From: Bacteroidaceae bacterium
GTDB taxonomy: Bacteria > Bacteroidota > Bacteroidia > Bacteroidales > Bacteroidaceae
DNA length: 45,956 bases
Direction: 5' to 3'
NCBI GenBank assembly: GCA_024398515.1
Contig: JAKSIZ010000016.1
Span: 1-45,956, forward strand
The first letter of the stretch is position 1, and each line of letters starts with the position of its first letter. The position numbers were made by a program, and so were the translations under genes. The notes below the pieces were generated by a model. The model was not told the origin of the DNA and did no database searches. It saw only the letters and a list, made by a program, of their open reading frames with translations. Positions 1-45,956 of this stretch are shown here, in pieces.

Positions 1-12
1 ATGAATATATTC

Positions 13-54
13 AAAAAGAGGTCGTGTCAGTTACTTTTGACACGACCTCTTTTT
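13..54. terminator. Bidirectional intrinsic terminator
   Basis: A 17-bp perfect stem (13-29 with 38-54) around an 8-base loop is flanked by an A run on the left and a T run on the right. It can therefore end transcription from either side. On the minus strand it sits about 75 bases beyond the end of the GH57 gene and would close the glycogen operon. Confidence 0.9.
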
Positions 55-128
55 TAAGGGTATAAAGGTCATACACGAAAAGACAAACGCTTCATGTACG
101 TCGAAAGAGAAAAGCTGATGAGCAATTC

Positions 129-1439
129 TTACTTCTTTGCCTTCTCAAGTTTTTCGAGGTTTGTCTTCAGGTGGAGTATCTCCTGGTCCTTTATGGCAAT
201 CTGCTTACCCATGTTTTCGATAAGCGTAATGTAGCCGTTAAGTTCCTCATTGTCTATCTCCTGTGGATACAGGGTGTTGACACGATTGATGAAGTCGCCA
301 AGGATGTTCATGTAGTTTGTGAACGCATCAAACGGACTATCGTAGATACCACGATTGAAACCTACGTAGTTTGGCTTTGTCGTCATGAAACGGAAATTGT
401 TTGATGCCTGCAGGTAATACCAGTCCTGGATAAGGCGTTCATCGCGAGTAATCATAAGTCGGTCGGCAAGTGAATAGAGCTTATCGAAAGCCTCACGCTG
501 CATCTTGTTTCCTAACCAGCAACTTACGTCGCGTTCCTCGTCAACCCATGACAGTGTGTCAGGCACGTCTAACGTGTCGATTGGCTTCACCTTTGAGAAG
601 ATTTCCGTAGGGTTTGCGAATGTTATACCCTTTTCTTTTGCAAGGGCAGGGATAGCACGAAGGAACTCGAGGATGTTCGACGACAATGGTTGAGCCATTC
701 CGAGCGCAGAAAGTTCCATGAATATGTTCACTATCTGCTCTTCCTTTGGCAATGCTGCAATCTTATCTACATAACGGTCAGCAAACAATGGATACTCGCT
801 CCAGCTACTGTCATTGAAGCGAAGAGAGATATCGTCGCTTAATTCTACGTCGCGCAACAGGAGTTTCAGCTTTGGAGCTTCGATGCAATTATAAACATAA
901 TGCGACGATTTCCAGCCGAGAACATGCTTTGCACCTTCGGTCAACATGCCTTTGAAGCCCATTGCAGCCACTTGGCGACCAATGTCGTTGCTGTAGATAA
1001 GCGATGAGTTGCGGAACACTTTCGGCGTCTGACCAAAGAATTCCTTCATCTTCTGCATCTGTCGCTTCACCTCGATAGCGAAGCATTCCTCGTTGGCAAG
1101 CGATGCCAAACCATGTGAATATGGTTCAGCAAGGAACTCTACACAGCCCGTGTCGGCAAGTTCTTTCAGTAAGTCGAGCACTTTTGGAGCGTGCATTTCC
1201 ATCTGTTCAATGCCACACCCAGAGAGGGAAATGGTAAACTTGAACGCACCCTTATTCTCTTTCACCATCTCTAAAAGCGTGGTCAAGGCAGGGATATAGG
1301 AATGTTCAGCAATGTCGGAAATGCTGCGTTCGTTCTCGAAATCATCGTAATAATAATGATCGGTACCTATGTCAAAGAAGCGATACCGCTTGAGATGGAT
1401 GATTTGATGCATCTCAAAATACAAGCAAATAGTTTTCAT
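129..1439 (-). CDS. GH57-family alpha-amylase-like glycoside hydrolase
   Basis: This 436-residue protein resembles the short Bacteroidetes GH57 enzymes, retaining alpha-glucan hydrolases or transferases that act on glycogen or starch-like polymers in the cytoplasm. The N-terminus has the typical start of the beta/alpha barrel with an HQ pair (residues 11-12). The segment FLAEPYSHGL and the later GMLTEGAKHVLG (candidate nucleophile Glu) fit conserved GH57 strands, but I assign the catalytic residues only tentatively. No signal peptide is visible. The last 25 residues are a Lys/Glu-rich predicted coiled coil. It is the third gene of a minus-strand operon with a glycosyltransferase (17-bp gap) and a debranching enzyme, which supports intracellular glycogen turnover. 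Exact specificity (amylase, branching enzyme or 4-alpha-glucanotransferase) cannot be read from the sequence. Confidence 0.85.
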   Translation of the reverse strand: MKTICLYFEMHQIIHLKRYRFFDIGTDHYYYDDFENERSISDIAEHSYIPALTTLLEMVKENKGAFKFTISLSGCGIEQMEMHAPKVLDLLKELADTGCVEFLAEPYSHGLASLANEECFAIEVKRQMQKMKEFFGQTPKVFRNSSLIYSNDIGRQVAAMGFKGMLTEGAKHVLGWKSSHYVYNCIEAPKLKLLLRDVELSDDISLRFNDSSWSEYPLFADRYVDKIAALPKEEQIVNIFMELSALGMAQPLSSNILEFLRAIPALAKEKGITFANPTEIFSKVKPIDTLDVPDTLSWVDEERDVSCWLGNKMQREAFDKLYSLADRLMITRDERLIQDWYYLQASNNFRFMTTKPNYVGFNRGIYDSPFDAFTNYMNILGDFINRVNTLYPQEIDNEELNGYITLIENMGKQIAIKDQEILHLKTNLEKLEKAKK

Positions 1440-1455
1440 ATCTTATTTTGGGTTT

Positions 1456-2727
1456 TTATTTTGTCTTTGCTATTGTGTCTTCGTATAGATTCCTTATGCG
1501 CTGGCCAACCTTCTCCCAAGTAATCTGGTCAACCTCATTCTTGCCTTCCACCTGAAGATAACGGAAGAGGGATTCGTTGTTACAAATAGAGTATATGGCA
1601 TCTGCCATGGCATGAATGTCCCAGTAGTCGCACTTGATGCAGTTGTTCAATATCTCGCCACAACCACTTTGCTTTGAGATTATGGTCGGTGTTCCGCATT
1701 GCATTGCCTCAAGAGGAGAGATGCCGAAAGGTTCACTTACCGATGGCATGACATACACATCTGATGCTTTCAGGCACTCATAGACCTGCTTTCCACGCAT
1801 AAAGCCTGGGAAGTGGAAACGGTCGGCAATGCCTCTTTCGGCTGCAAGCCATATCATCTTCTCCATCATGTCGCCACTTCCTGCCATGCAGAAACGCACA
1901 TTATGGGTACGACGAAGCACGAGAGCAGCAGCCTCAACGAAGTATTCTGGTCCTTTCTGCATAGTGATACGACCAAGGAACGTCACCACTTTCTCCTTTC
2001 CAGTGTGGTCAGGACGAGGAATGTCTTGGTATTCCTGTGCCAAAGGATACACGGCATTGTGCATTGCAAAGCACTTACGTGGGTCCTGATGATACTGATT
2101 TATGACCGTCTGACGCGTCAGTTCGCTCACGCACATAATGCAGTCAGCATTGTCCATACCATTCTTTTCGATACCATAAACGGTAGGATTCACCTTTCCG
2201 CGCGAACGGTCGAAGTCGGTAGCATGAACGTGAATGACCAGTGGTTTGCCGCTTACTTGCTTTGCATGTATTCCTGCAGGGTAAGTCAACCAGTCGTGTG
2301 CATGGATTATATCAAACTCTTGCTGACGTGCAACGACACCTGCCACGATACTATAATTGTTAATCTCCTCGTGCAAATTGTCGGGATATCGTCCGCTGAA
2401 CTCCATACAACCAAGGTCGTTTACGTTCATATAATTGAAGTCAGCATAGATGTTGTCGCGCAAAGAATAATACCATTCAGGCGAAATAAGATGCCCTATC
2501 CTACTGTTTACGTAGTCATAACTTGCATCACGCCATGCAATAGGCACGCAGTTCATTGGTATAATGTTCATGAAACTGCGGTCTTCGTCGCCATGAGGTG
2601 CCGGCAGGCAGAAGGTTATATCCATATCGCCCTGCACAGCCAAGCCCTTTGTCAGTCCGTAACTGGCAGTTCCCAAGCCTCCGAGAATGTGGGGAGGGAA
2701 CTCCCATCCAAACATTAGTACTCGCAT
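1456..2727 (-). CDS. GT4/GT-B glycosyltransferase, probable glycogen synthase-like
   Basis: A 423-residue GT-B fold glycosyltransferase. The N-terminal domain opens with WEFPPHILGGLGTASYGL, the acceptor-side glycine loop of starch/glycogen synthases and related GT4 enzymes. The C-terminal nucleotide-sugar domain begins near GRITMQKGPEYFVEAA and has the E-x7-E motif in EPFGISPLEAMQCGTP. The catalytic-type His is likely in IIHAHDWLTYPAG. It lies 3 bp after the debranching-enzyme stop codon and 17 bp before GH57, so the three are one transcript. In Bacteroidetes this neighbourhood encodes glycogen synthesis and remodelling, so ADP- or UDP-glucose-dependent alpha-glucan synthesis in the cytoplasm is the likely role. 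The family call is firm; the donor and product are inferred from context. Confidence 0.87.
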   Translation of the reverse strand: MRVLMFGWEFPPHILGGLGTASYGLTKGLAVQGDMDITFCLPAPHGDEDRSFMNIIPMNCVPIAWRDASYDYVNSRIGHLISPEWYYSLRDNIYADFNYMNVNDLGCMEFSGRYPDNLHEEINNYSIVAGVVARQQEFDIIHAHDWLTYPAGIHAKQVSGKPLVIHVHATDFDRSRGKVNPTVYGIEKNGMDNADCIMCVSELTRQTVINQYHQDPRKCFAMHNAVYPLAQEYQDIPRPDHTGKEKVVTFLGRITMQKGPEYFVEAAALVLRRTHNVRFCMAGSGDMMEKMIWLAAERGIADRFHFPGFMRGKQVYECLKASDVYVMPSVSEPFGISPLEAMQCGTPTIISKQSGCGEILNNCIKCDYWDIHAMADAIYSICNNESLFRYLQVEGKNEVDQITWEKVGQRIRNLYEDTIAKTK

Positions 2728-2730
2728 ATC

Positions 2731-4644
2731 TTAATACTTATATTTTTCTATAATTTCACTAATCCTTAATAGTTCAGCCACATTCATTGCGAATGCCATG
2801 CCTCCACGTCCAGAGAATGGTGGGTTTCCATCGAATAGTTCCGGCATTGTGCCTATTGCATGGAACGCTATCTCTTCCTCGAAACCTATCATCTGTCGCT
2901 GAATGAAACTCAGTCGCGAACGCTTATATACCTTTATACAAGCCTCAAGATAGAAACTTTCAAGCCATGGCCACGCCGTTCCCTGATGATAAGCATAATC
3001 TCTTTGATACTGCGGACCGACGAACAGAGGATTGTAACCTCCGCTCTTTGGAGAGAGGGATCGCAGTCCTTTCGGCGTCAACAGTTCGCGTGTACAAATG
3101 TCGAGGACGCTTTTCTTTGCCTCGGCATCAAGTGGAGAATAGTCGAGTGCCACGGCAAAGATCATGTTAGGTCGCACACTCCAGTCAACCATATTACCAT
3201 CAACATAGTCATACAAGTAGCCATATTCATTGAGGAACATTGCAGTAAAGGCTTCTTGGAATCGTTCTGCCCCACTCCACGACTCGCCTTTCAGGTCTGC
3301 TGCAAAGCACAAGGCATTATACCACAAAGCGTTTATCTCAACGATATACCCCGAACGAGGAGTGATTGGACGCCCATTATCTGTCGAGTTCATCCACGTC
3401 ACAGCCTTGTCAGTGCCTTCACAATAGACCAATCCATTATCTTCTACCTTGAAGTTAGGATGCTTATTGGCCGACAGATACTTTACTATATCGGCAACAA
3501 GTTTGCCATATTTCGTAACGCACCTTTCCTTTCCTTGGTCCTTGGCATACTGTTGTATTGCCCAAATTGCCCAAAGCAAAACGTCGGGATGCTGCATTTC
3601 ATGAAGGTCGATGGTCACTTTCTTGCCAGCCATGAACTCACGTATTCCCTTCTCGGCAGTCTTCATCACGTCCTCGAAGTGGTGTGGTTCCTTTATACAG
3701 AGCGTTAATCCTGGCAGCGAAATAAACTCATCTCTGGCACGACACTTGAACCAAGGATGCCCAGCTAAGATGTAACTTCCGCTCTTTGTATTGTAATGGA
3801 ACTGGTGAGCAGCACTTGCAAGGCAGTGATAGAAGTTGTCCCAATGCAGCACTTCAGCAGCTTCCGTGTCGAAAAGCTTGCGTAGTTTCTTTGTATCCAT
3901 CTGCGATGTTGACGCTGCAAATACTACACTCTCGCCCTTACGCAACGATAGTTCAAAGTATCCTGGCACATAAAGGTCCTCAGTTGTAGCATAACCACGC
4001 TCCTGCTCTTTCGGATATTCCACGCCACGATACCAGTCAGGATGGAACACAAACTCGTTCTTCCTGCTGAACTGCATGAATAGTTCCGGATACCCTGCGT
4101 ACATGCAAGTCTTTATTCCATTGTCTATCTGCTGGTATTCGCGCGATGCCGTACCGTTCTCGTGGGTATATTCTCTTACGGAACGGAACGCCAGGAATGG
4201 CTGGAAGCGCAGAGTGACAGCCCCCGTCGAGTCTAACAATGTGTAGCGAAGAAGTATTCTGTCCTCGAATTTCTGCATCAGCATCTCCTTCTTGAGCAGC
4301 ACTCCTCCTACCCTGTAAATGGTCGTAGGCACATAGTCGGCATTAAACTCCTTGATGTATTTATGTCCTTGTGGGCTAAAGTTATGGCCTTGATACTTAT
4401 GCAGGCCAAGGTTAAACCGTGCCCCATGCTGTATGACCGACACGTCTAACGACGAGAGCAGCACGTGGTTCTCACTGTCCATCTCTGGTATTGGCACCAC
4501 CAGCAATCCATGATATTTGCGTGTGTTGCAATCCACGAGCGTAGAACAAGCGTATGCTCCCGAGCGGCTCACACGGAGCAATTCCTTGCGAAGCGAATAC
4601 TCCAGATTGGTCATCAAAGCCCTTTCAAAATGTAAATAACTCAT
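2731..4644 (-). CDS. Glycogen debranching enzyme, amylo-alpha-1,6-glucosidase (GH133-like)
   Basis: A 637-residue two-domain protein. Residues about 20-230 match the bacterial debranching-enzyme N-terminal beta domain (GDE_N), with the characteristic CSTLVDCNTRKYHGLLV. Residues about 280-630 form the alpha/alpha-toroid glucosidase domain (GDE_C), with SLPGLTL, WMNSTDNGRPITPRSGY and GTAWPWLESFY segments. It hydrolyses alpha-1,6 branch stubs in glycogen. It is the first gene of the operon: a TATCTTTGC element on the minus strand lies 33 bp upstream of the ATG. The length is normal for bacterial members and no key segment is missing. No signal peptide, so cytoplasmic. Confidence 0.9.
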   Translation of the reverse strand: MSYLHFERALMTNLEYSLRKELLRVSRSGAYACSTLVDCNTRKYHGLLVVPIPEMDSENHVLLSSLDVSVIQHGARFNLGLHKYQGHNFSPQGHKYIKEFNADYVPTTIYRVGGVLLKKEMLMQKFEDRILLRYTLLDSTGAVTLRFQPFLAFRSVREYTHENGTASREYQQIDNGIKTCMYAGYPELFMQFSRKNEFVFHPDWYRGVEYPKEQERGYATTEDLYVPGYFELSLRKGESVVFAASTSQMDTKKLRKLFDTEAAEVLHWDNFYHCLASAAHQFHYNTKSGSYILAGHPWFKCRARDEFISLPGLTLCIKEPHHFEDVMKTAEKGIREFMAGKKVTIDLHEMQHPDVLLWAIWAIQQYAKDQGKERCVTKYGKLVADIVKYLSANKHPNFKVEDNGLVYCEGTDKAVTWMNSTDNGRPITPRSGYIVEINALWYNALCFAADLKGESWSGAERFQEAFTAMFLNEYGYLYDYVDGNMVDWSVRPNMIFAVALDYSPLDAEAKKSVLDICTRELLTPKGLRSLSPKSGGYNPLFVGPQYQRDYAYHQGTAWPWLESFYLEACIKVYKRSRLSFIQRQMIGFEEEIAFHAIGTMPELFDGNPPFSGRGGMAFAMNVAELLRISEIIEKYKY

Positions 4645-4676
4645 GTCTTTGATTTATGTTTTAAGTTTTATGCTTT

Positions 4677-4685
4677 GCAAAGATA
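4677..4685 (-). promoter_or_regulatory. Bacteroidetes-type -7 element for the glycogen operon
   Basis: The minus strand reads TATCTTTGC, matching TAnnTTTG, 33 bp before the debranching-enzyme start. No clear -33 TTG was found at the usual spacing. Confidence 0.6.
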
Positions 4686-4840
4686 ATAAAAATTTATGAA
4701 TTGTCATTTACTATTTACAAATTATTTACATTTTTTGCATTTGTAACGACACATTTTTTAATCCTTTCATACAGGGGAGAACCGTAGAAATTGTGGGGGT
4801 GTGCGATAGGCTCTACAGGGGTGTCTGATGGGGGTGAAAA
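4686..4840. other. Intergenic stretch with spaced G tracts
   Basis: No gene is visible. The left part is AT-rich upstream DNA of the glycogen operon. From about 4775 to 4836 the plus strand has four tracts of four or five G separated by 12-23 bases. The remainder up to 4956 is occupied by the triple-dyad element and an 8-bp tandem repeat. Confidence 0.5.
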
Positions 4841-4919
4841 AAAGTTGTACAACTTTCGCACGAAAGTTGTACAACATTCAGTTGAAAGTTGTACAACTTT
4901 TTTTTCGAGTTAAGCGTTC
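4841..4919 (-). repeat. Triple-dyad intergenic element A
   Basis: Three copies of the 16-base perfect palindrome AAAGTTGTACAACTTT (the middle copy has one mismatch) start at 4841, 4863 and 4885, a period of exactly 22 bp. On the minus strand the order is GAACGCTTAACTC, an A run, then the units, then a T7 run and CACCCCC. The last two minus-strand units with the CG-TG-CG linker form a hairpin followed by T7, so it can serve as the terminator of the antiporter gene ending at 4957. Same architecture as the elements at 14574, 21096, 36129 and 44135. Confidence 0.8.
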
Positions 4920-4920
4920 G

Positions 4921-4954
4921 TCTTCGAGATTTCGAGATTTCGAGTTCTCGAAAT
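4921..4954. repeat. Short tandem repeat, 8-bp unit TTCGAGAT-like
   Basis: Between element A and the antiporter stop codon the plus strand repeats TCGAGATT at 8-bp spacing, ending in a palindromic TTCTCGAA. A related 16-bp double repeat sits at 11229-11259. Confidence 0.6.
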
Positions 4955-4956
4955 AA

Positions 4957-7212
4957 TTACATCAATAAGGCGAGTTCTTTCACTTTTGTCTCTTCGCCTA
5001 CGAGGAAGAGTATGTCGCCTTCGGCAAATGGTCGTTGCTTGTCGATTGGCGTGAGTTGCTCTTTGCCGTTGTCAAGTCCGAGTGCCATGCACTTATATAT
5101 GTCGCGCAATCCACTGTCGGCTATGGTCTTGCCAAGGAATGGGCAGCGTGATGATAATTCTATGGAGAGCACTTTCATGTCGTCGTACTTGCGTTCGACG
5201 AATGATTCGCTGTCGGTTATTGCCTTGCTGAACTTGCTGAGTTCGCTGTCGGTGCCCACAACGTTTATCACGTCGTTAGGGAAGAGTATGTTCTTTCCGC
5301 CTGGTATATTGATGCGGTATGAGCCTCGTATGATGCTGCTTACGTGTACGCCAAAGCGTGTACCGAAGTGAAGGTCGTGGAGCGAACGGCCTACGCAGAA
5401 ACTATGGTCGGGTATCGTGATGGTCGAGATGTGTATATCACGATTGACGAGTCGGCTGTGTCCGAACTGTCTTCGGGCTCCGGTATATTTCTCTTGCTGA
5501 TATTTCTCGCGTGCGCCAAGGTTCTCGAAGAAGCGTTTTTCGATGGATTCACCGCTTTTCTTGAGCGACTTTGACTTGACAATGAAGATGAATATAATAA
5601 GTGCGATGGCAAAGAGTATGGCCAATCCGAACTGGTCGCTAAAGATGCTTACCACGCTGAACACGAAGAGCATCGCCACTGCCCAACGTACAAGAATGGT
5701 AAAAATAAGTGGAAGTCGGTTGAGGAAACTCTCGTCCCAGAGGCGCCTGTAGTCTTCATCGCGCAGTTTCTTTACCGCGATTGCCCTGAGGAATGGCGCC
5801 ATCAGCATCAATGCTATGACTGCCGAGAGCAAGGATGACCATGGTTCCGGTAACAGAGAATTGACGAATGGACCGCCGACAGTGTACATAAACAGTATGA
5901 TTGCAACGCAGATTACGGAGTATATAACTACCAGTTTCAACAGTTTTACGAGATAACTTTTCCACTGCGTAGCCCCGTCGGAGAGCGATGGAGAGCTTAT
6001 CGTAAGCTTGTTGAGCACGTCTAACCACTTGTCAGGAATGCGTCGTTCGAGGTGTTCGTATGCTGGTGTGGCGAGTTTTATCATGTAAGGCGTGAGGAAT
6101 GTAGTGATTACACTGACCGCCACAACCACTGGATAAAGGTGAGGACTGATGACTTTCAGCGACAGTCCAAGCGATGCGATGATGAATGCAAATTCACCTA
6201 TCTGCGCCATTGAAAAGCCGCATTTCACTGCATTGTTCAACGATTGTCCGCTTATGAAGTAAGCAAAAGTGCTGAACACAGCGTGTCCCACGACGATGGT
6301 AAGCACCAAAATGACGATTGGTACGGAGTATTCAACTATAATCTTAGGCTCAACAAGCATACCGACAGAGACGAAGAAGACTGCTCCAAAGAGGTTTTTC
6401 ACAGGATTGAACACGCGTTCTATCTTCTCCACTTCGATGGTTTCGGCAAGTATGCTGCCCATAATAAACGCACCGAAAGCACTGCTGAAGCCGACTTTTG
6501 TAGAGAATATCGCCATGCCAAGGCATAGTGCGATAGAGAGGATGAGCAATGTCTCGTCGTTGATTATGCCGCGAAGTTTGCGCAACAACAACGGAACAAG
6601 GAAGATTCCAAACAAGAACCAAATCAACACATAGAATGCAATCTTCAGCACACTAAGGGCAACCTGACCGCCACTAAGTTCGCCTTCGCCCGCAAATGCC
6701 GAAAGCATGACCATGAGAACAATGGCAAGTATGTCTTCGAGAATGAGCACACTCATGACGAGCGACGTGAATTTCTGCTGGAACAAGCCCATGTCGTCGA
6801 ACGCCTTATATATAATAGTGGTGGAACTCATGGCAAGCATTCCGCCAAGGAACACGCAGTCCATGTCGCTCCATCCGAACACATGACCCACACAACTGCC
6901 CAGAACCATCATGCAGAAGACTATCGTCACGGCTGCGATTATCGGTGCAGCACCCATCTTTGTAATCTTCTTGAACGAAAATTCCAAGCCTAATGAGAAC
7001 AACATGAATATGACGCCAATGTTGGCCCATACGCTGATGTCGGCCTCGTCAACGACAGATTCCGTGTAAGGCATGTGGGGAGAAACAAAGAAACCAGCCA
7101 CGATGTAACCCAACACAAGCGGTTGCTTGAGCTTCTTGAATATGAGGGTGACTACTGCCGCAGCGGCAAGTATCAGTCCCAAATCAGTGACAAGAACAGG
7201 TACTCCTTCCAT
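4957..7212 (-). CDS. CPA2-family monovalent cation/proton antiporter with C-terminal RCK/TrkA-C domains
   Basis: An inner-membrane protein of 751 residues. The first 390 residues are the 12-13 helix Na+/H+ exchanger domain (KefB/KefC/CPA2 class), with the helix breaks and acidic residues of the transport core in SVLILEDILAIVLM. Several further membrane helices follow at about 425-560. The C-terminus has two TrkA-C-like regulatory modules, each with a GRSLHDL- or GKTIADSGL-type opening. Potassium or sodium for proton exchange under ligand control is the family role. I start it at the ATG at 7210-7212. An in-frame TTG two codons upstream would overlap the pepT stop codon. The ATG lies 2 bp after that stop, so translational coupling is likely. 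No TrkA-N nucleotide-binding domain is apparent. Confidence 0.88.
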   Translation of the reverse strand: MEGVPVLVTDLGLILAAAAVVTLIFKKLKQPLVLGYIVAGFFVSPHMPYTESVVDEADISVWANIGVIFMLFSLGLEFSFKKITKMGAAPIIAAVTIVFCMMVLGSCVGHVFGWSDMDCVFLGGMLAMSSTTIIYKAFDDMGLFQQKFTSLVMSVLILEDILAIVLMVMLSAFAGEGELSGGQVALSVLKIAFYVLIWFLFGIFLVPLLLRKLRGIINDETLLILSIALCLGMAIFSTKVGFSSAFGAFIMGSILAETIEVEKIERVFNPVKNLFGAVFFVSVGMLVEPKIIVEYSVPIVILVLTIVVGHAVFSTFAYFISGQSLNNAVKCGFSMAQIGEFAFIIASLGLSLKVISPHLYPVVVAVSVITTFLTPYMIKLATPAYEHLERRIPDKWLDVLNKLTISSPSLSDGATQWKSYLVKLLKLVVIYSVICVAIILFMYTVGGPFVNSLLPEPWSSLLSAVIALMLMAPFLRAIAVKKLRDEDYRRLWDESFLNRLPLIFTILVRWAVAMLFVFSVVSIFSDQFGLAILFAIALIIFIFIVKSKSLKKSGESIEKRFFENLGAREKYQQEKYTGARRQFGHSRLVNRDIHISTITIPDHSFCVGRSLHDLHFGTRFGVHVSSIIRGSYRINIPGGKNILFPNDVINVVGTDSELSKFSKAITDSESFVERKYDDMKVLSIELSSRCPFLGKTIADSGLRDIYKCMALGLDNGKEQLTPIDKQRPFAEGDILFLVGEETKVKELALLM

Positions 7213-7214
7213 AA

Positions 7215-8438
7215 TCAATCATTATATGCTCCTGTAAGTTCGCAGAGTTTAACGACTACCATCATAGCCTTTTCCATAGTCTGAATGGAAACAAACTCGT
7301 ATGGTCCGTGGAAGTTTACGCCGCCTGCGAAGATGTTTGGGCAAGGAAGTCCCTTGAACGAAAGTTGTGCACCGTCAGTTCCTCCACGTATAGGTTGCAC
7401 CTTTGGCGACACACCTGCCTCGTTCATAGCCTGAAGTACGAGGTCGATGACGTGCATGTTGTCCTCAATCTTCTCAAGCATATTATAATATTGGTCGTTG
7501 AGCGTGAGGGTTGCAGTGCCTTCGCCATACTTTTCATTTATCTCGCGGACACATTTATCAATGAAATCCTTGCGTTCTTCAAAGCGTTCACGGTCGTGGT
7601 CACGAATGATATAACTGAGGTTTGACTTCTCGACATTGCCGCTCATTCCCGTCAGATGATAGAATCCTTGGTACCCTTCGGTAAACTCTGGAGTCTCCTT
7701 GCGTGGAAGCATTGAGGCAAACTCGTTGGCAACCATGTTTGCATTCACCATTTTTCCTTTGGCATAACCAGGATGAACACTGACGCCACGGAACTCAATC
7801 TTGGCTGATGCAGCGTTGAAGTTCTCGTATTCCAACTCGCCGAGGTCGCCTCCGTCCATAGTGTAAGCCCATTGGCAACCGAACTTCTCAACGTCGAAAT
7901 GATGTGCGCCCATGCCTATTTCCTCGTCAGGATTAAAGGCAATGCGGATGTCGCCATGCTTTATCTCGTCGTGTTCTTTCAGATAAACCATAGCCTGAAC
8001 AATCTCGGCAATGCCAGCCTTATCGTCTGCTCCGAGCAGTGTAGTGCCGTCTGTCACGATAAGGTCTTCGCCCTTATGATCGAGGAGTTCGGGGAATTGG
8101 CGTGGAGAAGACACGATACCTGGCGAAAGTTCAATGTCGTTTCCGTCGTATGACTCGATGATTCTTGCCTTTATGTCCTTTCCGCTGCAGTCAGGCGACA
8201 CGTCGTAATGGCTGATGAAGCCGATGGTCGGAACCTCTTTCTTGATATTCGATGGAAGAGTTGCATAGATGTAACCCATGTCGTCCATCTCCACATCCTT
8301 GAGTCCTTCGCTTTCAAGTTCTTTTTTCAAGTATTTGGCAAACACAAGTTGTTTGTCCGTACTGGGCACTGAGTCGGAAGTTTCCGATGACTGAGTGTCG
8401 AATTTTGTGTAGTTTATAAACCGTTCTACAATGTTCAT
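7215..8438 (-). CDS. pepT: Peptidase T (tripeptide aminopeptidase)
   Basis: 407 residues, the standard length for PepT of peptidase family M20B, a cytoplasmic dinuclear zinc aminopeptidase removing the N-terminal residue from tripeptides. The metal site is complete: SHYDVSPD (His77, Asp79), LLGADDKAG (bridging Asp138 region), NPDEEIG (catalytic and metal Glu172-173), Asp195 in TMDGGD, and the late His in [28 protein letters not shown] is also typical. It ends 2 bp before the antiporter start and lies 15 bp after the lipoprotein-gene region, in a short minus-strand run. Confidence 0.96.
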
Positions 8439-8453
8439 AATCGATATTTGTTA

Positions 8454-9221
8454 TTATTTGGATTTGTCATTTTTACCGATGGAATCGGCATTTTCTTCAA
8501 CTTTCTTACGGTAATAACCCTGAGGTCCATCATCAAAGAAAATGATTAGAGAGTCCTGTTTCAATATCTTAAAGTCAACAGTATCCTTATGCATATTCTT
8601 TGCCATTGGGGTGAGAACAAGGTTGCCATTGAACAGTTCCCATCCTTTATACATTTTTGGTGCACGGTATTCGGCAAGTTGAAGCCCCGTTTCCTCCGCG
8701 TTTTTAATTCGCATACCAACAAAAGAAACGTTGTGGTTATCGCCGATTTCTATTCCGTACTCCACAGGTTTGAACATTTCCTGGCGCAACGAGTCGGAGA
8801 TAGAATCGTTCAAATGCTTTTCAAGCATGGCGAACTCCTTGTCGGTCATTGCTGCAGGACGGCGCAAAGTAGGAACTTCAAGATAGCACCACTTGCCTTT
8901 CAACAAGTCGATATTGATAACTTTTTCCGCGTATTGGCTATCGGCAGAAAGGATTATGGCAACATTGTCGCCCGTCTTTGGCATACCTAATATCTCATGA
9001 TTTTTCCATGCATGAGTAATGTCGAAAGTTTTTGGATCAGAGAGGTCATAAGGCATTACCTCAATAATCGAGTCGTTACAATCGCAGCAAAGACCATAAA
9101 AAGTGGAATCGCCAGGCTTATTCTGCACGCCCGATGGTTGTCCATTGCCATGTTGTCCACCCGCACATGCGTTGACGAGCAAAGCAAAAAACGCTAATAT
9201 CAGAAACAATTTGGTTTTCAT
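8454..9221 (-). CDS. Uncharacterised lipoprotein (DUF4738-like)
   Basis: 255 residues. The start was placed at the ATG at 9219-9221 because MKTKLFLILAFFALLVNAC is a clean lipoprotein signal peptide with the lipobox cysteine at residue 19. A longer in-frame ORF to 9362 would add 47 implausible residues and run across the promoter. The mature protein opens with a Gly/Gln/Asn-rich linker, has CCDC (possible metal or disulfide site), then a beta-rich domain ending in IIFFDDGPQGYYRKKVEE. This ending resembles the DUF4738 family of Bacteroidales lipoproteins; that assignment is from memory. No known function. It is expected to be anchored in the periplasm or outer membrane. Confidence 0.75.
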   Translation of the reverse strand: MKTKLFLILAFFALLVNACAGGQHGNGQPSGVQNKPGDSTFYGLCCDCNDSIIEVMPYDLSDPKTFDITHAWKNHEILGMPKTGDNVAIILSADSQYAEKVINIDLLKGKWCYLEVPTLRRPAAMTDKEFAMLEKHLNDSISDSLRQEMFKPVEYGIEIGDNHNVSFVGMRIKNAEETGLQLAEYRAPKMYKGWELFNGNLVLTPMAKNMHKDTVDFKILKQDSLIIFFDDGPQGYYRKKVEENADSIGKNDKSK

Positions 9222-9238
9222 ATTGCAAATATTTGTGT

Positions 9239-9247
9239 GCAAAGTTA
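9239..9247 (-). promoter_or_regulatory. -7 element for the lipoprotein gene
   Basis: The minus strand reads TAACTTTGC 17 bp upstream of the chosen ATG at 9221, which also supports the shorter start. Confidence 0.6.
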
Positions 9248-9329
9248 ACAAATAAATGTGAAAAAAAAGTTTTCGAGCGCAAATAAATATAAATTTATTT
9301 ATTTTATTGAACATTTTCTCGATGTAACC

Positions 9330-9360
9330 TTGTAAATATTGAAAGATTTTGTAATTTTGC
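9330..9360 (+). promoter_or_regulatory. Promoter of the carboxyltransferase gene
   Basis: TTG at 9330-9332 and TAATTTTGC at 9352-9360 with a 19-bp gap fit the Bacteroidetes -33/-7 consensus, giving a leader of roughly 50 bases before the ATG at 9420. Confidence 0.7.
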
Positions 9361-9419
9361 AAAACTTTTAGTAAAGGATTAAAAATTTGACAAAATTCTA
9401 TAGTAAATTAACCTAAGTT

Positions 9420-11198
9420 ATGAAGAAGAAAAAAAAGATTCAGTTTAGTCTCCTTTACAGAGACATGTGGCAGTCATCAGGAAAGTTTCAGCCACGTAAG
9501 GATCAGTTAGAGCGTGTTGCACCTGCAATCATCGACATGGGCTGTTTCCAGAGAGTTGAAACTAACGGTGGTGCTTTTGAACAAGTAAACCTTTTGGCAG
9601 GCGAAAACCCTAACGATGCAGTACGCGCATTCTGCAAACCTTTCAATGAAGTAGGCATCCAGACTCACATGCTCGACCGCGGTCTGAACGCATTGCGTAT
9701 GTATCCAGTGCCTGACGATGTACGCGAACTTATGTATAAGGTAAAGAAGGCACAGGGTGTTGACATCCCTCGTATCTTCTGCGGATTGAACGATACCCGC
9801 AACATCATACCAAGTATCAAGTGGGCAAAGGCTGCAGGTATGATTCCTCAAGCAACACTTTGCATCACTACTTCTCCTATCCACACAGCAGAATACTATG
9901 CAGCAATTGCTGAAGAACTCATTGCTGCCGGTGCTGAGGAAATAGCATTGAAGGACATGGCAGGTATTGGTCAGCCAGCAATGCTTGGCAAGTTGACAAA
10001 GATGATCAAGAAGGCTCACCCTGAAATCATCATCGAATATCACGGACACAGTGGTCCTGGTCTTTCTATGGCATCAATACTTGAAGTCTGCAACAATGGC
10101 GCTGACATCATTGATACGGCTGTTGAGCCTCTGTCATGGGGTAAGGTTCACCCAGACATCATCTCTGTCCAGAGCATGTTGAAGCACGAAGGCTTCGAGG
10201 TAGCAGACATAAATATGAATGCTTACATGCAGGTTCGTAGCCTCACTCAGGAATTTATCGACGACTGGCTCGGATACTTCATCAACCCACAGAACAAGAT
10301 TATGTCGTCTCTGCTCCTCGGTTGTGGACTCCCTGGCGGTATGATGGGTTCAATGATGGCAGACCTTGCTGGTATTCACAGCGTAATCAACAAGACTTTG
10401 AAGGCAAAGGGCGAACCAGAACTTTCAACTGACGAAATCCTCGTTAAGCTCTTCGACGAAGTTGCTTACGTATGGCCTCGCGTAGGTTATCCTCCATTGG
10501 TAACTCCATTCTCACAATATGTAAAGAACATTGCTCTCATGAATCTTCTCACACTTGCACAGGGCAAGGGCCGCTTCTCTATGATGGACGACAGCATGTG
10601 GGGCATGATTCTTGGCAAGAGTGGTAAGGTGCCAGGCAAGATTGACAATGAACTTGTCGAACTTGCAAAGGCAAAGGGCAAGGAATTCACTGATGCAGAC
10701 CCTCATACTCTCATTCCTAATGCTCTCGATGACTTCAAAAAGGAAATGAAGGAAAACAATTGGGACTTCGGTAAGGACAATGAAGAACTCTTCGAACTTG
10801 CCATGCACCCAGAACAGTATCGCAACTACAAGAGCGGTGCTGCAAAGAAGAACTTCCTCGCTGACCTTCAGGCTGCAAAAGACAAGAAGCTTGGTGCAAC
10901 TCTTACTCCTGAGCAGGTTGCAGAAATCAAGCACGCAAAGGCTGACCCTGTTGTATGTCCAGTCAAAGGACAATTGTTCTGGGAATTTGGCGGTGGCGAC
11001 GAAGCTGCTCCTACAGCACAGCCTTCTATCGGTCGTGAATACGAGCAGGGCGAACTCTTCTGCTTCATCAAGACTCCTTGGGGACAGACTCAGGAAGTCG
11101 GTGCAGCACTCGGCGGAACTCTCGTTGAAGTATGCGTAAAGCAGGGTGGCTTTGTTAATCGTGGCGAAATCCTTGGTTACATCGAAAGAAAAGCGTAA
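9420..11198 (+). CDS. Carboxyltransferase (oxaloacetate decarboxylase alpha / pyruvate carboxylase B-like) without a biotinyl lysine
   Basis: 592 residues. Residues about 8-300 are the DRE-TIM carboxyltransferase barrel: LLYRDMWQSS carries the metal-binding Asp15, ALKDMAGIGQ the active-site Lys that is carbamylated in this family, and EYHGHSGPG the two metal-ligand His. Residues about 300-470 fit the PYC/OADA conserved domain. The C-terminal 45 residues look like a biotinyl/lipoyl fold (GALGGTLVEVCVKQGGFVNRGEILGYIE), but the chain stops there. The E-A-M-K-M hairpin with the biotinylated Lys is absent. So it cannot itself carry biotin in the usual way. It may use a separate carrier protein or another carboxyl acceptor. 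It is monocistronic or leads HD and LptD. The Lys-rich start (MKKKKKIQ) is notable. The family is certain, the exact reaction is not. Confidence 0.85.
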   Translation: MKKKKKIQFSLLYRDMWQSSGKFQPRKDQLERVAPAIIDMGCFQRVETNGGAFEQVNLLAGENPNDAVRAFCKPFNEVGIQTHMLDRGLNALRMYPVPDDVRELMYKVKKAQGVDIPRIFCGLNDTRNIIPSIKWAKAAGMIPQATLCITTSPIHTAEYYAAIAEELIAAGAEEIALKDMAGIGQPAMLGKLTKMIKKAHPEIIIEYHGHSGPGLSMASILEVCNNGADIIDTAVEPLSWGKVHPDIISVQSMLKHEGFEVADINMNAYMQVRSLTQEFIDDWLGYFINPQNKIMSSLLLGCGLPGGMMGSMMADLAGIHSVINKTLKAKGEPELSTDEILVKLFDEVAYVWPRVGYPPLVTPFSQYVKNIALMNLLTLAQGKGRFSMMDDSMWGMILGKSGKVPGKIDNELVELAKAKGKEFTDADPHTLIPNALDDFKKEMKENNWDFGKDNEELFELAMHPEQYRNYKSGAAKKNFLADLQAAKDKKLGATLTPEQVAEIKHAKADPVVCPVKGQLFWEFGGGDEAAPTAQPSIGREYEQGELFCFIKTPWGQTQEVGAALGGTLVEVCVKQGGFVNRGEILGYIERKA

Positions 11199-11228
11199 AT
11201 AAACCTGGTCTGCATGACCTTAAAGAAA

Positions 11229-11259
11229 TCGAAATCTCGAAACATCGAAATCTCGAAAG
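11229..11259. repeat. Short tandem repeat, ATCGAAATCTCGAAA x2
   Basis: Two 16-bp copies of ATCGAAATCTCGAAAC/G lie in the 61-bp gap before the HD gene and abut its ATG. The core TTTCGAGATTTCGA is shared on the opposite strand with 4921-4954. Confidence 0.6.
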
Positions 11260-11802
11260 ATGGATTATAACAAGATAATCGACAAGTATTATCCAGAAGA
11301 GACAGAGCGGAAACGCATTCTGATTACTCACAGCAAGTCTGTAGCGCAACGTGCGCTACAGATTGCTGATTTACATCCTGAACTGAATCTTGACCGTGAA
11401 TTCCTTGAGGAGGCTGCTATGCTTCACGACCTTGGCATCTTTGCCTGCGACGCAAAAGCCATTGACTGTCACGGAACTGAACCATACATCCGCCATGGTA
11501 TCATTGGTGCGGACATATTAAGAAAGGAAGGATTCCCACAACATGCACGTGTCTGCGAACGACACACAGGCACAGGACTGCCAGCACATCACATCGAGAT
11601 GCTGCAACTGCCTTTGCCGCCGTATGTAGATTACTGCCCCGAGACATTGGAGGAAAAGATTATTTGTTACGCCGACAAGTTTTATTCCAAGACTCACCTC
11701 AACCAGTGCAAGACGATGGAACAAGCTTATCGCAGTTTAATGAAGTTCGGCCACGACACAGCCGAACGGTTTAAGCAATGGTATCAAGAGTTTGAAGGAT
11801 AA
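11260..11802 (+). CDS. HD-domain phosphohydrolase, uncharacterised
   Basis: 180 residues. The protein has a small HD fold: an N-terminal helix with HSKSVAQRAL, then AAMLHDLGIFAC with the metal-binding HD pair, the His pair in YIRHGIIGADIL, and CERHTGTGLPAHH. These provide the usual metal ligands for a cytoplasmic phosphohydrolase acting on nucleotides or related phosphates. The substrate is unknown. Its stop overlaps the LptD start by 11 bp, so the two are translationally coupled. A 16-bp repeated motif sits directly before its start codon, leaving no clear Shine-Dalgarno, as is usual in Bacteroidetes. Confidence 0.85.
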   Translation: MDYNKIIDKYYPEETERKRILITHSKSVAQRALQIADLHPELNLDREFLEEAAMLHDLGIFACDAKAIDCHGTEPYIRHGIIGADILRKEGFPQHARVCERHTGTGLPAHHIEMLQLPLPPYVDYCPETLEEKIICYADKFYSKTHLNQCKTMEQAYRSLMKFGHDTAERFKQWYQEFEG

Positions 11803-14557
11803 GTTTTTCATACTCGCTTCCGTTTTGCTTACCGTTACATTTTTCGTAACGGGCGGCAATGCTATGCCAAGTCCTGACGTGCTCGACACCATAGAAGTCG
11901 ATACTCTCAACATGGATAGCCTTCAGTTGGCTGTCTATCATCACAATAAGGCTGTTGACGACTCCATTCGTGCCGACAGCATCAATAGTTCAAAGAGCAA
12001 CACCATTGAGGCTCCGGTGACTTATTCGGGCGAAGATTCTCTGGTCTATGACGCAAAGACCGGCATGGCATACCTGTATGGCAATGCCAACGTGAAGTAT
12101 CAAGACATGGACTTGACGAGTGACGAGATTAATATGAACAACGAGACAAACGTTGTTTATGCCATGGGAAGGTCTGACTCCTTGGGCAATGTCACCGGAA
12201 AACCCGACTTCAAGCAGGGCACAGATGAGTATCAAAGCGACAGCATAGCCTTCAACTTCAAGACGAAGAAGGGCTTTATTTCAAATGTATATACAGAACA
12301 ACAGGACGGATTCCTCACAAGCGAGGAGTCAAAACGCTCTGACAATGGCGAACTTTTCCTCAAACACGGACGCTACACTACTTGCGACAAGGAGAACCCA
12401 GACTTCTACCTTGCTCTTTCACGTGCGAAAGTACGCCCTGGCAAGGAGGTTTTCTTCGGTCCAGCCTACATGGTCGTTGCCGACGTTCCTATACCTTTTG
12501 CCATACCATACGGCTTTTTCCCTTTCACCAGCAGCTACTCAAGTGGACTGATTATGCCGACCTACGGCGATGAAACCGAGCGTGGATTCTATCTTCGCGA
12601 CGGTGGTTATTACTTCGCCATAAGCGATAAGATGGATCTGAAGCTCATTGGCGAGATATACACCAAGGGTTCATGGGGCGTCACGGCTTCGAGCAACTAC
12701 CGCAAACGCTACAAGTACAGCGGCAGTTTCCTCTTTAGTTACCAGAATTCCTTAACGGGTGAAAAGAACATGCCGGACTATTCAAAGACCGAAAGTTTCA
12801 AGATTCAGTGGAGCCATCGGCAGGATGCAAAGGCAAATCCATTCAGCACTCTCTCGGCAAGTGTGAACTTTGCATCGACAAGTTATGAGCGCAACAACCT
12901 CACTTCGATGTATAATCCTACGTCGATGACGCAGAGTACACGTACGTCAAGTGTCAGCTACAGCACTGGATTCTCAAGTTTAGGCCTGTCGCTGAGCACT
13001 ACAATGAACCTCGCACAAAACATGCGCGACTCTACAATAGCCCTTACCCTACCCGACCTCAACATCTCAATCAGCCGTTTCTATCCGTTCCGTCGCAAGC
13101 ACGCAGCGGGTAAAGAGCGTTGGTACGAGAAGATTGCAATGTCATATACAGGCCAATTGAGCAACTCAATAAGCACAAAGGAGGACAAACTCATGAGTTC
13201 ATCGCTCATAAAAGATTGGCGAAACGGTATGCAGCACAACATTCCAATCTCAGGAACCTTCACTTTGTTTGACTACATAAACATCAGTCCGTCGTTCAAC
13301 TTCACCGACCGAATGTACTCAAACAAGGTCAATCGTTCGTGGGATGAAGCCTCACAACGCGAGGTTTGCGACACAATATATGGCTTCAACAACGTATATA
13401 ACTGGAGTCTGTCAGTGTCTGCTAACACCAAACTGTATGGTATGTACGTGCCAAACCGCAAGATTTTCGGCGACAAGATAATCGCTGTGCGCCACGTATT
13501 GACGCCTTCAGTCAGTTTCAGTTACGCCCCAGACTTCAGTCAGCCACGCTATGGATACTACGACACCTACACTAAGACCGACGCACAAGGCAATGTTTCG
13601 CTCGTGACTTATTCGCCATACCAAGGCGCATTGTACGGTGTGCCAGGCAAAGGCAAGACTGGAAGTATCTCGATGGACATTGGAAACAACATCGAAATGA
13701 AGGTTCGTTCCGACAAGGACTCCACTGGAACGAAGAAAATCAGCATTATTGATGAACTCGGAGCATCCATGTCGTACAACATGGCAGCCGAAACTCGTCC
13801 GTGGAGCGACCTCAGTACTCGCATCCGATTAAAGCTTTCGAAGAGCTACACCTTCAACCTGAATGCCGTATTTGCCACGTATGCATACGAACTTGATGAG
13901 AACGGAAGGCCTTACATAGGCGATAGAACAGAGTACAGCTACGGTCGTTTCGGAAGATTCCAAGGCATGTCGCAGAACCTGTCATACACTTTCAACAACG
14001 ATACCTTCAAGAAAATCTCCGACTGGCTTCACGGCAAACGCAGTGGCGAAGACATTGACGACACGCAACGCGAGAACGACGAAGACGACGTAAACACCAA
14101 CGAAGACCCAGTGATGAAGGGTGGACGGAAGCAGCGCGGCGAATCAAGCAGCATGGCTGAAACCGACGAGGACGGCTACATGAAGTTCTCGCTCCCTTGG
14201 TCGCTCAGCGTAAGCTACGGTATTACAATGCGCGAAAACACCGGCGGAGAGTTCAACAAGAGCACAATGCGCTACCCATACAAGTTCACGCAAAACATGA
14301 ACTTCTCAGGCAACATCACCATTGCACAAGGCTGGAACATCAGCTTCTCGTCGGGTTACGACTTCGAAAACCACAAAATTTCAATGACAACAGCATCACT
14401 TGCACGCGACCTTCACTGTTTTGGAATGTCATGTTCAGTGGTACTCGCCCCTTACACATCCTACAACTTCTCATTCCGCTGCAACGCCGCAACGCTTACC
14501 GATGCACTCAAGTACGATAAGCGCAGCAGCTACAGCAACACTATCAAGTGGTATTAA
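11792..14557 (+). CDS. lptD: LPS-assembly outer-membrane protein LptD
   Basis: 921 residues. The signal peptide DKFFILASVLLTVTFFVTGG, ending near NA, is followed by an OstA/LptA-like beta-jellyroll (residues about 60-190, with YDAKTGMAYLYGNANVKYQD) and a long LptD barrel domain (about 200-921). The FLKHGRYTTCD, PIPFAIPYGFFPF and SSGLIMPTYGDETERGFYLR segments are hallmark LptD motifs. It is the outer-membrane lumen through which LPS/LOS reaches the surface. The start is TTG at 11792, within the HD gene: the only nearby ATG would remove the signal peptide. The acidic insertion GEDIDDTQRENDEDD (about 750) is an extracellular-loop candidate. Triple-dyad element B follows 16 bp after the stop and supplies a terminator. 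Confidence 0.9.
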   Translation: MKDKFFILASVLLTVTFFVTGGNAMPSPDVLDTIEVDTLNMDSLQLAVYHHNKAVDDSIRADSINSSKSNTIEAPVTYSGEDSLVYDAKTGMAYLYGNANVKYQDMDLTSDEINMNNETNVVYAMGRSDSLGNVTGKPDFKQGTDEYQSDSIAFNFKTKKGFISNVYTEQQDGFLTSEESKRSDNGELFLKHGRYTTCDKENPDFYLALSRAKVRPGKEVFFGPAYMVVADVPIPFAIPYGFFPFTSSYSSGLIMPTYGDETERGFYLRDGGYYFAISDKMDLKLIGEIYTKGSWGVTASSNYRKRYKYSGSFLFSYQNSLTGEKNMPDYSKTESFKIQWSHRQDAKANPFSTLSASVNFASTSYERNNLTSMYNPTSMTQSTRTSSVSYSTGFSSLGLSLSTTMNLAQNMRDSTIALTLPDLNISISRFYPFRRKHAAGKERWYEKIAMSYTGQLSNSISTKEDKLMSSSLIKDWRNGMQHNIPISGTFTLFDYINISPSFNFTDRMYSNKVNRSWDEASQREVCDTIYGFNNVYNWSLSVSANTKLYGMYVPNRKIFGDKIIAVRHVLTPSVSFSYAPDFSQPRYGYYDTYTKTDAQGNVSLVTYSPYQGALYGVPGKGKTGSISMDIGNNIEMKVRSDKDSTGTKKISIIDELGASMSYNMAAETRPWSDLSTRIRLKLSKSYTFNLNAVFATYAYELDENGRPYIGDRTEYSYGRFGRFQGMSQNLSYTFNNDTFKKISDWLHGKRSGEDIDDTQRENDEDDVNTNEDPVMKGGRKQRGESSSMAETDEDGYMKFSLPWSLSVSYGITMRENTGGEFNKSTMRYPYKFTQNMNFSGNITIAQGWNISFSSGYDFENHKISMTTASLARDLHCFGMSCSVVLAPYTSYNFSFRCNAATLTDALKYDKRSSYSNTIKWY

Positions 14558-14573
14558 ACGCAAGGCTTTTACA

Positions 14574-14668
14574 GAACGAGCCTAATACTCGCGGCAAAAC
14601 TGTAGCAGTTTTCACTTGGAAACTGTAGCAGTTTTCGATCGAAAACTGCTACAGTTTTTTTCACCCCC
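14574..14668 (+). repeat. Triple-dyad intergenic element B (with terminator hairpin)
   Basis: Units start at 14597, 14620 and 14643 (23-bp period). Units 1 and 2 read AAACTGTAGCAGTTTT; unit 3 is their exact reverse complement. Units 2 and 3, joined through TTCGATCGAA, form an almost 19-bp perfect hairpin followed by T7, a strong terminator for lptD. The left end has GAACGAGCCTAATACTCG, related to the ends of the other elements. The right end TTTTTTTCACCCCC is identical to that of element A on its minus strand. Confidence 0.85.
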
Positions 14669-14712
14669 TTCCGCACGACATAACAAACCATAAAGTTTTC
14701 CCCCTCATTTTC

Positions 14713-14744
14713 TTGCACAAATCCACAATATTTATTATCTTTGC
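14713..14744 (+). promoter_or_regulatory. Promoter of the pectate lyase gene
   Basis: TTG at 14713-14715 and TATCTTTGC at 14736-14744 with a 20-bp gap, leaving a leader of about 80 bases before the ATG at 14833. Confidence 0.7.
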
Positions 14745-14832
14745 ATTCGTAATCATAACTCACGATATCTAACGAAAACATATATTATATAGAACAAGTA
14801 AACCCTATAACTCACTAAACAAATTCTCGATT

Positions 14833-16554
14833 ATGAAAAAGATTTTGCATTACCTTGTAGCGACATTAGCGTGTGTGGTCGGACATTTTAATACTGCATT
14901 TGCCGAAGATATACCGGCATTTCCTGGTGCAGAAGGGTTTGGTCGATATGTCACAGGTGGGCGTGGCGGCACGATTTACCACGTGAAGAACCTCAACGAC
15001 TCGGGCACTGGTTCGCTTCGTGCGGGTATTGAGAAGTCGGGTAAGCGAATTATCGTCTTCGACGTATCGGGCACCATCTACCTGAAATCGGCTCTACCCA
15101 TACGCAATGGCAACTTGACCATCGCCGGACAGACGGCTCCTGGCGACGGCATTTGCATTGCCGACTATCCAGTAACAATCAATGGCGACAACATTATCAT
15201 CAGGTTTATGCGCTTCCGTTTGGGCAATCGTCATGTAGATGCACACGAGGGCGACGGACTTGGTTCGCTCGACCGCAGCAATATCATGGTTGACCACTGC
15301 TCGGTAAGTTGGAGCGTTGACGAGTGTCTTTCGCTGTGTGGCGTGAGGAATTCCACTGCACAATGGTGTCTTGTAGCGCAGAGTATGGTCAACGCAGGGC
15401 ACTCAAAGGGCGCACATGGCTATGGTGGCAACTGGGGTGGAGCGAAGGTCAGCTATCATCATAACCTTCTGATGCACCATAGCAGCCGCGTACCTCGGCT
15501 CGGTCCACGCTACACTACACAGCTCGAAGAACTTATGGACATGCGTTGCAACGTGTTCTACAACTGGTCAGGAGAGGGTTGTTACGGTGGTGAAGCGCAG
15601 GATGTGAACATAGTAAACAACTATTACAAGCCTGGTCCTGCTACCAAAAAGCTCTCTACAGCCAAACAAATGCGCATGGCAGCAATAGGCATCCGCACCA
15701 ACAGTTACGTTAAAACCTACCCAGATTACAAGCCAACTTTGCATCGCTGGGGGCACTTCTTCGTAGAAGGGAACGTTAATCCAGACTACAAACAAGTGAC
15801 AAACGACAACTGGACATACGGCGTTTACAATCAGATTAGCAATTCAAGCAACGACGGATTGTTCACGCAAACCACCAAGGATACGATGCGTCTGCGCCAG
15901 CCTCTCGCATATCTTCCGACTACAACACACACGGCTGAGGTGGCTTACGAGAAGGTTTTGCAGTATGCCGGTGCAAGTCTGAGCCGCGACTCATACGACG
16001 ATGTGATGACTTTCGATGCTGAATTGGGCGAAGGAACATTCACTGGTTACGATGAAAACAAGGGCACAGACCTCGCTCCAGGGCTTATAAATTCACAGGA
16101 TGACTGTGGAGGTTGGCCTACACTAAAGAGCAAATCACGCCAGAAAGACTCTGACGAAGACGGAATACCTGACGCGTGGGAGTTGGCAAATGGCATGGAT
16201 CCATACAAGGCAGCCGATGCAAAGGAATACACAATAGACCAGAAAAAGAAGTTTTATACCAACATCGAGGTGTATATTAACTGGCTTGTCGAGGACATCA
16301 TGCGCTCAGGAAATGCCGATGGAATCGATGTTTTTGACGAGTATTACCCTCAAGTGACCGATCCAAACAGCATTCTTCTCGGCGATTCAAATGGTGACCG
16401 AAACATTGATGTGACTGACATTACCACGACTGCTGCGTTTATTCTTGGGCAGAATCCCTCTCCCTGGAACGCGAAAAACGCCGACGTCGATAGAGACAAC
16501 ATGATAACTGTGGCTGACATTACGGGCACGGCAAGCATTATTCTCGCTGAATAA
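14833..16554 (+). CDS. Secreted PL1-family pectate lyase with dockerin-like C-terminus
   Basis: 573 residues. A signal peptide (cleavage near AFA, residue 24) is followed by the right-handed beta-helix of polysaccharide lyase family 1, with FPGAEGFGRYVTGGRGG, the NIMVDHCSVSWSVDE stretch (equivalent to the conserved W-x-DH region) and HSSRVPRLGP carrying the catalytic-type Arg. It should cleave polygalacturonate or pectin by beta-elimination with calcium. Residues about 437-460 have a thrombospondin-type-3-like calcium motif (DSDEDGIPDAWE). The last 60 residues hold two EF-hand-like dockerin repeats (GDSNGDRNIDVTDITTTAAF and NADVDRDNMITVADITGTAS). The same module ends the repeat protein at 41420-43723. 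No cohesin is visible in the window, so its partner is unknown. Confidence 0.9.
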   Translation: MKKILHYLVATLACVVGHFNTAFAEDIPAFPGAEGFGRYVTGGRGGTIYHVKNLNDSGTGSLRAGIEKSGKRIIVFDVSGTIYLKSALPIRNGNLTIAGQTAPGDGICIADYPVTINGDNIIIRFMRFRLGNRHVDAHEGDGLGSLDRSNIMVDHCSVSWSVDECLSLCGVRNSTAQWCLVAQSMVNAGHSKGAHGYGGNWGGAKVSYHHNLLMHHSSRVPRLGPRYTTQLEELMDMRCNVFYNWSGEGCYGGEAQDVNIVNNYYKPGPATKKLSTAKQMRMAAIGIRTNSYVKTYPDYKPTLHRWGHFFVEGNVNPDYKQVTNDNWTYGVYNQISNSSNDGLFTQTTKDTMRLRQPLAYLPTTTHTAEVAYEKVLQYAGASLSRDSYDDVMTFDAELGEGTFTGYDENKGTDLAPGLINSQDDCGGWPTLKSKSRQKDSDEDGIPDAWELANGMDPYKAADAKEYTIDQKKKFYTNIEVYINWLVEDIMRSGNADGIDVFDEYYPQVTDPNSILLGDSNGDRNIDVTDITTTAAFILGQNPSPWNAKNADVDRDNMITVADITGTASIILAE

Positions 16555-16585
16555 AGGCGTTTCGACAATAGATAAAACAAGAACA

Positions 16586-17317
16586 ATGGCACGATATTTC
16601 ATCACATTACAGTACGACGGCACAAATTATCACGGTTGGCAAATACAACCCAACGGCATAACCGTGGAGGAATGTGTGGAGAAATCGCTCTCCACACTGC
16701 TTGGTCGCGACATAGACATAGTGGGTGCAGGGCGCACGGATGCAGGTGTTCATGCTCGGAAGATGGTTGCTCATTTCGACTTTGAAGGCACAGTTGACTG
16801 CGACCAGATGGTCTATAAACTCAACCGTATGCTTCCTCGCGACATTGCAATACTCTGTGTCGAGCCAGTTTCAGACGAGATGCACGCCCGTTTCAGCGCA
16901 AAAAGTCGCACATACCATTATTATATACACACGCGCAAGGATGCTTTCCTGCGGCAGTATTCGTGCCTCATCACGTTCCCGCTCGACTTGGAAAAGATGA
17001 ACGAAGGGGCTGATGTGTTGAAGGAATACAAGGACTTCGGTGCATTTTGTAAGTCGCACACCGACGTTAAGACTACTCTTTGCGATGTTTATGAAGCAAG
17101 GTTCACGCAACTTTCACCCCACGCATACGAGTTTACAATCAGTGCAAACCGGTTCCTTAGAAACATGGTCCGCGCTGTTGTGGGCACTCTTGTCGATGTG
17201 GGCAGAGGCAAGATTTCCATCGAAGGACTGCGCAAAATCATCGAAGGCAAGAGCCGTTGCGACGCTGGCGAGTCAATGCCTGCCAACGCTTTATTCCTCG
17301 ACGACGTGAAATACTGA
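16586..17317 (+). CDS. truA: tRNA pseudouridine(38-40) synthase
   Basis: 243 residues, normal for TruA, which isomerises uridines 38-40 in the anticodon arm of many tRNAs. The N-terminus RYFITLQYDGTNYHGWQIQP and the catalytic loop GAGRTDAGVHA (nucleophile Asp) are diagnostic. FRNMVRAVVGTLVDVGRG (written here as LRNMVRAVVGTLVDVGRG) near the end is the second conserved block. It is 31 bp after the pectate lyase and its stop overlaps the comEC ATG by one base. Confidence 0.96.
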   Translation: MARYFITLQYDGTNYHGWQIQPNGITVEECVEKSLSTLLGRDIDIVGAGRTDAGVHARKMVAHFDFEGTVDCDQMVYKLNRMLPRDIAILCVEPVSDEMHARFSAKSRTYHYYIHTRKDAFLRQYSCLITFPLDLEKMNEGADVLKEYKDFGAFCKSHTDVKTTLCDVYEARFTQLSPHAYEFTISANRFLRNMVRAVVGTLVDVGRGKISIEGLRKIIEGKSRCDAGESMPANALFLDDVKY

Positions 17318-18732
17318 TGCGAAAAAAGAATTATCTTCTGCTCTATCCAATGATGGGAATAGCCTTTGTTGTGGTCATCACTATTCTCATCGGTCACTAT
17401 TGTTTCGGTTGTTTCACCGACAAGACTCAATGGAGACAGGATGCGACAGTATTTGAGGCAGTGGTCATCTCGCCTACCGTCAAGCATAATAAGGTTGTGA
17501 GTTGCGATTTGCAAGTGGTCAACATCAATGGCGAAGGCGAAGGAAAAAAGATTTCCGCTGCATTTTTTCCCGATGAAATGGGCATTTTTCCGCATTTCAA
17601 GATAGGTGACGGCATCATAGTCAAGAGCAAGATTGAGCGAGATACGACCAAGTATGCACGTCGCGAGATGCATGGTCACACCTTAATCTTTAATGGAAAT
17701 TGGCGACGGAAAGTTATCTGTTTGACTTCGTTGTCCGATTGGGACAGGACACGCATTCGTATGCTTCAGCTTAGGGAAAGCCTTTTAGAACGACTTCACA
17801 CCAATCTCAACGACTCAGGCTACCCGATAATTGCCGCAATGACACTGGGCGACAAGAGCAATTTGAGCAAGGAAACCAAGCAACTTTTCTCGCAAACTGG
17901 CGTGTCGCATGTGCTTGCCCTGTCAGGTTTACACATAGGACTCATCTTCTTTTTCCTTTCAATTCTAATAACCCCACTGTTTCCGACCATTAGATCACGC
18001 CGTATCGCCCATGCTTTCATCGTAATACCTATATGGATGTTTGTGCTGCTTGTAGGTATGCCTGTCAGTGCTATCCGCTCGGCAACAATGATAACCATCT
18101 ACGCCATAACCACTGCTTCGGGCAGAGGAAAGGTTCCTTTCAACACACTTTGCTTTGCTGCTGTAGTCATTCTCATCGTTAGTCCGCTGAGTCTTTTCGA
18201 TATTGGTTTCCAACTTTCATTCCTTTCGGTGACAGGAATCATTGTCTGCTACCCTATTCTCTACGAAACAATCGACCAGCAATGGCTGATAAAACACGGC
18301 AAAACGAGCAAGATATGGTCCATGACTTGCATTTCCATTACGGCACAACTAAGCACTTTCCCACTCGTGGCATACTATTTCGGCACTTTCAGCACCTATT
18401 TCCTCGTGGCAAACTATGTGATAGTTCCGCTGACGACAGTAATCCTATACACCACAATCATCTATTTCCTCGCAATGCCAATAGCCTTTCTCCAGCATAT
18501 AATAGGCATGATTCTTTCCGGCATTGCATGGTTTATGACCGCATTTCTCGGCTATCTTTCCTCTCTGCCAGGCGCAACAATCAGCAACCTTCACCCTGAC
18601 AAAATCGAAGTATCAATGCTTTATCTCGTCGTAATCTTGTTCTTTTCATGGTGGAATCGCAATAATGCAAAAAGAGCAGAACTGCTTTTGTCAGCAATCC
18701 TGCTCCTTATCTGTTATTCAACCTTGACTTAG
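17317..18732 (+). CDS. comEC: Short ComEC/Rec2 competence-type membrane protein
   Basis: 471 residues. The start was set at the ATG at 17317, overlapping the truA stop (TGATG). A longer in-frame ORF from 17257 lies entirely inside truA. One N-terminal membrane helix and an OB-like soluble segment precede the Competence domain of 8-9 helices. That domain has VSHVLALSGLHIGLIFF, GMPVSAIRSATMI and FDIGFQLSFLSV, the classic ComEC motifs. The protein would form the inner-membrane channel for single-stranded DNA uptake. Typical ComEC has about 700 residues. Here the C-terminal metallo-beta-lactamase nuclease domain is missing and the N-terminal helices are reduced. This may be a channel-only form or a reduced gene. 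Confidence 0.85.
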   Translation: MRKKNYLLLYPMMGIAFVVVITILIGHYCFGCFTDKTQWRQDATVFEAVVISPTVKHNKVVSCDLQVVNINGEGEGKKISAAFFPDEMGIFPHFKIGDGIIVKSKIERDTTKYARREMHGHTLIFNGNWRRKVICLTSLSDWDRTRIRMLQLRESLLERLHTNLNDSGYPIIAAMTLGDKSNLSKETKQLFSQTGVSHVLALSGLHIGLIFFFLSILITPLFPTIRSRRIAHAFIVIPIWMFVLLVGMPVSAIRSATMITIYAITTASGRGKVPFNTLCFAAVVILIVSPLSLFDIGFQLSFLSVTGIIVCYPILYETIDQQWLIKHGKTSKIWSMTCISITAQLSTFPLVAYYFGTFSTYFLVANYVIVPLTTVILYTTIIYFLAMPIAFLQHIIGMILSGIAWFMTAFLGYLSSLPGATISNLHPDKIEVSMLYLVVILFFSWWNRNNAKRAELLLSAILLLICYSTLT

Positions 18733-18743
18733 GTTGCCTCAAC

Positions 18744-19046
18744 TTATGCGAGTGCTACCTTATCGTCAAATGGTACAATCTTGCCTTCCTTGAAGAGCCA
18801 ACCCATTCCAAGAAGTGTTTCTTCTTCAGAAATGTTTGCAGCCTTTGCAATTTCCTTTACGTTGAGGGCAGTCTCTGATGCTGCAAGAGCCTGATAAACA
18901 TCACCTGCCTTAAAGCCAATGTTTATTGCATTGTAGATGCTTTCAGTTGTTTTCTTTGAGCAGATTCTCTTGCAAACTCTCTTTGCTGCAGGTGCAGCCA
19001 CTACCTTTTTTACTTCTGCTTCAGCAGCAGTCTTCTTTGTTGCCAT
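18744..19046 (-). CDS. Small winged-helix protein (DUF2582-like) with basic N-terminal tail
   Basis: 100 residues. The first 30 are Lys/Ala-rich (AAEAEVKKVVAAPAAKRVCK) like histone-H1-type tails. Residues about 35-100 fit the small winged helix-turn-helix family found widely in Bacteroidetes (IYNAINIGFKAGDVYQALAA..NVKEIAKAANISEEETLLGMGWLFKEGKI). The domain family is annotated as DUF2582. The role is unknown; DNA binding is plausible from the fold and the basic tail. It faces comEC tail to tail across 11 bp and has its own promoter at 19128-19136. Confidence 0.75.
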   Translation of the reverse strand: MATKKTAAEAEVKKVVAAPAAKRVCKRICSKKTTESIYNAINIGFKAGDVYQALAASETALNVKEIAKAANISEEETLLGMGWLFKEGKIVPFDDKVALA

Positions 19047-19127
19047 AATGTTTTGTTAAAATAAATTTGTAATGTTACCGTTATCTAATCTATTATACCT
19101 TAAAAAAACTTGTCATTTTTGACTTTT

Positions 19128-19136
19128 GCAAAGTTA
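19128..19136 (-). promoter_or_regulatory. -7 element for the winged-helix gene
   Basis: The minus strand reads TAACTTTGC about 80 bp upstream of the start codon at 19046. Confidence 0.55.
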
Positions 19137-19162
19137 CTATATATATAATAAGGTATAGGCAG

Positions 19163-19191
19163 AAAAAGGGCAATCTTTCCAGACTGCCCTT
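19163..19191 (-). terminator. Intrinsic terminator of aspS
   Basis: Stem 19166-19176 with 19181-19191 (AAGGGCA paired, one mismatch, TCT/AGA) closed by TTCC. On the minus strand it is followed by a T5 run, 20 bp after the aspS stop codon. Confidence 0.75.
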
Positions 19192-19212
19192 ATTATTTGA
19201 CAAAAGTCAACT

Positions 19213-20979
19213 TTATTCTTGACGCAAATCAACCTTTATCTGCAATTCATCTAACTGTTTTTCATCAAGTTCCGACGGTGCATCGAGCATCACATCACGC
19301 CCACTGTTGTTCTTAGGGAACGCTATGCAGTCGCGAATTGAATCAAGTCCAGCCATGATACTAACCCATCGGTCGAGTCCGTAAGCCAGACCTGCATGAG
19401 GTGGAGCACCATACTTGAAGGCGTTGATGAGGAATCCGAACTGCTGCATTGCCTTTTCTGGAGTAAATCCAAGCACCTCGAACATCTTTGCCTGAAGCTT
19501 TGGATCGTGGATACGCAACGAACCTCCACCGACTTCTACACCATTGCAAACGAAGTCGTAAGCCTTTGCACGTACCTTTTCCGGTGCTGTGTCGAGCAGC
19601 GGAATATCGTCTGGATTAGGCATTGTGAACGGATGATGGGTTGACATCAAGCGCTGTTCCTCGTCGCTCCACTCGAAGAGAGGGAAGTCGATAATCCAAA
19701 GACATTCGAATTTGTTCTTGTCACGCAGCCCAAGTTGTTCGCCCATTTCGAGTCGGAGAGAGCACAACTGTATGCGAGTCTTGTTTGTATTGTCGCCACT
19801 GAGGATTAAGATGAGGTCGCCAGGAGCGGCATTCATCTTTTCCTTCAACGCCTGAAGCACTTCCTGAGAATAGAATTTATCCACGCTACTCTTCACTGTT
19901 CCGTCGTCCTGAACGCGTGCATATACCAAACCCTTGGCTCCTACTTGCGGACGCTTAACGAAATCGGTGAGTTGGTCGAGCTGTTTTCTCGTGTAACCTG
20001 CACATCCTTTTGCGCAAATTCCACCGATGTATTCGGCATTTTCGAACACTACGAAGTCGCTCTTTCCCTTGAATACGTCCATGAGTTCAACGAATTCCAT
20101 ACCGAAACGAAGGTCTGGTTTGTCGCTACCATACAGGCGCATTGCCTCTGCCCAAGTCATCTGGCGCAGTTTAGGAAGGTCTATGCCACGTATTTCCTTG
20201 AACAGATAACGTGCCATATTCTCGAACATGTTGAGCACATCGTCCTGTCCGACGTATGACATCTCGCAGTCAACCTGTGTAAATTCAGGCTGTCGATCGG
20301 CGCGAAGGTCCTCATCGCGGAAGCATTTTACTATTTGGAAATAGCGGTCGAAACCTGCTACCATGAGCAATTGTTTCAATGTCTGCGGCGACTGAGGAAG
20401 TGCATAGAACTGTCCTGGGTTCATTCTTGATGGCACAACAAAGTCGCGTGCTCCCTCTGGTGTACTGCCTATGAGGCATGGAGTCTCCACTTCGATGAAG
20501 CCCTGATTGTCGAGGAAATTGCGTATGAGAATGGTCATCTTGTGACGAAGCTCAAGATTTCTCCTCACTGCCGTACGTCTGAGGTCGAGATAACGATACT
20601 TCATCCTGAGGTCGTCGCCGCCGTCGGTGTTGTCCTCGATGGTAAACGGAGGCGTCGCACTCTCGTTGAGTATGTTAAGTTCTCCGACAAGAATCTCTAC
20701 GTCGCCCGTAGGCATGTTCTTGTTCTTGCTTGAACGTTCGCTCACCTTGCCTTTCACCTGAACCACGTATTCGCGTCCGAGTGTGTTAGCCTTCTCAAAG
20801 TCCTTGTCGCCCTCGCTCAATACGAGTTGCGTGATGCCGTAACGGTCGCGCAGGTCAACGAATGTCATTCCGCCCATCTTACGTGTGCGCTGCACCCAAC
20901 CTACGAGAGTTACCTCCTTGCCTGCGTCTTCAAGTCGAAGTTCGCCACAGGTATTTGTTCTGTAATCTGTATTAAACAT
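19213..20979 (-). CDS. aspS: Aspartyl-tRNA synthetase
   Basis: 588 residues, the bacterial-type length including the GAD insertion domain. Order: anticodon-binding OB fold ([23 protein letters not shown]), class II motif 2 ([18 protein letters not shown]), GAD domain with [17 protein letters not shown], and motif 3 ([15 protein letters not shown]). It charges tRNA-Asp in the cytoplasm. Transcribed alone from a minus-strand TACTTTTGC at 21011-21019 and followed by a hairpin terminator. Confidence 0.97.
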
Positions 20980-21010
20980 AACTTATTTTGTTGAAAATTG
21001 GTTTCACTAT

Positions 21011-21019
21011 GCAAAAGTA
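21011..21019 (-). promoter_or_regulatory. -7 element for aspS
   Basis: The minus strand reads TACTTTTGC, 32 bp before the aspS ATG. Confidence 0.55.
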
Positions 21020-21095
21020 CAATTTTTTTTCTTTTTACATACATTTCGGGGGATTTATTTTACAAAATTGTTGACTTGATGCTTATACTTTTCAA

Positions 21096-21198
21096 AAACG
21101 AGCCTTTTTCCCGTTTGCACATTCTTAGAATGTTCACGTGTACATTCTTAGAATGTTCCGATGAACATTCTAAGAATGTATTTTTGGTTTAAGCGTTC
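21096..21198 (+). repeat. Triple-dyad intergenic element C
   Basis: Units start at 21119, 21142 and 21165 (23-bp period). Units 1 and 2 are ACATTCTTAGAATGT; unit 3 is the exact reverse complement ACATTCTAAGAATGT. A T5 run follows, then GGTTTAAGCGTTC. The left end reads AACGAGCCT as in element B. The right end overlaps the stop codon of the 36-residue gene on the minus strand (TGAACGCTTAAACC), so this copy lies immediately downstream of that gene. Confidence 0.85.
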
Positions 21199-21307
21199 AT
21201 TTGCGCTTATCATTAGCGGGAAGTGTGAAGTGCCGTTGCTTCTTGAGCCACTTCGCCTTGCGTTGTTCGTAGTCTTCACGATGCTTTTCGAGCCAGTTGT
21301 CAGCCAT
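21197..21307 (-). CDS. Small basic protein of 36 residues
   Basis: An ORF too short for usual cut-offs: ATG at 21305-21307, stop at 21197-21199. The product begins MADNWLEKHREDYEQRKAKW, continues LKKQRHF, and is highly charged, mostly helical by inspection. Short proteins opening MADN(F/W/Y)LE.. with a basic helix recur in Bacteroidales genomes, sometimes misnamed dehydrogenase; that is recollection, not a search. It lies 42 bp after the kinase stop codon on the same strand, so it is probably the last gene of the rpoD-led run. Function unknown. Triple-dyad element C begins at its stop codon. Confidence 0.6.
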   Translation of the reverse strand: MADNWLEKHREDYEQRKAKWLKKQRHFTLPANDKRK

Positions 21308-21349
21308 GGTGGAGGGTGTTTTTTTACGGATATCTATCGGTATAGATAC

Positions 21350-22195
21350 CTAAACGATGTTGCTGTCTTGGTGGAATTTTATCAATCCTTCCATTGGGCG
21401 GCGCATTATTGTGCCTATCGTGTAGCCCTCGGCATGTGCTGCCGTCGCAAATTCGGATTGGAAGAAATGAGCTACGCTGCCCACTGCATTGAGCGGCATT
21501 GACGAGGAATGATAAGGATTGATGTTCTTGCGGATGAACTCGCGAAGGTTGCCGATGACGAACTCACGCACTCCTTCGCATTCGAGATGCTCCAAAATAA
21601 AATAGACCAATGAGGCGAGAAAACGGTTTGCCATAGGCTGACGATACACCTTATTTATAATCGTGGCGAGGTCGAGGTGCATCGTGCGGCAAAATTCGTC
21701 CTTTAGTTCCGCTGGCAACTGATGCTTGAAGAGGGCATTCACAAAGTTGCGCCCTATCACCGCACCGCTTCCTTCGTCGCCAAGGATAAAGCCGAGTGGA
21801 GGAGTGTTTGCGATGATTTCGTGTCCGTCGTACAGGCATGAGTTGGCTCCTGTGCCGAGGATGCAGGCTATTCCACTATTCGTGCCGAGAAGGGCACGCG
21901 CCGCTGCGAGCAAGTCATTGTGTATCTCAATGTGCTTACAAGGCACGATCCGTGATATCAATGCGTGCAAGTCGGGTATCAAATCCTGCCGGCAACCGCT
22001 GCCATAAAAGAAGAGTTGGTCGATATTATAGTCCGAAACGTTCGGCAGAAGCTCTGATTTCAGTATGTTTTCAATCTCGTCTGGGCTTTGGTGAATGGGC
22101 GTGATGCCCTGCGTGGCGACTGATTTCTCCACTTCCATGCCCTCAACCAAGCACCAATCAGTCTTCGTGCTACCACTGTCGGCTATAAGAATCAC
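21350..22195 (-). CDS. BadF/BadG/BcrA/BcrD-type ATPase, probable N-acetylglucosamine-kinase-like sugar kinase
   Basis: 281 residues of the ASKHA fold. The phosphate 1 loop is MILIADSGSTKTDWCLVEG, the second phosphate region AACILGTGANSCLYDG is represented by GIACILGTGANSCLYDG, and LGFILGDEGSGAVIGR is the GlcNAc-kinase-like segment. Bacteroidales members of this family are usually annotated as N-acetylglucosamine kinases or generic BadF ATPases and likely phosphorylate amino sugars from cell-wall or glycan recycling. It lies 23 bp after the PqqD-like gene. The kinase fold is clear; the substrate is inferred. Confidence 0.82.
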   Translation of the reverse strand: MILIADSGSTKTDWCLVEGMEVEKSVATQGITPIHQSPDEIENILKSELLPNVSDYNIDQLFFYGSGCRQDLIPDLHALISRIVPCKHIEIHNDLLAAARALLGTNSGIACILGTGANSCLYDGHEIIANTPPLGFILGDEGSGAVIGRNFVNALFKHQLPAELKDEFCRTMHLDLATIINKVYRQPMANRFLASLVYFILEHLECEGVREFVIGNLREFIRKNINPYHSSSMPLNAVGSVAHFFQSEFATAAHAEGYTIGTIMRRPMEGLIKFHQDSNIV

Positions 22196-22218
22196 AGTAT
22201 TGTATGTTATGTTTTAAG

Positions 22219-22491
22219 CTATGCAACTTCAACAATTCCTATCTTTATCCACTCGTTTGCCAACTTTTCACTGTCGGCGAGAGCAGTTTCTTTATCTACT
22301 TCGTACTCGGCAATAAGCAGTTCTGCCATGTCGTCAAAGGTGAAGTCCTTGCCTTCAAGGGCTTTCCAGAGGTATGCACTCGTCTCGTTGAGACTGATAA
22401 TTTTGTTGAAATCGATGTTCTTTATGCCTTCAGAGACGATTACAGAGTTGCCGCAAACGTCCATCAGACGGAATCCTTCTTTTATTCTCAT
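22219..22491 (-). CDS. PqqD-like protein (RiPP recognition element fold)
   Basis: 90 residues of the PqqD family. The pattern is a short beta-hairpin (VCGNSVIVSEG), then ISLNETSAYLWKALEGKDFT, then a winged three-helix part (DDMAELLIAEYEVDKETALADSEKLANEWIKIG). In known systems PqqD domains bind the leader of ribosomally made peptides and hand them to modifying enzymes. Its ATG overlaps the stop of the preceding peptidase-like gene (ATGA), so they are coupled. No precursor peptide, radical SAM enzyme or cyclase is next to it, so the RiPP role is only a possibility. Confidence 0.82.
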   Translation of the reverse strand: MRIKEGFRLMDVCGNSVIVSEGIKNIDFNKIISLNETSAYLWKALEGKDFTFDDMAELLIAEYEVDKETALADSEKLANEWIKIGIVEVA

Positions 22492-22967
22492 GGGGTGTAT
22501 AGTTTGTATTTAATTAATCTTCTGTATATTGCCAAGAGGTATCTGCGCACTGGATAAAGGCGTGTCCAGACGTAAGAATACCTCTTCCACTTCTTTCCTT
22601 CAATACTGTCGAGGGTGGTTCTGCCCTTGCGATAGAAGCCGAGAGCCACGCCTTTGATGTCGCTGACGAGACAATATTCGTTGCCAAGATTGCCGTCGCC
22701 ACGCAGTGTAGCCTTGTTGCCATCGACTTTTATGAGCCTATGCAGCACATAATGCTTGGGGGCGACCTCTGCAAGAACGGGGTATCCTACCCTAATCTTG
22801 TCTGGTTTTGCCAGCAGCACACTGTCGCGATTGCTCTCAAGAAAGGGCCTCATGCTGAATCCTTTCACTCGAAAAGTTGCTGTGTGCCCCTCGTCGAGCA
22901 ACTTTATTATCTGTGGAATCAGTATCGCGTTGGCTACTTCTATGCTCTCGATATTGCCTTGTTGCAT
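22488..22967 (-). CDS. S24/S26-type peptidase-like protein
   Basis: 159 residues. GFSMRPFL has the nucleophile Ser context of S24/S26 peptidases. VLLAKPDKIRVGYPVLAEV and the YVLHRLIKV..LRGDGN stretch follow, where a His takes the place of the usual general-base Lys, as in SipW/Sec11-type signal peptidases. No strong transmembrane segment is visible, unlike normal signal peptidases. The C-terminus is very rich in Arg, Lys and Tyr (RRYLLAIYRRLIKYKLY), suggesting peripheral membrane contact. It overlaps the kinase-like gene by 28 bp and the PqqD-like gene by 4 bp. Processing of a peptide handled by the neighbours is an inference. Confidence 0.75.
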   Translation of the reverse strand: MQQGNIESIEVANAILIPQIIKLLDEGHTATFRVKGFSMRPFLESNRDSVLLAKPDKIRVGYPVLAEVAPKHYVLHRLIKVDGNKATLRGDGNLGNEYCLVSDIKGVALGFYRKGRTTLDSIEGKKWKRYSYVWTRLYPVRRYLLAIYRRLIKYKLYTP

Positions 22968-23812
22968 ACTATTGCGGCTTCTTTGTCAGGTAAACAATGG
23001 AGGGTAAAGACCGGAACAGCGGCTACGATTGCTGATATCGTGCTGCAAATTCCGTCGTAAATATCGTGGTCCCACTTCATTGAAGAGCACGACGGAAGGA
23101 ACGATGCGAATGCCGACACTGGATCAAGACGTTCGATGCTGTTCTTTTTAGCACGGTCGATGCGCGTTATTGCACCAAGCGGAGCACAAATCTGGCGGTA
23201 ACATGGAGTCTTTCCACTCCACGGACTACCATATATAATAGGTGTTCCGTCCTTGACACGAACCACAGGATTGTCGTCGTTCATTAACTCCGAACCTGGG
23301 ATATGGTCAAGCCAGAGCTGCGAATGAGTGCTCTTTCCAGTGCCACTCTTGGCTATGAATGGGTAGCCAAAGCCATGGTTGAGTATGGTTGATGCGTGGA
23401 TGAGCAGCGTTTGCCTGAAGCTTCCGGCAAATGCGAAGACAAACATTACGGCATCATTAAGCCCGAAACGGCGCATACGTTCGTTGCCTCGCAGTGCGCA
23501 AAAGCAATGTTTGAACTGCTTATCAGTCTTCAAAAGGCAACAACTATTGCCCACGACATCGGAGATTATGTATTGATATCCGCCGTCATTCAGGAGATAA
23601 ACCTTTGCTCTGCCGTCGCCAAGCTCAAAGTCACCCACCATTTCGTTGTCGTTATCAGGCTTGGTTGTGTCGTCAACAACAAGCGAAAACATGAGTTCTT
23701 CCTCTGGTCTTTCAACAATAAATGGGGTAAACGAAGGCAGCATATCAAACGAGTTCCTGCTGCTTTCGGCTATTTCTATCTGGAAATAATGGTCTGCTAC
23801 TTTATAGAACAT
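22940..23812 (-). CDS. HPr kinase-like P-loop protein
   Basis: 290 residues. A P-loop kinase domain related to the C-terminal half of HPr kinase/phosphorylase: GYPFIAKSGTGKSTHSQLWL (Walker A), SELMNDDNPVVRV (Asp-Asp of the metal site) and GSPWSGKTPCYRQ. The typical N-terminal HprK domain is not present, and no HPr gene is nearby. Proteins of this type occur beside PqqD-like genes in lasso-peptide clusters, where some phosphorylate the peptide. It starts 9 bp after the secreted Lys-rich gene and overlaps the peptidase-like gene. The substrate is unknown. Confidence 0.8.
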   Translation of the reverse strand: MFYKVADHYFQIEIAESSRNSFDMLPSFTPFIVERPEEELMFSLVVDDTTKPDNDNEMVGDFELGDGRAKVYLLNDGGYQYIISDVVGNSCCLLKTDKQFKHCFCALRGNERMRRFGLNDAVMFVFAFAGSFRQTLLIHASTILNHGFGYPFIAKSGTGKSTHSQLWLDHIPGSELMNDDNPVVRVKDGTPIIYGSPWSGKTPCYRQICAPLGAITRIDRAKKNSIERLDPVSAFASFLPSCSSMKWDHDIYDGICSTISAIVAAVPVFTLHCLPDKEAAIVCNKAISRA

Positions 23813-23821
23813 GGGGAAATC

Positions 23822-24307
23822 CTACTGTTTTTTCTTTGATTCCTTTGATGAATCCTTTTGCTTCTTTGGAGTCTTTTGCTTTGTTTGTTTCTGCTCAACA
23901 GGCTTTTCCATTGAGTCACTCATATCAACTGATGTGAACTTGAAGCTTGCGGTATCGATTGTCTTGACAAGAAATTCGCCCGACTTATACTTGTTCAGCA
24001 ACTTGTTGTAGCGTTTCTCAAGTTTCTTTTTGTTTGTATCGTATATGAACACACACGTGCGGTGAGCATCGTTGTTGGTGGTTTCGACATAGTTTTTTAA
24101 TTGTAACGAATAATAATCTCGCCCAAGAATAAACTTTGTCTTTGTGCTCCTATACAAACTATCAATAGGTTGTATCTCGGTGAAATACACTAATGAGTCC
24201 TTGAACGATGCGGATATTCCAAATCCATAACCCGACGTGACAATGGTTTTCTCAGCCATTGCATAGCAACTAACAAACAATGCTATTGCGAATAATAGTT
24301 TTCTCAT
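23822..24307 (-). CDS. Secreted protein with Lys-rich tail, unknown function
   Basis: 161 residues with a signal peptide (MRKLLFAIALFVSCYAMA, cleavage after residue 18). The mature part is a single beta-rich domain (YGFGISASFKDSLVYFTEIQ, then TCVFIYDTNKKKLEKRYNKL). It ends in about 30 residues dominated by Lys, Gln and Ser (KQTKQKTPKKQKDSSKESKK). This layout recurs in short Bacteroidales secreted proteins encoded beside rpoD, as far as I recall. It lies 18 bp after rpoD and 9 bp before the kinase-like gene, so it should share their transcript. Cell-envelope localisation is expected; function is unknown. Confidence 0.7.
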   Translation of the reverse strand: MRKLLFAIALFVSCYAMAEKTIVTSGYGFGISASFKDSLVYFTEIQPIDSLYRSTKTKFILGRDYYSLQLKNYVETTNNDAHRTCVFIYDTNKKKLEKRYNKLLNKYKSGEFLVKTIDTASFKFTSVDMSDSMEKPVEQKQTKQKTPKKQKDSSKESKKKQ

Positions 24308-24325
24308 ATTCTTATACTATTCTAT

Positions 24326-25192
24326 CTATTTGCCCAAATATGGCTTCAAGATGTCTTTGTGCGTACTGCGTTTAAGTTTTCTTATTGCCTTGTCCTTTAT
24401 TTGTCTTACCCTTTCACGCGTAAGTCCAAGGCGATTTCCTATTTCTTCGTAAGTAAGGTCGTGCTCGTCTTCGAGTCCATAGAAGTATCTGAGCACACAT
24501 GCCTCGCGCTGATTGAGCACACCCATAACTCTTTCAACCTCTTCCTTCAACGATTCATTCACGAGTTCGTTGTCTGCCATAGGCGAGTTTTCATTGACAA
24601 GCACGTCTATCAGCGCATTGTCGGTGCCGTCGTTGAACGGAGCATCTATCGAAGTGTGCCGCCCAGTTATGCGCAATGCCTCCTGCACTTTCTCCTCACT
24701 CATGTTCGTTTCCTCTGCCAATTCCTGCATCGAAGGCTTGCGTTCGTTCTCTTGTTCAAAACGATTTATCTCGCGGTTAAGCCTATTTGCAGAGCCAACT
24801 TGGTTCATCGGCAGGCGTACCATGCGACTATGCTCTGCTATTGCCTGGACTATGCTTTGGCGAATCCACCACACTGCATACGAGATGAACTTGAACCCAC
24901 GCGTCTCGTCAAACTTCTGTGCAGCACGAATGAGCCCAAGATTGCCTTCGTTGATTACGTCTTCGAGGCTCAGGCCTTGGTTCTGGTATTGCTTGGCAAC
25001 CGACACGACAAAGCGCAGATTGGCTTTTACGAGTTTGTTCAGTGCCTCTTCGTCGCCTTTTTTTATTCTTTGCGCAAGTTCCACTTCCTCGTCAGCCGTG
25101 AGCAGAGGTTCGTGACCTATCTCGTTCAAGAACCTTTCAAGCGATCGGCTTTCACGATTCGTAATGGATTTTGTTATTTTTAATTGTCGCAT
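24326..25192 (-). CDS. rpoD: Primary sigma-70 factor
   Basis: 288 residues, the short form of the housekeeping sigma factor typical of Bacteroidetes (no region 1.1 or non-conserved insertion). Region 1.2 is SLERFLNEIGHEPLLTADEE, region 2 holds QGLSLEDVINEGNLGLIRAA and FKFISYAVWWIRQSIVQAI (-10 recognition), region 3 is KPSMQELAEETNMSEEKVQ, and region 4 ends with the HTH LTYEEIGNRLGLTRERVRQI. It directs RNA polymerase to the TTTG/TAnnTTTG promoters seen throughout the window. A minus-strand TAACTTTGC at 25227-25235 is its probable promoter. It heads the seven-gene run down to 21197. Confidence 0.96.
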   Translation of the reverse strand: MRQLKITKSITNRESRSLERFLNEIGHEPLLTADEEVELAQRIKKGDEEALNKLVKANLRFVVSVAKQYQNQGLSLEDVINEGNLGLIRAAQKFDETRGFKFISYAVWWIRQSIVQAIAEHSRMVRLPMNQVGSANRLNREINRFEQENERKPSMQELAEETNMSEEKVQEALRITGRHTSIDAPFNDGTDNALIDVLVNENSPMADNELVNESLKEEVERVMGVLNQREACVLRYFYGLEDEHDLTYEEIGNRLGLTRERVRQIKDKAIRKLKRSTHKDILKPYLGK

Positions 25193-25226
25193 TTATTCTC
25201 TCTGTACTTTTAATACATAAACCTTT

Positions 25227-25235
25227 GCAAAGTTA
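25227..25235 (-). promoter_or_regulatory. -7 element for rpoD
   Basis: The minus strand reads TAACTTTGC, 35 bp before the rpoD start. Confidence 0.65.
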
Positions 25236-25354
25236 CAATTTATTTTTCTATTCGCCAAATTTATGCATGACATTTGTCGTTTTTGCCAAATTATTCATAC
25301 CTATTTAATACATGTGAATAATGTAGGCAAGCATTCGTGTTGCGTAACGAAGAA

Positions 25355-26473
25355 CTACTTCGGCGCAAAACGATAGCAAAGATATGCTATTGGAAGGAAG
25401 ATGATGTTTGGCATCCATGCGGCGAGCATCGGCGATGTTCCGGCATTGATGGCAAAGGTTGACGAGATGGTTTGCAGCATGATATAGGTGAAACTCAGTG
25501 CCAAGCCCACTCCGAGCGAAAGTCCCATGCCGCCTTTTCGCTTCTTTGATGCGAGCGATGCTCCGATTATTGTAAGAATAAATGCTGCAAACGACGAGGC
25601 TATGCGCTTGTGGTATTCCACCTGATACTGCACGACATTCGTTGATCCGCGGTCCTGTTGGCGACTGATGTAGCGCAGCAGTTCGGGCGAGGTGAAGGTT
25701 TCTTGCTGACCTTTGGAGAACACAAGGTCCATAGGTTCCATGACAATCATCGTGTCGATGACTGCGCCAGTAGTTATCTCCTCTTTCATTCCCTTGAGAG
25801 TACGGATGCGGAAATTGCGTGCCTGCCAGTGGTAACGCGATTCTGATATGGTGTCGTACTGCATGGATGAGGCGGTGAAATGGCTCACAAGCTTCTTGTT
25901 CTCGAACTTATCTAAAGAACAGTTGTAGGCACATTTCGTGTTGTTGTCGTAGTGTTCGATGTACGCAATCACTCCTGGAGCCACCTGCATCTGCACGTTA
26001 TTGGCAGCGGTATTCTTGTCCTTGTTGCGGTAACGCACTTCAAAAGCCAGTTTCACCACGTTGCCCTTCGGTATTACGTAGGCTCCGAGATAAAAATTCA
26101 GGGCTGATATGAATGCTGCAGAGATAAGATACGGCACTAACAAGCGGTTGAAACTGACGCCGCTTGATATCATTGCAATGATTTCCGAGCCTCCTGCAAG
26201 CTTGGATGTAAAGAAGATTACGGCAATGAAAACGAACAATGGCGAGAACAGACACGCATAATACGGTATGAAGTTCATGTAGTAATCGAAGATGATAGCA
26301 CGCAATGGGGCATGGTAAGTGCTGAACTTGGCAAGGTTTTCGTTGATGTCGAAGACGATTGATATAGCCAGGATGAGCATTATGGCAAAGAAATATGTGC
26401 CGATAAACTTGAAGATGATATAGGTGTCAAGCCTCTTCAAGCCAAGGTATTTGCGTATGTTCAATTTTTTCAT
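25355..26473 (-). CDS. LptF/LptG-family LPS export permease
   Basis: 372 residues of the YjgP/YjgQ family. Three N-terminal helices (YIIFKFIGTYFFAIMLILAI and others), a periplasmic beta-jellyroll of about 160 residues, then three C-terminal helices. In the Lpt complex a pair of these permeases with LptB extracts LPS from the inner membrane towards LptD, which is encoded at 11792 in this window. Whether it is LptF or LptG cannot be said from sequence alone. Its ATG overlaps the tgt stop codon (ATGA). Confidence 0.88.
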   Translation of the reverse strand: MKKLNIRKYLGLKRLDTYIIFKFIGTYFFAIMLILAISIVFDINENLAKFSTYHAPLRAIIFDYYMNFIPYYACLFSPLFVFIAVIFFTSKLAGGSEIIAMISSGVSFNRLLVPYLISAAFISALNFYLGAYVIPKGNVVKLAFEVRYRNKDKNTAANNVQMQVAPGVIAYIEHYDNNTKCAYNCSLDKFENKKLVSHFTASSMQYDTISESRYHWQARNFRIRTLKGMKEEITTGAVIDTMIVMEPMDLVFSKGQQETFTSPELLRYISRQQDRGSTNVVQYQVEYHKRIASSFAAFILTIIGASLASKKRKGGMGLSLGVGLALSFTYIMLQTISSTFAINAGTSPMLAAWMPNIIFLPIAYLCYRFAPK

Positions 26474-27597
26474 AGCCTCTTTCCGAGTTGGTCAATGACG
26501 GATTTTTTCCACTGCACAAAGTCGCCTTGCTCGATGTGAAGGCGTGCCTGGCCTACAAGTCGTAGGTAAAACGAGAGATTATGAATGCTTGCAATCTGCA
26601 TGGCAAGCAGTTCCTGAGCCTTGAATAAGTGGTGCAGATATGCTTTTGTATAGACGAGGTCGGTCTCGCAACCGTCTGGGTCGATAGGCGAAAAGTCGTT
26701 CTCCCACTTCCTGTTGCGCATGTTCATGGTGCCGTTCATGGTGAAAAGCAGTGCGTTTCGCCCATTTCTCGTCGGCATCACGCAGTCGAACATATCCACT
26801 CCACGCTCTATCGCTTCGAGTATATTCTGTGGTGTGCCCACTCCCATAAGGTATCGCGGCTTGTCCTTAGGCAGTATCGAGTTCACCACTTCAATCATTT
26901 CGTACATCACTTCCGTTGGTTCTCCCACGGCAAGACCGCCGATTGCATTGCCGTCAGCACCCTTGTCGGCTATGAATTTCGCTGCTTCGGAGCGCAGGTC
27001 ACGGTATTTGCACCCTTGCACTATAGGGAAAAGCGACTGGTGATAGCCATAAAGCGGCTCAGTTTCATCGAGACGCTTGATGCAACGATCAAGCCATCGC
27101 TGCGTCATGGCGAGGCTTTTCTTCGCATAGTTGTAGTCGCTCTCGCCTGGAGGACACTCGTCGAAAGCCATTATGATGTCTGCTCCTATCGCCCTTTCAG
27201 TGTCCATTACGCTCTCGGCAGTGAACATGTGGCGCGATCCATCTATGTGAGATTGGAACTGACAGCCTTCTTCGGTGAGTTTTCTTATGCCCGTGAGCGA
27301 GAAGACTTGGAAGCCTCCGCTGTCGGTCAATATAGGTTTGTCCCAGCCGATGAACTTGTGAAGTCCTCCTGCCTGGCGCAGTATGTCGAGTCCTGGACGC
27401 AGATATAGATGGTAGGTATTGCCCAGGATTATCTGCGCATTGACTTGGTTTTTCAATTCACTGAAGTGAACAGCCTTCACACTGCCGCACGTTCCGACGG
27501 GCATGAATATAGGTGTGCGGATTTCTCCGTGGTCGGTAGTGATGATTCCAGTGCGTGCATCACTTGCTGTGTCGGTATGTTGCAGTGTAAACTTCAT
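26470..27597 (-). CDS. tgt: Queuine tRNA-ribosyltransferase with atypical zinc site
   Basis: 375 residues. ITTDHGEIRTPIFMPVGTC, LGNTYHLYLRPG, DSGGFQVFSL (catalytic Asp region), SVMDTERAIGADIIMAFDEC and IGGLAVGEP mark bacterial TGT, which exchanges guanine 34 for preQ1 in tRNA-Asn, -Asp, -His and -Tyr. In the usual C-x-C-x2-C zinc motif before AYLHHLF only the middle Cys is kept (sequence DPDGCETDLVYTKAYLHHLF). The later His in SIHNLSFYLRL is retained. The same change may be general in Bacteroidetes. It lies between lon (21 bp) and lptG (4-bp overlap). Confidence 0.93.
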   Translation of the reverse strand: MKFTLQHTDTASDARTGIITTDHGEIRTPIFMPVGTCGSVKAVHFSELKNQVNAQIILGNTYHLYLRPGLDILRQAGGLHKFIGWDKPILTDSGGFQVFSLTGIRKLTEEGCQFQSHIDGSRHMFTAESVMDTERAIGADIIMAFDECPPGESDYNYAKKSLAMTQRWLDRCIKRLDETEPLYGYHQSLFPIVQGCKYRDLRSEAAKFIADKGADGNAIGGLAVGEPTEVMYEMIEVVNSILPKDKPRYLMGVGTPQNILEAIERGVDMFDCVMPTRNGRNALLFTMNGTMNMRNRKWENDFSPIDPDGCETDLVYTKAYLHHLFKAQELLAMQIASIHNLSFYLRLVGQARLHIEQGDFVQWKKSVIDQLGKRL

Positions 27598-27618
27598 GTT
27601 GTTTTCCTATTCCTTATA

Positions 27619-30084
27619 TTATTTGTTGTCGTCGGTCTTTGTTGTTTTCTCGAAAGTAAAGGCGATAGGATTTGCCACTCTTTGCTTCAGCAGGGCAAAT
27701 TCGAGCACATCCTTTATGTCCTCCACATAGTGGAAACTGACGCCTTCAAGGTACTTCTGAGGTATCTTATCAATATCAAGTTCGTTGTCCTTGCACATCA
27801 TTATGTCGGTGATACCGGCACGTTTGGCAGCAAGAATCTTTTCCTTTATGCCACCAACAGGCAGAACCTTGCCGCGGAGAGTTATCTCGCCGGTCATCGC
27901 CGTGTTCTTTCTCACCTTGCACTGAGTCAGTGCCGAGACGATTGATGTGGCTATGGTGATACCTGCCGACGGTCCATCCTTCGGAGTTGCACCCTCTGGC
28001 ACGTGGACATGAATGTTGTAATTGCTGAAGATGCGGTAGTCAATTCCGAGTTGTTCAGCATGTGCCTTGATGTATTCGAGCGCAAGAACAGCCGATTCCT
28101 TCATCACGTCGCCGAGGTTTCCTGTGAGCGTGAGCTGTGGGTTACGGCTTTTGCTGACGCTTGTCTCAATGAAGAGAATCTCTCCGCCGACACTTGTCCA
28201 TGCCAAGCCAGTAACGACTCCGGCGTAGTCATTGCCTTGATATATGTCGTGAGGATAAGGGCGACCGTCGATGAATTCCGAAAGGTTTTCCTTCTTTATG
28301 GTGTAACTCTCAAGGTTTCCTTGCTGTGCAATCTTGTATGCAGCCTTACGGAGACACATGTTTATCTTCTTCTCCAACTGGCGCACACCGCTCTCGCGAG
28401 TGTATGAGTTGATTATTTCCTCGATTGCACTCTTGGCAAACGTAACTTTTCCATCCTTGTAGTTCTTCAAGCCGGTGCTTTCGAGTTCTTTCGGAATAAG
28501 GTGTTTCTTTGCTATCTGCACCTTCTCCTCAGGTATGTATCCGCTTACCTCTATCACTTCCATTCGGTCGAGCAATGCTGCCGGAATGGTGTTCAGATTG
28601 TTTGCAGTGGCAATAAACATCACCTTCGACAGGTCAAAGTCGATGTCGAGATAGTTGTCGTGGAAGGCATTGTTCTGCTCTGGGTCGAGCACTTCAAGCA
28701 AAGCCGACGACGGATCGCCGTTTGCCGTATTCATGGTTGTCACCTTGTCTATCTCGTCGAGAATGAATACAGGGTTTGCCGTACCTGCTTTCTGAATGCT
28801 TTTTATTATGCGGCCTGGCATTGCACCGATGTATGTCTTGCGGTGTCCACGTATTTCTGCCTCGTCGTGCAAACCTCCGAGCGACACTCGTACATACTTG
28901 CGTTTCATTGCCTTGGCGATACTCTTGCCGAGAGATGTCTTGCCAACTCCTGGAGGACCATACAGGCAGATGATAGGCGACTTCAAGTCTCCACGCAACT
29001 GCAGCACGGCAAGATATTCGAGTATGCGTTTCTTCACGTTCTCCATGCCGTAATGGTCATGGTCGAGCACTCGCTGTGCCTTATCAATGTCAAGGCAGTC
29101 GGTGGTGTATTCGTTCCAAGGAAGTGCCACGAGTGTCTGCAAATATGTCAACTGAACATTATAGTCAGGACTTTGTGGATGCAGTTGGCGCAGCTTCTCC
29201 ATCTCCTTGTCGAAGGATGCCTTTACGTCGTCGCTCCACCTTTTCTTTGCAGCTTTCTCCATGAGTTCCTTCTCCTCTGGCGAACCCTGACCGTTGCCGA
29301 GTTCCTCCTGAATGTTTTTCAGTTGCTGTTGCAGGAAGTAGTCGCGCTGCTGCTGGTCGATGTCCTCACGAGTCTTGGAGCGAATGTCCTGACGTATCTT
29401 TGCTAATTGCAGCTGTCGGTCGAGTATCTTCAGCAGGTGCAGCACGCGGTCTTTCAGCGAACTGCACTCCAAAAGGTCAATCTTCTCCTTGTTCGAGAAC
29501 GGCAGACTGTTGCATACAAAGTTCAGCATCAGTATGTCGTTGCCAATGTTTTTCAATGCGAAGTTTGCCTCCTCGGGTATCTCCTCACTTGTCTGTATAT
29601 ACTTCGACGTGATGTTTCGGCAGTCGTTGAGTGCAGCCTTGAACTCTGCATCGCGTTCCGACGGTATGTCCTCAGGGAAGTTTATAGCCTTACCCTTCAG
29701 GAACGGGCGCACCTTTGATATGCCTCCCAACATGCAACGCGAGAGCGACTGGACTATCACCGTTGTCATCTCATTAGGCATCACGAGCACTTTCACTATC
29801 TTTGCAAACACACCCACGCGCATCAGGTCTTCCTCAACGGGTTCTTCCGTCTCGGGGAACTTCTGGCAGAAGATGCCTATCACAAGGTCCTTCTCGTATG
29901 CCTGGTTCACAAGTGCAAGCGACGACTTGCGCCCAATCGTCAGCGGAGTAACCACTCCTGGGAAAAGCACGACGTTACGAACCGGCAGGATAGGAATCTC
30001 GTCGGGAGCGTTCACAGCGAACAAATTGCGTATATCGCCGTCAAAATCGGCAATCATCGAAAACTGTTTTGTATCTTGTTCCAT
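27619..30084 (-). CDS. lon: ATP-dependent Lon protease
   Basis: 821 residues. N-terminal LonN substrate domain ([20 protein letters not shown]), coiled-coil middle ([14 protein letters not shown]), AAA+ module with Walker [16 protein letters not shown] and Walker [12 protein letters not shown], and S16 protease domain with [17 protein letters not shown] (catalytic Ser) and Lys in [17 protein letters not shown]. It degrades misfolded and regulatory proteins in the cytoplasm. It heads the lon-tgt-lptG operon from a minus-strand TAACTTTGC at 30189-30197. The 5' leader contains repeats of the AGACCTT type. Confidence 0.97.
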
Positions 30085-30188
30085 ACATTTTTTGTGTCTA
30101 AGGTCTGAGGTCTGAAGTCTAAGGTTCAGATTCCATCTTCTAAAGACTTTTGACTTTCAACTTTCGACCTATAAAGTCTAATCAGCGT

Positions 30189-30197
30189 GCAAAGTTA
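30189..30197 (-). promoter_or_regulatory. -7 element for lon
   Basis: The minus strand reads TAACTTTGC; the leader to the lon ATG is about 100 bases. Confidence 0.6.
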
Positions 30198-30239
30198 ATA
30201 AAAGTTTAGTTATAATCGTGCAGTTTATAGTTTTTTTAG

Positions 30240-30248
30240 TAATTTTGC
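30240..30248 (+). promoter_or_regulatory. -7 element for the trmN6-like gene
   Basis: TAATTTTGC on the plus strand, divergent from the lon promoter 43 bp away. Confidence 0.6.
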
Positions 30249-30336
30249 ACAAAAATGTCAAAAGTCGAAGGTCCGGAGTCGTATGAAACCATAAACTTCA
30301 GACCTTAGACCTTAGACTTTAGACCTGGAAAAAACT

Positions 30337-31065
30337 ATGTCAACCGAATACTTCCAATTCAAACAGTTCCGCATTGAGCAGGACCGCACGGCAATGAAAG
30401 TCGGCACCGACGGCGTATTGCTCGGCGCATGGGCAACATCATCCCCCCTTGGGGGGACAGAGGGGGGCTGGGGCTGTTCCATCCTCGACATCGGCACCGG
30501 CACTGGTCTCCTAAGCCTCATCGCGGCACAGGAACTGCCGCATGCCGTCGTCACCGCCATCGACATTGATGCCGATGCCGTCAATCAGGCAAGGCAGAAC
30601 GTCAGCCAGTCGCCTTGGGCAGACAGGATCCAGGTGCTGCAAACACCACTGCAGCAGTTCACCCCCACCGGCAAGTTCGACCTCATCCTCTGCAACCCAC
30701 CTTATTTTATAAAGTCGCAGAAGAGCCCCGACCGTCAGCGGTCATTAGCACGCCATGCCGACACCCTCCCCATGCCGACACTGATGAAGCACTCCGCCTC
30801 CATGCTCACGCCCGAAGGCAGCCTTGCCATCATCATACCTTCAGACATCGTTGCCGAAGCCGAACGATGGGCAGCCATCTATGGACTCTTCCTCACCCAT
30901 CGCTTAGACATCAAGACCGTGCCCTCCAAGCCCCCACGGCGCAGCATAGTCACCTTCTCGCCCTCTCACCCGGAAAGCATCGCCACCTCTACCCAATGCA
31001 TCCATAATCCCGATGGCACCTACACCCCTTGGTACACATCATTGACAGAACGACTCTATCTTTAG
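30337..31065 (+). CDS. trmN6: tRNA1(Val) (adenine-37-N6)-methyltransferase-like
   Basis: 242 residues of the YfiC/TrmN6 class. The N-terminal FQFKQFRIEQDRTAMKVGTDGVLLGAWA is the family opening. SILDIGTGTGLLSLIAAQ is the SAM-binding motif I, AIDIDADAVNQARQN motif II, and FDLILCNPPYF the NPPY catalytic motif of N6-adenine methyltransferases. Between GAWA and the SAM motif the protein has SSPLGGTEGGWG, encoded by a G/C-rich dispersed repeat (30441-30469) that also occurs between genes at 41370-41398. The protein remains in frame. GC content is clearly higher than that of the neighbours (many ccc/gcc codons), which together with the repeat hints at a different history. Confidence 0.88.
   Translation: MSTEYFQFKQFRIEQDRTAMKVGTDGVLLGAWATSSPLGGTEGGWGCSILDIGTGTGLLSLIAAQELPHAVVTAIDIDADAVNQARQNVSQSPWADRIQVLQTPLQQFTPTGKFDLILCNPPYFIKSQKSPDRQRSLARHADTLPMPTLMKHSASMLTPEGSLAIIIPSDIVAEAERWAAIYGLFLTHRLDIKTVPSKPPRRSIVTFSPSHPESIATSTQCIHNPDGTYTPWYTSLTERLYL
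30441..30469. repeat. G-rich dispersed repeat inside a coding region
   Basis: A 29-bp sequence starting ATCCCCCCTTGGGGGG and ending GAGGGGGGCT. It matches the reverse complement of 41370-41398 at 28 of 29 positions. Confidence 0.85.
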
Positions 31066-31122
31066 ATTTCAAATACGGTTGTACGGTTGGAAACGGTTGC
31101 TTGTGAAAGTAGCCGTTCTTTT

Positions 31123-31156
31123 GGTTACTTCGGTTACTTGGTTACTTCGGTTACTT
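31123..31156. repeat. Tandem 17-bp duplication
   Basis: GGTTACTTCGGTTACTT occurs twice without a gap (31123-31139, 31140-31156). Each copy itself has two GGTTACTT words. It sits in the intergenic region before the HisC-like gene. Confidence 0.8.
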
Positions 31157-31277
31157 TTTATACTGATAGCAATAGGATGGCAAGAAAAAAAACATGCAGG
31201 AAAGTTTGCTTATTTCGTCGCAATGTAGTACCTTTACATCGCAATTCGGAAAAGACTTAGACTTGAAGACTGATGAT

Positions 31278-32321
31278 ATGAAGAGATTGGAAGACTTGGT
31301 GAGGCCGAGCGTATTGGCGTTTGAAAGTTACAGGAGTGGACGGGAACTGTACGACCAGAACGGGGCGAAGGTGCTGCTCGACGCTAACGAGAGCCCATAC
31401 AATGCACCGCTGAACAGATACCCCGACCCACTGCAGCGACAGGCTAAGGCTGCGCTGGCTCCGATGAAACGCGTGGGCGAAGACCAGATATTCCTCGCTA
31501 ACGGCAGCGACGAGGCTATCGACGTGATTTACCGTTGCTTCTGCACGCCTGGCAAGGATAACGTAATTGCCATCGAACCAAGCTATGCACGATATAAGGC
31601 TGAGGCTATGATCAACGAGATAGAGTATAGGCCAGTGCTGCTCGATGATGACTTCCAGGTGAAATGCTACGACATCCTTGCCGAGATGGACTCACACACG
31701 AAGGTGGTATGGATATGCTCGCCTAACAACCCGACGGGTAACAGCATTGACCGAAAGGAGATAGTGAAGGTGATAGACCAGTTTCAGGGCATAGTAGTTG
31801 TCGATGAGGCTTACAGCGACTTCTCGACAGTGCCGCCTTTGCGCCTCGAACTGGATGAGCATCCGAACCTTATAGTGCTCAACACTTTCAGCATTGCGTG
31901 GGGATGTGCGTCGGTGAACCTCGGAGTGGCTTACGCTTCGGCGGACATCATTAATATAATGAACAAGGTGAAATACCCTTACAACGTGAACGAGATAACG
32001 CAACGCGAGATACTGAAGATGCTCCGCAACACGGTGGAGGTGTCGAAAAGCGTGAACTCGATACTCGAGGAACGTTCGAGGGTGATGCATGCCGTGGCTG
32101 AGTTGCCTTACTGCGAACGTGTATTTGCGTCGGATGCCAACTTCTTCCTCGCACGGTTCAATGATGGTCCTGCCTTGTATGAATACCTGAAGGGGAAGGG
32201 CATCATGGTAAGAAACCGTCACGACATACCTCTATGTGCCAACTGCCTGCGCATTACCATTGGTACAAAAACCGAAAACGCCGCACTCATCTCGGCATTG
32301 AGGCAGTATGAGACAAAATAG
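31278..32321 (+). CDS. HisC-like class II aminotransferase lacking the PLP lysine
   Basis: 347 residues, started at the ATG at 31278 because the N-terminus MKRLEDLVRPSVLAFESYRS then aligns with histidinol-phosphate aminotransferase. An upstream in-frame ATG at 31194 would add 28 unconserved residues. LLDANESPYNAPLNRYPDP, FLANGSDEAIDVIYRC, SPNNPTGNS, VVVDEAYSDFS and LRITIGT are all preserved. In the Schiff-base motif S-K-A-x-G-x-A-x-x-R, however, the sequence is FSIAWGCASVNLG: Ile206 replaces the lysine that binds PLP and Asn214 replaces the arginine that holds the PLP phosphate. Two bases would have to change in each codon, so a sequencing error is unlikely. Ordinary transamination is not expected. 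No other his gene is nearby. A pseudoenzyme or altered chemistry is possible. Confidence 0.8.
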   Translation: MKRLEDLVRPSVLAFESYRSGRELYDQNGAKVLLDANESPYNAPLNRYPDPLQRQAKAALAPMKRVGEDQIFLANGSDEAIDVIYRCFCTPGKDNVIAIEPSYARYKAEAMINEIEYRPVLLDDDFQVKCYDILAEMDSHTKVVWICSPNNPTGNSIDRKEIVKVIDQFQGIVVVDEAYSDFSTVPPLRLELDEHPNLIVLNTFSIAWGCASVNLGVAYASADIINIMNKVKYPYNVNEITQREILKMLRNTVEVSKSVNSILEERSRVMHAVAELPYCERVFASDANFFLARFNDGPALYEYLKGKGIMVRNRHDIPLCANCLRITIGTKTENAALISALRQYETK

Positions 32322-32387
32322 GTCAAAGGTCAAAGGTCGTATGTCTTTAGAAGATGTGACCAAACAACAAAACCACCAAACAACAAA

Positions 32388-32675
32388 ATGAACATAACAG
32401 GAATCCTTATTGCTATCTCTACATTCCTTATAATTGGAGTGTTTCACCCGATCATCATAAAGACGGAATACTATACCGGCACACGGCTCTGGTGGGTGTT
32501 CCTTATCGCAGGCATCATCTGCTGCGCCATTGCCTTGATGGTAGAGGACATTGCCCTAAGTGCCATACTCGGTGTGCTCGGAGCTACATGCCTATGGAGC
32601 ATAAAAGAACTTTTTGAGCAGAAGGAAAGAGTGGAAAAAGGCTGGTTTCCCAAAAATCCAAAGCGCAAGACATAG
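32388..32675 (+). CDS. DUF4491 family membrane protein
   Basis: 95 residues with three predicted helices (NITGILIAISTFLIIGVFHP, WWVFLIAGIICCAIALMV and SAILGVLGATCLWSI) and a basic C-terminus ending WFPKNPKRK. The opening and the ELFEQKERVEKGWFPKNPK ending match the DUF4491 family of short bacterial inner-membrane proteins. Function unknown. It is 66 bp after the HisC-like gene. Confidence 0.83.
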   Translation: MNITGILIAISTFLIIGVFHPIIIKTEYYTGTRLWWVFLIAGIICCAIALMVEDIALSAILGVLGATCLWSIKELFEQKERVEKGWFPKNPKRKT

Positions 32676-32712
32676 GCATTTTTAGTTAAAAAACCTAAAA
32701 AAGCATACAAAT

Positions 32713-32756
32713 TATCAATTATCAATTGTCAATTGTCAATTATTTATTACCTTTGC
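32713..32756 (+). promoter_or_regulatory. tRNA promoter overlapping an 8-bp tandem repeat
   Basis: TCAATTAT/TCAATTGT words repeat four times at 8-bp spacing (32715-32742). TTG at 32726-32728 within them and TACCTTTGC at 32748-32756 form a promoter with a 19-bp gap, 25 bp before tRNA-Ser. Confidence 0.65.
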
Positions 32757-32781
32757 AGCCGCATTTGTGATTCAGCATTCC

Positions 32782-32868
32782 GGAAGTTTGGGTGAGTGGC
32801 TGAAACCAGCAGTTTGCTAAACTGCCGTGCGGGTAACCGTACCGGGGGTTCGAATCCCCCAGCTTCCG
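32782..32868 (+). tRNA. tRNA-Ser (GCT)
   Basis: The acceptor stem GGAAGTT pairs with AGCTTCC at 32861-32867. The anticodon loop is TTGCTAA with anticodon GCT at 32816-32818. A long variable arm (GCCGTGCGGGTAACCGTACC region) and the T-arm GGGGGTTCGAATCCCCC confirm serine. It reads AGC/AGU. The 3' CCA is not encoded. Confidence 0.95.
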
Positions 32869-32959
32869 CAGAGCAAAAGCGCAAGTTTCACTTGCAGATT
32901 TTGCCAAGGAAGCAAAGGATTTTAGTTTCCACGGAACAAGTTGGAGGCACAATGCACGA

Positions 32960-33034
32960 GGTGGATTCATCTAATGGTTAGGATACAAGATTCTCAATCT
33001 TGGCATAGGGGTTCGATTCCCCTATCCACTACCA
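32960..33034 (+). tRNA. tRNA-Glu (CTC)
   Basis: The acceptor GGTGGAT pairs with ATCCACT at 33024-33030 (G-T at the first pair) and CCA is encoded. The D-arm TCATCTAATGGTTAGGATA is tRNA-Glu-like. The anticodon loop TTCTCAA gives CTC, reading GAG codons. It lies 91 bp after tRNA-Ser and is probably in the same transcript. Confidence 0.92.
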
Positions 33035-33038
33035 AGAC

Positions 33039-33074
33039 AAAAAGCAGGATGTATGGTTGTACATCCTGCTTTTT
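33039..33074. terminator. Bidirectional terminator
   Basis: A 15-bp perfect stem (AAAAAGCAGGATGTA with its complement) with a 6-base loop, with A and T runs at the ends. It terminates the tRNA transcript on the plus strand and the GHL10 gene ending at 33080 on the minus strand. Confidence 0.92.
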
Positions 33075-33079
33075 TTAGT

Positions 33080-34639
33080 TTAGTATTTCACTACTTTCTT
33101 TGCAGGTTGGCTTTCGTTGTGAATGCGGTTCAGGGCTGTGACTACATACACATGCTTCTTTGTTCCGTCCTTATACGGCAGTCGCCAGAACGTGTTTGTC
33201 GTCTTACCTACAAGATGAGAGAAGTTTGTGACATCTATCTTCTCGCCCTTCTCAAACTTATACACCAAGTATTCCGTTGCTCTCGTTGCCCAATCCTTCG
33301 ATGCCTTCGGTGCTGTCCAGAACAGTACAAGACCGTCATCTTCCATCCAAATAACCTTCAGCTTTCGCGGAGCCTTTGGTGCCTTCTTGCTGAGCCACTT
33401 CATCTCAGGCTGCAACGAAGGCGTTTTGAAATAGACATTGCGCAGGTTTGTGCCGTATTGTCCGAGGTCGTTCACTACAACACGTGAATACCATTGGCAG
33501 GAACCTTGCACGTTTGGCAACGACCTTTCGAGCTGCATCTTGGCATACTGCTGGTTCATGTTCGGATTTGAAAGGTCGGCATATTTCACTGTCCGCTCCA
33601 CATCCTCGCCGATGATAAGTGGACGGTTCGGGGCATGTGAGTTCCACCAAGTGATGAGTTCCTTGTAATCGGCAGTAGGATGACCTATCTGCCAGTATAT
33701 CTGCGGCACATTATAGTCAACCCAACCATTCTTCACCCACAGCAGAACGTCGGCATATAATCCGTCATAGTTAGTGAGTCCATTGGTGTTGCTACCGTCT
33801 GGATCTTCCTTTTTATTACGATAGATGCCAAAAGGAGAAACGCCAAACTTAACCCAAGGCTTTGTCTTGTGTACGGCTTCGCCCAGTTCCTTTATAAAAA
33901 GATTCACGTTATCGCGTCGCCAGTCGCGTATGTTCGTAAAGCCACGACTGTATTTCTGGAACGTTGCCTGATCGGGAATCTCCAATCCTGCAACAGGGTA
34001 AGGATAGAAATAATCGTCTATGTGAAGTCCGTCAACATCGTAATGACTGACGATATCCTTCACTATGTTGCAGATATACACACGATTTTCAGGGATGCCA
34101 GGGTCGAGTATCAACAGGTCATCATACTCAAAAGCCAACTGTGGCGCACGCTTGGCTATGTGCGAATCAGCCAAAACAGTTGTGGTTTTAGTCTTTGCAC
34201 GATAAGGATTTATCCACGCATGAAGTTCCATTCCACGCTTATGGCACTCTCTCACCATCCATTCCAGCGGGTCCCAATACGGGTTTGGTGCTTGCCCCTG
34301 AACGCCGGTGAGGAACTTGCTCCACGGTTCGTATGGGCTATTGTAAAGCGCATCGCACTCAGGACGCACCTGAAAAATGATTACGTTTATGCCGTCTCGT
34401 TGCAGTACGTCAAGATGATTTGTCAAGTCTGCCTGCATTGCCTGTGTCCCCATACCCTGGAATTGTCCGTTGACACATTGTATCCAAGCGCCACGAAATT
34501 CGCGTTTCGGACTTGAAAATACACCCAGCTGCCCACTGTTTTCCTGTGTCGAAGCCTCGTTTGCCTCACTCTCAAAACTACCTATAAATAGGAATAAGGA
34601 AAGAACCAATAAAATCTCTTTGAATGTTTTCATATTCAT
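33080..34639 (-). CDS. Secreted GHL10-type glycoside hydrolase-like protein (DUF187)
   Basis: 519 residues. A signal peptide (residues 1-24, hydrophobic ILLVLSLFLFIGS) precedes the glycosyl-hydrolase-like 10 domain (about 45-370) with REFRGAWIQCVNGQF, VIIFQVRPECDALYNSP, MELHAWINPYRAK and DVDGLHIDDYFYPYP. The last 120 residues resemble a fibronectin-III-like module. Proteins of this group are exported and suspected to act on peptidoglycan or surface glycans, but the substrate is not established. Two starts are possible, ATG at 34639 or two codons later. It is divergent from glyA, with its own TATCTTTGC at 34655-34663. Confidence 0.85.
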   Translation of the reverse strand: MNMKTFKEILLVLSLFLFIGSFESEANEASTQENSGQLGVFSSPKREFRGAWIQCVNGQFQGMGTQAMQADLTNHLDVLQRDGINVIIFQVRPECDALYNSPYEPWSKFLTGVQGQAPNPYWDPLEWMVRECHKRGMELHAWINPYRAKTKTTTVLADSHIAKRAPQLAFEYDDLLILDPGIPENRVYICNIVKDIVSHYDVDGLHIDDYFYPYPVAGLEIPDQATFQKYSRGFTNIRDWRRDNVNLFIKELGEAVHKTKPWVKFGVSPFGIYRNKKEDPDGSNTNGLTNYDGLYADVLLWVKNGWVDYNVPQIYWQIGHPTADYKELITWWNSHAPNRPLIIGEDVERTVKYADLSNPNMNQQYAKMQLERSLPNVQGSCQWYSRVVVNDLGQYGTNLRNVYFKTPSLQPEMKWLSKKAPKAPRKLKVIWMEDDGLVLFWTAPKASKDWATRATEYLVYKFEKGEKIDVTNFSHLVGKTTNTFWRLPYKDGTKKHVYVVTALNRIHNESQPAKKVVKY

Positions 34640-34654
34640 TTGTCATAAATTTCT

Positions 34655-34663
34655 GCAAAGATA
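34655..34663 (-). promoter_or_regulatory. -7 element for the GHL10 gene
   Basis: The minus strand reads TATCTTTGC 15 bp before the start codon at 34639, leaving a very short leader. This may favour the start two codons later. Confidence 0.5.
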
Positions 34664-34708
34664 ATCAAAAAAATTTACAATTTGCAAGGTCTTTTTAATT
34701 ATTATTTG

Positions 34709-34717
34709 TAAATTTGC
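34709..34717 (+). promoter_or_regulatory. -7 element for glyA
   Basis: TAAATTTGC on the plus strand, 29 bp before the chosen glyA ATG. It overlaps the longer ORF start at 34714 and so excludes it. Confidence 0.6.
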
Positions 34718-34746
34718 ACACTGAAACATTTTTAAAGACTATAAAG

Positions 34747-36027
34747 ATGAAAAAAGACCAGGAAATTTTCGATTTGATTGAAAGAGAACATCAGCGTCAG
34801 CTGAGGGGTATTGAACTTATTGCATCAGAGAACTCTGTATCTGATCAGGTGATGGCAGCCATGGGGTCATGCCTTACCAACAAGTATGCAGAGGGACTGC
34901 CTGCAAAGCGTTACTACGGCGGTTGCCAAGTGGTTGACGAGGTTGAAAACCTTGCCATCGAAAGGGTAAAGAAACTGTTCGACGCCGAATTTGCCAACGT
35001 GCAGCCTCACTCAGGAGCTCAGGCAAATGCGGCTGTATTGCTTGCATGCCTCAAGCCAGGCGACACTTTCATGGGACTTTCTCTCGAACAGGGAGGCCAC
35101 CTCTCACACGGTTCGTTGGTCAACACCTCAGGTATGCTCTACAATCCAGTGGCTTATCCTCTGAACAAAGAGACCGAAATGGTTGACTACGACGAGATGG
35201 AACGCATTGCCAAGGAAGTAAAACCTAAGCTCATCATCGGTGGCGGAAGCGCTTATTCTCGCGAATGGGACTATGAACGTATGCGCAAAATTGCCGACGA
35301 AGTTGGCGCCCTCCTCATGATCGACATGGCTCACCCTGCTGGTCTTATCGCTGCCGGATTGCTCAAGAACCCTGTGAAATACGCACATATCGTTACCTCA
35401 ACAACCCACAAGACTCTCCGTGGACCTCGTGGCGGTATCATCCTTATGGGCAAGGACTTCCCTAACCCTTGGGGCTACACTACGAAGAAGGGCGAAGTGA
35501 AACCTATGAGCATGTTGCTCAACAGTGCCGTATTCCCAGGCACACAGGGCGGACCGCTCGAACACGTCATCGCTGCCAAGGCTGTTGCATTCGGCGAAGC
35601 ACTGCAGCCAGAGTTCAAGGAGTGGGCTATGCAGGTGAAGAAGAACGCACAGGTTCTTGCCGACGAACTCGTAAAGCGTGGATTCAAGATTGTCAGCGGC
35701 GGAACAGAGAACCACTCAATGCTCGTTGACCTGCGTCCTAAATACCCAGAACTGACAGGTAAGGTTGCCGAAGCCGCACTCGTTGCTGCCGACATTACTG
35801 CCAACAAGAACATGGTGCCATACGACACACGCAGCGCATTCCAGACTTCAGGTCTCCGACTCGGAACGCCAGCCATCACCACTCGCGGTGCCAAGGAAGA
35901 CATGATGGTAAAGATAGCCGAGATGATTGAAACCGTGCTCAACGCCCCAGAAGACGAAACGGTAATAGCAAAGGTACGTGCCGAAGTCAACGCCATGATG
36001 GTCAACTACCCTATGTTTGCTTATTGA
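34747..36027 (+). CDS. glyA: Serine hydroxymethyltransferase
   Basis: 426 residues, standard for GlyA, which interconverts serine and glycine with tetrahydrofolate. The start at 34747 ([20 protein letters not shown]) fits family length and the promoter position. An upstream in-frame ATG at 34714 overlaps the -7 element. [45 protein letters not shown] and [15 protein letters not shown] (PLP Lys) are intact. Followed by a strong terminator at 36081. Confidence 0.97.
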
Positions 36028-36080
36028 TTTTCCAGATACTGAGCATTTGTTGTGGGCGTTTCGTCGCAATAAATTGATAG

Positions 36081-36121
36081 AAGCACCCGTATGTTTTAAT
36101 CATGACATGCGGGTGCTTTTT
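36081..36121 (+). terminator. glyA terminator
   Basis: A 14-bp stem (AAGCACCCGTATGT with ACATGCGGGTGCTT, one G-T) and 10-base loop followed by T5. Confidence 0.9.
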
Positions 36122-36128
36122 GTAGATT

Positions 36129-36230
36129 GAACGCTTAACTCTGTCAAACATTGCAGCAATGTTCGAGTCAACATTGGAGCAATGTTCAGTTCAACATTGC
36201 TCCAATGTTTTTATGAGTATAACGCTTGAG
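36129..36230 (+). repeat. Triple-dyad intergenic element D
   Basis: Units start at 36148, 36171 and 36194 (23-bp period): ACATTGCAGCAATGT, ACATTGGAGCAATGT and its exact reverse complement ACATTGCTCCAATGT. The left end is GAACGCTTAACTC, the exact inverse of the right end of elements A and E. The right end is T5 then GAGTATAACGCTTGAG. It lies between the glyA terminator and the end of the convergent fcl gene. Confidence 0.85.
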
Positions 36231-36252
36231 TCGGTAAACGATGACGTTGAAG

Positions 36253-37422
36253 TCACTTTTCGAGTGAGGACTTGTACCAGCAGAAAAGCCTGTTTACTCC
36301 GTCATCTATCTCCACTTTATGAGTCCAGCCAAGCGAATGGAGCTTGTCAACGTTGATTAGTTTGCGCATAGTTCCGTCAGGCTTTGACGCGTCGAAAACG
36401 ATTTCGCCCGTGAAGCCGACTGCCTTCGCAACGAGTTCCGACAGTTCGCGTATGGTAAGTTCCTTGCCCGTGCCGACGTTGATATGGCAGTTGCGTATCT
36501 CGCCCAACGAAGGTATGGCGCCTCCTCTGCCTGCACTGTGGTTGCGGTCAACGGCTCCGTCGGTCGATGCGCCATAGTGAACGCTCGAATACTTTTCGAT
36601 GCCTATGATGTCGGCAAAGTTTACGTTGAGCAGCACGTGAACTGACGCGTCGGCCATGTCTTCGCTCCATAGGAACTCGCGTAGCGGTTTTCCCGTGCCC
36701 CAGAGAATGACCTTGTTGCTCTGGATGCCGTACTTGCTGAGCACTGCGAGGATTTCTTCCCTTCCCGCACTGCCGTCAATGCCCTCGACAGGACGCTTGT
36801 TGAGGTCGGTTGCGATCTTTTCCCATTCGCCGTCGGCAATGAGTTTCGCAAGGTATATCTTGCGCATCATGGCTGGCATGACGTGAGAGTTTTCGAGGTG
36901 GAAGTTGTCGTTCGGGCCGTAGAGGTTTGTCGGCATCACGGCAATATAGTTTGTGCCGTACTGCAAGTTATAGCTCTCGCACATCTTCAAGCCCGATATC
37001 TTGGCGAGTGCATACTCTTCGTTAGTGTATTCCAATTCGCTTGTCAGCAGGCAGTCTTCCCTCATCGGCTGCGGCGCATTCTTAGGATAGATGCATGTGC
37101 TGCCGAGGAAAAGCAACTTCTCAACGCCATGTGCGTATGCCTCGCTAATCACGTTGCACTGAATCTTCATGTTCATCATCATGAAGTCGGCACGGTAAAG
37201 CGAGTTTGCCATGATGCCACCGACAAAGGCTGCAGCGAGCACAACGGCATCGGGTTGCTCTTCATCGAAGAACTTCTTTACGGCATATTGGTCGGTGAGG
37301 TCTAACTCGCGGTGCGATTTGCCTACAAGATTACTGTACCCACGTGCCTTGAGATTGTTCCATATTGCAGAGCCTACAAGCCCGTTGTGCCCTGCGACGT
37401 ATATCTTTGAATTCTTATCCAT
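36253..37422 (-). CDS. fcl: GDP-L-fucose synthase
   Basis: 389 residues of the short-chain dehydrogenase fold. [19 protein letters not shown] is the NADPH-binding motif. [17 protein letters not shown] carries the catalytic Ser, and [16 protein letters not shown] the Tyr-x3-Lys. It converts GDP-4-keto-6-deoxymannose to GDP-L-fucose. About 65 residues longer than the E. coli enzyme because of an insertion (about 200-225, [20 protein letters not shown]) common in Bacteroidetes. It lies 4 bp after gmd, whose product is its substrate. GDP-fucose feeds capsule, O-antigen and surface protein O-fucosylation in Bacteroidales. Confidence 0.95.
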
Positions 37423-37426
37423 AGCT

Positions 37427-38737
37427 TTATTTTACTATACCTTTCTCCAGATATTCGGCAAGGTTGGTGCGCACCTTAAGTGCTGCGCCTTCACATGCCA
37501 CCTTCGTCAAGTCTGACTCAACCATAATCCTGATGAGTTCCTCGAACGATGTCTTCGTAGGATTCCAGTGTAATTTGGCCTTTGCCTTGGTCGGGTCGCC
37601 CCAGAGATTGACTACATCCGTCGGACGATAGAAGTCCTTGCTGACGGCGACAAGCTCCTTCCCAATGAGTTCTTTAGGGCCTGCAACGCAAACACCCACT
37701 TCGTTTATGCCCTCGCCATGGAACTCCAGTTCCATTCCGGCATATTTGAATGCCAAATAAGCAAACTCGCGGACACTATGCTGAACGCCGGTTGCAATGA
37801 CGAAATCCTCAGGCTTGCGGTTCTGAAGAATGAGCCACATGCACTCTACATAGTCCTTGGCATAGCCCCAATCGCGTAGCGACGAGAGGTTTCCAAGGTA
37901 GAGTTTATCCTGCATACCGTTAGCAATACGCGCTGCTGCAAGCGTAATCTTGCGCGTAACAAAGGTCTCGCCCCTACGTTCACTCTCGTGGTTGAATAGG
38001 ATACCCGAACAACAGAACATGTTGTATGCCTCGCGATACTCTTTCACAATCCAGTAACCATACAGTTTTGCCACAGCGTATGGGGAATAAGGGTGGAAAG
38101 GAGTGTTCTCGTTCTGCGGCACTTCCTCAACCTTTCCATATAGTTCCGACGTACTTGCCTGATAGATTCGGCAGGTGTTTTCCAAGTGGCAAGCGCGAAC
38201 TGCCTCAAGAATACGCAACACACCAGTGGCATCAACGTCGGCAGTAAACTCTGGCGAGTCAAACGACACCTGTACATGACTTTGTGCAGCAAGGTTGTAA
38301 ATCTCGTCAGGCATTACCTGTCCTACGACTTTCACGATTGACATTGAGTCGCCCATATCGGCATAATGCAAGTGGAAATTAGGCTTTCCTTCAAGGTGAG
38401 CAATGCGTTCGCGGTAGTCAACAGAGCTTCTTCGAATGATTCCATGCACGTCGTATCCTTTTTCCAACAGGAACTCTGAGAGGTAACTTCCGTCCTGGCC
38501 AGTGACGCCAGTGATGAGTGCAACCTTTCTTGTGCGAAGCGATTTAGGTTTGTCAATCGTCTCGCCAAGTTTTTCTTCTATTAGAGCAAGGCTGCTCTTA
38601 GATATACCTGTCCTACCCGAAAACCATCGGCTGACGATTGTCTCGTCTTTTCCGATAAGATTTGCAAGTTCACGCTGCGAGATTTCTTTCTTCTCCAATA
38701 ACGCCTTCAAAGAGGCAATGATGTCTTCTTTTTCCAT
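37427..38737 (-). CDS. gmd: GDP-mannose 4,6-dehydratase with N-terminal XRE-type HTH domain
   Basis: 436 residues. Residues 1-60 are a helix-turn-helix of the Cro/C1 type: [19 protein letters not shown], then [21 protein letters not shown] short linker ([10 protein letters not shown]) leads at residue 71 into a complete Gmd: [20 protein letters not shown] (NADP motif), [22 protein letters not shown] (Tyr-x3-Lys) and [16 protein letters not shown]. The enzyme makes GDP-4-keto-6-deoxymannose. Ordinary Gmd begins at the KVALITG strand. The fused reading frame is open and has no Met between HTH and enzyme that could start a separate Gmd. The promoter at 38770-38778 lies upstream of the HTH. DNA-binding ability and autoregulation are inferred. 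Confidence 0.9.
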
Positions 38738-38769
38738 ATTATATATAATTTAATTTCACGAAATCGCAT

Positions 38770-38778
38770 GCAAAGTTA
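38770..38778 (-). promoter_or_regulatory. -7 element for gmd-fcl
   Basis: The minus strand reads TAACTTTGC, 33 bp before the ATG of the HTH-Gmd fusion, so the HTH segment is inside the transcript. Confidence 0.65.
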
Positions 38779-39080
38779 GTCACTTTCTTTTACTTTGCAA
38801 AACAAGTTTAATTATTTTTTCATTACTTGACTTTTGCAAATACAGTTTCGTTCTATTCATATACACTTCTCAAAATAAACAATCAAGTCGTGAAAATCTT
38901 TTTTGTTTCACTTGCACAATCCATGTATTATAAAGACACTAACCAGCATTATTCATACCACCACATTGCGAAAGGACTAAATTACAGTGCATAAAGCTAT
39001 GGAATATGAGACTATTTACGCGAAAATCAAGAGAAAACACATCGAAAAAAATATATTTCTGCATTTTTTCGACAAAAAAG

Positions 39081-39112
39081 TTTGTTAATTGCAAAAAAAT
39101 CAATATATTTGC
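39081..39112 (+). promoter_or_regulatory. Promoter of the DUF349 gene
   Basis: TTTG at 39081-39084 and TATATTTGC at 39104-39112 with a 19-bp gap, a nearly ideal Bacteroidetes promoter, 39 bp before the ATG. Confidence 0.8.
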
Positions 39113-39150
39113 AATTTGAAGTGTAGATGTATATCTAAAATAAACATATT

Positions 39151-41073
39151 ATGGACTCTCTAGAAGTAAAAGACCAGGCTCCTATCGTGAACGAGGAACC
39201 TCTAACAGAAGCTCAGGTAGAAGAAGCTCCTGTCGTTGAAAAGAATGAAGAATCGGCTGAAGTCATCGCCGCTGACACTGCACCAGTAGAGGAAGAGGCA
39301 GAATCTGCAAAGGTGGTGTATGAATCGAAAGCTGACGTTATCAACCGTGTAAAGGAAATCGCCCACGGCGAAGAAGTTCCGCAGAAAGCAGAGATTGACT
39401 ATCTGAAGACTGCTTTCTACAAGTTGCACCTTGCCGAACGCGAGGCACAGTATAAGGAATTCATCGCAGGTGGTGGTGACCCAGAGAAATATGAGGTCAC
39501 ACCAAGCGAGGACGAAGAAATCTTCAAGGCTGAGATGGGTCTTATCAGAGAGAAACGTGCCATAGCTTTCCAAGAGCAGGAAAAAGAAAAGAAGGAGAAC
39601 TACGAAAAGAAGCTCGAGATAATTGAAAAGATAAAGGCAATGGCTGTATCGCCTGAAGAAGCTAACAAGTCGTACAAGCAATTCAAGGACTTGCAGCAGC
39701 AATGGAAGGAGATAAAAGCAGTGCCTGCAGACAAGGCTAACGTGCTTTGGCGCAACTATCAGTTGTATGTAGAGCAGTTCTACGACTTGCTGAAGCTCAA
39801 CAACGAGGCACGTGAATATGATTTCAAGAAAAACCTTGAACTGAAGACAAAGCTTTGTGAGGCAGCAGAACGCCTTGCCGACGAGCCAGATGCCATTAGT
39901 GCATTCCATCAGTTGCAGAAACTCCATCAGGAATTCCGCGAGATTGGTCCAGTTGCAAAAGACCTTAGGGAAAGCGTTTGGGAAAGATTCAAAGCCGCTT
40001 CAACGATAGTAAACAAGCGTCATCAGGCACACTTCGACGAACTAAAGGGACAGGAAGAGGAAAATCTCCAGAAGAAAACTGCGCTCTGCGAGAAGGTTGA
40101 AGAGATTGCAAAGGCTGAAGTGAAGAACTCAAGCGAATGGGAAAAGCTCACAAAAGAAATCATCGAGATACAGACAGAGTGGAAGACGATAGGCTTTGCA
40201 CCACAGAAGATGAACGTAAAGATATTCGAACGCTTCCGTGCTGCATGCGATGAATTCTTCACAAGAAAGGCTGATTTCTTCAAGAACATAAAGGAAATCT
40301 TTGCTGCAAACGCAGAAAAGAAACGTGCACTCATAGCAAAGGCAAACGAACTGAAGGAAAGCACCGATTGGAAAAAGACCAGCGATAAGTTTGTTCAGCT
40401 CCAGAAGGAATGGAAGGAAATAGGCATGACACAGAAGAAGGTGGGCGATGCTCTTTGGGCAGAGTTCCTTGGTGCTTGCAATTATTTCTTTGAGAAGCGC
40501 AACTCATCGACCACAAATCAATATAAGGAAGAGCGTGAGAACCTTCAGAAGAAGAAAGGCGTCATAGCTCAGTTAAAGGAACTTCTTGAGAAAAGCAGCG
40601 ACGAGGCAGAAGCACTTGTCGGCAAACTCTCAGAGGAATTCAACGCCATTGGCCACGTTCCATTCAAGGAGAAGGACAAGATCTACACTGAATATCGTGA
40701 GACTATTGACGCATTGAGAAAGAAACTCAACATCAGTTTCAACAAGAAGAACGTAGAAGACTTCAAGAACAACTTGAAGAAACTTGCCAAGGAAGGTGAG
40801 GATTCTCTGCTTTCAGAACGTGCACGACTGATGAGACAGTACGAAAACCTCAAGTCAGAGATACAGACTTACGAGAACAACCTCGGTTTCCTCAACGCTT
40901 CAAGCAAGAAGGGCAACAGCCTGATTGACGAAGTAAACAAGAAGATTGATAAGCTTAAGGACGATGTTCAGGCTATATATAATAAGGTGAAAGCCATTGA
41001 CGAAGAGCGCAACAAGCCAGAGGTTAAGGAAGAAGAACCTGCAGCAGAAAGCGCAGAACAAGCTGAAGCATAA
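39151..41073 (+). CDS. DUF349 repeat protein
   Basis: 640 residues, almost entirely alpha-helical and coiled coil. The first 60 residues are acidic and low complexity (Glu/Ala/Val). About six DUF349 repeats follow, each about 70-75 residues with a W-K-x-I/E-x-x-P pattern: LQQQWKEIKAVPADKANVLW, FREIGPVAKDLRESVWERF, EWKTIGFAPQKMNVKIFERF and EWKEIGMTQKKVGDALWAEF. The C-terminus is acidic again (EEEPAAESAEQAEA). Cytoplasmic, since no signal peptide is present. DUF349 proteins are widespread in Bacteroidetes and their function is unknown to me. Monocistronic with a terminator at 41095. Confidence 0.87.
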   Translation: MDSLEVKDQAPIVNEEPLTEAQVEEAPVVEKNEESAEVIAADTAPVEEEAESAKVVYESKADVINRVKEIAHGEEVPQKAEIDYLKTAFYKLHLAEREAQYKEFIAGGGDPEKYEVTPSEDEEIFKAEMGLIREKRAIAFQEQEKEKKENYEKKLEIIEKIKAMAVSPEEANKSYKQFKDLQQQWKEIKAVPADKANVLWRNYQLYVEQFYDLLKLNNEAREYDFKKNLELKTKLCEAAERLADEPDAISAFHQLQKLHQEFREIGPVAKDLRESVWERFKAASTIVNKRHQAHFDELKGQEEENLQKKTALCEKVEEIAKAEVKNSSEWEKLTKEIIEIQTEWKTIGFAPQKMNVKIFERFRAACDEFFTRKADFFKNIKEIFAANAEKKRALIAKANELKESTDWKKTSDKFVQLQKEWKEIGMTQKKVGDALWAEFLGACNYFFEKRNSSTTNQYKEERENLQKKKGVIAQLKELLEKSSDEAEALVGKLSEEFNAIGHVPFKEKDKIYTEYRETIDALRKKLNISFNKKNVEDFKNNLKKLAKEGEDSLLSERARLMRQYENLKSEIQTYENNLGFLNASSKKGNSLIDEVNKKIDKLKDDVQAIYNKVKAIDEERNKPEVKEEEPAAESAEQAEA

Positions 41074-41094
41074 GCTTCAAGGAGATATAAATAG

Positions 41095-41121
41095 AAAAGC
41101 CCTCAATGTTGAGGGCTTTTT
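41095..41121. terminator. Bidirectional terminator
   Basis: AAAAGCCCTCAA at 41095-41106 pairs with 41109-41120. It ends DUF349 on the plus strand and the tRNA-Gln transcript on the minus strand. Confidence 0.85.
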
Positions 41122-41123
41122 TG

Positions 41124-41194
41124 TTGGGGTACCCGGGCTCGAACCAGGAATGACAGGACCAGAATCTGTAGTGTTACCATTACACCATACCCCA
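41124..41194 (-). tRNA. tRNA-Gln (CTG)
   Basis: On the minus strand the acceptor TGGGGTA pairs with TACCCCA. The D-arm GGTGTAATGGTAACAC, anticodon loop TTCTGGT (anticodon CTG, plus positions 41160-41162) and T-arm CCTGGTTCGAGCCCGGG follow. It reads CAG. CCA is not encoded. A minus-strand TACCTTTGC at 41222-41230 is its promoter. Confidence 0.92.
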
Positions 41195-41221
41195 GAATTC
41201 CTTTTGTTTCTGAAATCGGAT

Positions 41222-41230
41222 GCAAAGGTA
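41222..41230 (-). promoter_or_regulatory. -7 element for tRNA-Gln
   Basis: The minus strand reads TACCTTTGC, 28 bp before the mature 5' end. Confidence 0.6.
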
Positions 41231-41329
41231 ATAATAATTTTTATTACTGCAACAACCTTTTTCAAAAAACAGTTTCCTTTTTATATTTATTAACACTTCA
41301 AAGGTTCTTCCCTATTCCTTATATATAAT

Positions 41330-41361
41330 AAGGCGCGAGGACAAGAAGGTCTTCGCGCCTT
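41330..41361. terminator. Strong hairpin downstream of the repeat protein gene
   Basis: A 13-bp stem (AAGGCGCGAGGAC with GTCTTCGCGCCTT, one G-T) around AAGAAG. On the minus strand an AT-rich but not pure T stretch follows, so it is a likely but not classical terminator for the gene ending at 41420. Confidence 0.6.
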
Positions 41362-41369
41362 GAAATTAG

Positions 41370-41398
41370 AGCCCCCCTCTGTTCCCCCAAGGGGGGAT
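41370..41398. repeat. G-rich dispersed repeat, intergenic copy
   Basis: The reverse complement matches 30441-30469 with one mismatch in 29. It can fold on itself through CCCCCC/GGGGGG. A further GGAGGGGG tract follows to 41412. Confidence 0.85.
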
Positions 41399-41419
41399 AA
41401 AGGAGGGGGCTGTTTCTAA

Positions 41420-43723
41420 TTACATTCCGAGGATAATGCTTGCAGTACCTGTGATATCAGAAACTGTGATTTCATTATCATTGTCAACGTCAGCATTGTC
41501 GAAGTTGAATGGACTTGGGTTGTTGCCAAGGATGTAAGCAGCGATAGTTGTGATATCAGAAACTGTTACAGCTTCGTCTTCGTCAGCGTCACCCTTCAAA
41601 CCTGCTGGAGTTGGAGGAGTTGGCACTGCACCTGGAGTGAACTTGAATCCACCGAAACCAAGCTGAGTGTTCTCGTTGAACAACCAGTATGTCTTACCTG
41701 CGGTCATGTTGAATGTCAGATATACCCATGCAGCCTGTCCCTGGTTAACTTCTGCCTGGAGACAATAAGGGTTGTCTTCTGTTGCTGCAAGTTCATAGTA
41801 TATCATCTTCTTGCCAAGAGTTTCATCGGCTGGGTCGATTGGTTCGTCCTTACCATTTACATAACCTGAATACTTAACCTCACCCTTCAATGGATCGAGA
41901 GCTACTGCAGTCTCGCCATCAACAACGTAAGCCTTGCGGTTACCCTTGTTGTTCCATACGAGGAACTTCATTACACCGTCAGTCTTAGCTGTTACCTTAT
42001 AGTATGCACCATACTTTGGAAGGCCTTTGCTGCCGTCTGGGCTATAGTAGAAGTCATATTCACCAGTGAATTCCTTGCCTGTTTCATCAAACCAAGGGCC
42101 ATTAGGGTCATCCACTGTTCTGTAGCTACGACGATAGTCGCCTGTTGCAACGTCGTCCTTATACTTTGCTGCGAATGCAACACCTGTTGTTGGGTTACCG
42201 CCACCGTTTACGATATAGAGAGTCTTTGTTGCTCCAAGAGCGTCGTCCCATACGTTGTTACGACTGTTCTTTACTGCCCAACCATTGTTGTACTGAGGCT
42301 CAAGTGGAAGAGTTGTACCGTCTGTCCAACCTGTCTCAGGACCTGAAAGTGCATAGAGGTGTACGTTTGCAGTTGCGTCGATGTCAACTACGTTACCTGC
42401 TTCATTAGCTTCAGCTACCCATTCAGCCTTTGCTACACCTGTCTCATCAGTTGGAAGATATTCTTCTGCTTCTACTACAGCTGGAGTAAATTCAAATCCA
42501 CCGAAACCAAGCTGAGTGTTCTCGTTGAACAACCAGTATGTCTTACCTGCGGTCATGTTGAATGTCAGATATACCCATGCAGCCTGTCCCTGGTTAACTT
42601 CTGCCTGGAGACAATAAGGGTTGTCTTCTGTTGCTGCAAGTTCATAGTATATCATCTTCTTGCCAAGAGTTTCATCGGCTGGGTCGATTGGTTCGTCCTT
42701 ACCATTTACATAACCTGAATACTTAACCTCACCCTTCAATGGATCGAGAGCTACTGCAGTCTCGCCATCAACAACGTAAGCCTTGCGGTTACCCTTGTTG
42801 TTCCATACGAGGAACTTCATTACACCGTCAGTCTTAGCTGTTACCTTATAGTATGCACCATACTTTGGAAGGCCTTTGCTGCCGTCTGGGCTATAGTAGA
42901 AGTCATATTCACCAGTGAATTCCTTGCCTGTTTCATCAAACCAAGGGCCATTAGGGTCATCCACTGTTCTGTAGCTACGACGATAGTCGCCTGTTGCAAC
43001 GTCGTCCTTATACTTTGCTGCGAATGCAACACCTGTTGTTGGGTTACCGCCACCGTTTACGATATAGAGAGTCTTTGTTGCTCCAAGAGCGTCGTCCCAT
43101 ACGTTGTTACGACTGTTCTTTACTGCCCAACCATTGTTGTACTGAGGCTCAAGTGGAAGAGTTGTACCGTCTGTCCAACCTGTCTCAGGACCTGAAAGTG
43201 CATAGAGGTGTACGTTTGCAGTTGCGTCGATGTCAACTACGTTACCTGCTTCATTAGCTTCAGCACCCCATTCTACCTTTGCTACACCAGTCTCATCAGT
43301 TGGAAGATAAGTCTCAACTGCGCTTGGTGTTGGGCCTGGTTCTACTGATCCGCTAACGAGGTCGATGCTTGTGATAGTGTAAACACCACCCATGAGAACG
43401 AGTCCCATTGACTTCAATGTGTTTACTGTTGAAGCTGTCAATTCGAAGACAACATCACCAGCAGCAGCGATTTCAGTGTAAGGGATAACCTCAGTTGCAT
43501 AGTCGCCTCCAAATGCATTGACGTATGCACCAGCAGCAACGTCGGCTACTGTGATTGAAAGCTTCTGGTCAGCTGTTGCGTCAGCGAATGCACTTGCTTC
43601 TACTGCAAACGGAAACATGCCGTCCATTGCCTGTGTTCCTGACCAAACATTTGTCTTTTGGTCCTGAGCACTAATTGTCAGCACTGTCATGAGTGCCACA
43701 ACGAAAGTAAAAATTTTTTTCAT
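41420..43723 (-). CDS. Secreted protein with two near-identical 283-residue repeats and dockerin-like C-terminus
   Basis: 767 residues. The signal peptide MKKIFTFVVALMTVLTISA is followed by a divergent N-terminal region (about 20-140). Then come two tandem repeats of 283 residues, each starting YLPTDETGVAK and ending near NTQLGFGGF(E/K)FTP. The last 60 residues are a dockerin-like module with two calcium-loop-type motifs (GDADEDEAVTVSDITTIAAY, NADVDNDNEITVSDITGTAS), almost the same as in the pectate lyase at 14833. Repeat content is beta-rich and Trp/Tyr/Asn-rich, compatible with a glycan-binding or adhesin domain, but I do not recognise the family. The repeats are encoded by an 849-bp tandem duplication with 770 bp identical. 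The -7 element is at 43827-43834 (minus TAACTTTG), giving a leader of about 95 bases. Confidence 0.8.
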   Translation of the reverse strand: MKKIFTFVVALMTVLTISAQDQKTNVWSGTQAMDGMFPFAVEASAFADATADQKLSITVADVAAGAYVNAFGGDYATEVIPYTEIAAAGDVVFELTASTVNTLKSMGLVLMGGVYTITSIDLVSGSVEPGPTPSAVETYLPTDETGVAKVEWGAEANEAGNVVDIDATANVHLYALSGPETGWTDGTTLPLEPQYNNGWAVKNSRNNVWDDALGATKTLYIVNGGGNPTTGVAFAAKYKDDVATGDYRRSYRTVDDPNGPWFDETGKEFTGEYDFYYSPDGSKGLPKYGAYYKVTAKTDGVMKFLVWNNKGNRKAYVVDGETAVALDPLKGEVKYSGYVNGKDEPIDPADETLGKKMIYYELAATEDNPYCLQAEVNQGQAAWVYLTFNMTAGKTYWLFNENTQLGFGGFEFTPAVVEAEEYLPTDETGVAKAEWVAEANEAGNVVDIDATANVHLYALSGPETGWTDGTTLPLEPQYNNGWAVKNSRNNVWDDALGATKTLYIVNGGGNPTTGVAFAAKYKDDVATGDYRRSYRTVDDPNGPWFDETGKEFTGEYDFYYSPDGSKGLPKYGAYYKVTAKTDGVMKFLVWNNKGNRKAYVVDGETAVALDPLKGEVKYSGYVNGKDEPIDPADETLGKKMIYYELAATEDNPYCLQAEVNQGQAAWVYLTFNMTAGKTYWLFNENTQLGFGGFKFTPGAVPTPPTPAGLKGDADEDEAVTVSDITTIAAYILGNNPSPFNFDNADVDNDNEITVSDITGTASIILGM
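41646..43264. repeat. Direct tandem duplication, 849-bp period
   Basis: By eye, 41646-42415 and 42495-43264 are identical over 770 bp, so homologous recombination could add or remove a unit. The identical antisense reading frames in both copies support this. Confidence 0.9.
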
Positions 43724-43826
43724 GCTTTTGAACTTTTGTTAGTTAATAATTAGAAATTTGAAAATTTTAAGTTGTTTATTTTGTTTTTAGTTACTATTAT
43801 CAATAGATGGTTTGCGCAACGCGCGA

Positions 43827-43834
43827 CAAAGTTA
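43827..43834 (-). promoter_or_regulatory. -7 element for the repeat protein gene
   Basis: The minus strand reads TAACTTTG about 100 bp upstream of the ATG. The leader includes the GC-rich palindromic TTGCGCAACGCGCG. Confidence 0.5.
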
Positions 43835-44134
43835 CTAAATTATATTTAATAAGGTGTGGTTTGATTAAAATCAATGTCATGTTTTATGTTTTTTTAAGAC
43901 TTTACACACAATTTCTCCCTATTTTTGCCGATATATTAGTATAATTCAACTTTCGGATGTTCACTAATAAAAGAAACAACAATAGCCGTTTTATGAAAGA
44001 TATTATCTCCGATAATCTGCCGTCATTGAATATCAATCTTACCAAAAACAAGTTTTTGAAAGCTTCTCTTCAATGCCAGCAAACATGCCCGACGCTAATA
44101 AATCTGGCACTCGACGCTGATGATTGCAACGGAC
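43835..44134. other. Intergenic stretch without recognised gene
   Basis: AT-rich to about 43960. A 61-codon open frame at 43957-44142 shows no family features or start context and is not called. CGACGCTAAT and CGACGCTGAT words occur 26 bp apart near 44090-44122. Triple-dyad element E follows. Confidence 0.4.
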
Positions 44135-44234
44135 GAACGTAATACTTGAAAAAACATTGCTGCAATGTTGGTCCGAACATTGGAGCAATGTTGGAGTCAA
44201 CATTGCAGCAATGTTTTTCAGAGTTAAGCGTTCA
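44135..44234 (+). repeat. Triple-dyad intergenic element E
   Basis: Units start at 44154, 44177 and 44200 (23-bp period): ACATTGCTGCAATGT, ACATTGGAGCAATGT, and ACATTGCAGCAATGT, the last being the exact reverse complement of the first. The left end is GAACGTAATACTTG. The right end is T5, CA, GAGTTAAGCGTTC. It lies between two divergently transcribed genes, just upstream of the polymerase start, so it is not placed as a simple terminator of a plus-strand gene. Confidence 0.85.
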
Positions 44235-44270
44235 ACTTCGGAAAGCATAACGTTCAAGTAGCGAAACACA

Positions 44271-45794
44271 ATGCAAGAAACCCAGGAACAGCAACACACG
44301 TACATCGCCATCGACCTAAAGTCGTTCTTCGCCTCGGTCGAATGTGTGGAGAGAGGATTAGACCCGCTCACCACAAACCTTGTCGTTGCCGACGCCACGA
44401 GGACCGAGAAGACCATCTGTCTTGCCGTGACACCATCGCTGAAAGCATACGGCATCGGCGGCAGGGCAAGGCTGTTCGAGGTGATACAGATGGTCAGCAC
44501 GGTAAACACAAGGCGGCGATACGCCTCACGCTACCGGCGGCTCACGGGACGTTCAACCGACGACAACGAACTGCGTAAGCATCCCGACTGGGAGGTTGAC
44601 TACATCACTGCCCCACCCCGCATGGCTCACTACATAGACTACAGCACGAGGATCTACAAGATTTACCTGAAGTATATCGCGCCCGAACATATTCACGTCT
44701 ATAGCATCGACGAGGTGTTTATCGACGCCACACCGTATCTGAAGACCTACAAGATGACTGCACGCGAGTTGGCAATGACGATGATTCGCGACGTGTTGAG
44801 CCAGACGGGCATCACCGCAACGGCTGGCATAGGCACTAACCTATACCTGTGCAAGGTGGCGATGGACATCGTGGCGAAGCATCTGCCGGCTGACAGCGAC
44901 GGAGTTCGTATAGCAGAACTCGACGAGATAAGCTATCGCGAACAGCTCTGGGACTATCGTCCGCTGACAAAGTTCTGGCGTATCGGCCGCGGAATAGCCG
45001 AGCGGTTAGGCATGTATGGCATCGATACGATGGGCAAGATAGCACGGTGTTCCATCGACAATGAGGAGCTTCTGTATAGTTTGTTTGGTGTCCAAGCCGA
45101 ACTAATAATAGACCATGCATGGGGTTGGGAGCCTTGTACGATGGACTATATCAAGGCTTATCGCCCCGAAACAAACTCATTCAGCAGCAGTCAAGTGCTG
45201 AGTTGCCCCTACGATAACAGCAAAGCAAGGGTGGTTCTTATGGAGATGGCAGATGCCGCAGCACTCAAGTTGGTAAGCAAACGCCTTGTCACAGACCAAC
45301 TTGTGCTCACGATAAACTACGATGCAACGAACCTCACCGCACCTGAAATGCGCGGAAAATACACCGGCGAAGTGACGACCGACCACTACGGACGTCAGGT
45401 TCCGAAGCATTCTCACGGCAGTATCAGCCTCGGCAAGCACACGTCATCGACGAGAATAATCACCGATGCAGTGGTTGATTTGTACGACCGTATCAGCAAC
45501 AAAGCCCTGTCAATACGCCGACTAAGCCTCACGACCAATCACGTGATAACCGAAGAAGAGGCAGCAAAAGCCGTAAGTCAGCCCGAACAACTCGACCTTT
45601 TCACCGACTATGAAGCCCAGCGCAAGCAACGGCAACGCGAGTCGGAGGCACTCAAGAAGGAGCGGCGGATGCAGGAAGCGGTGATAAACATAAAGCAAAA
45701 GTTTGGCAAGAACTCCATCCTGCGGGGATTAAACTTCGAGGAAGGCGCCACCGCCAAGGCCCGCAACACTCAAATCGGAGGGCATAAAGCATAA
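44271..45794 (+). CDS. Y-family DNA polymerase (UmuC/DinB-like)
   Basis: 507 residues. The palm metal site is intact: YIAIDLKSFFASVE (first Asp) and VYSIDEVFIDATPY (Asp-Glu). TAGIGTNLYLCKVAMDIVAK and a helix-hairpin-helix region (FWRIGRGIAERLGMYGIDTMG) follow. The little finger domain is at about 290-410. Near residue 440 lies QLDLF, a canonical beta-clamp binding peptide. A basic Gln/Arg-rich coiled segment and KFGKNSILRGLNFEEGATAK..RNTQIGGHKA close the protein, an ending shared with UvrX-type polymerases. It would copy damaged DNA with low fidelity. No umuD partner or SOS box is visible. Triple-dyad element E lies directly upstream. Confidence 0.9.
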   Translation: MQETQEQQHTYIAIDLKSFFASVECVERGLDPLTTNLVVADATRTEKTICLAVTPSLKAYGIGGRARLFEVIQMVSTVNTRRRYASRYRRLTGRSTDDNELRKHPDWEVDYITAPPRMAHYIDYSTRIYKIYLKYIAPEHIHVYSIDEVFIDATPYLKTYKMTARELAMTMIRDVLSQTGITATAGIGTNLYLCKVAMDIVAKHLPADSDGVRIAELDEISYREQLWDYRPLTKFWRIGRGIAERLGMYGIDTMGKIARCSIDNEELLYSLFGVQAELIIDHAWGWEPCTMDYIKAYRPETNSFSSSQVLSCPYDNSKARVVLMEMADAAALKLVSKRLVTDQLVLTINYDATNLTAPEMRGKYTGEVTTDHYGRQVPKHSHGSISLGKHTSSTRIITDAVVDLYDRISNKALSIRRLSLTTNHVITEEEAAKAVSQPEQLDLFTDYEAQRKQRQRESEALKKERRMQEAVINIKQKFGKNSILRGLNFEEGATAKARNTQIGGHKA

Positions 45795-45868
45795 AGCCCC
45801 TGTGTAAAAGACGAAAACCTTTTCGTGAGTAGTTATATTAAATCAAAATACATTTCATTATGTGTGTC

Positions 45869-45948
45869 TGCCTTGGCAGCCTTGATGTGGTGGTTGTGTC
45901 TGTGCTTATATGAACAAGTTCATAACGCCCAGCCGCAACCACCACATC
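45869..45948. other. Nested inverted repeats at the window end
   Basis: GATGTGGTGGTTG at 45884-45896 pairs with CAACCACCACATC at 45936-45948 (13 bp perfect). Inside is the hairpin TATGAAC-AA-GTTCATA (45909-45924 region), and just before is CTGCCTTGGCAG. It lies after the polymerase gene, but there is no T run before the window ends. Confidence 0.55.
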
Positions 45949-45956
45949 GCTCTTCG

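Follow-up and report, generated by a model that had tools for sequence, protein, structure and literature searches.

Short elements built from three dyads at an exact pitch of 22 or 23 bp are scattered through the intergenic DNA of the Bacteroidaceae genome studied here, a 2.65-Mb draft of 90 contigs that is 87.8% complete. By our estimate there are roughly 230 of them, in four sequence families (F1 to F4). Our preferred reading, plausible but tentative, is that they form a dispersed repeat akin to REPs or MITEs, with putative protein-binding sites arrayed in phase at its core. What suggests a binding array is the combination of invariant dyads, exact pitch, freer linkers, flanks phased with the core, copying of elements as wholes, and restriction to one species. 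From these properties of the sequence we infer a DNA-binding protein, its binding to the dyads, and active mobility.

The elements were noticed in a single window, the whole stretch of 45,956 nucleotides that was analyzed (contig 8 of the draft), where an earlier note had described five sites of three dyads each. Direct reading and triple-dyad scans confirm them: a strict scan found four clusters (B was missed) compared with none in five shuffles, and a looser scan recovered all five. Element A, of family F1, has its core at 4841–4900, with three GTTGTACAAC dyads at 4844–4853, 4866–4875, and 4888–4897 and thus a pitch of 22 bp. Its left arm (4781–4840) is of a CCCC/GGGGGTG type that many F1 copies have, and its right arm (4901–4940, + strand) carries the GAGTTAAGCGTTC end. 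The other four sites have a pitch of 23 bp. Element B belongs to F4 (AAAACTGTAGCAGTTTT), with its core at 14596–14658 and dyads at 14596–14612, 14619–14635, and 14642–14658; element C belongs to F3 (ACATTCTTAGAATGT), with its core at 21118–21180 and dyads at 21119–21133, 21142–21156, and 21165–21179. Elements D and E both belong to F2, whose dyad is AACATTGCTNCAATGTT or its complement. The core of D spans 36147–36209 (dyads 36147–36163, 36170–36186, and 36193–36209) and follows a left arm, GAACGCTTAACTC, at 36129–36146. That of E spans 44153–44215 (dyads 44153–44169, 44176–44192, and 44199–44215) and lies 55 bp upstream of an impB/mucB/samB-family gene (44271–45794); its right arm (44216–44260, + strand) reads GAGTTAAGCGTTCAACTT...GAAAGCATAACG and shows the flank consensus phased at 22 bp. 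Cores and left arms carry no strand assignment.

Several finer points of the earlier description hold as well. Linkers resembling TTC-N-GAA and runs of T or A are present, in four of the sites (B, C, D, and E) the third unit exactly matches the reverse complement of another, and TTTTTTTCACCCCC is common to the left end of A and the right end of B. The dyad does differ from site to site, in four types, but D and E are of the same family. Likewise, the statement that the three copies within a site match is only approximate for D and E, where three central letters differ. All five sites lie outside called genes, and an Rfam search of the window at the gathering score returned three tRNAs only, with no match for the elements.

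The proposed dispersed family extends far beyond these five sites. Across the genome, the end motif GAGTTAAGCGTTC has 115 matches with at most one mismatch, compared with 6 for a reversed control. Dyad matches number 124 for F1, 78 for F3, and 216 for F4; for F2 there are 173 on one strand and 180 on the other (palindromic copies being counted twice). Scaling by matches per element yields ∼58 F1, ∼73 F2, and ∼76 F4 elements, together with 26 F3 elements if all of these are triples. A catalogue drawn from 594,960 bases fetched from this genome contains 125 multi-unit elements, of which 119 have three units, the maximum, and the other 6 have two. A further four calls consist of a single dyad, and two of these four belong together as an F4 triple (L209) whose middle dyad is mutated. 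Dyads are 14–17 bp long. Spacings of 19–27 bp were permitted, and the pitch was 22 bp in every F1 element (30/30 of those with three units) and 23 bp in all others, so that the fixed spacing first described for five sites is constant in 119/119 three-unit elements. A structural scan blind to sequence returned 120 clusters, of which 119 fell at catalogued elements, and recovered all 119 catalogued triples. The remaining cluster (L206), which precedes an apparent ORF, is a promoter-like triple in which sites resembling TTTTGCACAAAA are spaced by 21 bp.

Conservation is concentrated in the dyads. In an alignment of 47 three-unit F2 elements, 42 of 42 arm columns are invariant, compared with none of the 12 linker columns; the sole substituted F2 dyad sits in a two-unit element (L052) outside that alignment. 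Substitutions occur in 10 of the 369 dyads of multi-unit elements (7 in F1, 2 in F4, and 1 in F2), in a catalogue that admits at most one per dyad. Because 48 of the 125 elements (24 F4, 15 F3, 5 F1, and 4 F2) come from loci picked by an exact dyad, the F3 and F4 figures are biased toward intact copies. Ends located by the end motif alone provide a less biased sample. Of 73 such ends, 72 lie no more than 70 bp from a dyad that has one substitution or none, and the remaining one is an isolated end-motif match in L021. The centers of F2 dyads are restricted to CTG, CTC, CTA, and their complements, a restriction for which a mere hairpin loop would have no need.

The positions within an element also keep their identities. 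Among the 47 F2 elements, centers are palindromic in 80 of 94 outer dyads versus 11 of 47 middle dyads (p = 7e-13), and the odd center sits in the middle dyad of 36 elements, with 14 of the 94 outer dyads having one. The two linkers comprise one of each class in 29 of the 47 and two of one class in 3, the rest having an unclassed linker. Since the middle dyad and the two linkers retain separate identities from site to site, the elements look inherited as whole units, each copied entire. For the same reason a mechanism that homogenizes units within a site, one of the explanations offered earlier, is not needed.

Outside the core, conservation fades. The outward-facing ends described in the earlier note do include a recurrent motif, but no single sharp one: they are degenerate arms in which information drops steadily outward from the core, reaching ∼80–90 bp. 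Since most loci in the flank profile were chosen by the end motif, one end is conserved through that selection. Judged by eye, CG and AA positions in the consensus repeat every 22 bp, keeping register with the dyads. The ends of matches show no sharp boundary: most are spread over 20–80 bp, although some copies have longer stretches in common. When the arms were searched as a profile, nothing scored below E 1.9, and hence no solo copy, elsewhere in the window and in 60 stretches of its own genome, and again nothing below that value in 400 kb from four congeners. Exchange of arms between families was seen by eye.

The earlier note regarded changing sequence under a fixed structure as covariation, pointing to selection on folding. 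Folded as RNA, the five cores far outscore their shuffles (z = −5.65 to −9.90); folding of this strength is expected of any dyad array, but also of a structural element. T runs flank the sites on both sides, terminator-like matches occur at A and C, and 9 of 21 pairs are changed on both sides between F2, F3, and F4, in a comparison of 8 rows (4 of the 47 F2, two F3, and two F4) behind which stand three discrete families. All of this would suit a structured RNA or single-stranded DNA, in which bidirectional terminators or hairpins are selected for their folding while the sequence drifts freely. We nevertheless find that explanation improbable. In three-unit F2 elements, 21 of 21 stem pairs are invariant, so no covariation is countable within this family, and covariation within a family was rejected as the dyads do not vary. 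The left and right arms of a single element show no more complementarity than arms of separate elements. Its two linkers show less than linkers paired across elements, beyond all 5000 permutations in F1 (30 elements) as well as in F2 (47 elements). One long hairpin was rejected too, given that own arms and own linkers match no better than those of other elements. Moreover, RNA hairpins would not need an exact pitch. Folding as the selected property is therefore not borne out.

With regard to termination, hairpins and T runs are present. Terminator-like sites in the two stretches scanned number 16 versus 14.9 and 18 versus 18.4 in shuffles, which is no excess. Among 58 elements with both neighbors placed, 32 lie between tandem, 20 between divergent, and 6 between convergent genes. 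Because 20 of the 58 are thus upstream of both neighbors, the suggestion of a terminator as the main role fits poorly.

Gap orientation also bears on whether the arrays serve the host, for example in nucleoid organization, in insulation, or as sites of a global regulator, each being kept by selection at its own locus rather than spreading selfishly. We regard this as unlikely, although it would account for the retention of the dyad at nearly all ends found by the end motif alone, for the fixed pitch, for arms that carry phased weak sites, and for a location outside ORF calls in 64 of the 67 elements of a first sample. The split of orientations, however, is similar to that of 19 element-free control gaps of at least 150 bp (11 tandem, 5 divergent, and 3 convergent). 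A host protein that had to serve hundreds of sites could hardly accommodate four dyads in one genome and others in congeners, and the composite inheritance of the elements points to copying.

Copying of a phased array, the reading we prefer, is consistent with the distribution of the elements among relatives, where searches for dyads covered F1 and F2. Neither dyad occurs in 59 other genomes, 35 of them congeners. Among 397 other genomes of the genus the F2 dyad has one match, versus hundreds in its own genome. The end motif has a single match in the 59 genomes; it lies in G012, where the surrounding 331 bases contain no dyads, and the other 58 genomes have none. Element D had no match when searched against phages, nor had element E against plasmids. 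Scans for F2/F3-like pairs returned 6 stretches from four organisms in GTDB contigs, a set from which the genome itself or near records may be missing, and 2 stretches in viral contigs. Congener matches to a 12.7-kb query have 68–79% identity among the matches listed.

The design, by comparison, recurs. When 14 congener genomes were sampled with a looser array scan, over 800 kb in total, 8 of them yielded 15 arrays between them and the other six yielded no array; two shuffles likewise gave 0. Two of the arrays (L098 and L103) appear weak. Scans that required a palindromic center or strictly alternating units found none in 400 kb of congeners, and scans of intermediate strictness found 2 arrays and another 2. 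None of the 15 arrays has the dyads of the window's genome. Examples of their dyads are TGCGACGGCCGTCGCA, AGTTGGCCAACT, GGCAGCGGCCGCTGCC, AAAACGTACCTCCGTTTT, and CAAATTGGGCGAAATTTG, and one type is common to G003 and G026. Thus, constant architecture under changing sequence, as the earlier note put it, holds across species, since congeners carry arrays with other dyads, but covariation within a family finds no support.

Two congeners have such units in high number, counted with at most one mismatch. G083 has 266 units of GGCAGCGNNCGCTGCC (control, 2), compared with 2 in one other genome and 0 in four others, and, as in F2, two perfect outer dyads surround a differing middle dyad in 12 of the 22 rows listed. 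G085 has 334 units of CAAWTTGGGCGAWWTTG, compared with 0 in five other genomes; 19 of its 23 arrays have four units (outer units being counted by their arms alone), orientation is mixed, and unit steps are 22 or 44 bp among those listed. Across the dyad in G085, A/T arm letters show no pairing beyond expectation (0.38 observed versus 0.50 expected, and 0.68 versus 0.71) in 71 oriented units chosen for an exact GGGCGA within a CAA..TTG pattern. This result points to recognition of a duplex rather than a hairpin, and arms that do not maintain pairing count further against a structured RNA.

The same genomes provide the evidence for a neutral origin, in which a genus prone to intergenic tandem repeats of 21–23 bp would have amplified a few minisatellites. 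Of 51 reports of congener intergenic repeats with a period of at least 17, with overlaps unmerged, 27 are at 21–23 bp, in 13 of 14 genomes. Many of these are not dyads, and coding DNA, too, often has periods of 21 and 22. Since congener intergenic DNA is so rich in such repeats, there is room for an origin by slippage, but we think neutral minisatellites a very improbable explanation. The number of units never exceeds three in 125 multi-unit elements, and dispersed F2 copies with invariant dyads and variable linkers are the reverse of what slippage produces. The E. coli control for the richness of congeners is itself small, with one intergenic report (period of at least 10) in 14.6 kb.

We return to the phased binding array and set out how it might work. 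The three near-perfect dyads of each core stand 22 or 23 bp apart, about two turns and exactly in helical phase, and weaker units trail outward from the core in the same phase. The dyads are most likely cooperative sites for a sequence-specific dimeric DNA-binding protein, the linkers probably just setting the distance. Elements would have spread by being copied whole, in the manner of REPs and MITEs, entering any long intergenic gap with either orientation. Dyad lineages such as F1 to F4 may rise within a genome and supplant one another between species. More broadly, and here we are doubtful, a chromosomal system common to the genus may exist, whereby phased arrays of three or four binding sites, spelled in a species-specific word, would mark the chromosome of every species at numerous intergenic positions. 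The word and the protein that reads it would turn over rapidly together. Such a system would be a bacterial counterpart of fast-evolving satellites, in which the architecture is conserved and the sequence is not.

Sequence is the usual basis for classifying bacterial repeats. What the species have in common in the present case is a geometry, two-turn-phased dyads with three or four per array, and the sequence varies by species and by family. Two questions thereby become testable: which factor recognizes the arrays, and by what route a genome can change its word when that word is written at hundreds of sites. Because similar elements would escape homology searches, the class may be wider than annotation shows.

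It is useful to contrast these elements with known systems. Phased operator arrays of DNA-binding proteins, with dyads about every two helical turns, are a general type. The dyad spacing found here is likewise about two turns (compare the L206 triple at 21 bp), but the elements exist as hundreds of dispersed copies that are not bound to particular genes. Like MITEs, they are short, non-coding, and dispersed, with inverted arms. They differ in that their outermost sequence is the least conserved and their ends are ragged, rather than being conserved terminal inverted repeats with sharp boundaries. No description of the triple-dyad design appeared among the open-license papers listed in our searches; RepRanger (PMC12306157) and PMC8049555 are further sources.

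BrickBuilt, a MITE of Porphyromonas gingivalis with 19 copies in one strain, consists, according to PMC4596501, of 1 to 22.8 direct 23-nt repeats without spacers, with IS5-like ends and a leader and tail of up to about 300 nt. The likeness lies in an intergenic, species-restricted element with a core of 23-nt repeats. The elements described here instead have dyads with 4–6 nt linkers, at most three units, and ∼230 copies, and none of those catalogued has the spacerless direct repeats with leader and tail as given there.

REPINs, as PMC3116915 describes them, have conserved palindromes and a less conserved spacer, and are high-copy intergenic palindromes with several families per genome. The present elements resemble them in these respects, and are indeed many short intergenic palindromes, but REPINs are an inverted pair, whereas here three dyads are phased at exactly 22–23 bp. 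According to PMC3733652, REP palindromes have a tetranucleotide, GTAG or CGTC, at their foot. Such a foot, sought on either strand within 6 bp of the edge, is not common, occurring at only 13 of 369 dyads, and F4 has GTAG in the dyad center only. One Y1_Tnp match exists in the genome; it is partial (positions 4–71 of 121; 28.4 bits, with a cut-off of 23) and has an internal stop, and the 3.2 kb around it hold no F1 or F2 dyad and no end motif. No intact RAYT or Y1 transposase was found in the genome at its present completeness, and neither a binding protein nor a mobilizing enzyme was identified. Membership in the REP/RAYT system was rejected on the basis of the partial Y1 match with its stop and the lack of a common tetranucleotide foot. 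The elements may still work as REPs or MITEs do despite these differences, and the MITE- or REP-like element first guessed at in the window is their nearest class.

Element D (core 36147-36209), one of the five triple-dyad elements in the window, is preceded at 36097-36124 by a distinct GC-rich inverted repeat with a T run (GCACCCGTATG...CATGCGGGTGC), recognized by eye, on the side of the SHMT gene. Element D itself may thus be dispensable as a terminator for that gene. The window also carries a short repeat of TTCGAGATTTCGAGTTCTCGAAAT type, distinct from the triple dyads, at 4923-4951, 11229-11257, and 1332-1356; the same repeat type adjoins several triple-dyad arms. A pair of direct repeats of 300 nt each (41625-41924 and 42474-42773; 98% identity) lies within a 767-aa ORF with a dockerin match.

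In the draft genome to which the window belongs, several end motifs are no more than roughly 200 bp away from the end of a contig (for example, C2:41, C63:54, C67:110, and C11:203, where C-numbers denote contigs), suggesting that the repeats break the assembly and that the element copy count is a lower bound.

Among the stretches fetched from 14 congener genomes, intergenic tandem repeats with a period of 21-23 bp are common, some have a period of 41-44, and non-dyad units are included. The elements of one congener, G083, are bordered by outer sequences of two distinct types, AACCGAAATTT... and AACCTAAAAAGCATGCCCC... (stretches L223, L224, and L241-L260), which run on for tens of bases in several copies. 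Judged from these extended outer sequences, the G083 element is a longer composite repeat.

In a Candidatus Shapirobacteria MAG, an unrelated bacterium, dispersed pairs of ACATTCCCGGAATGT-like dyads recur at a 23-bp pitch (fetched stretches L107:4641, L108:6245, and L110:4955), and this genome holds 12 such dyads with at most one mismatch, compared with 0 for the control. Pairs of GTTGTACAAC spaced by exactly 22 bp were found in 19 viral-contig stretches (L114-L132; for example, L114:3476-3507) that share similar-looking surroundings. These pairs apparently lie within one related phage gene, putatively small-terminase-like, and are possibly phage recognition sites. In the genome of the window itself, three TTTTGCACAAAA-like sites at a 21-bp pitch (L206:2295-2350) stand upstream of an apparent ORF beginning ATGGCTATACCTAAG and look like a phased operator triple.
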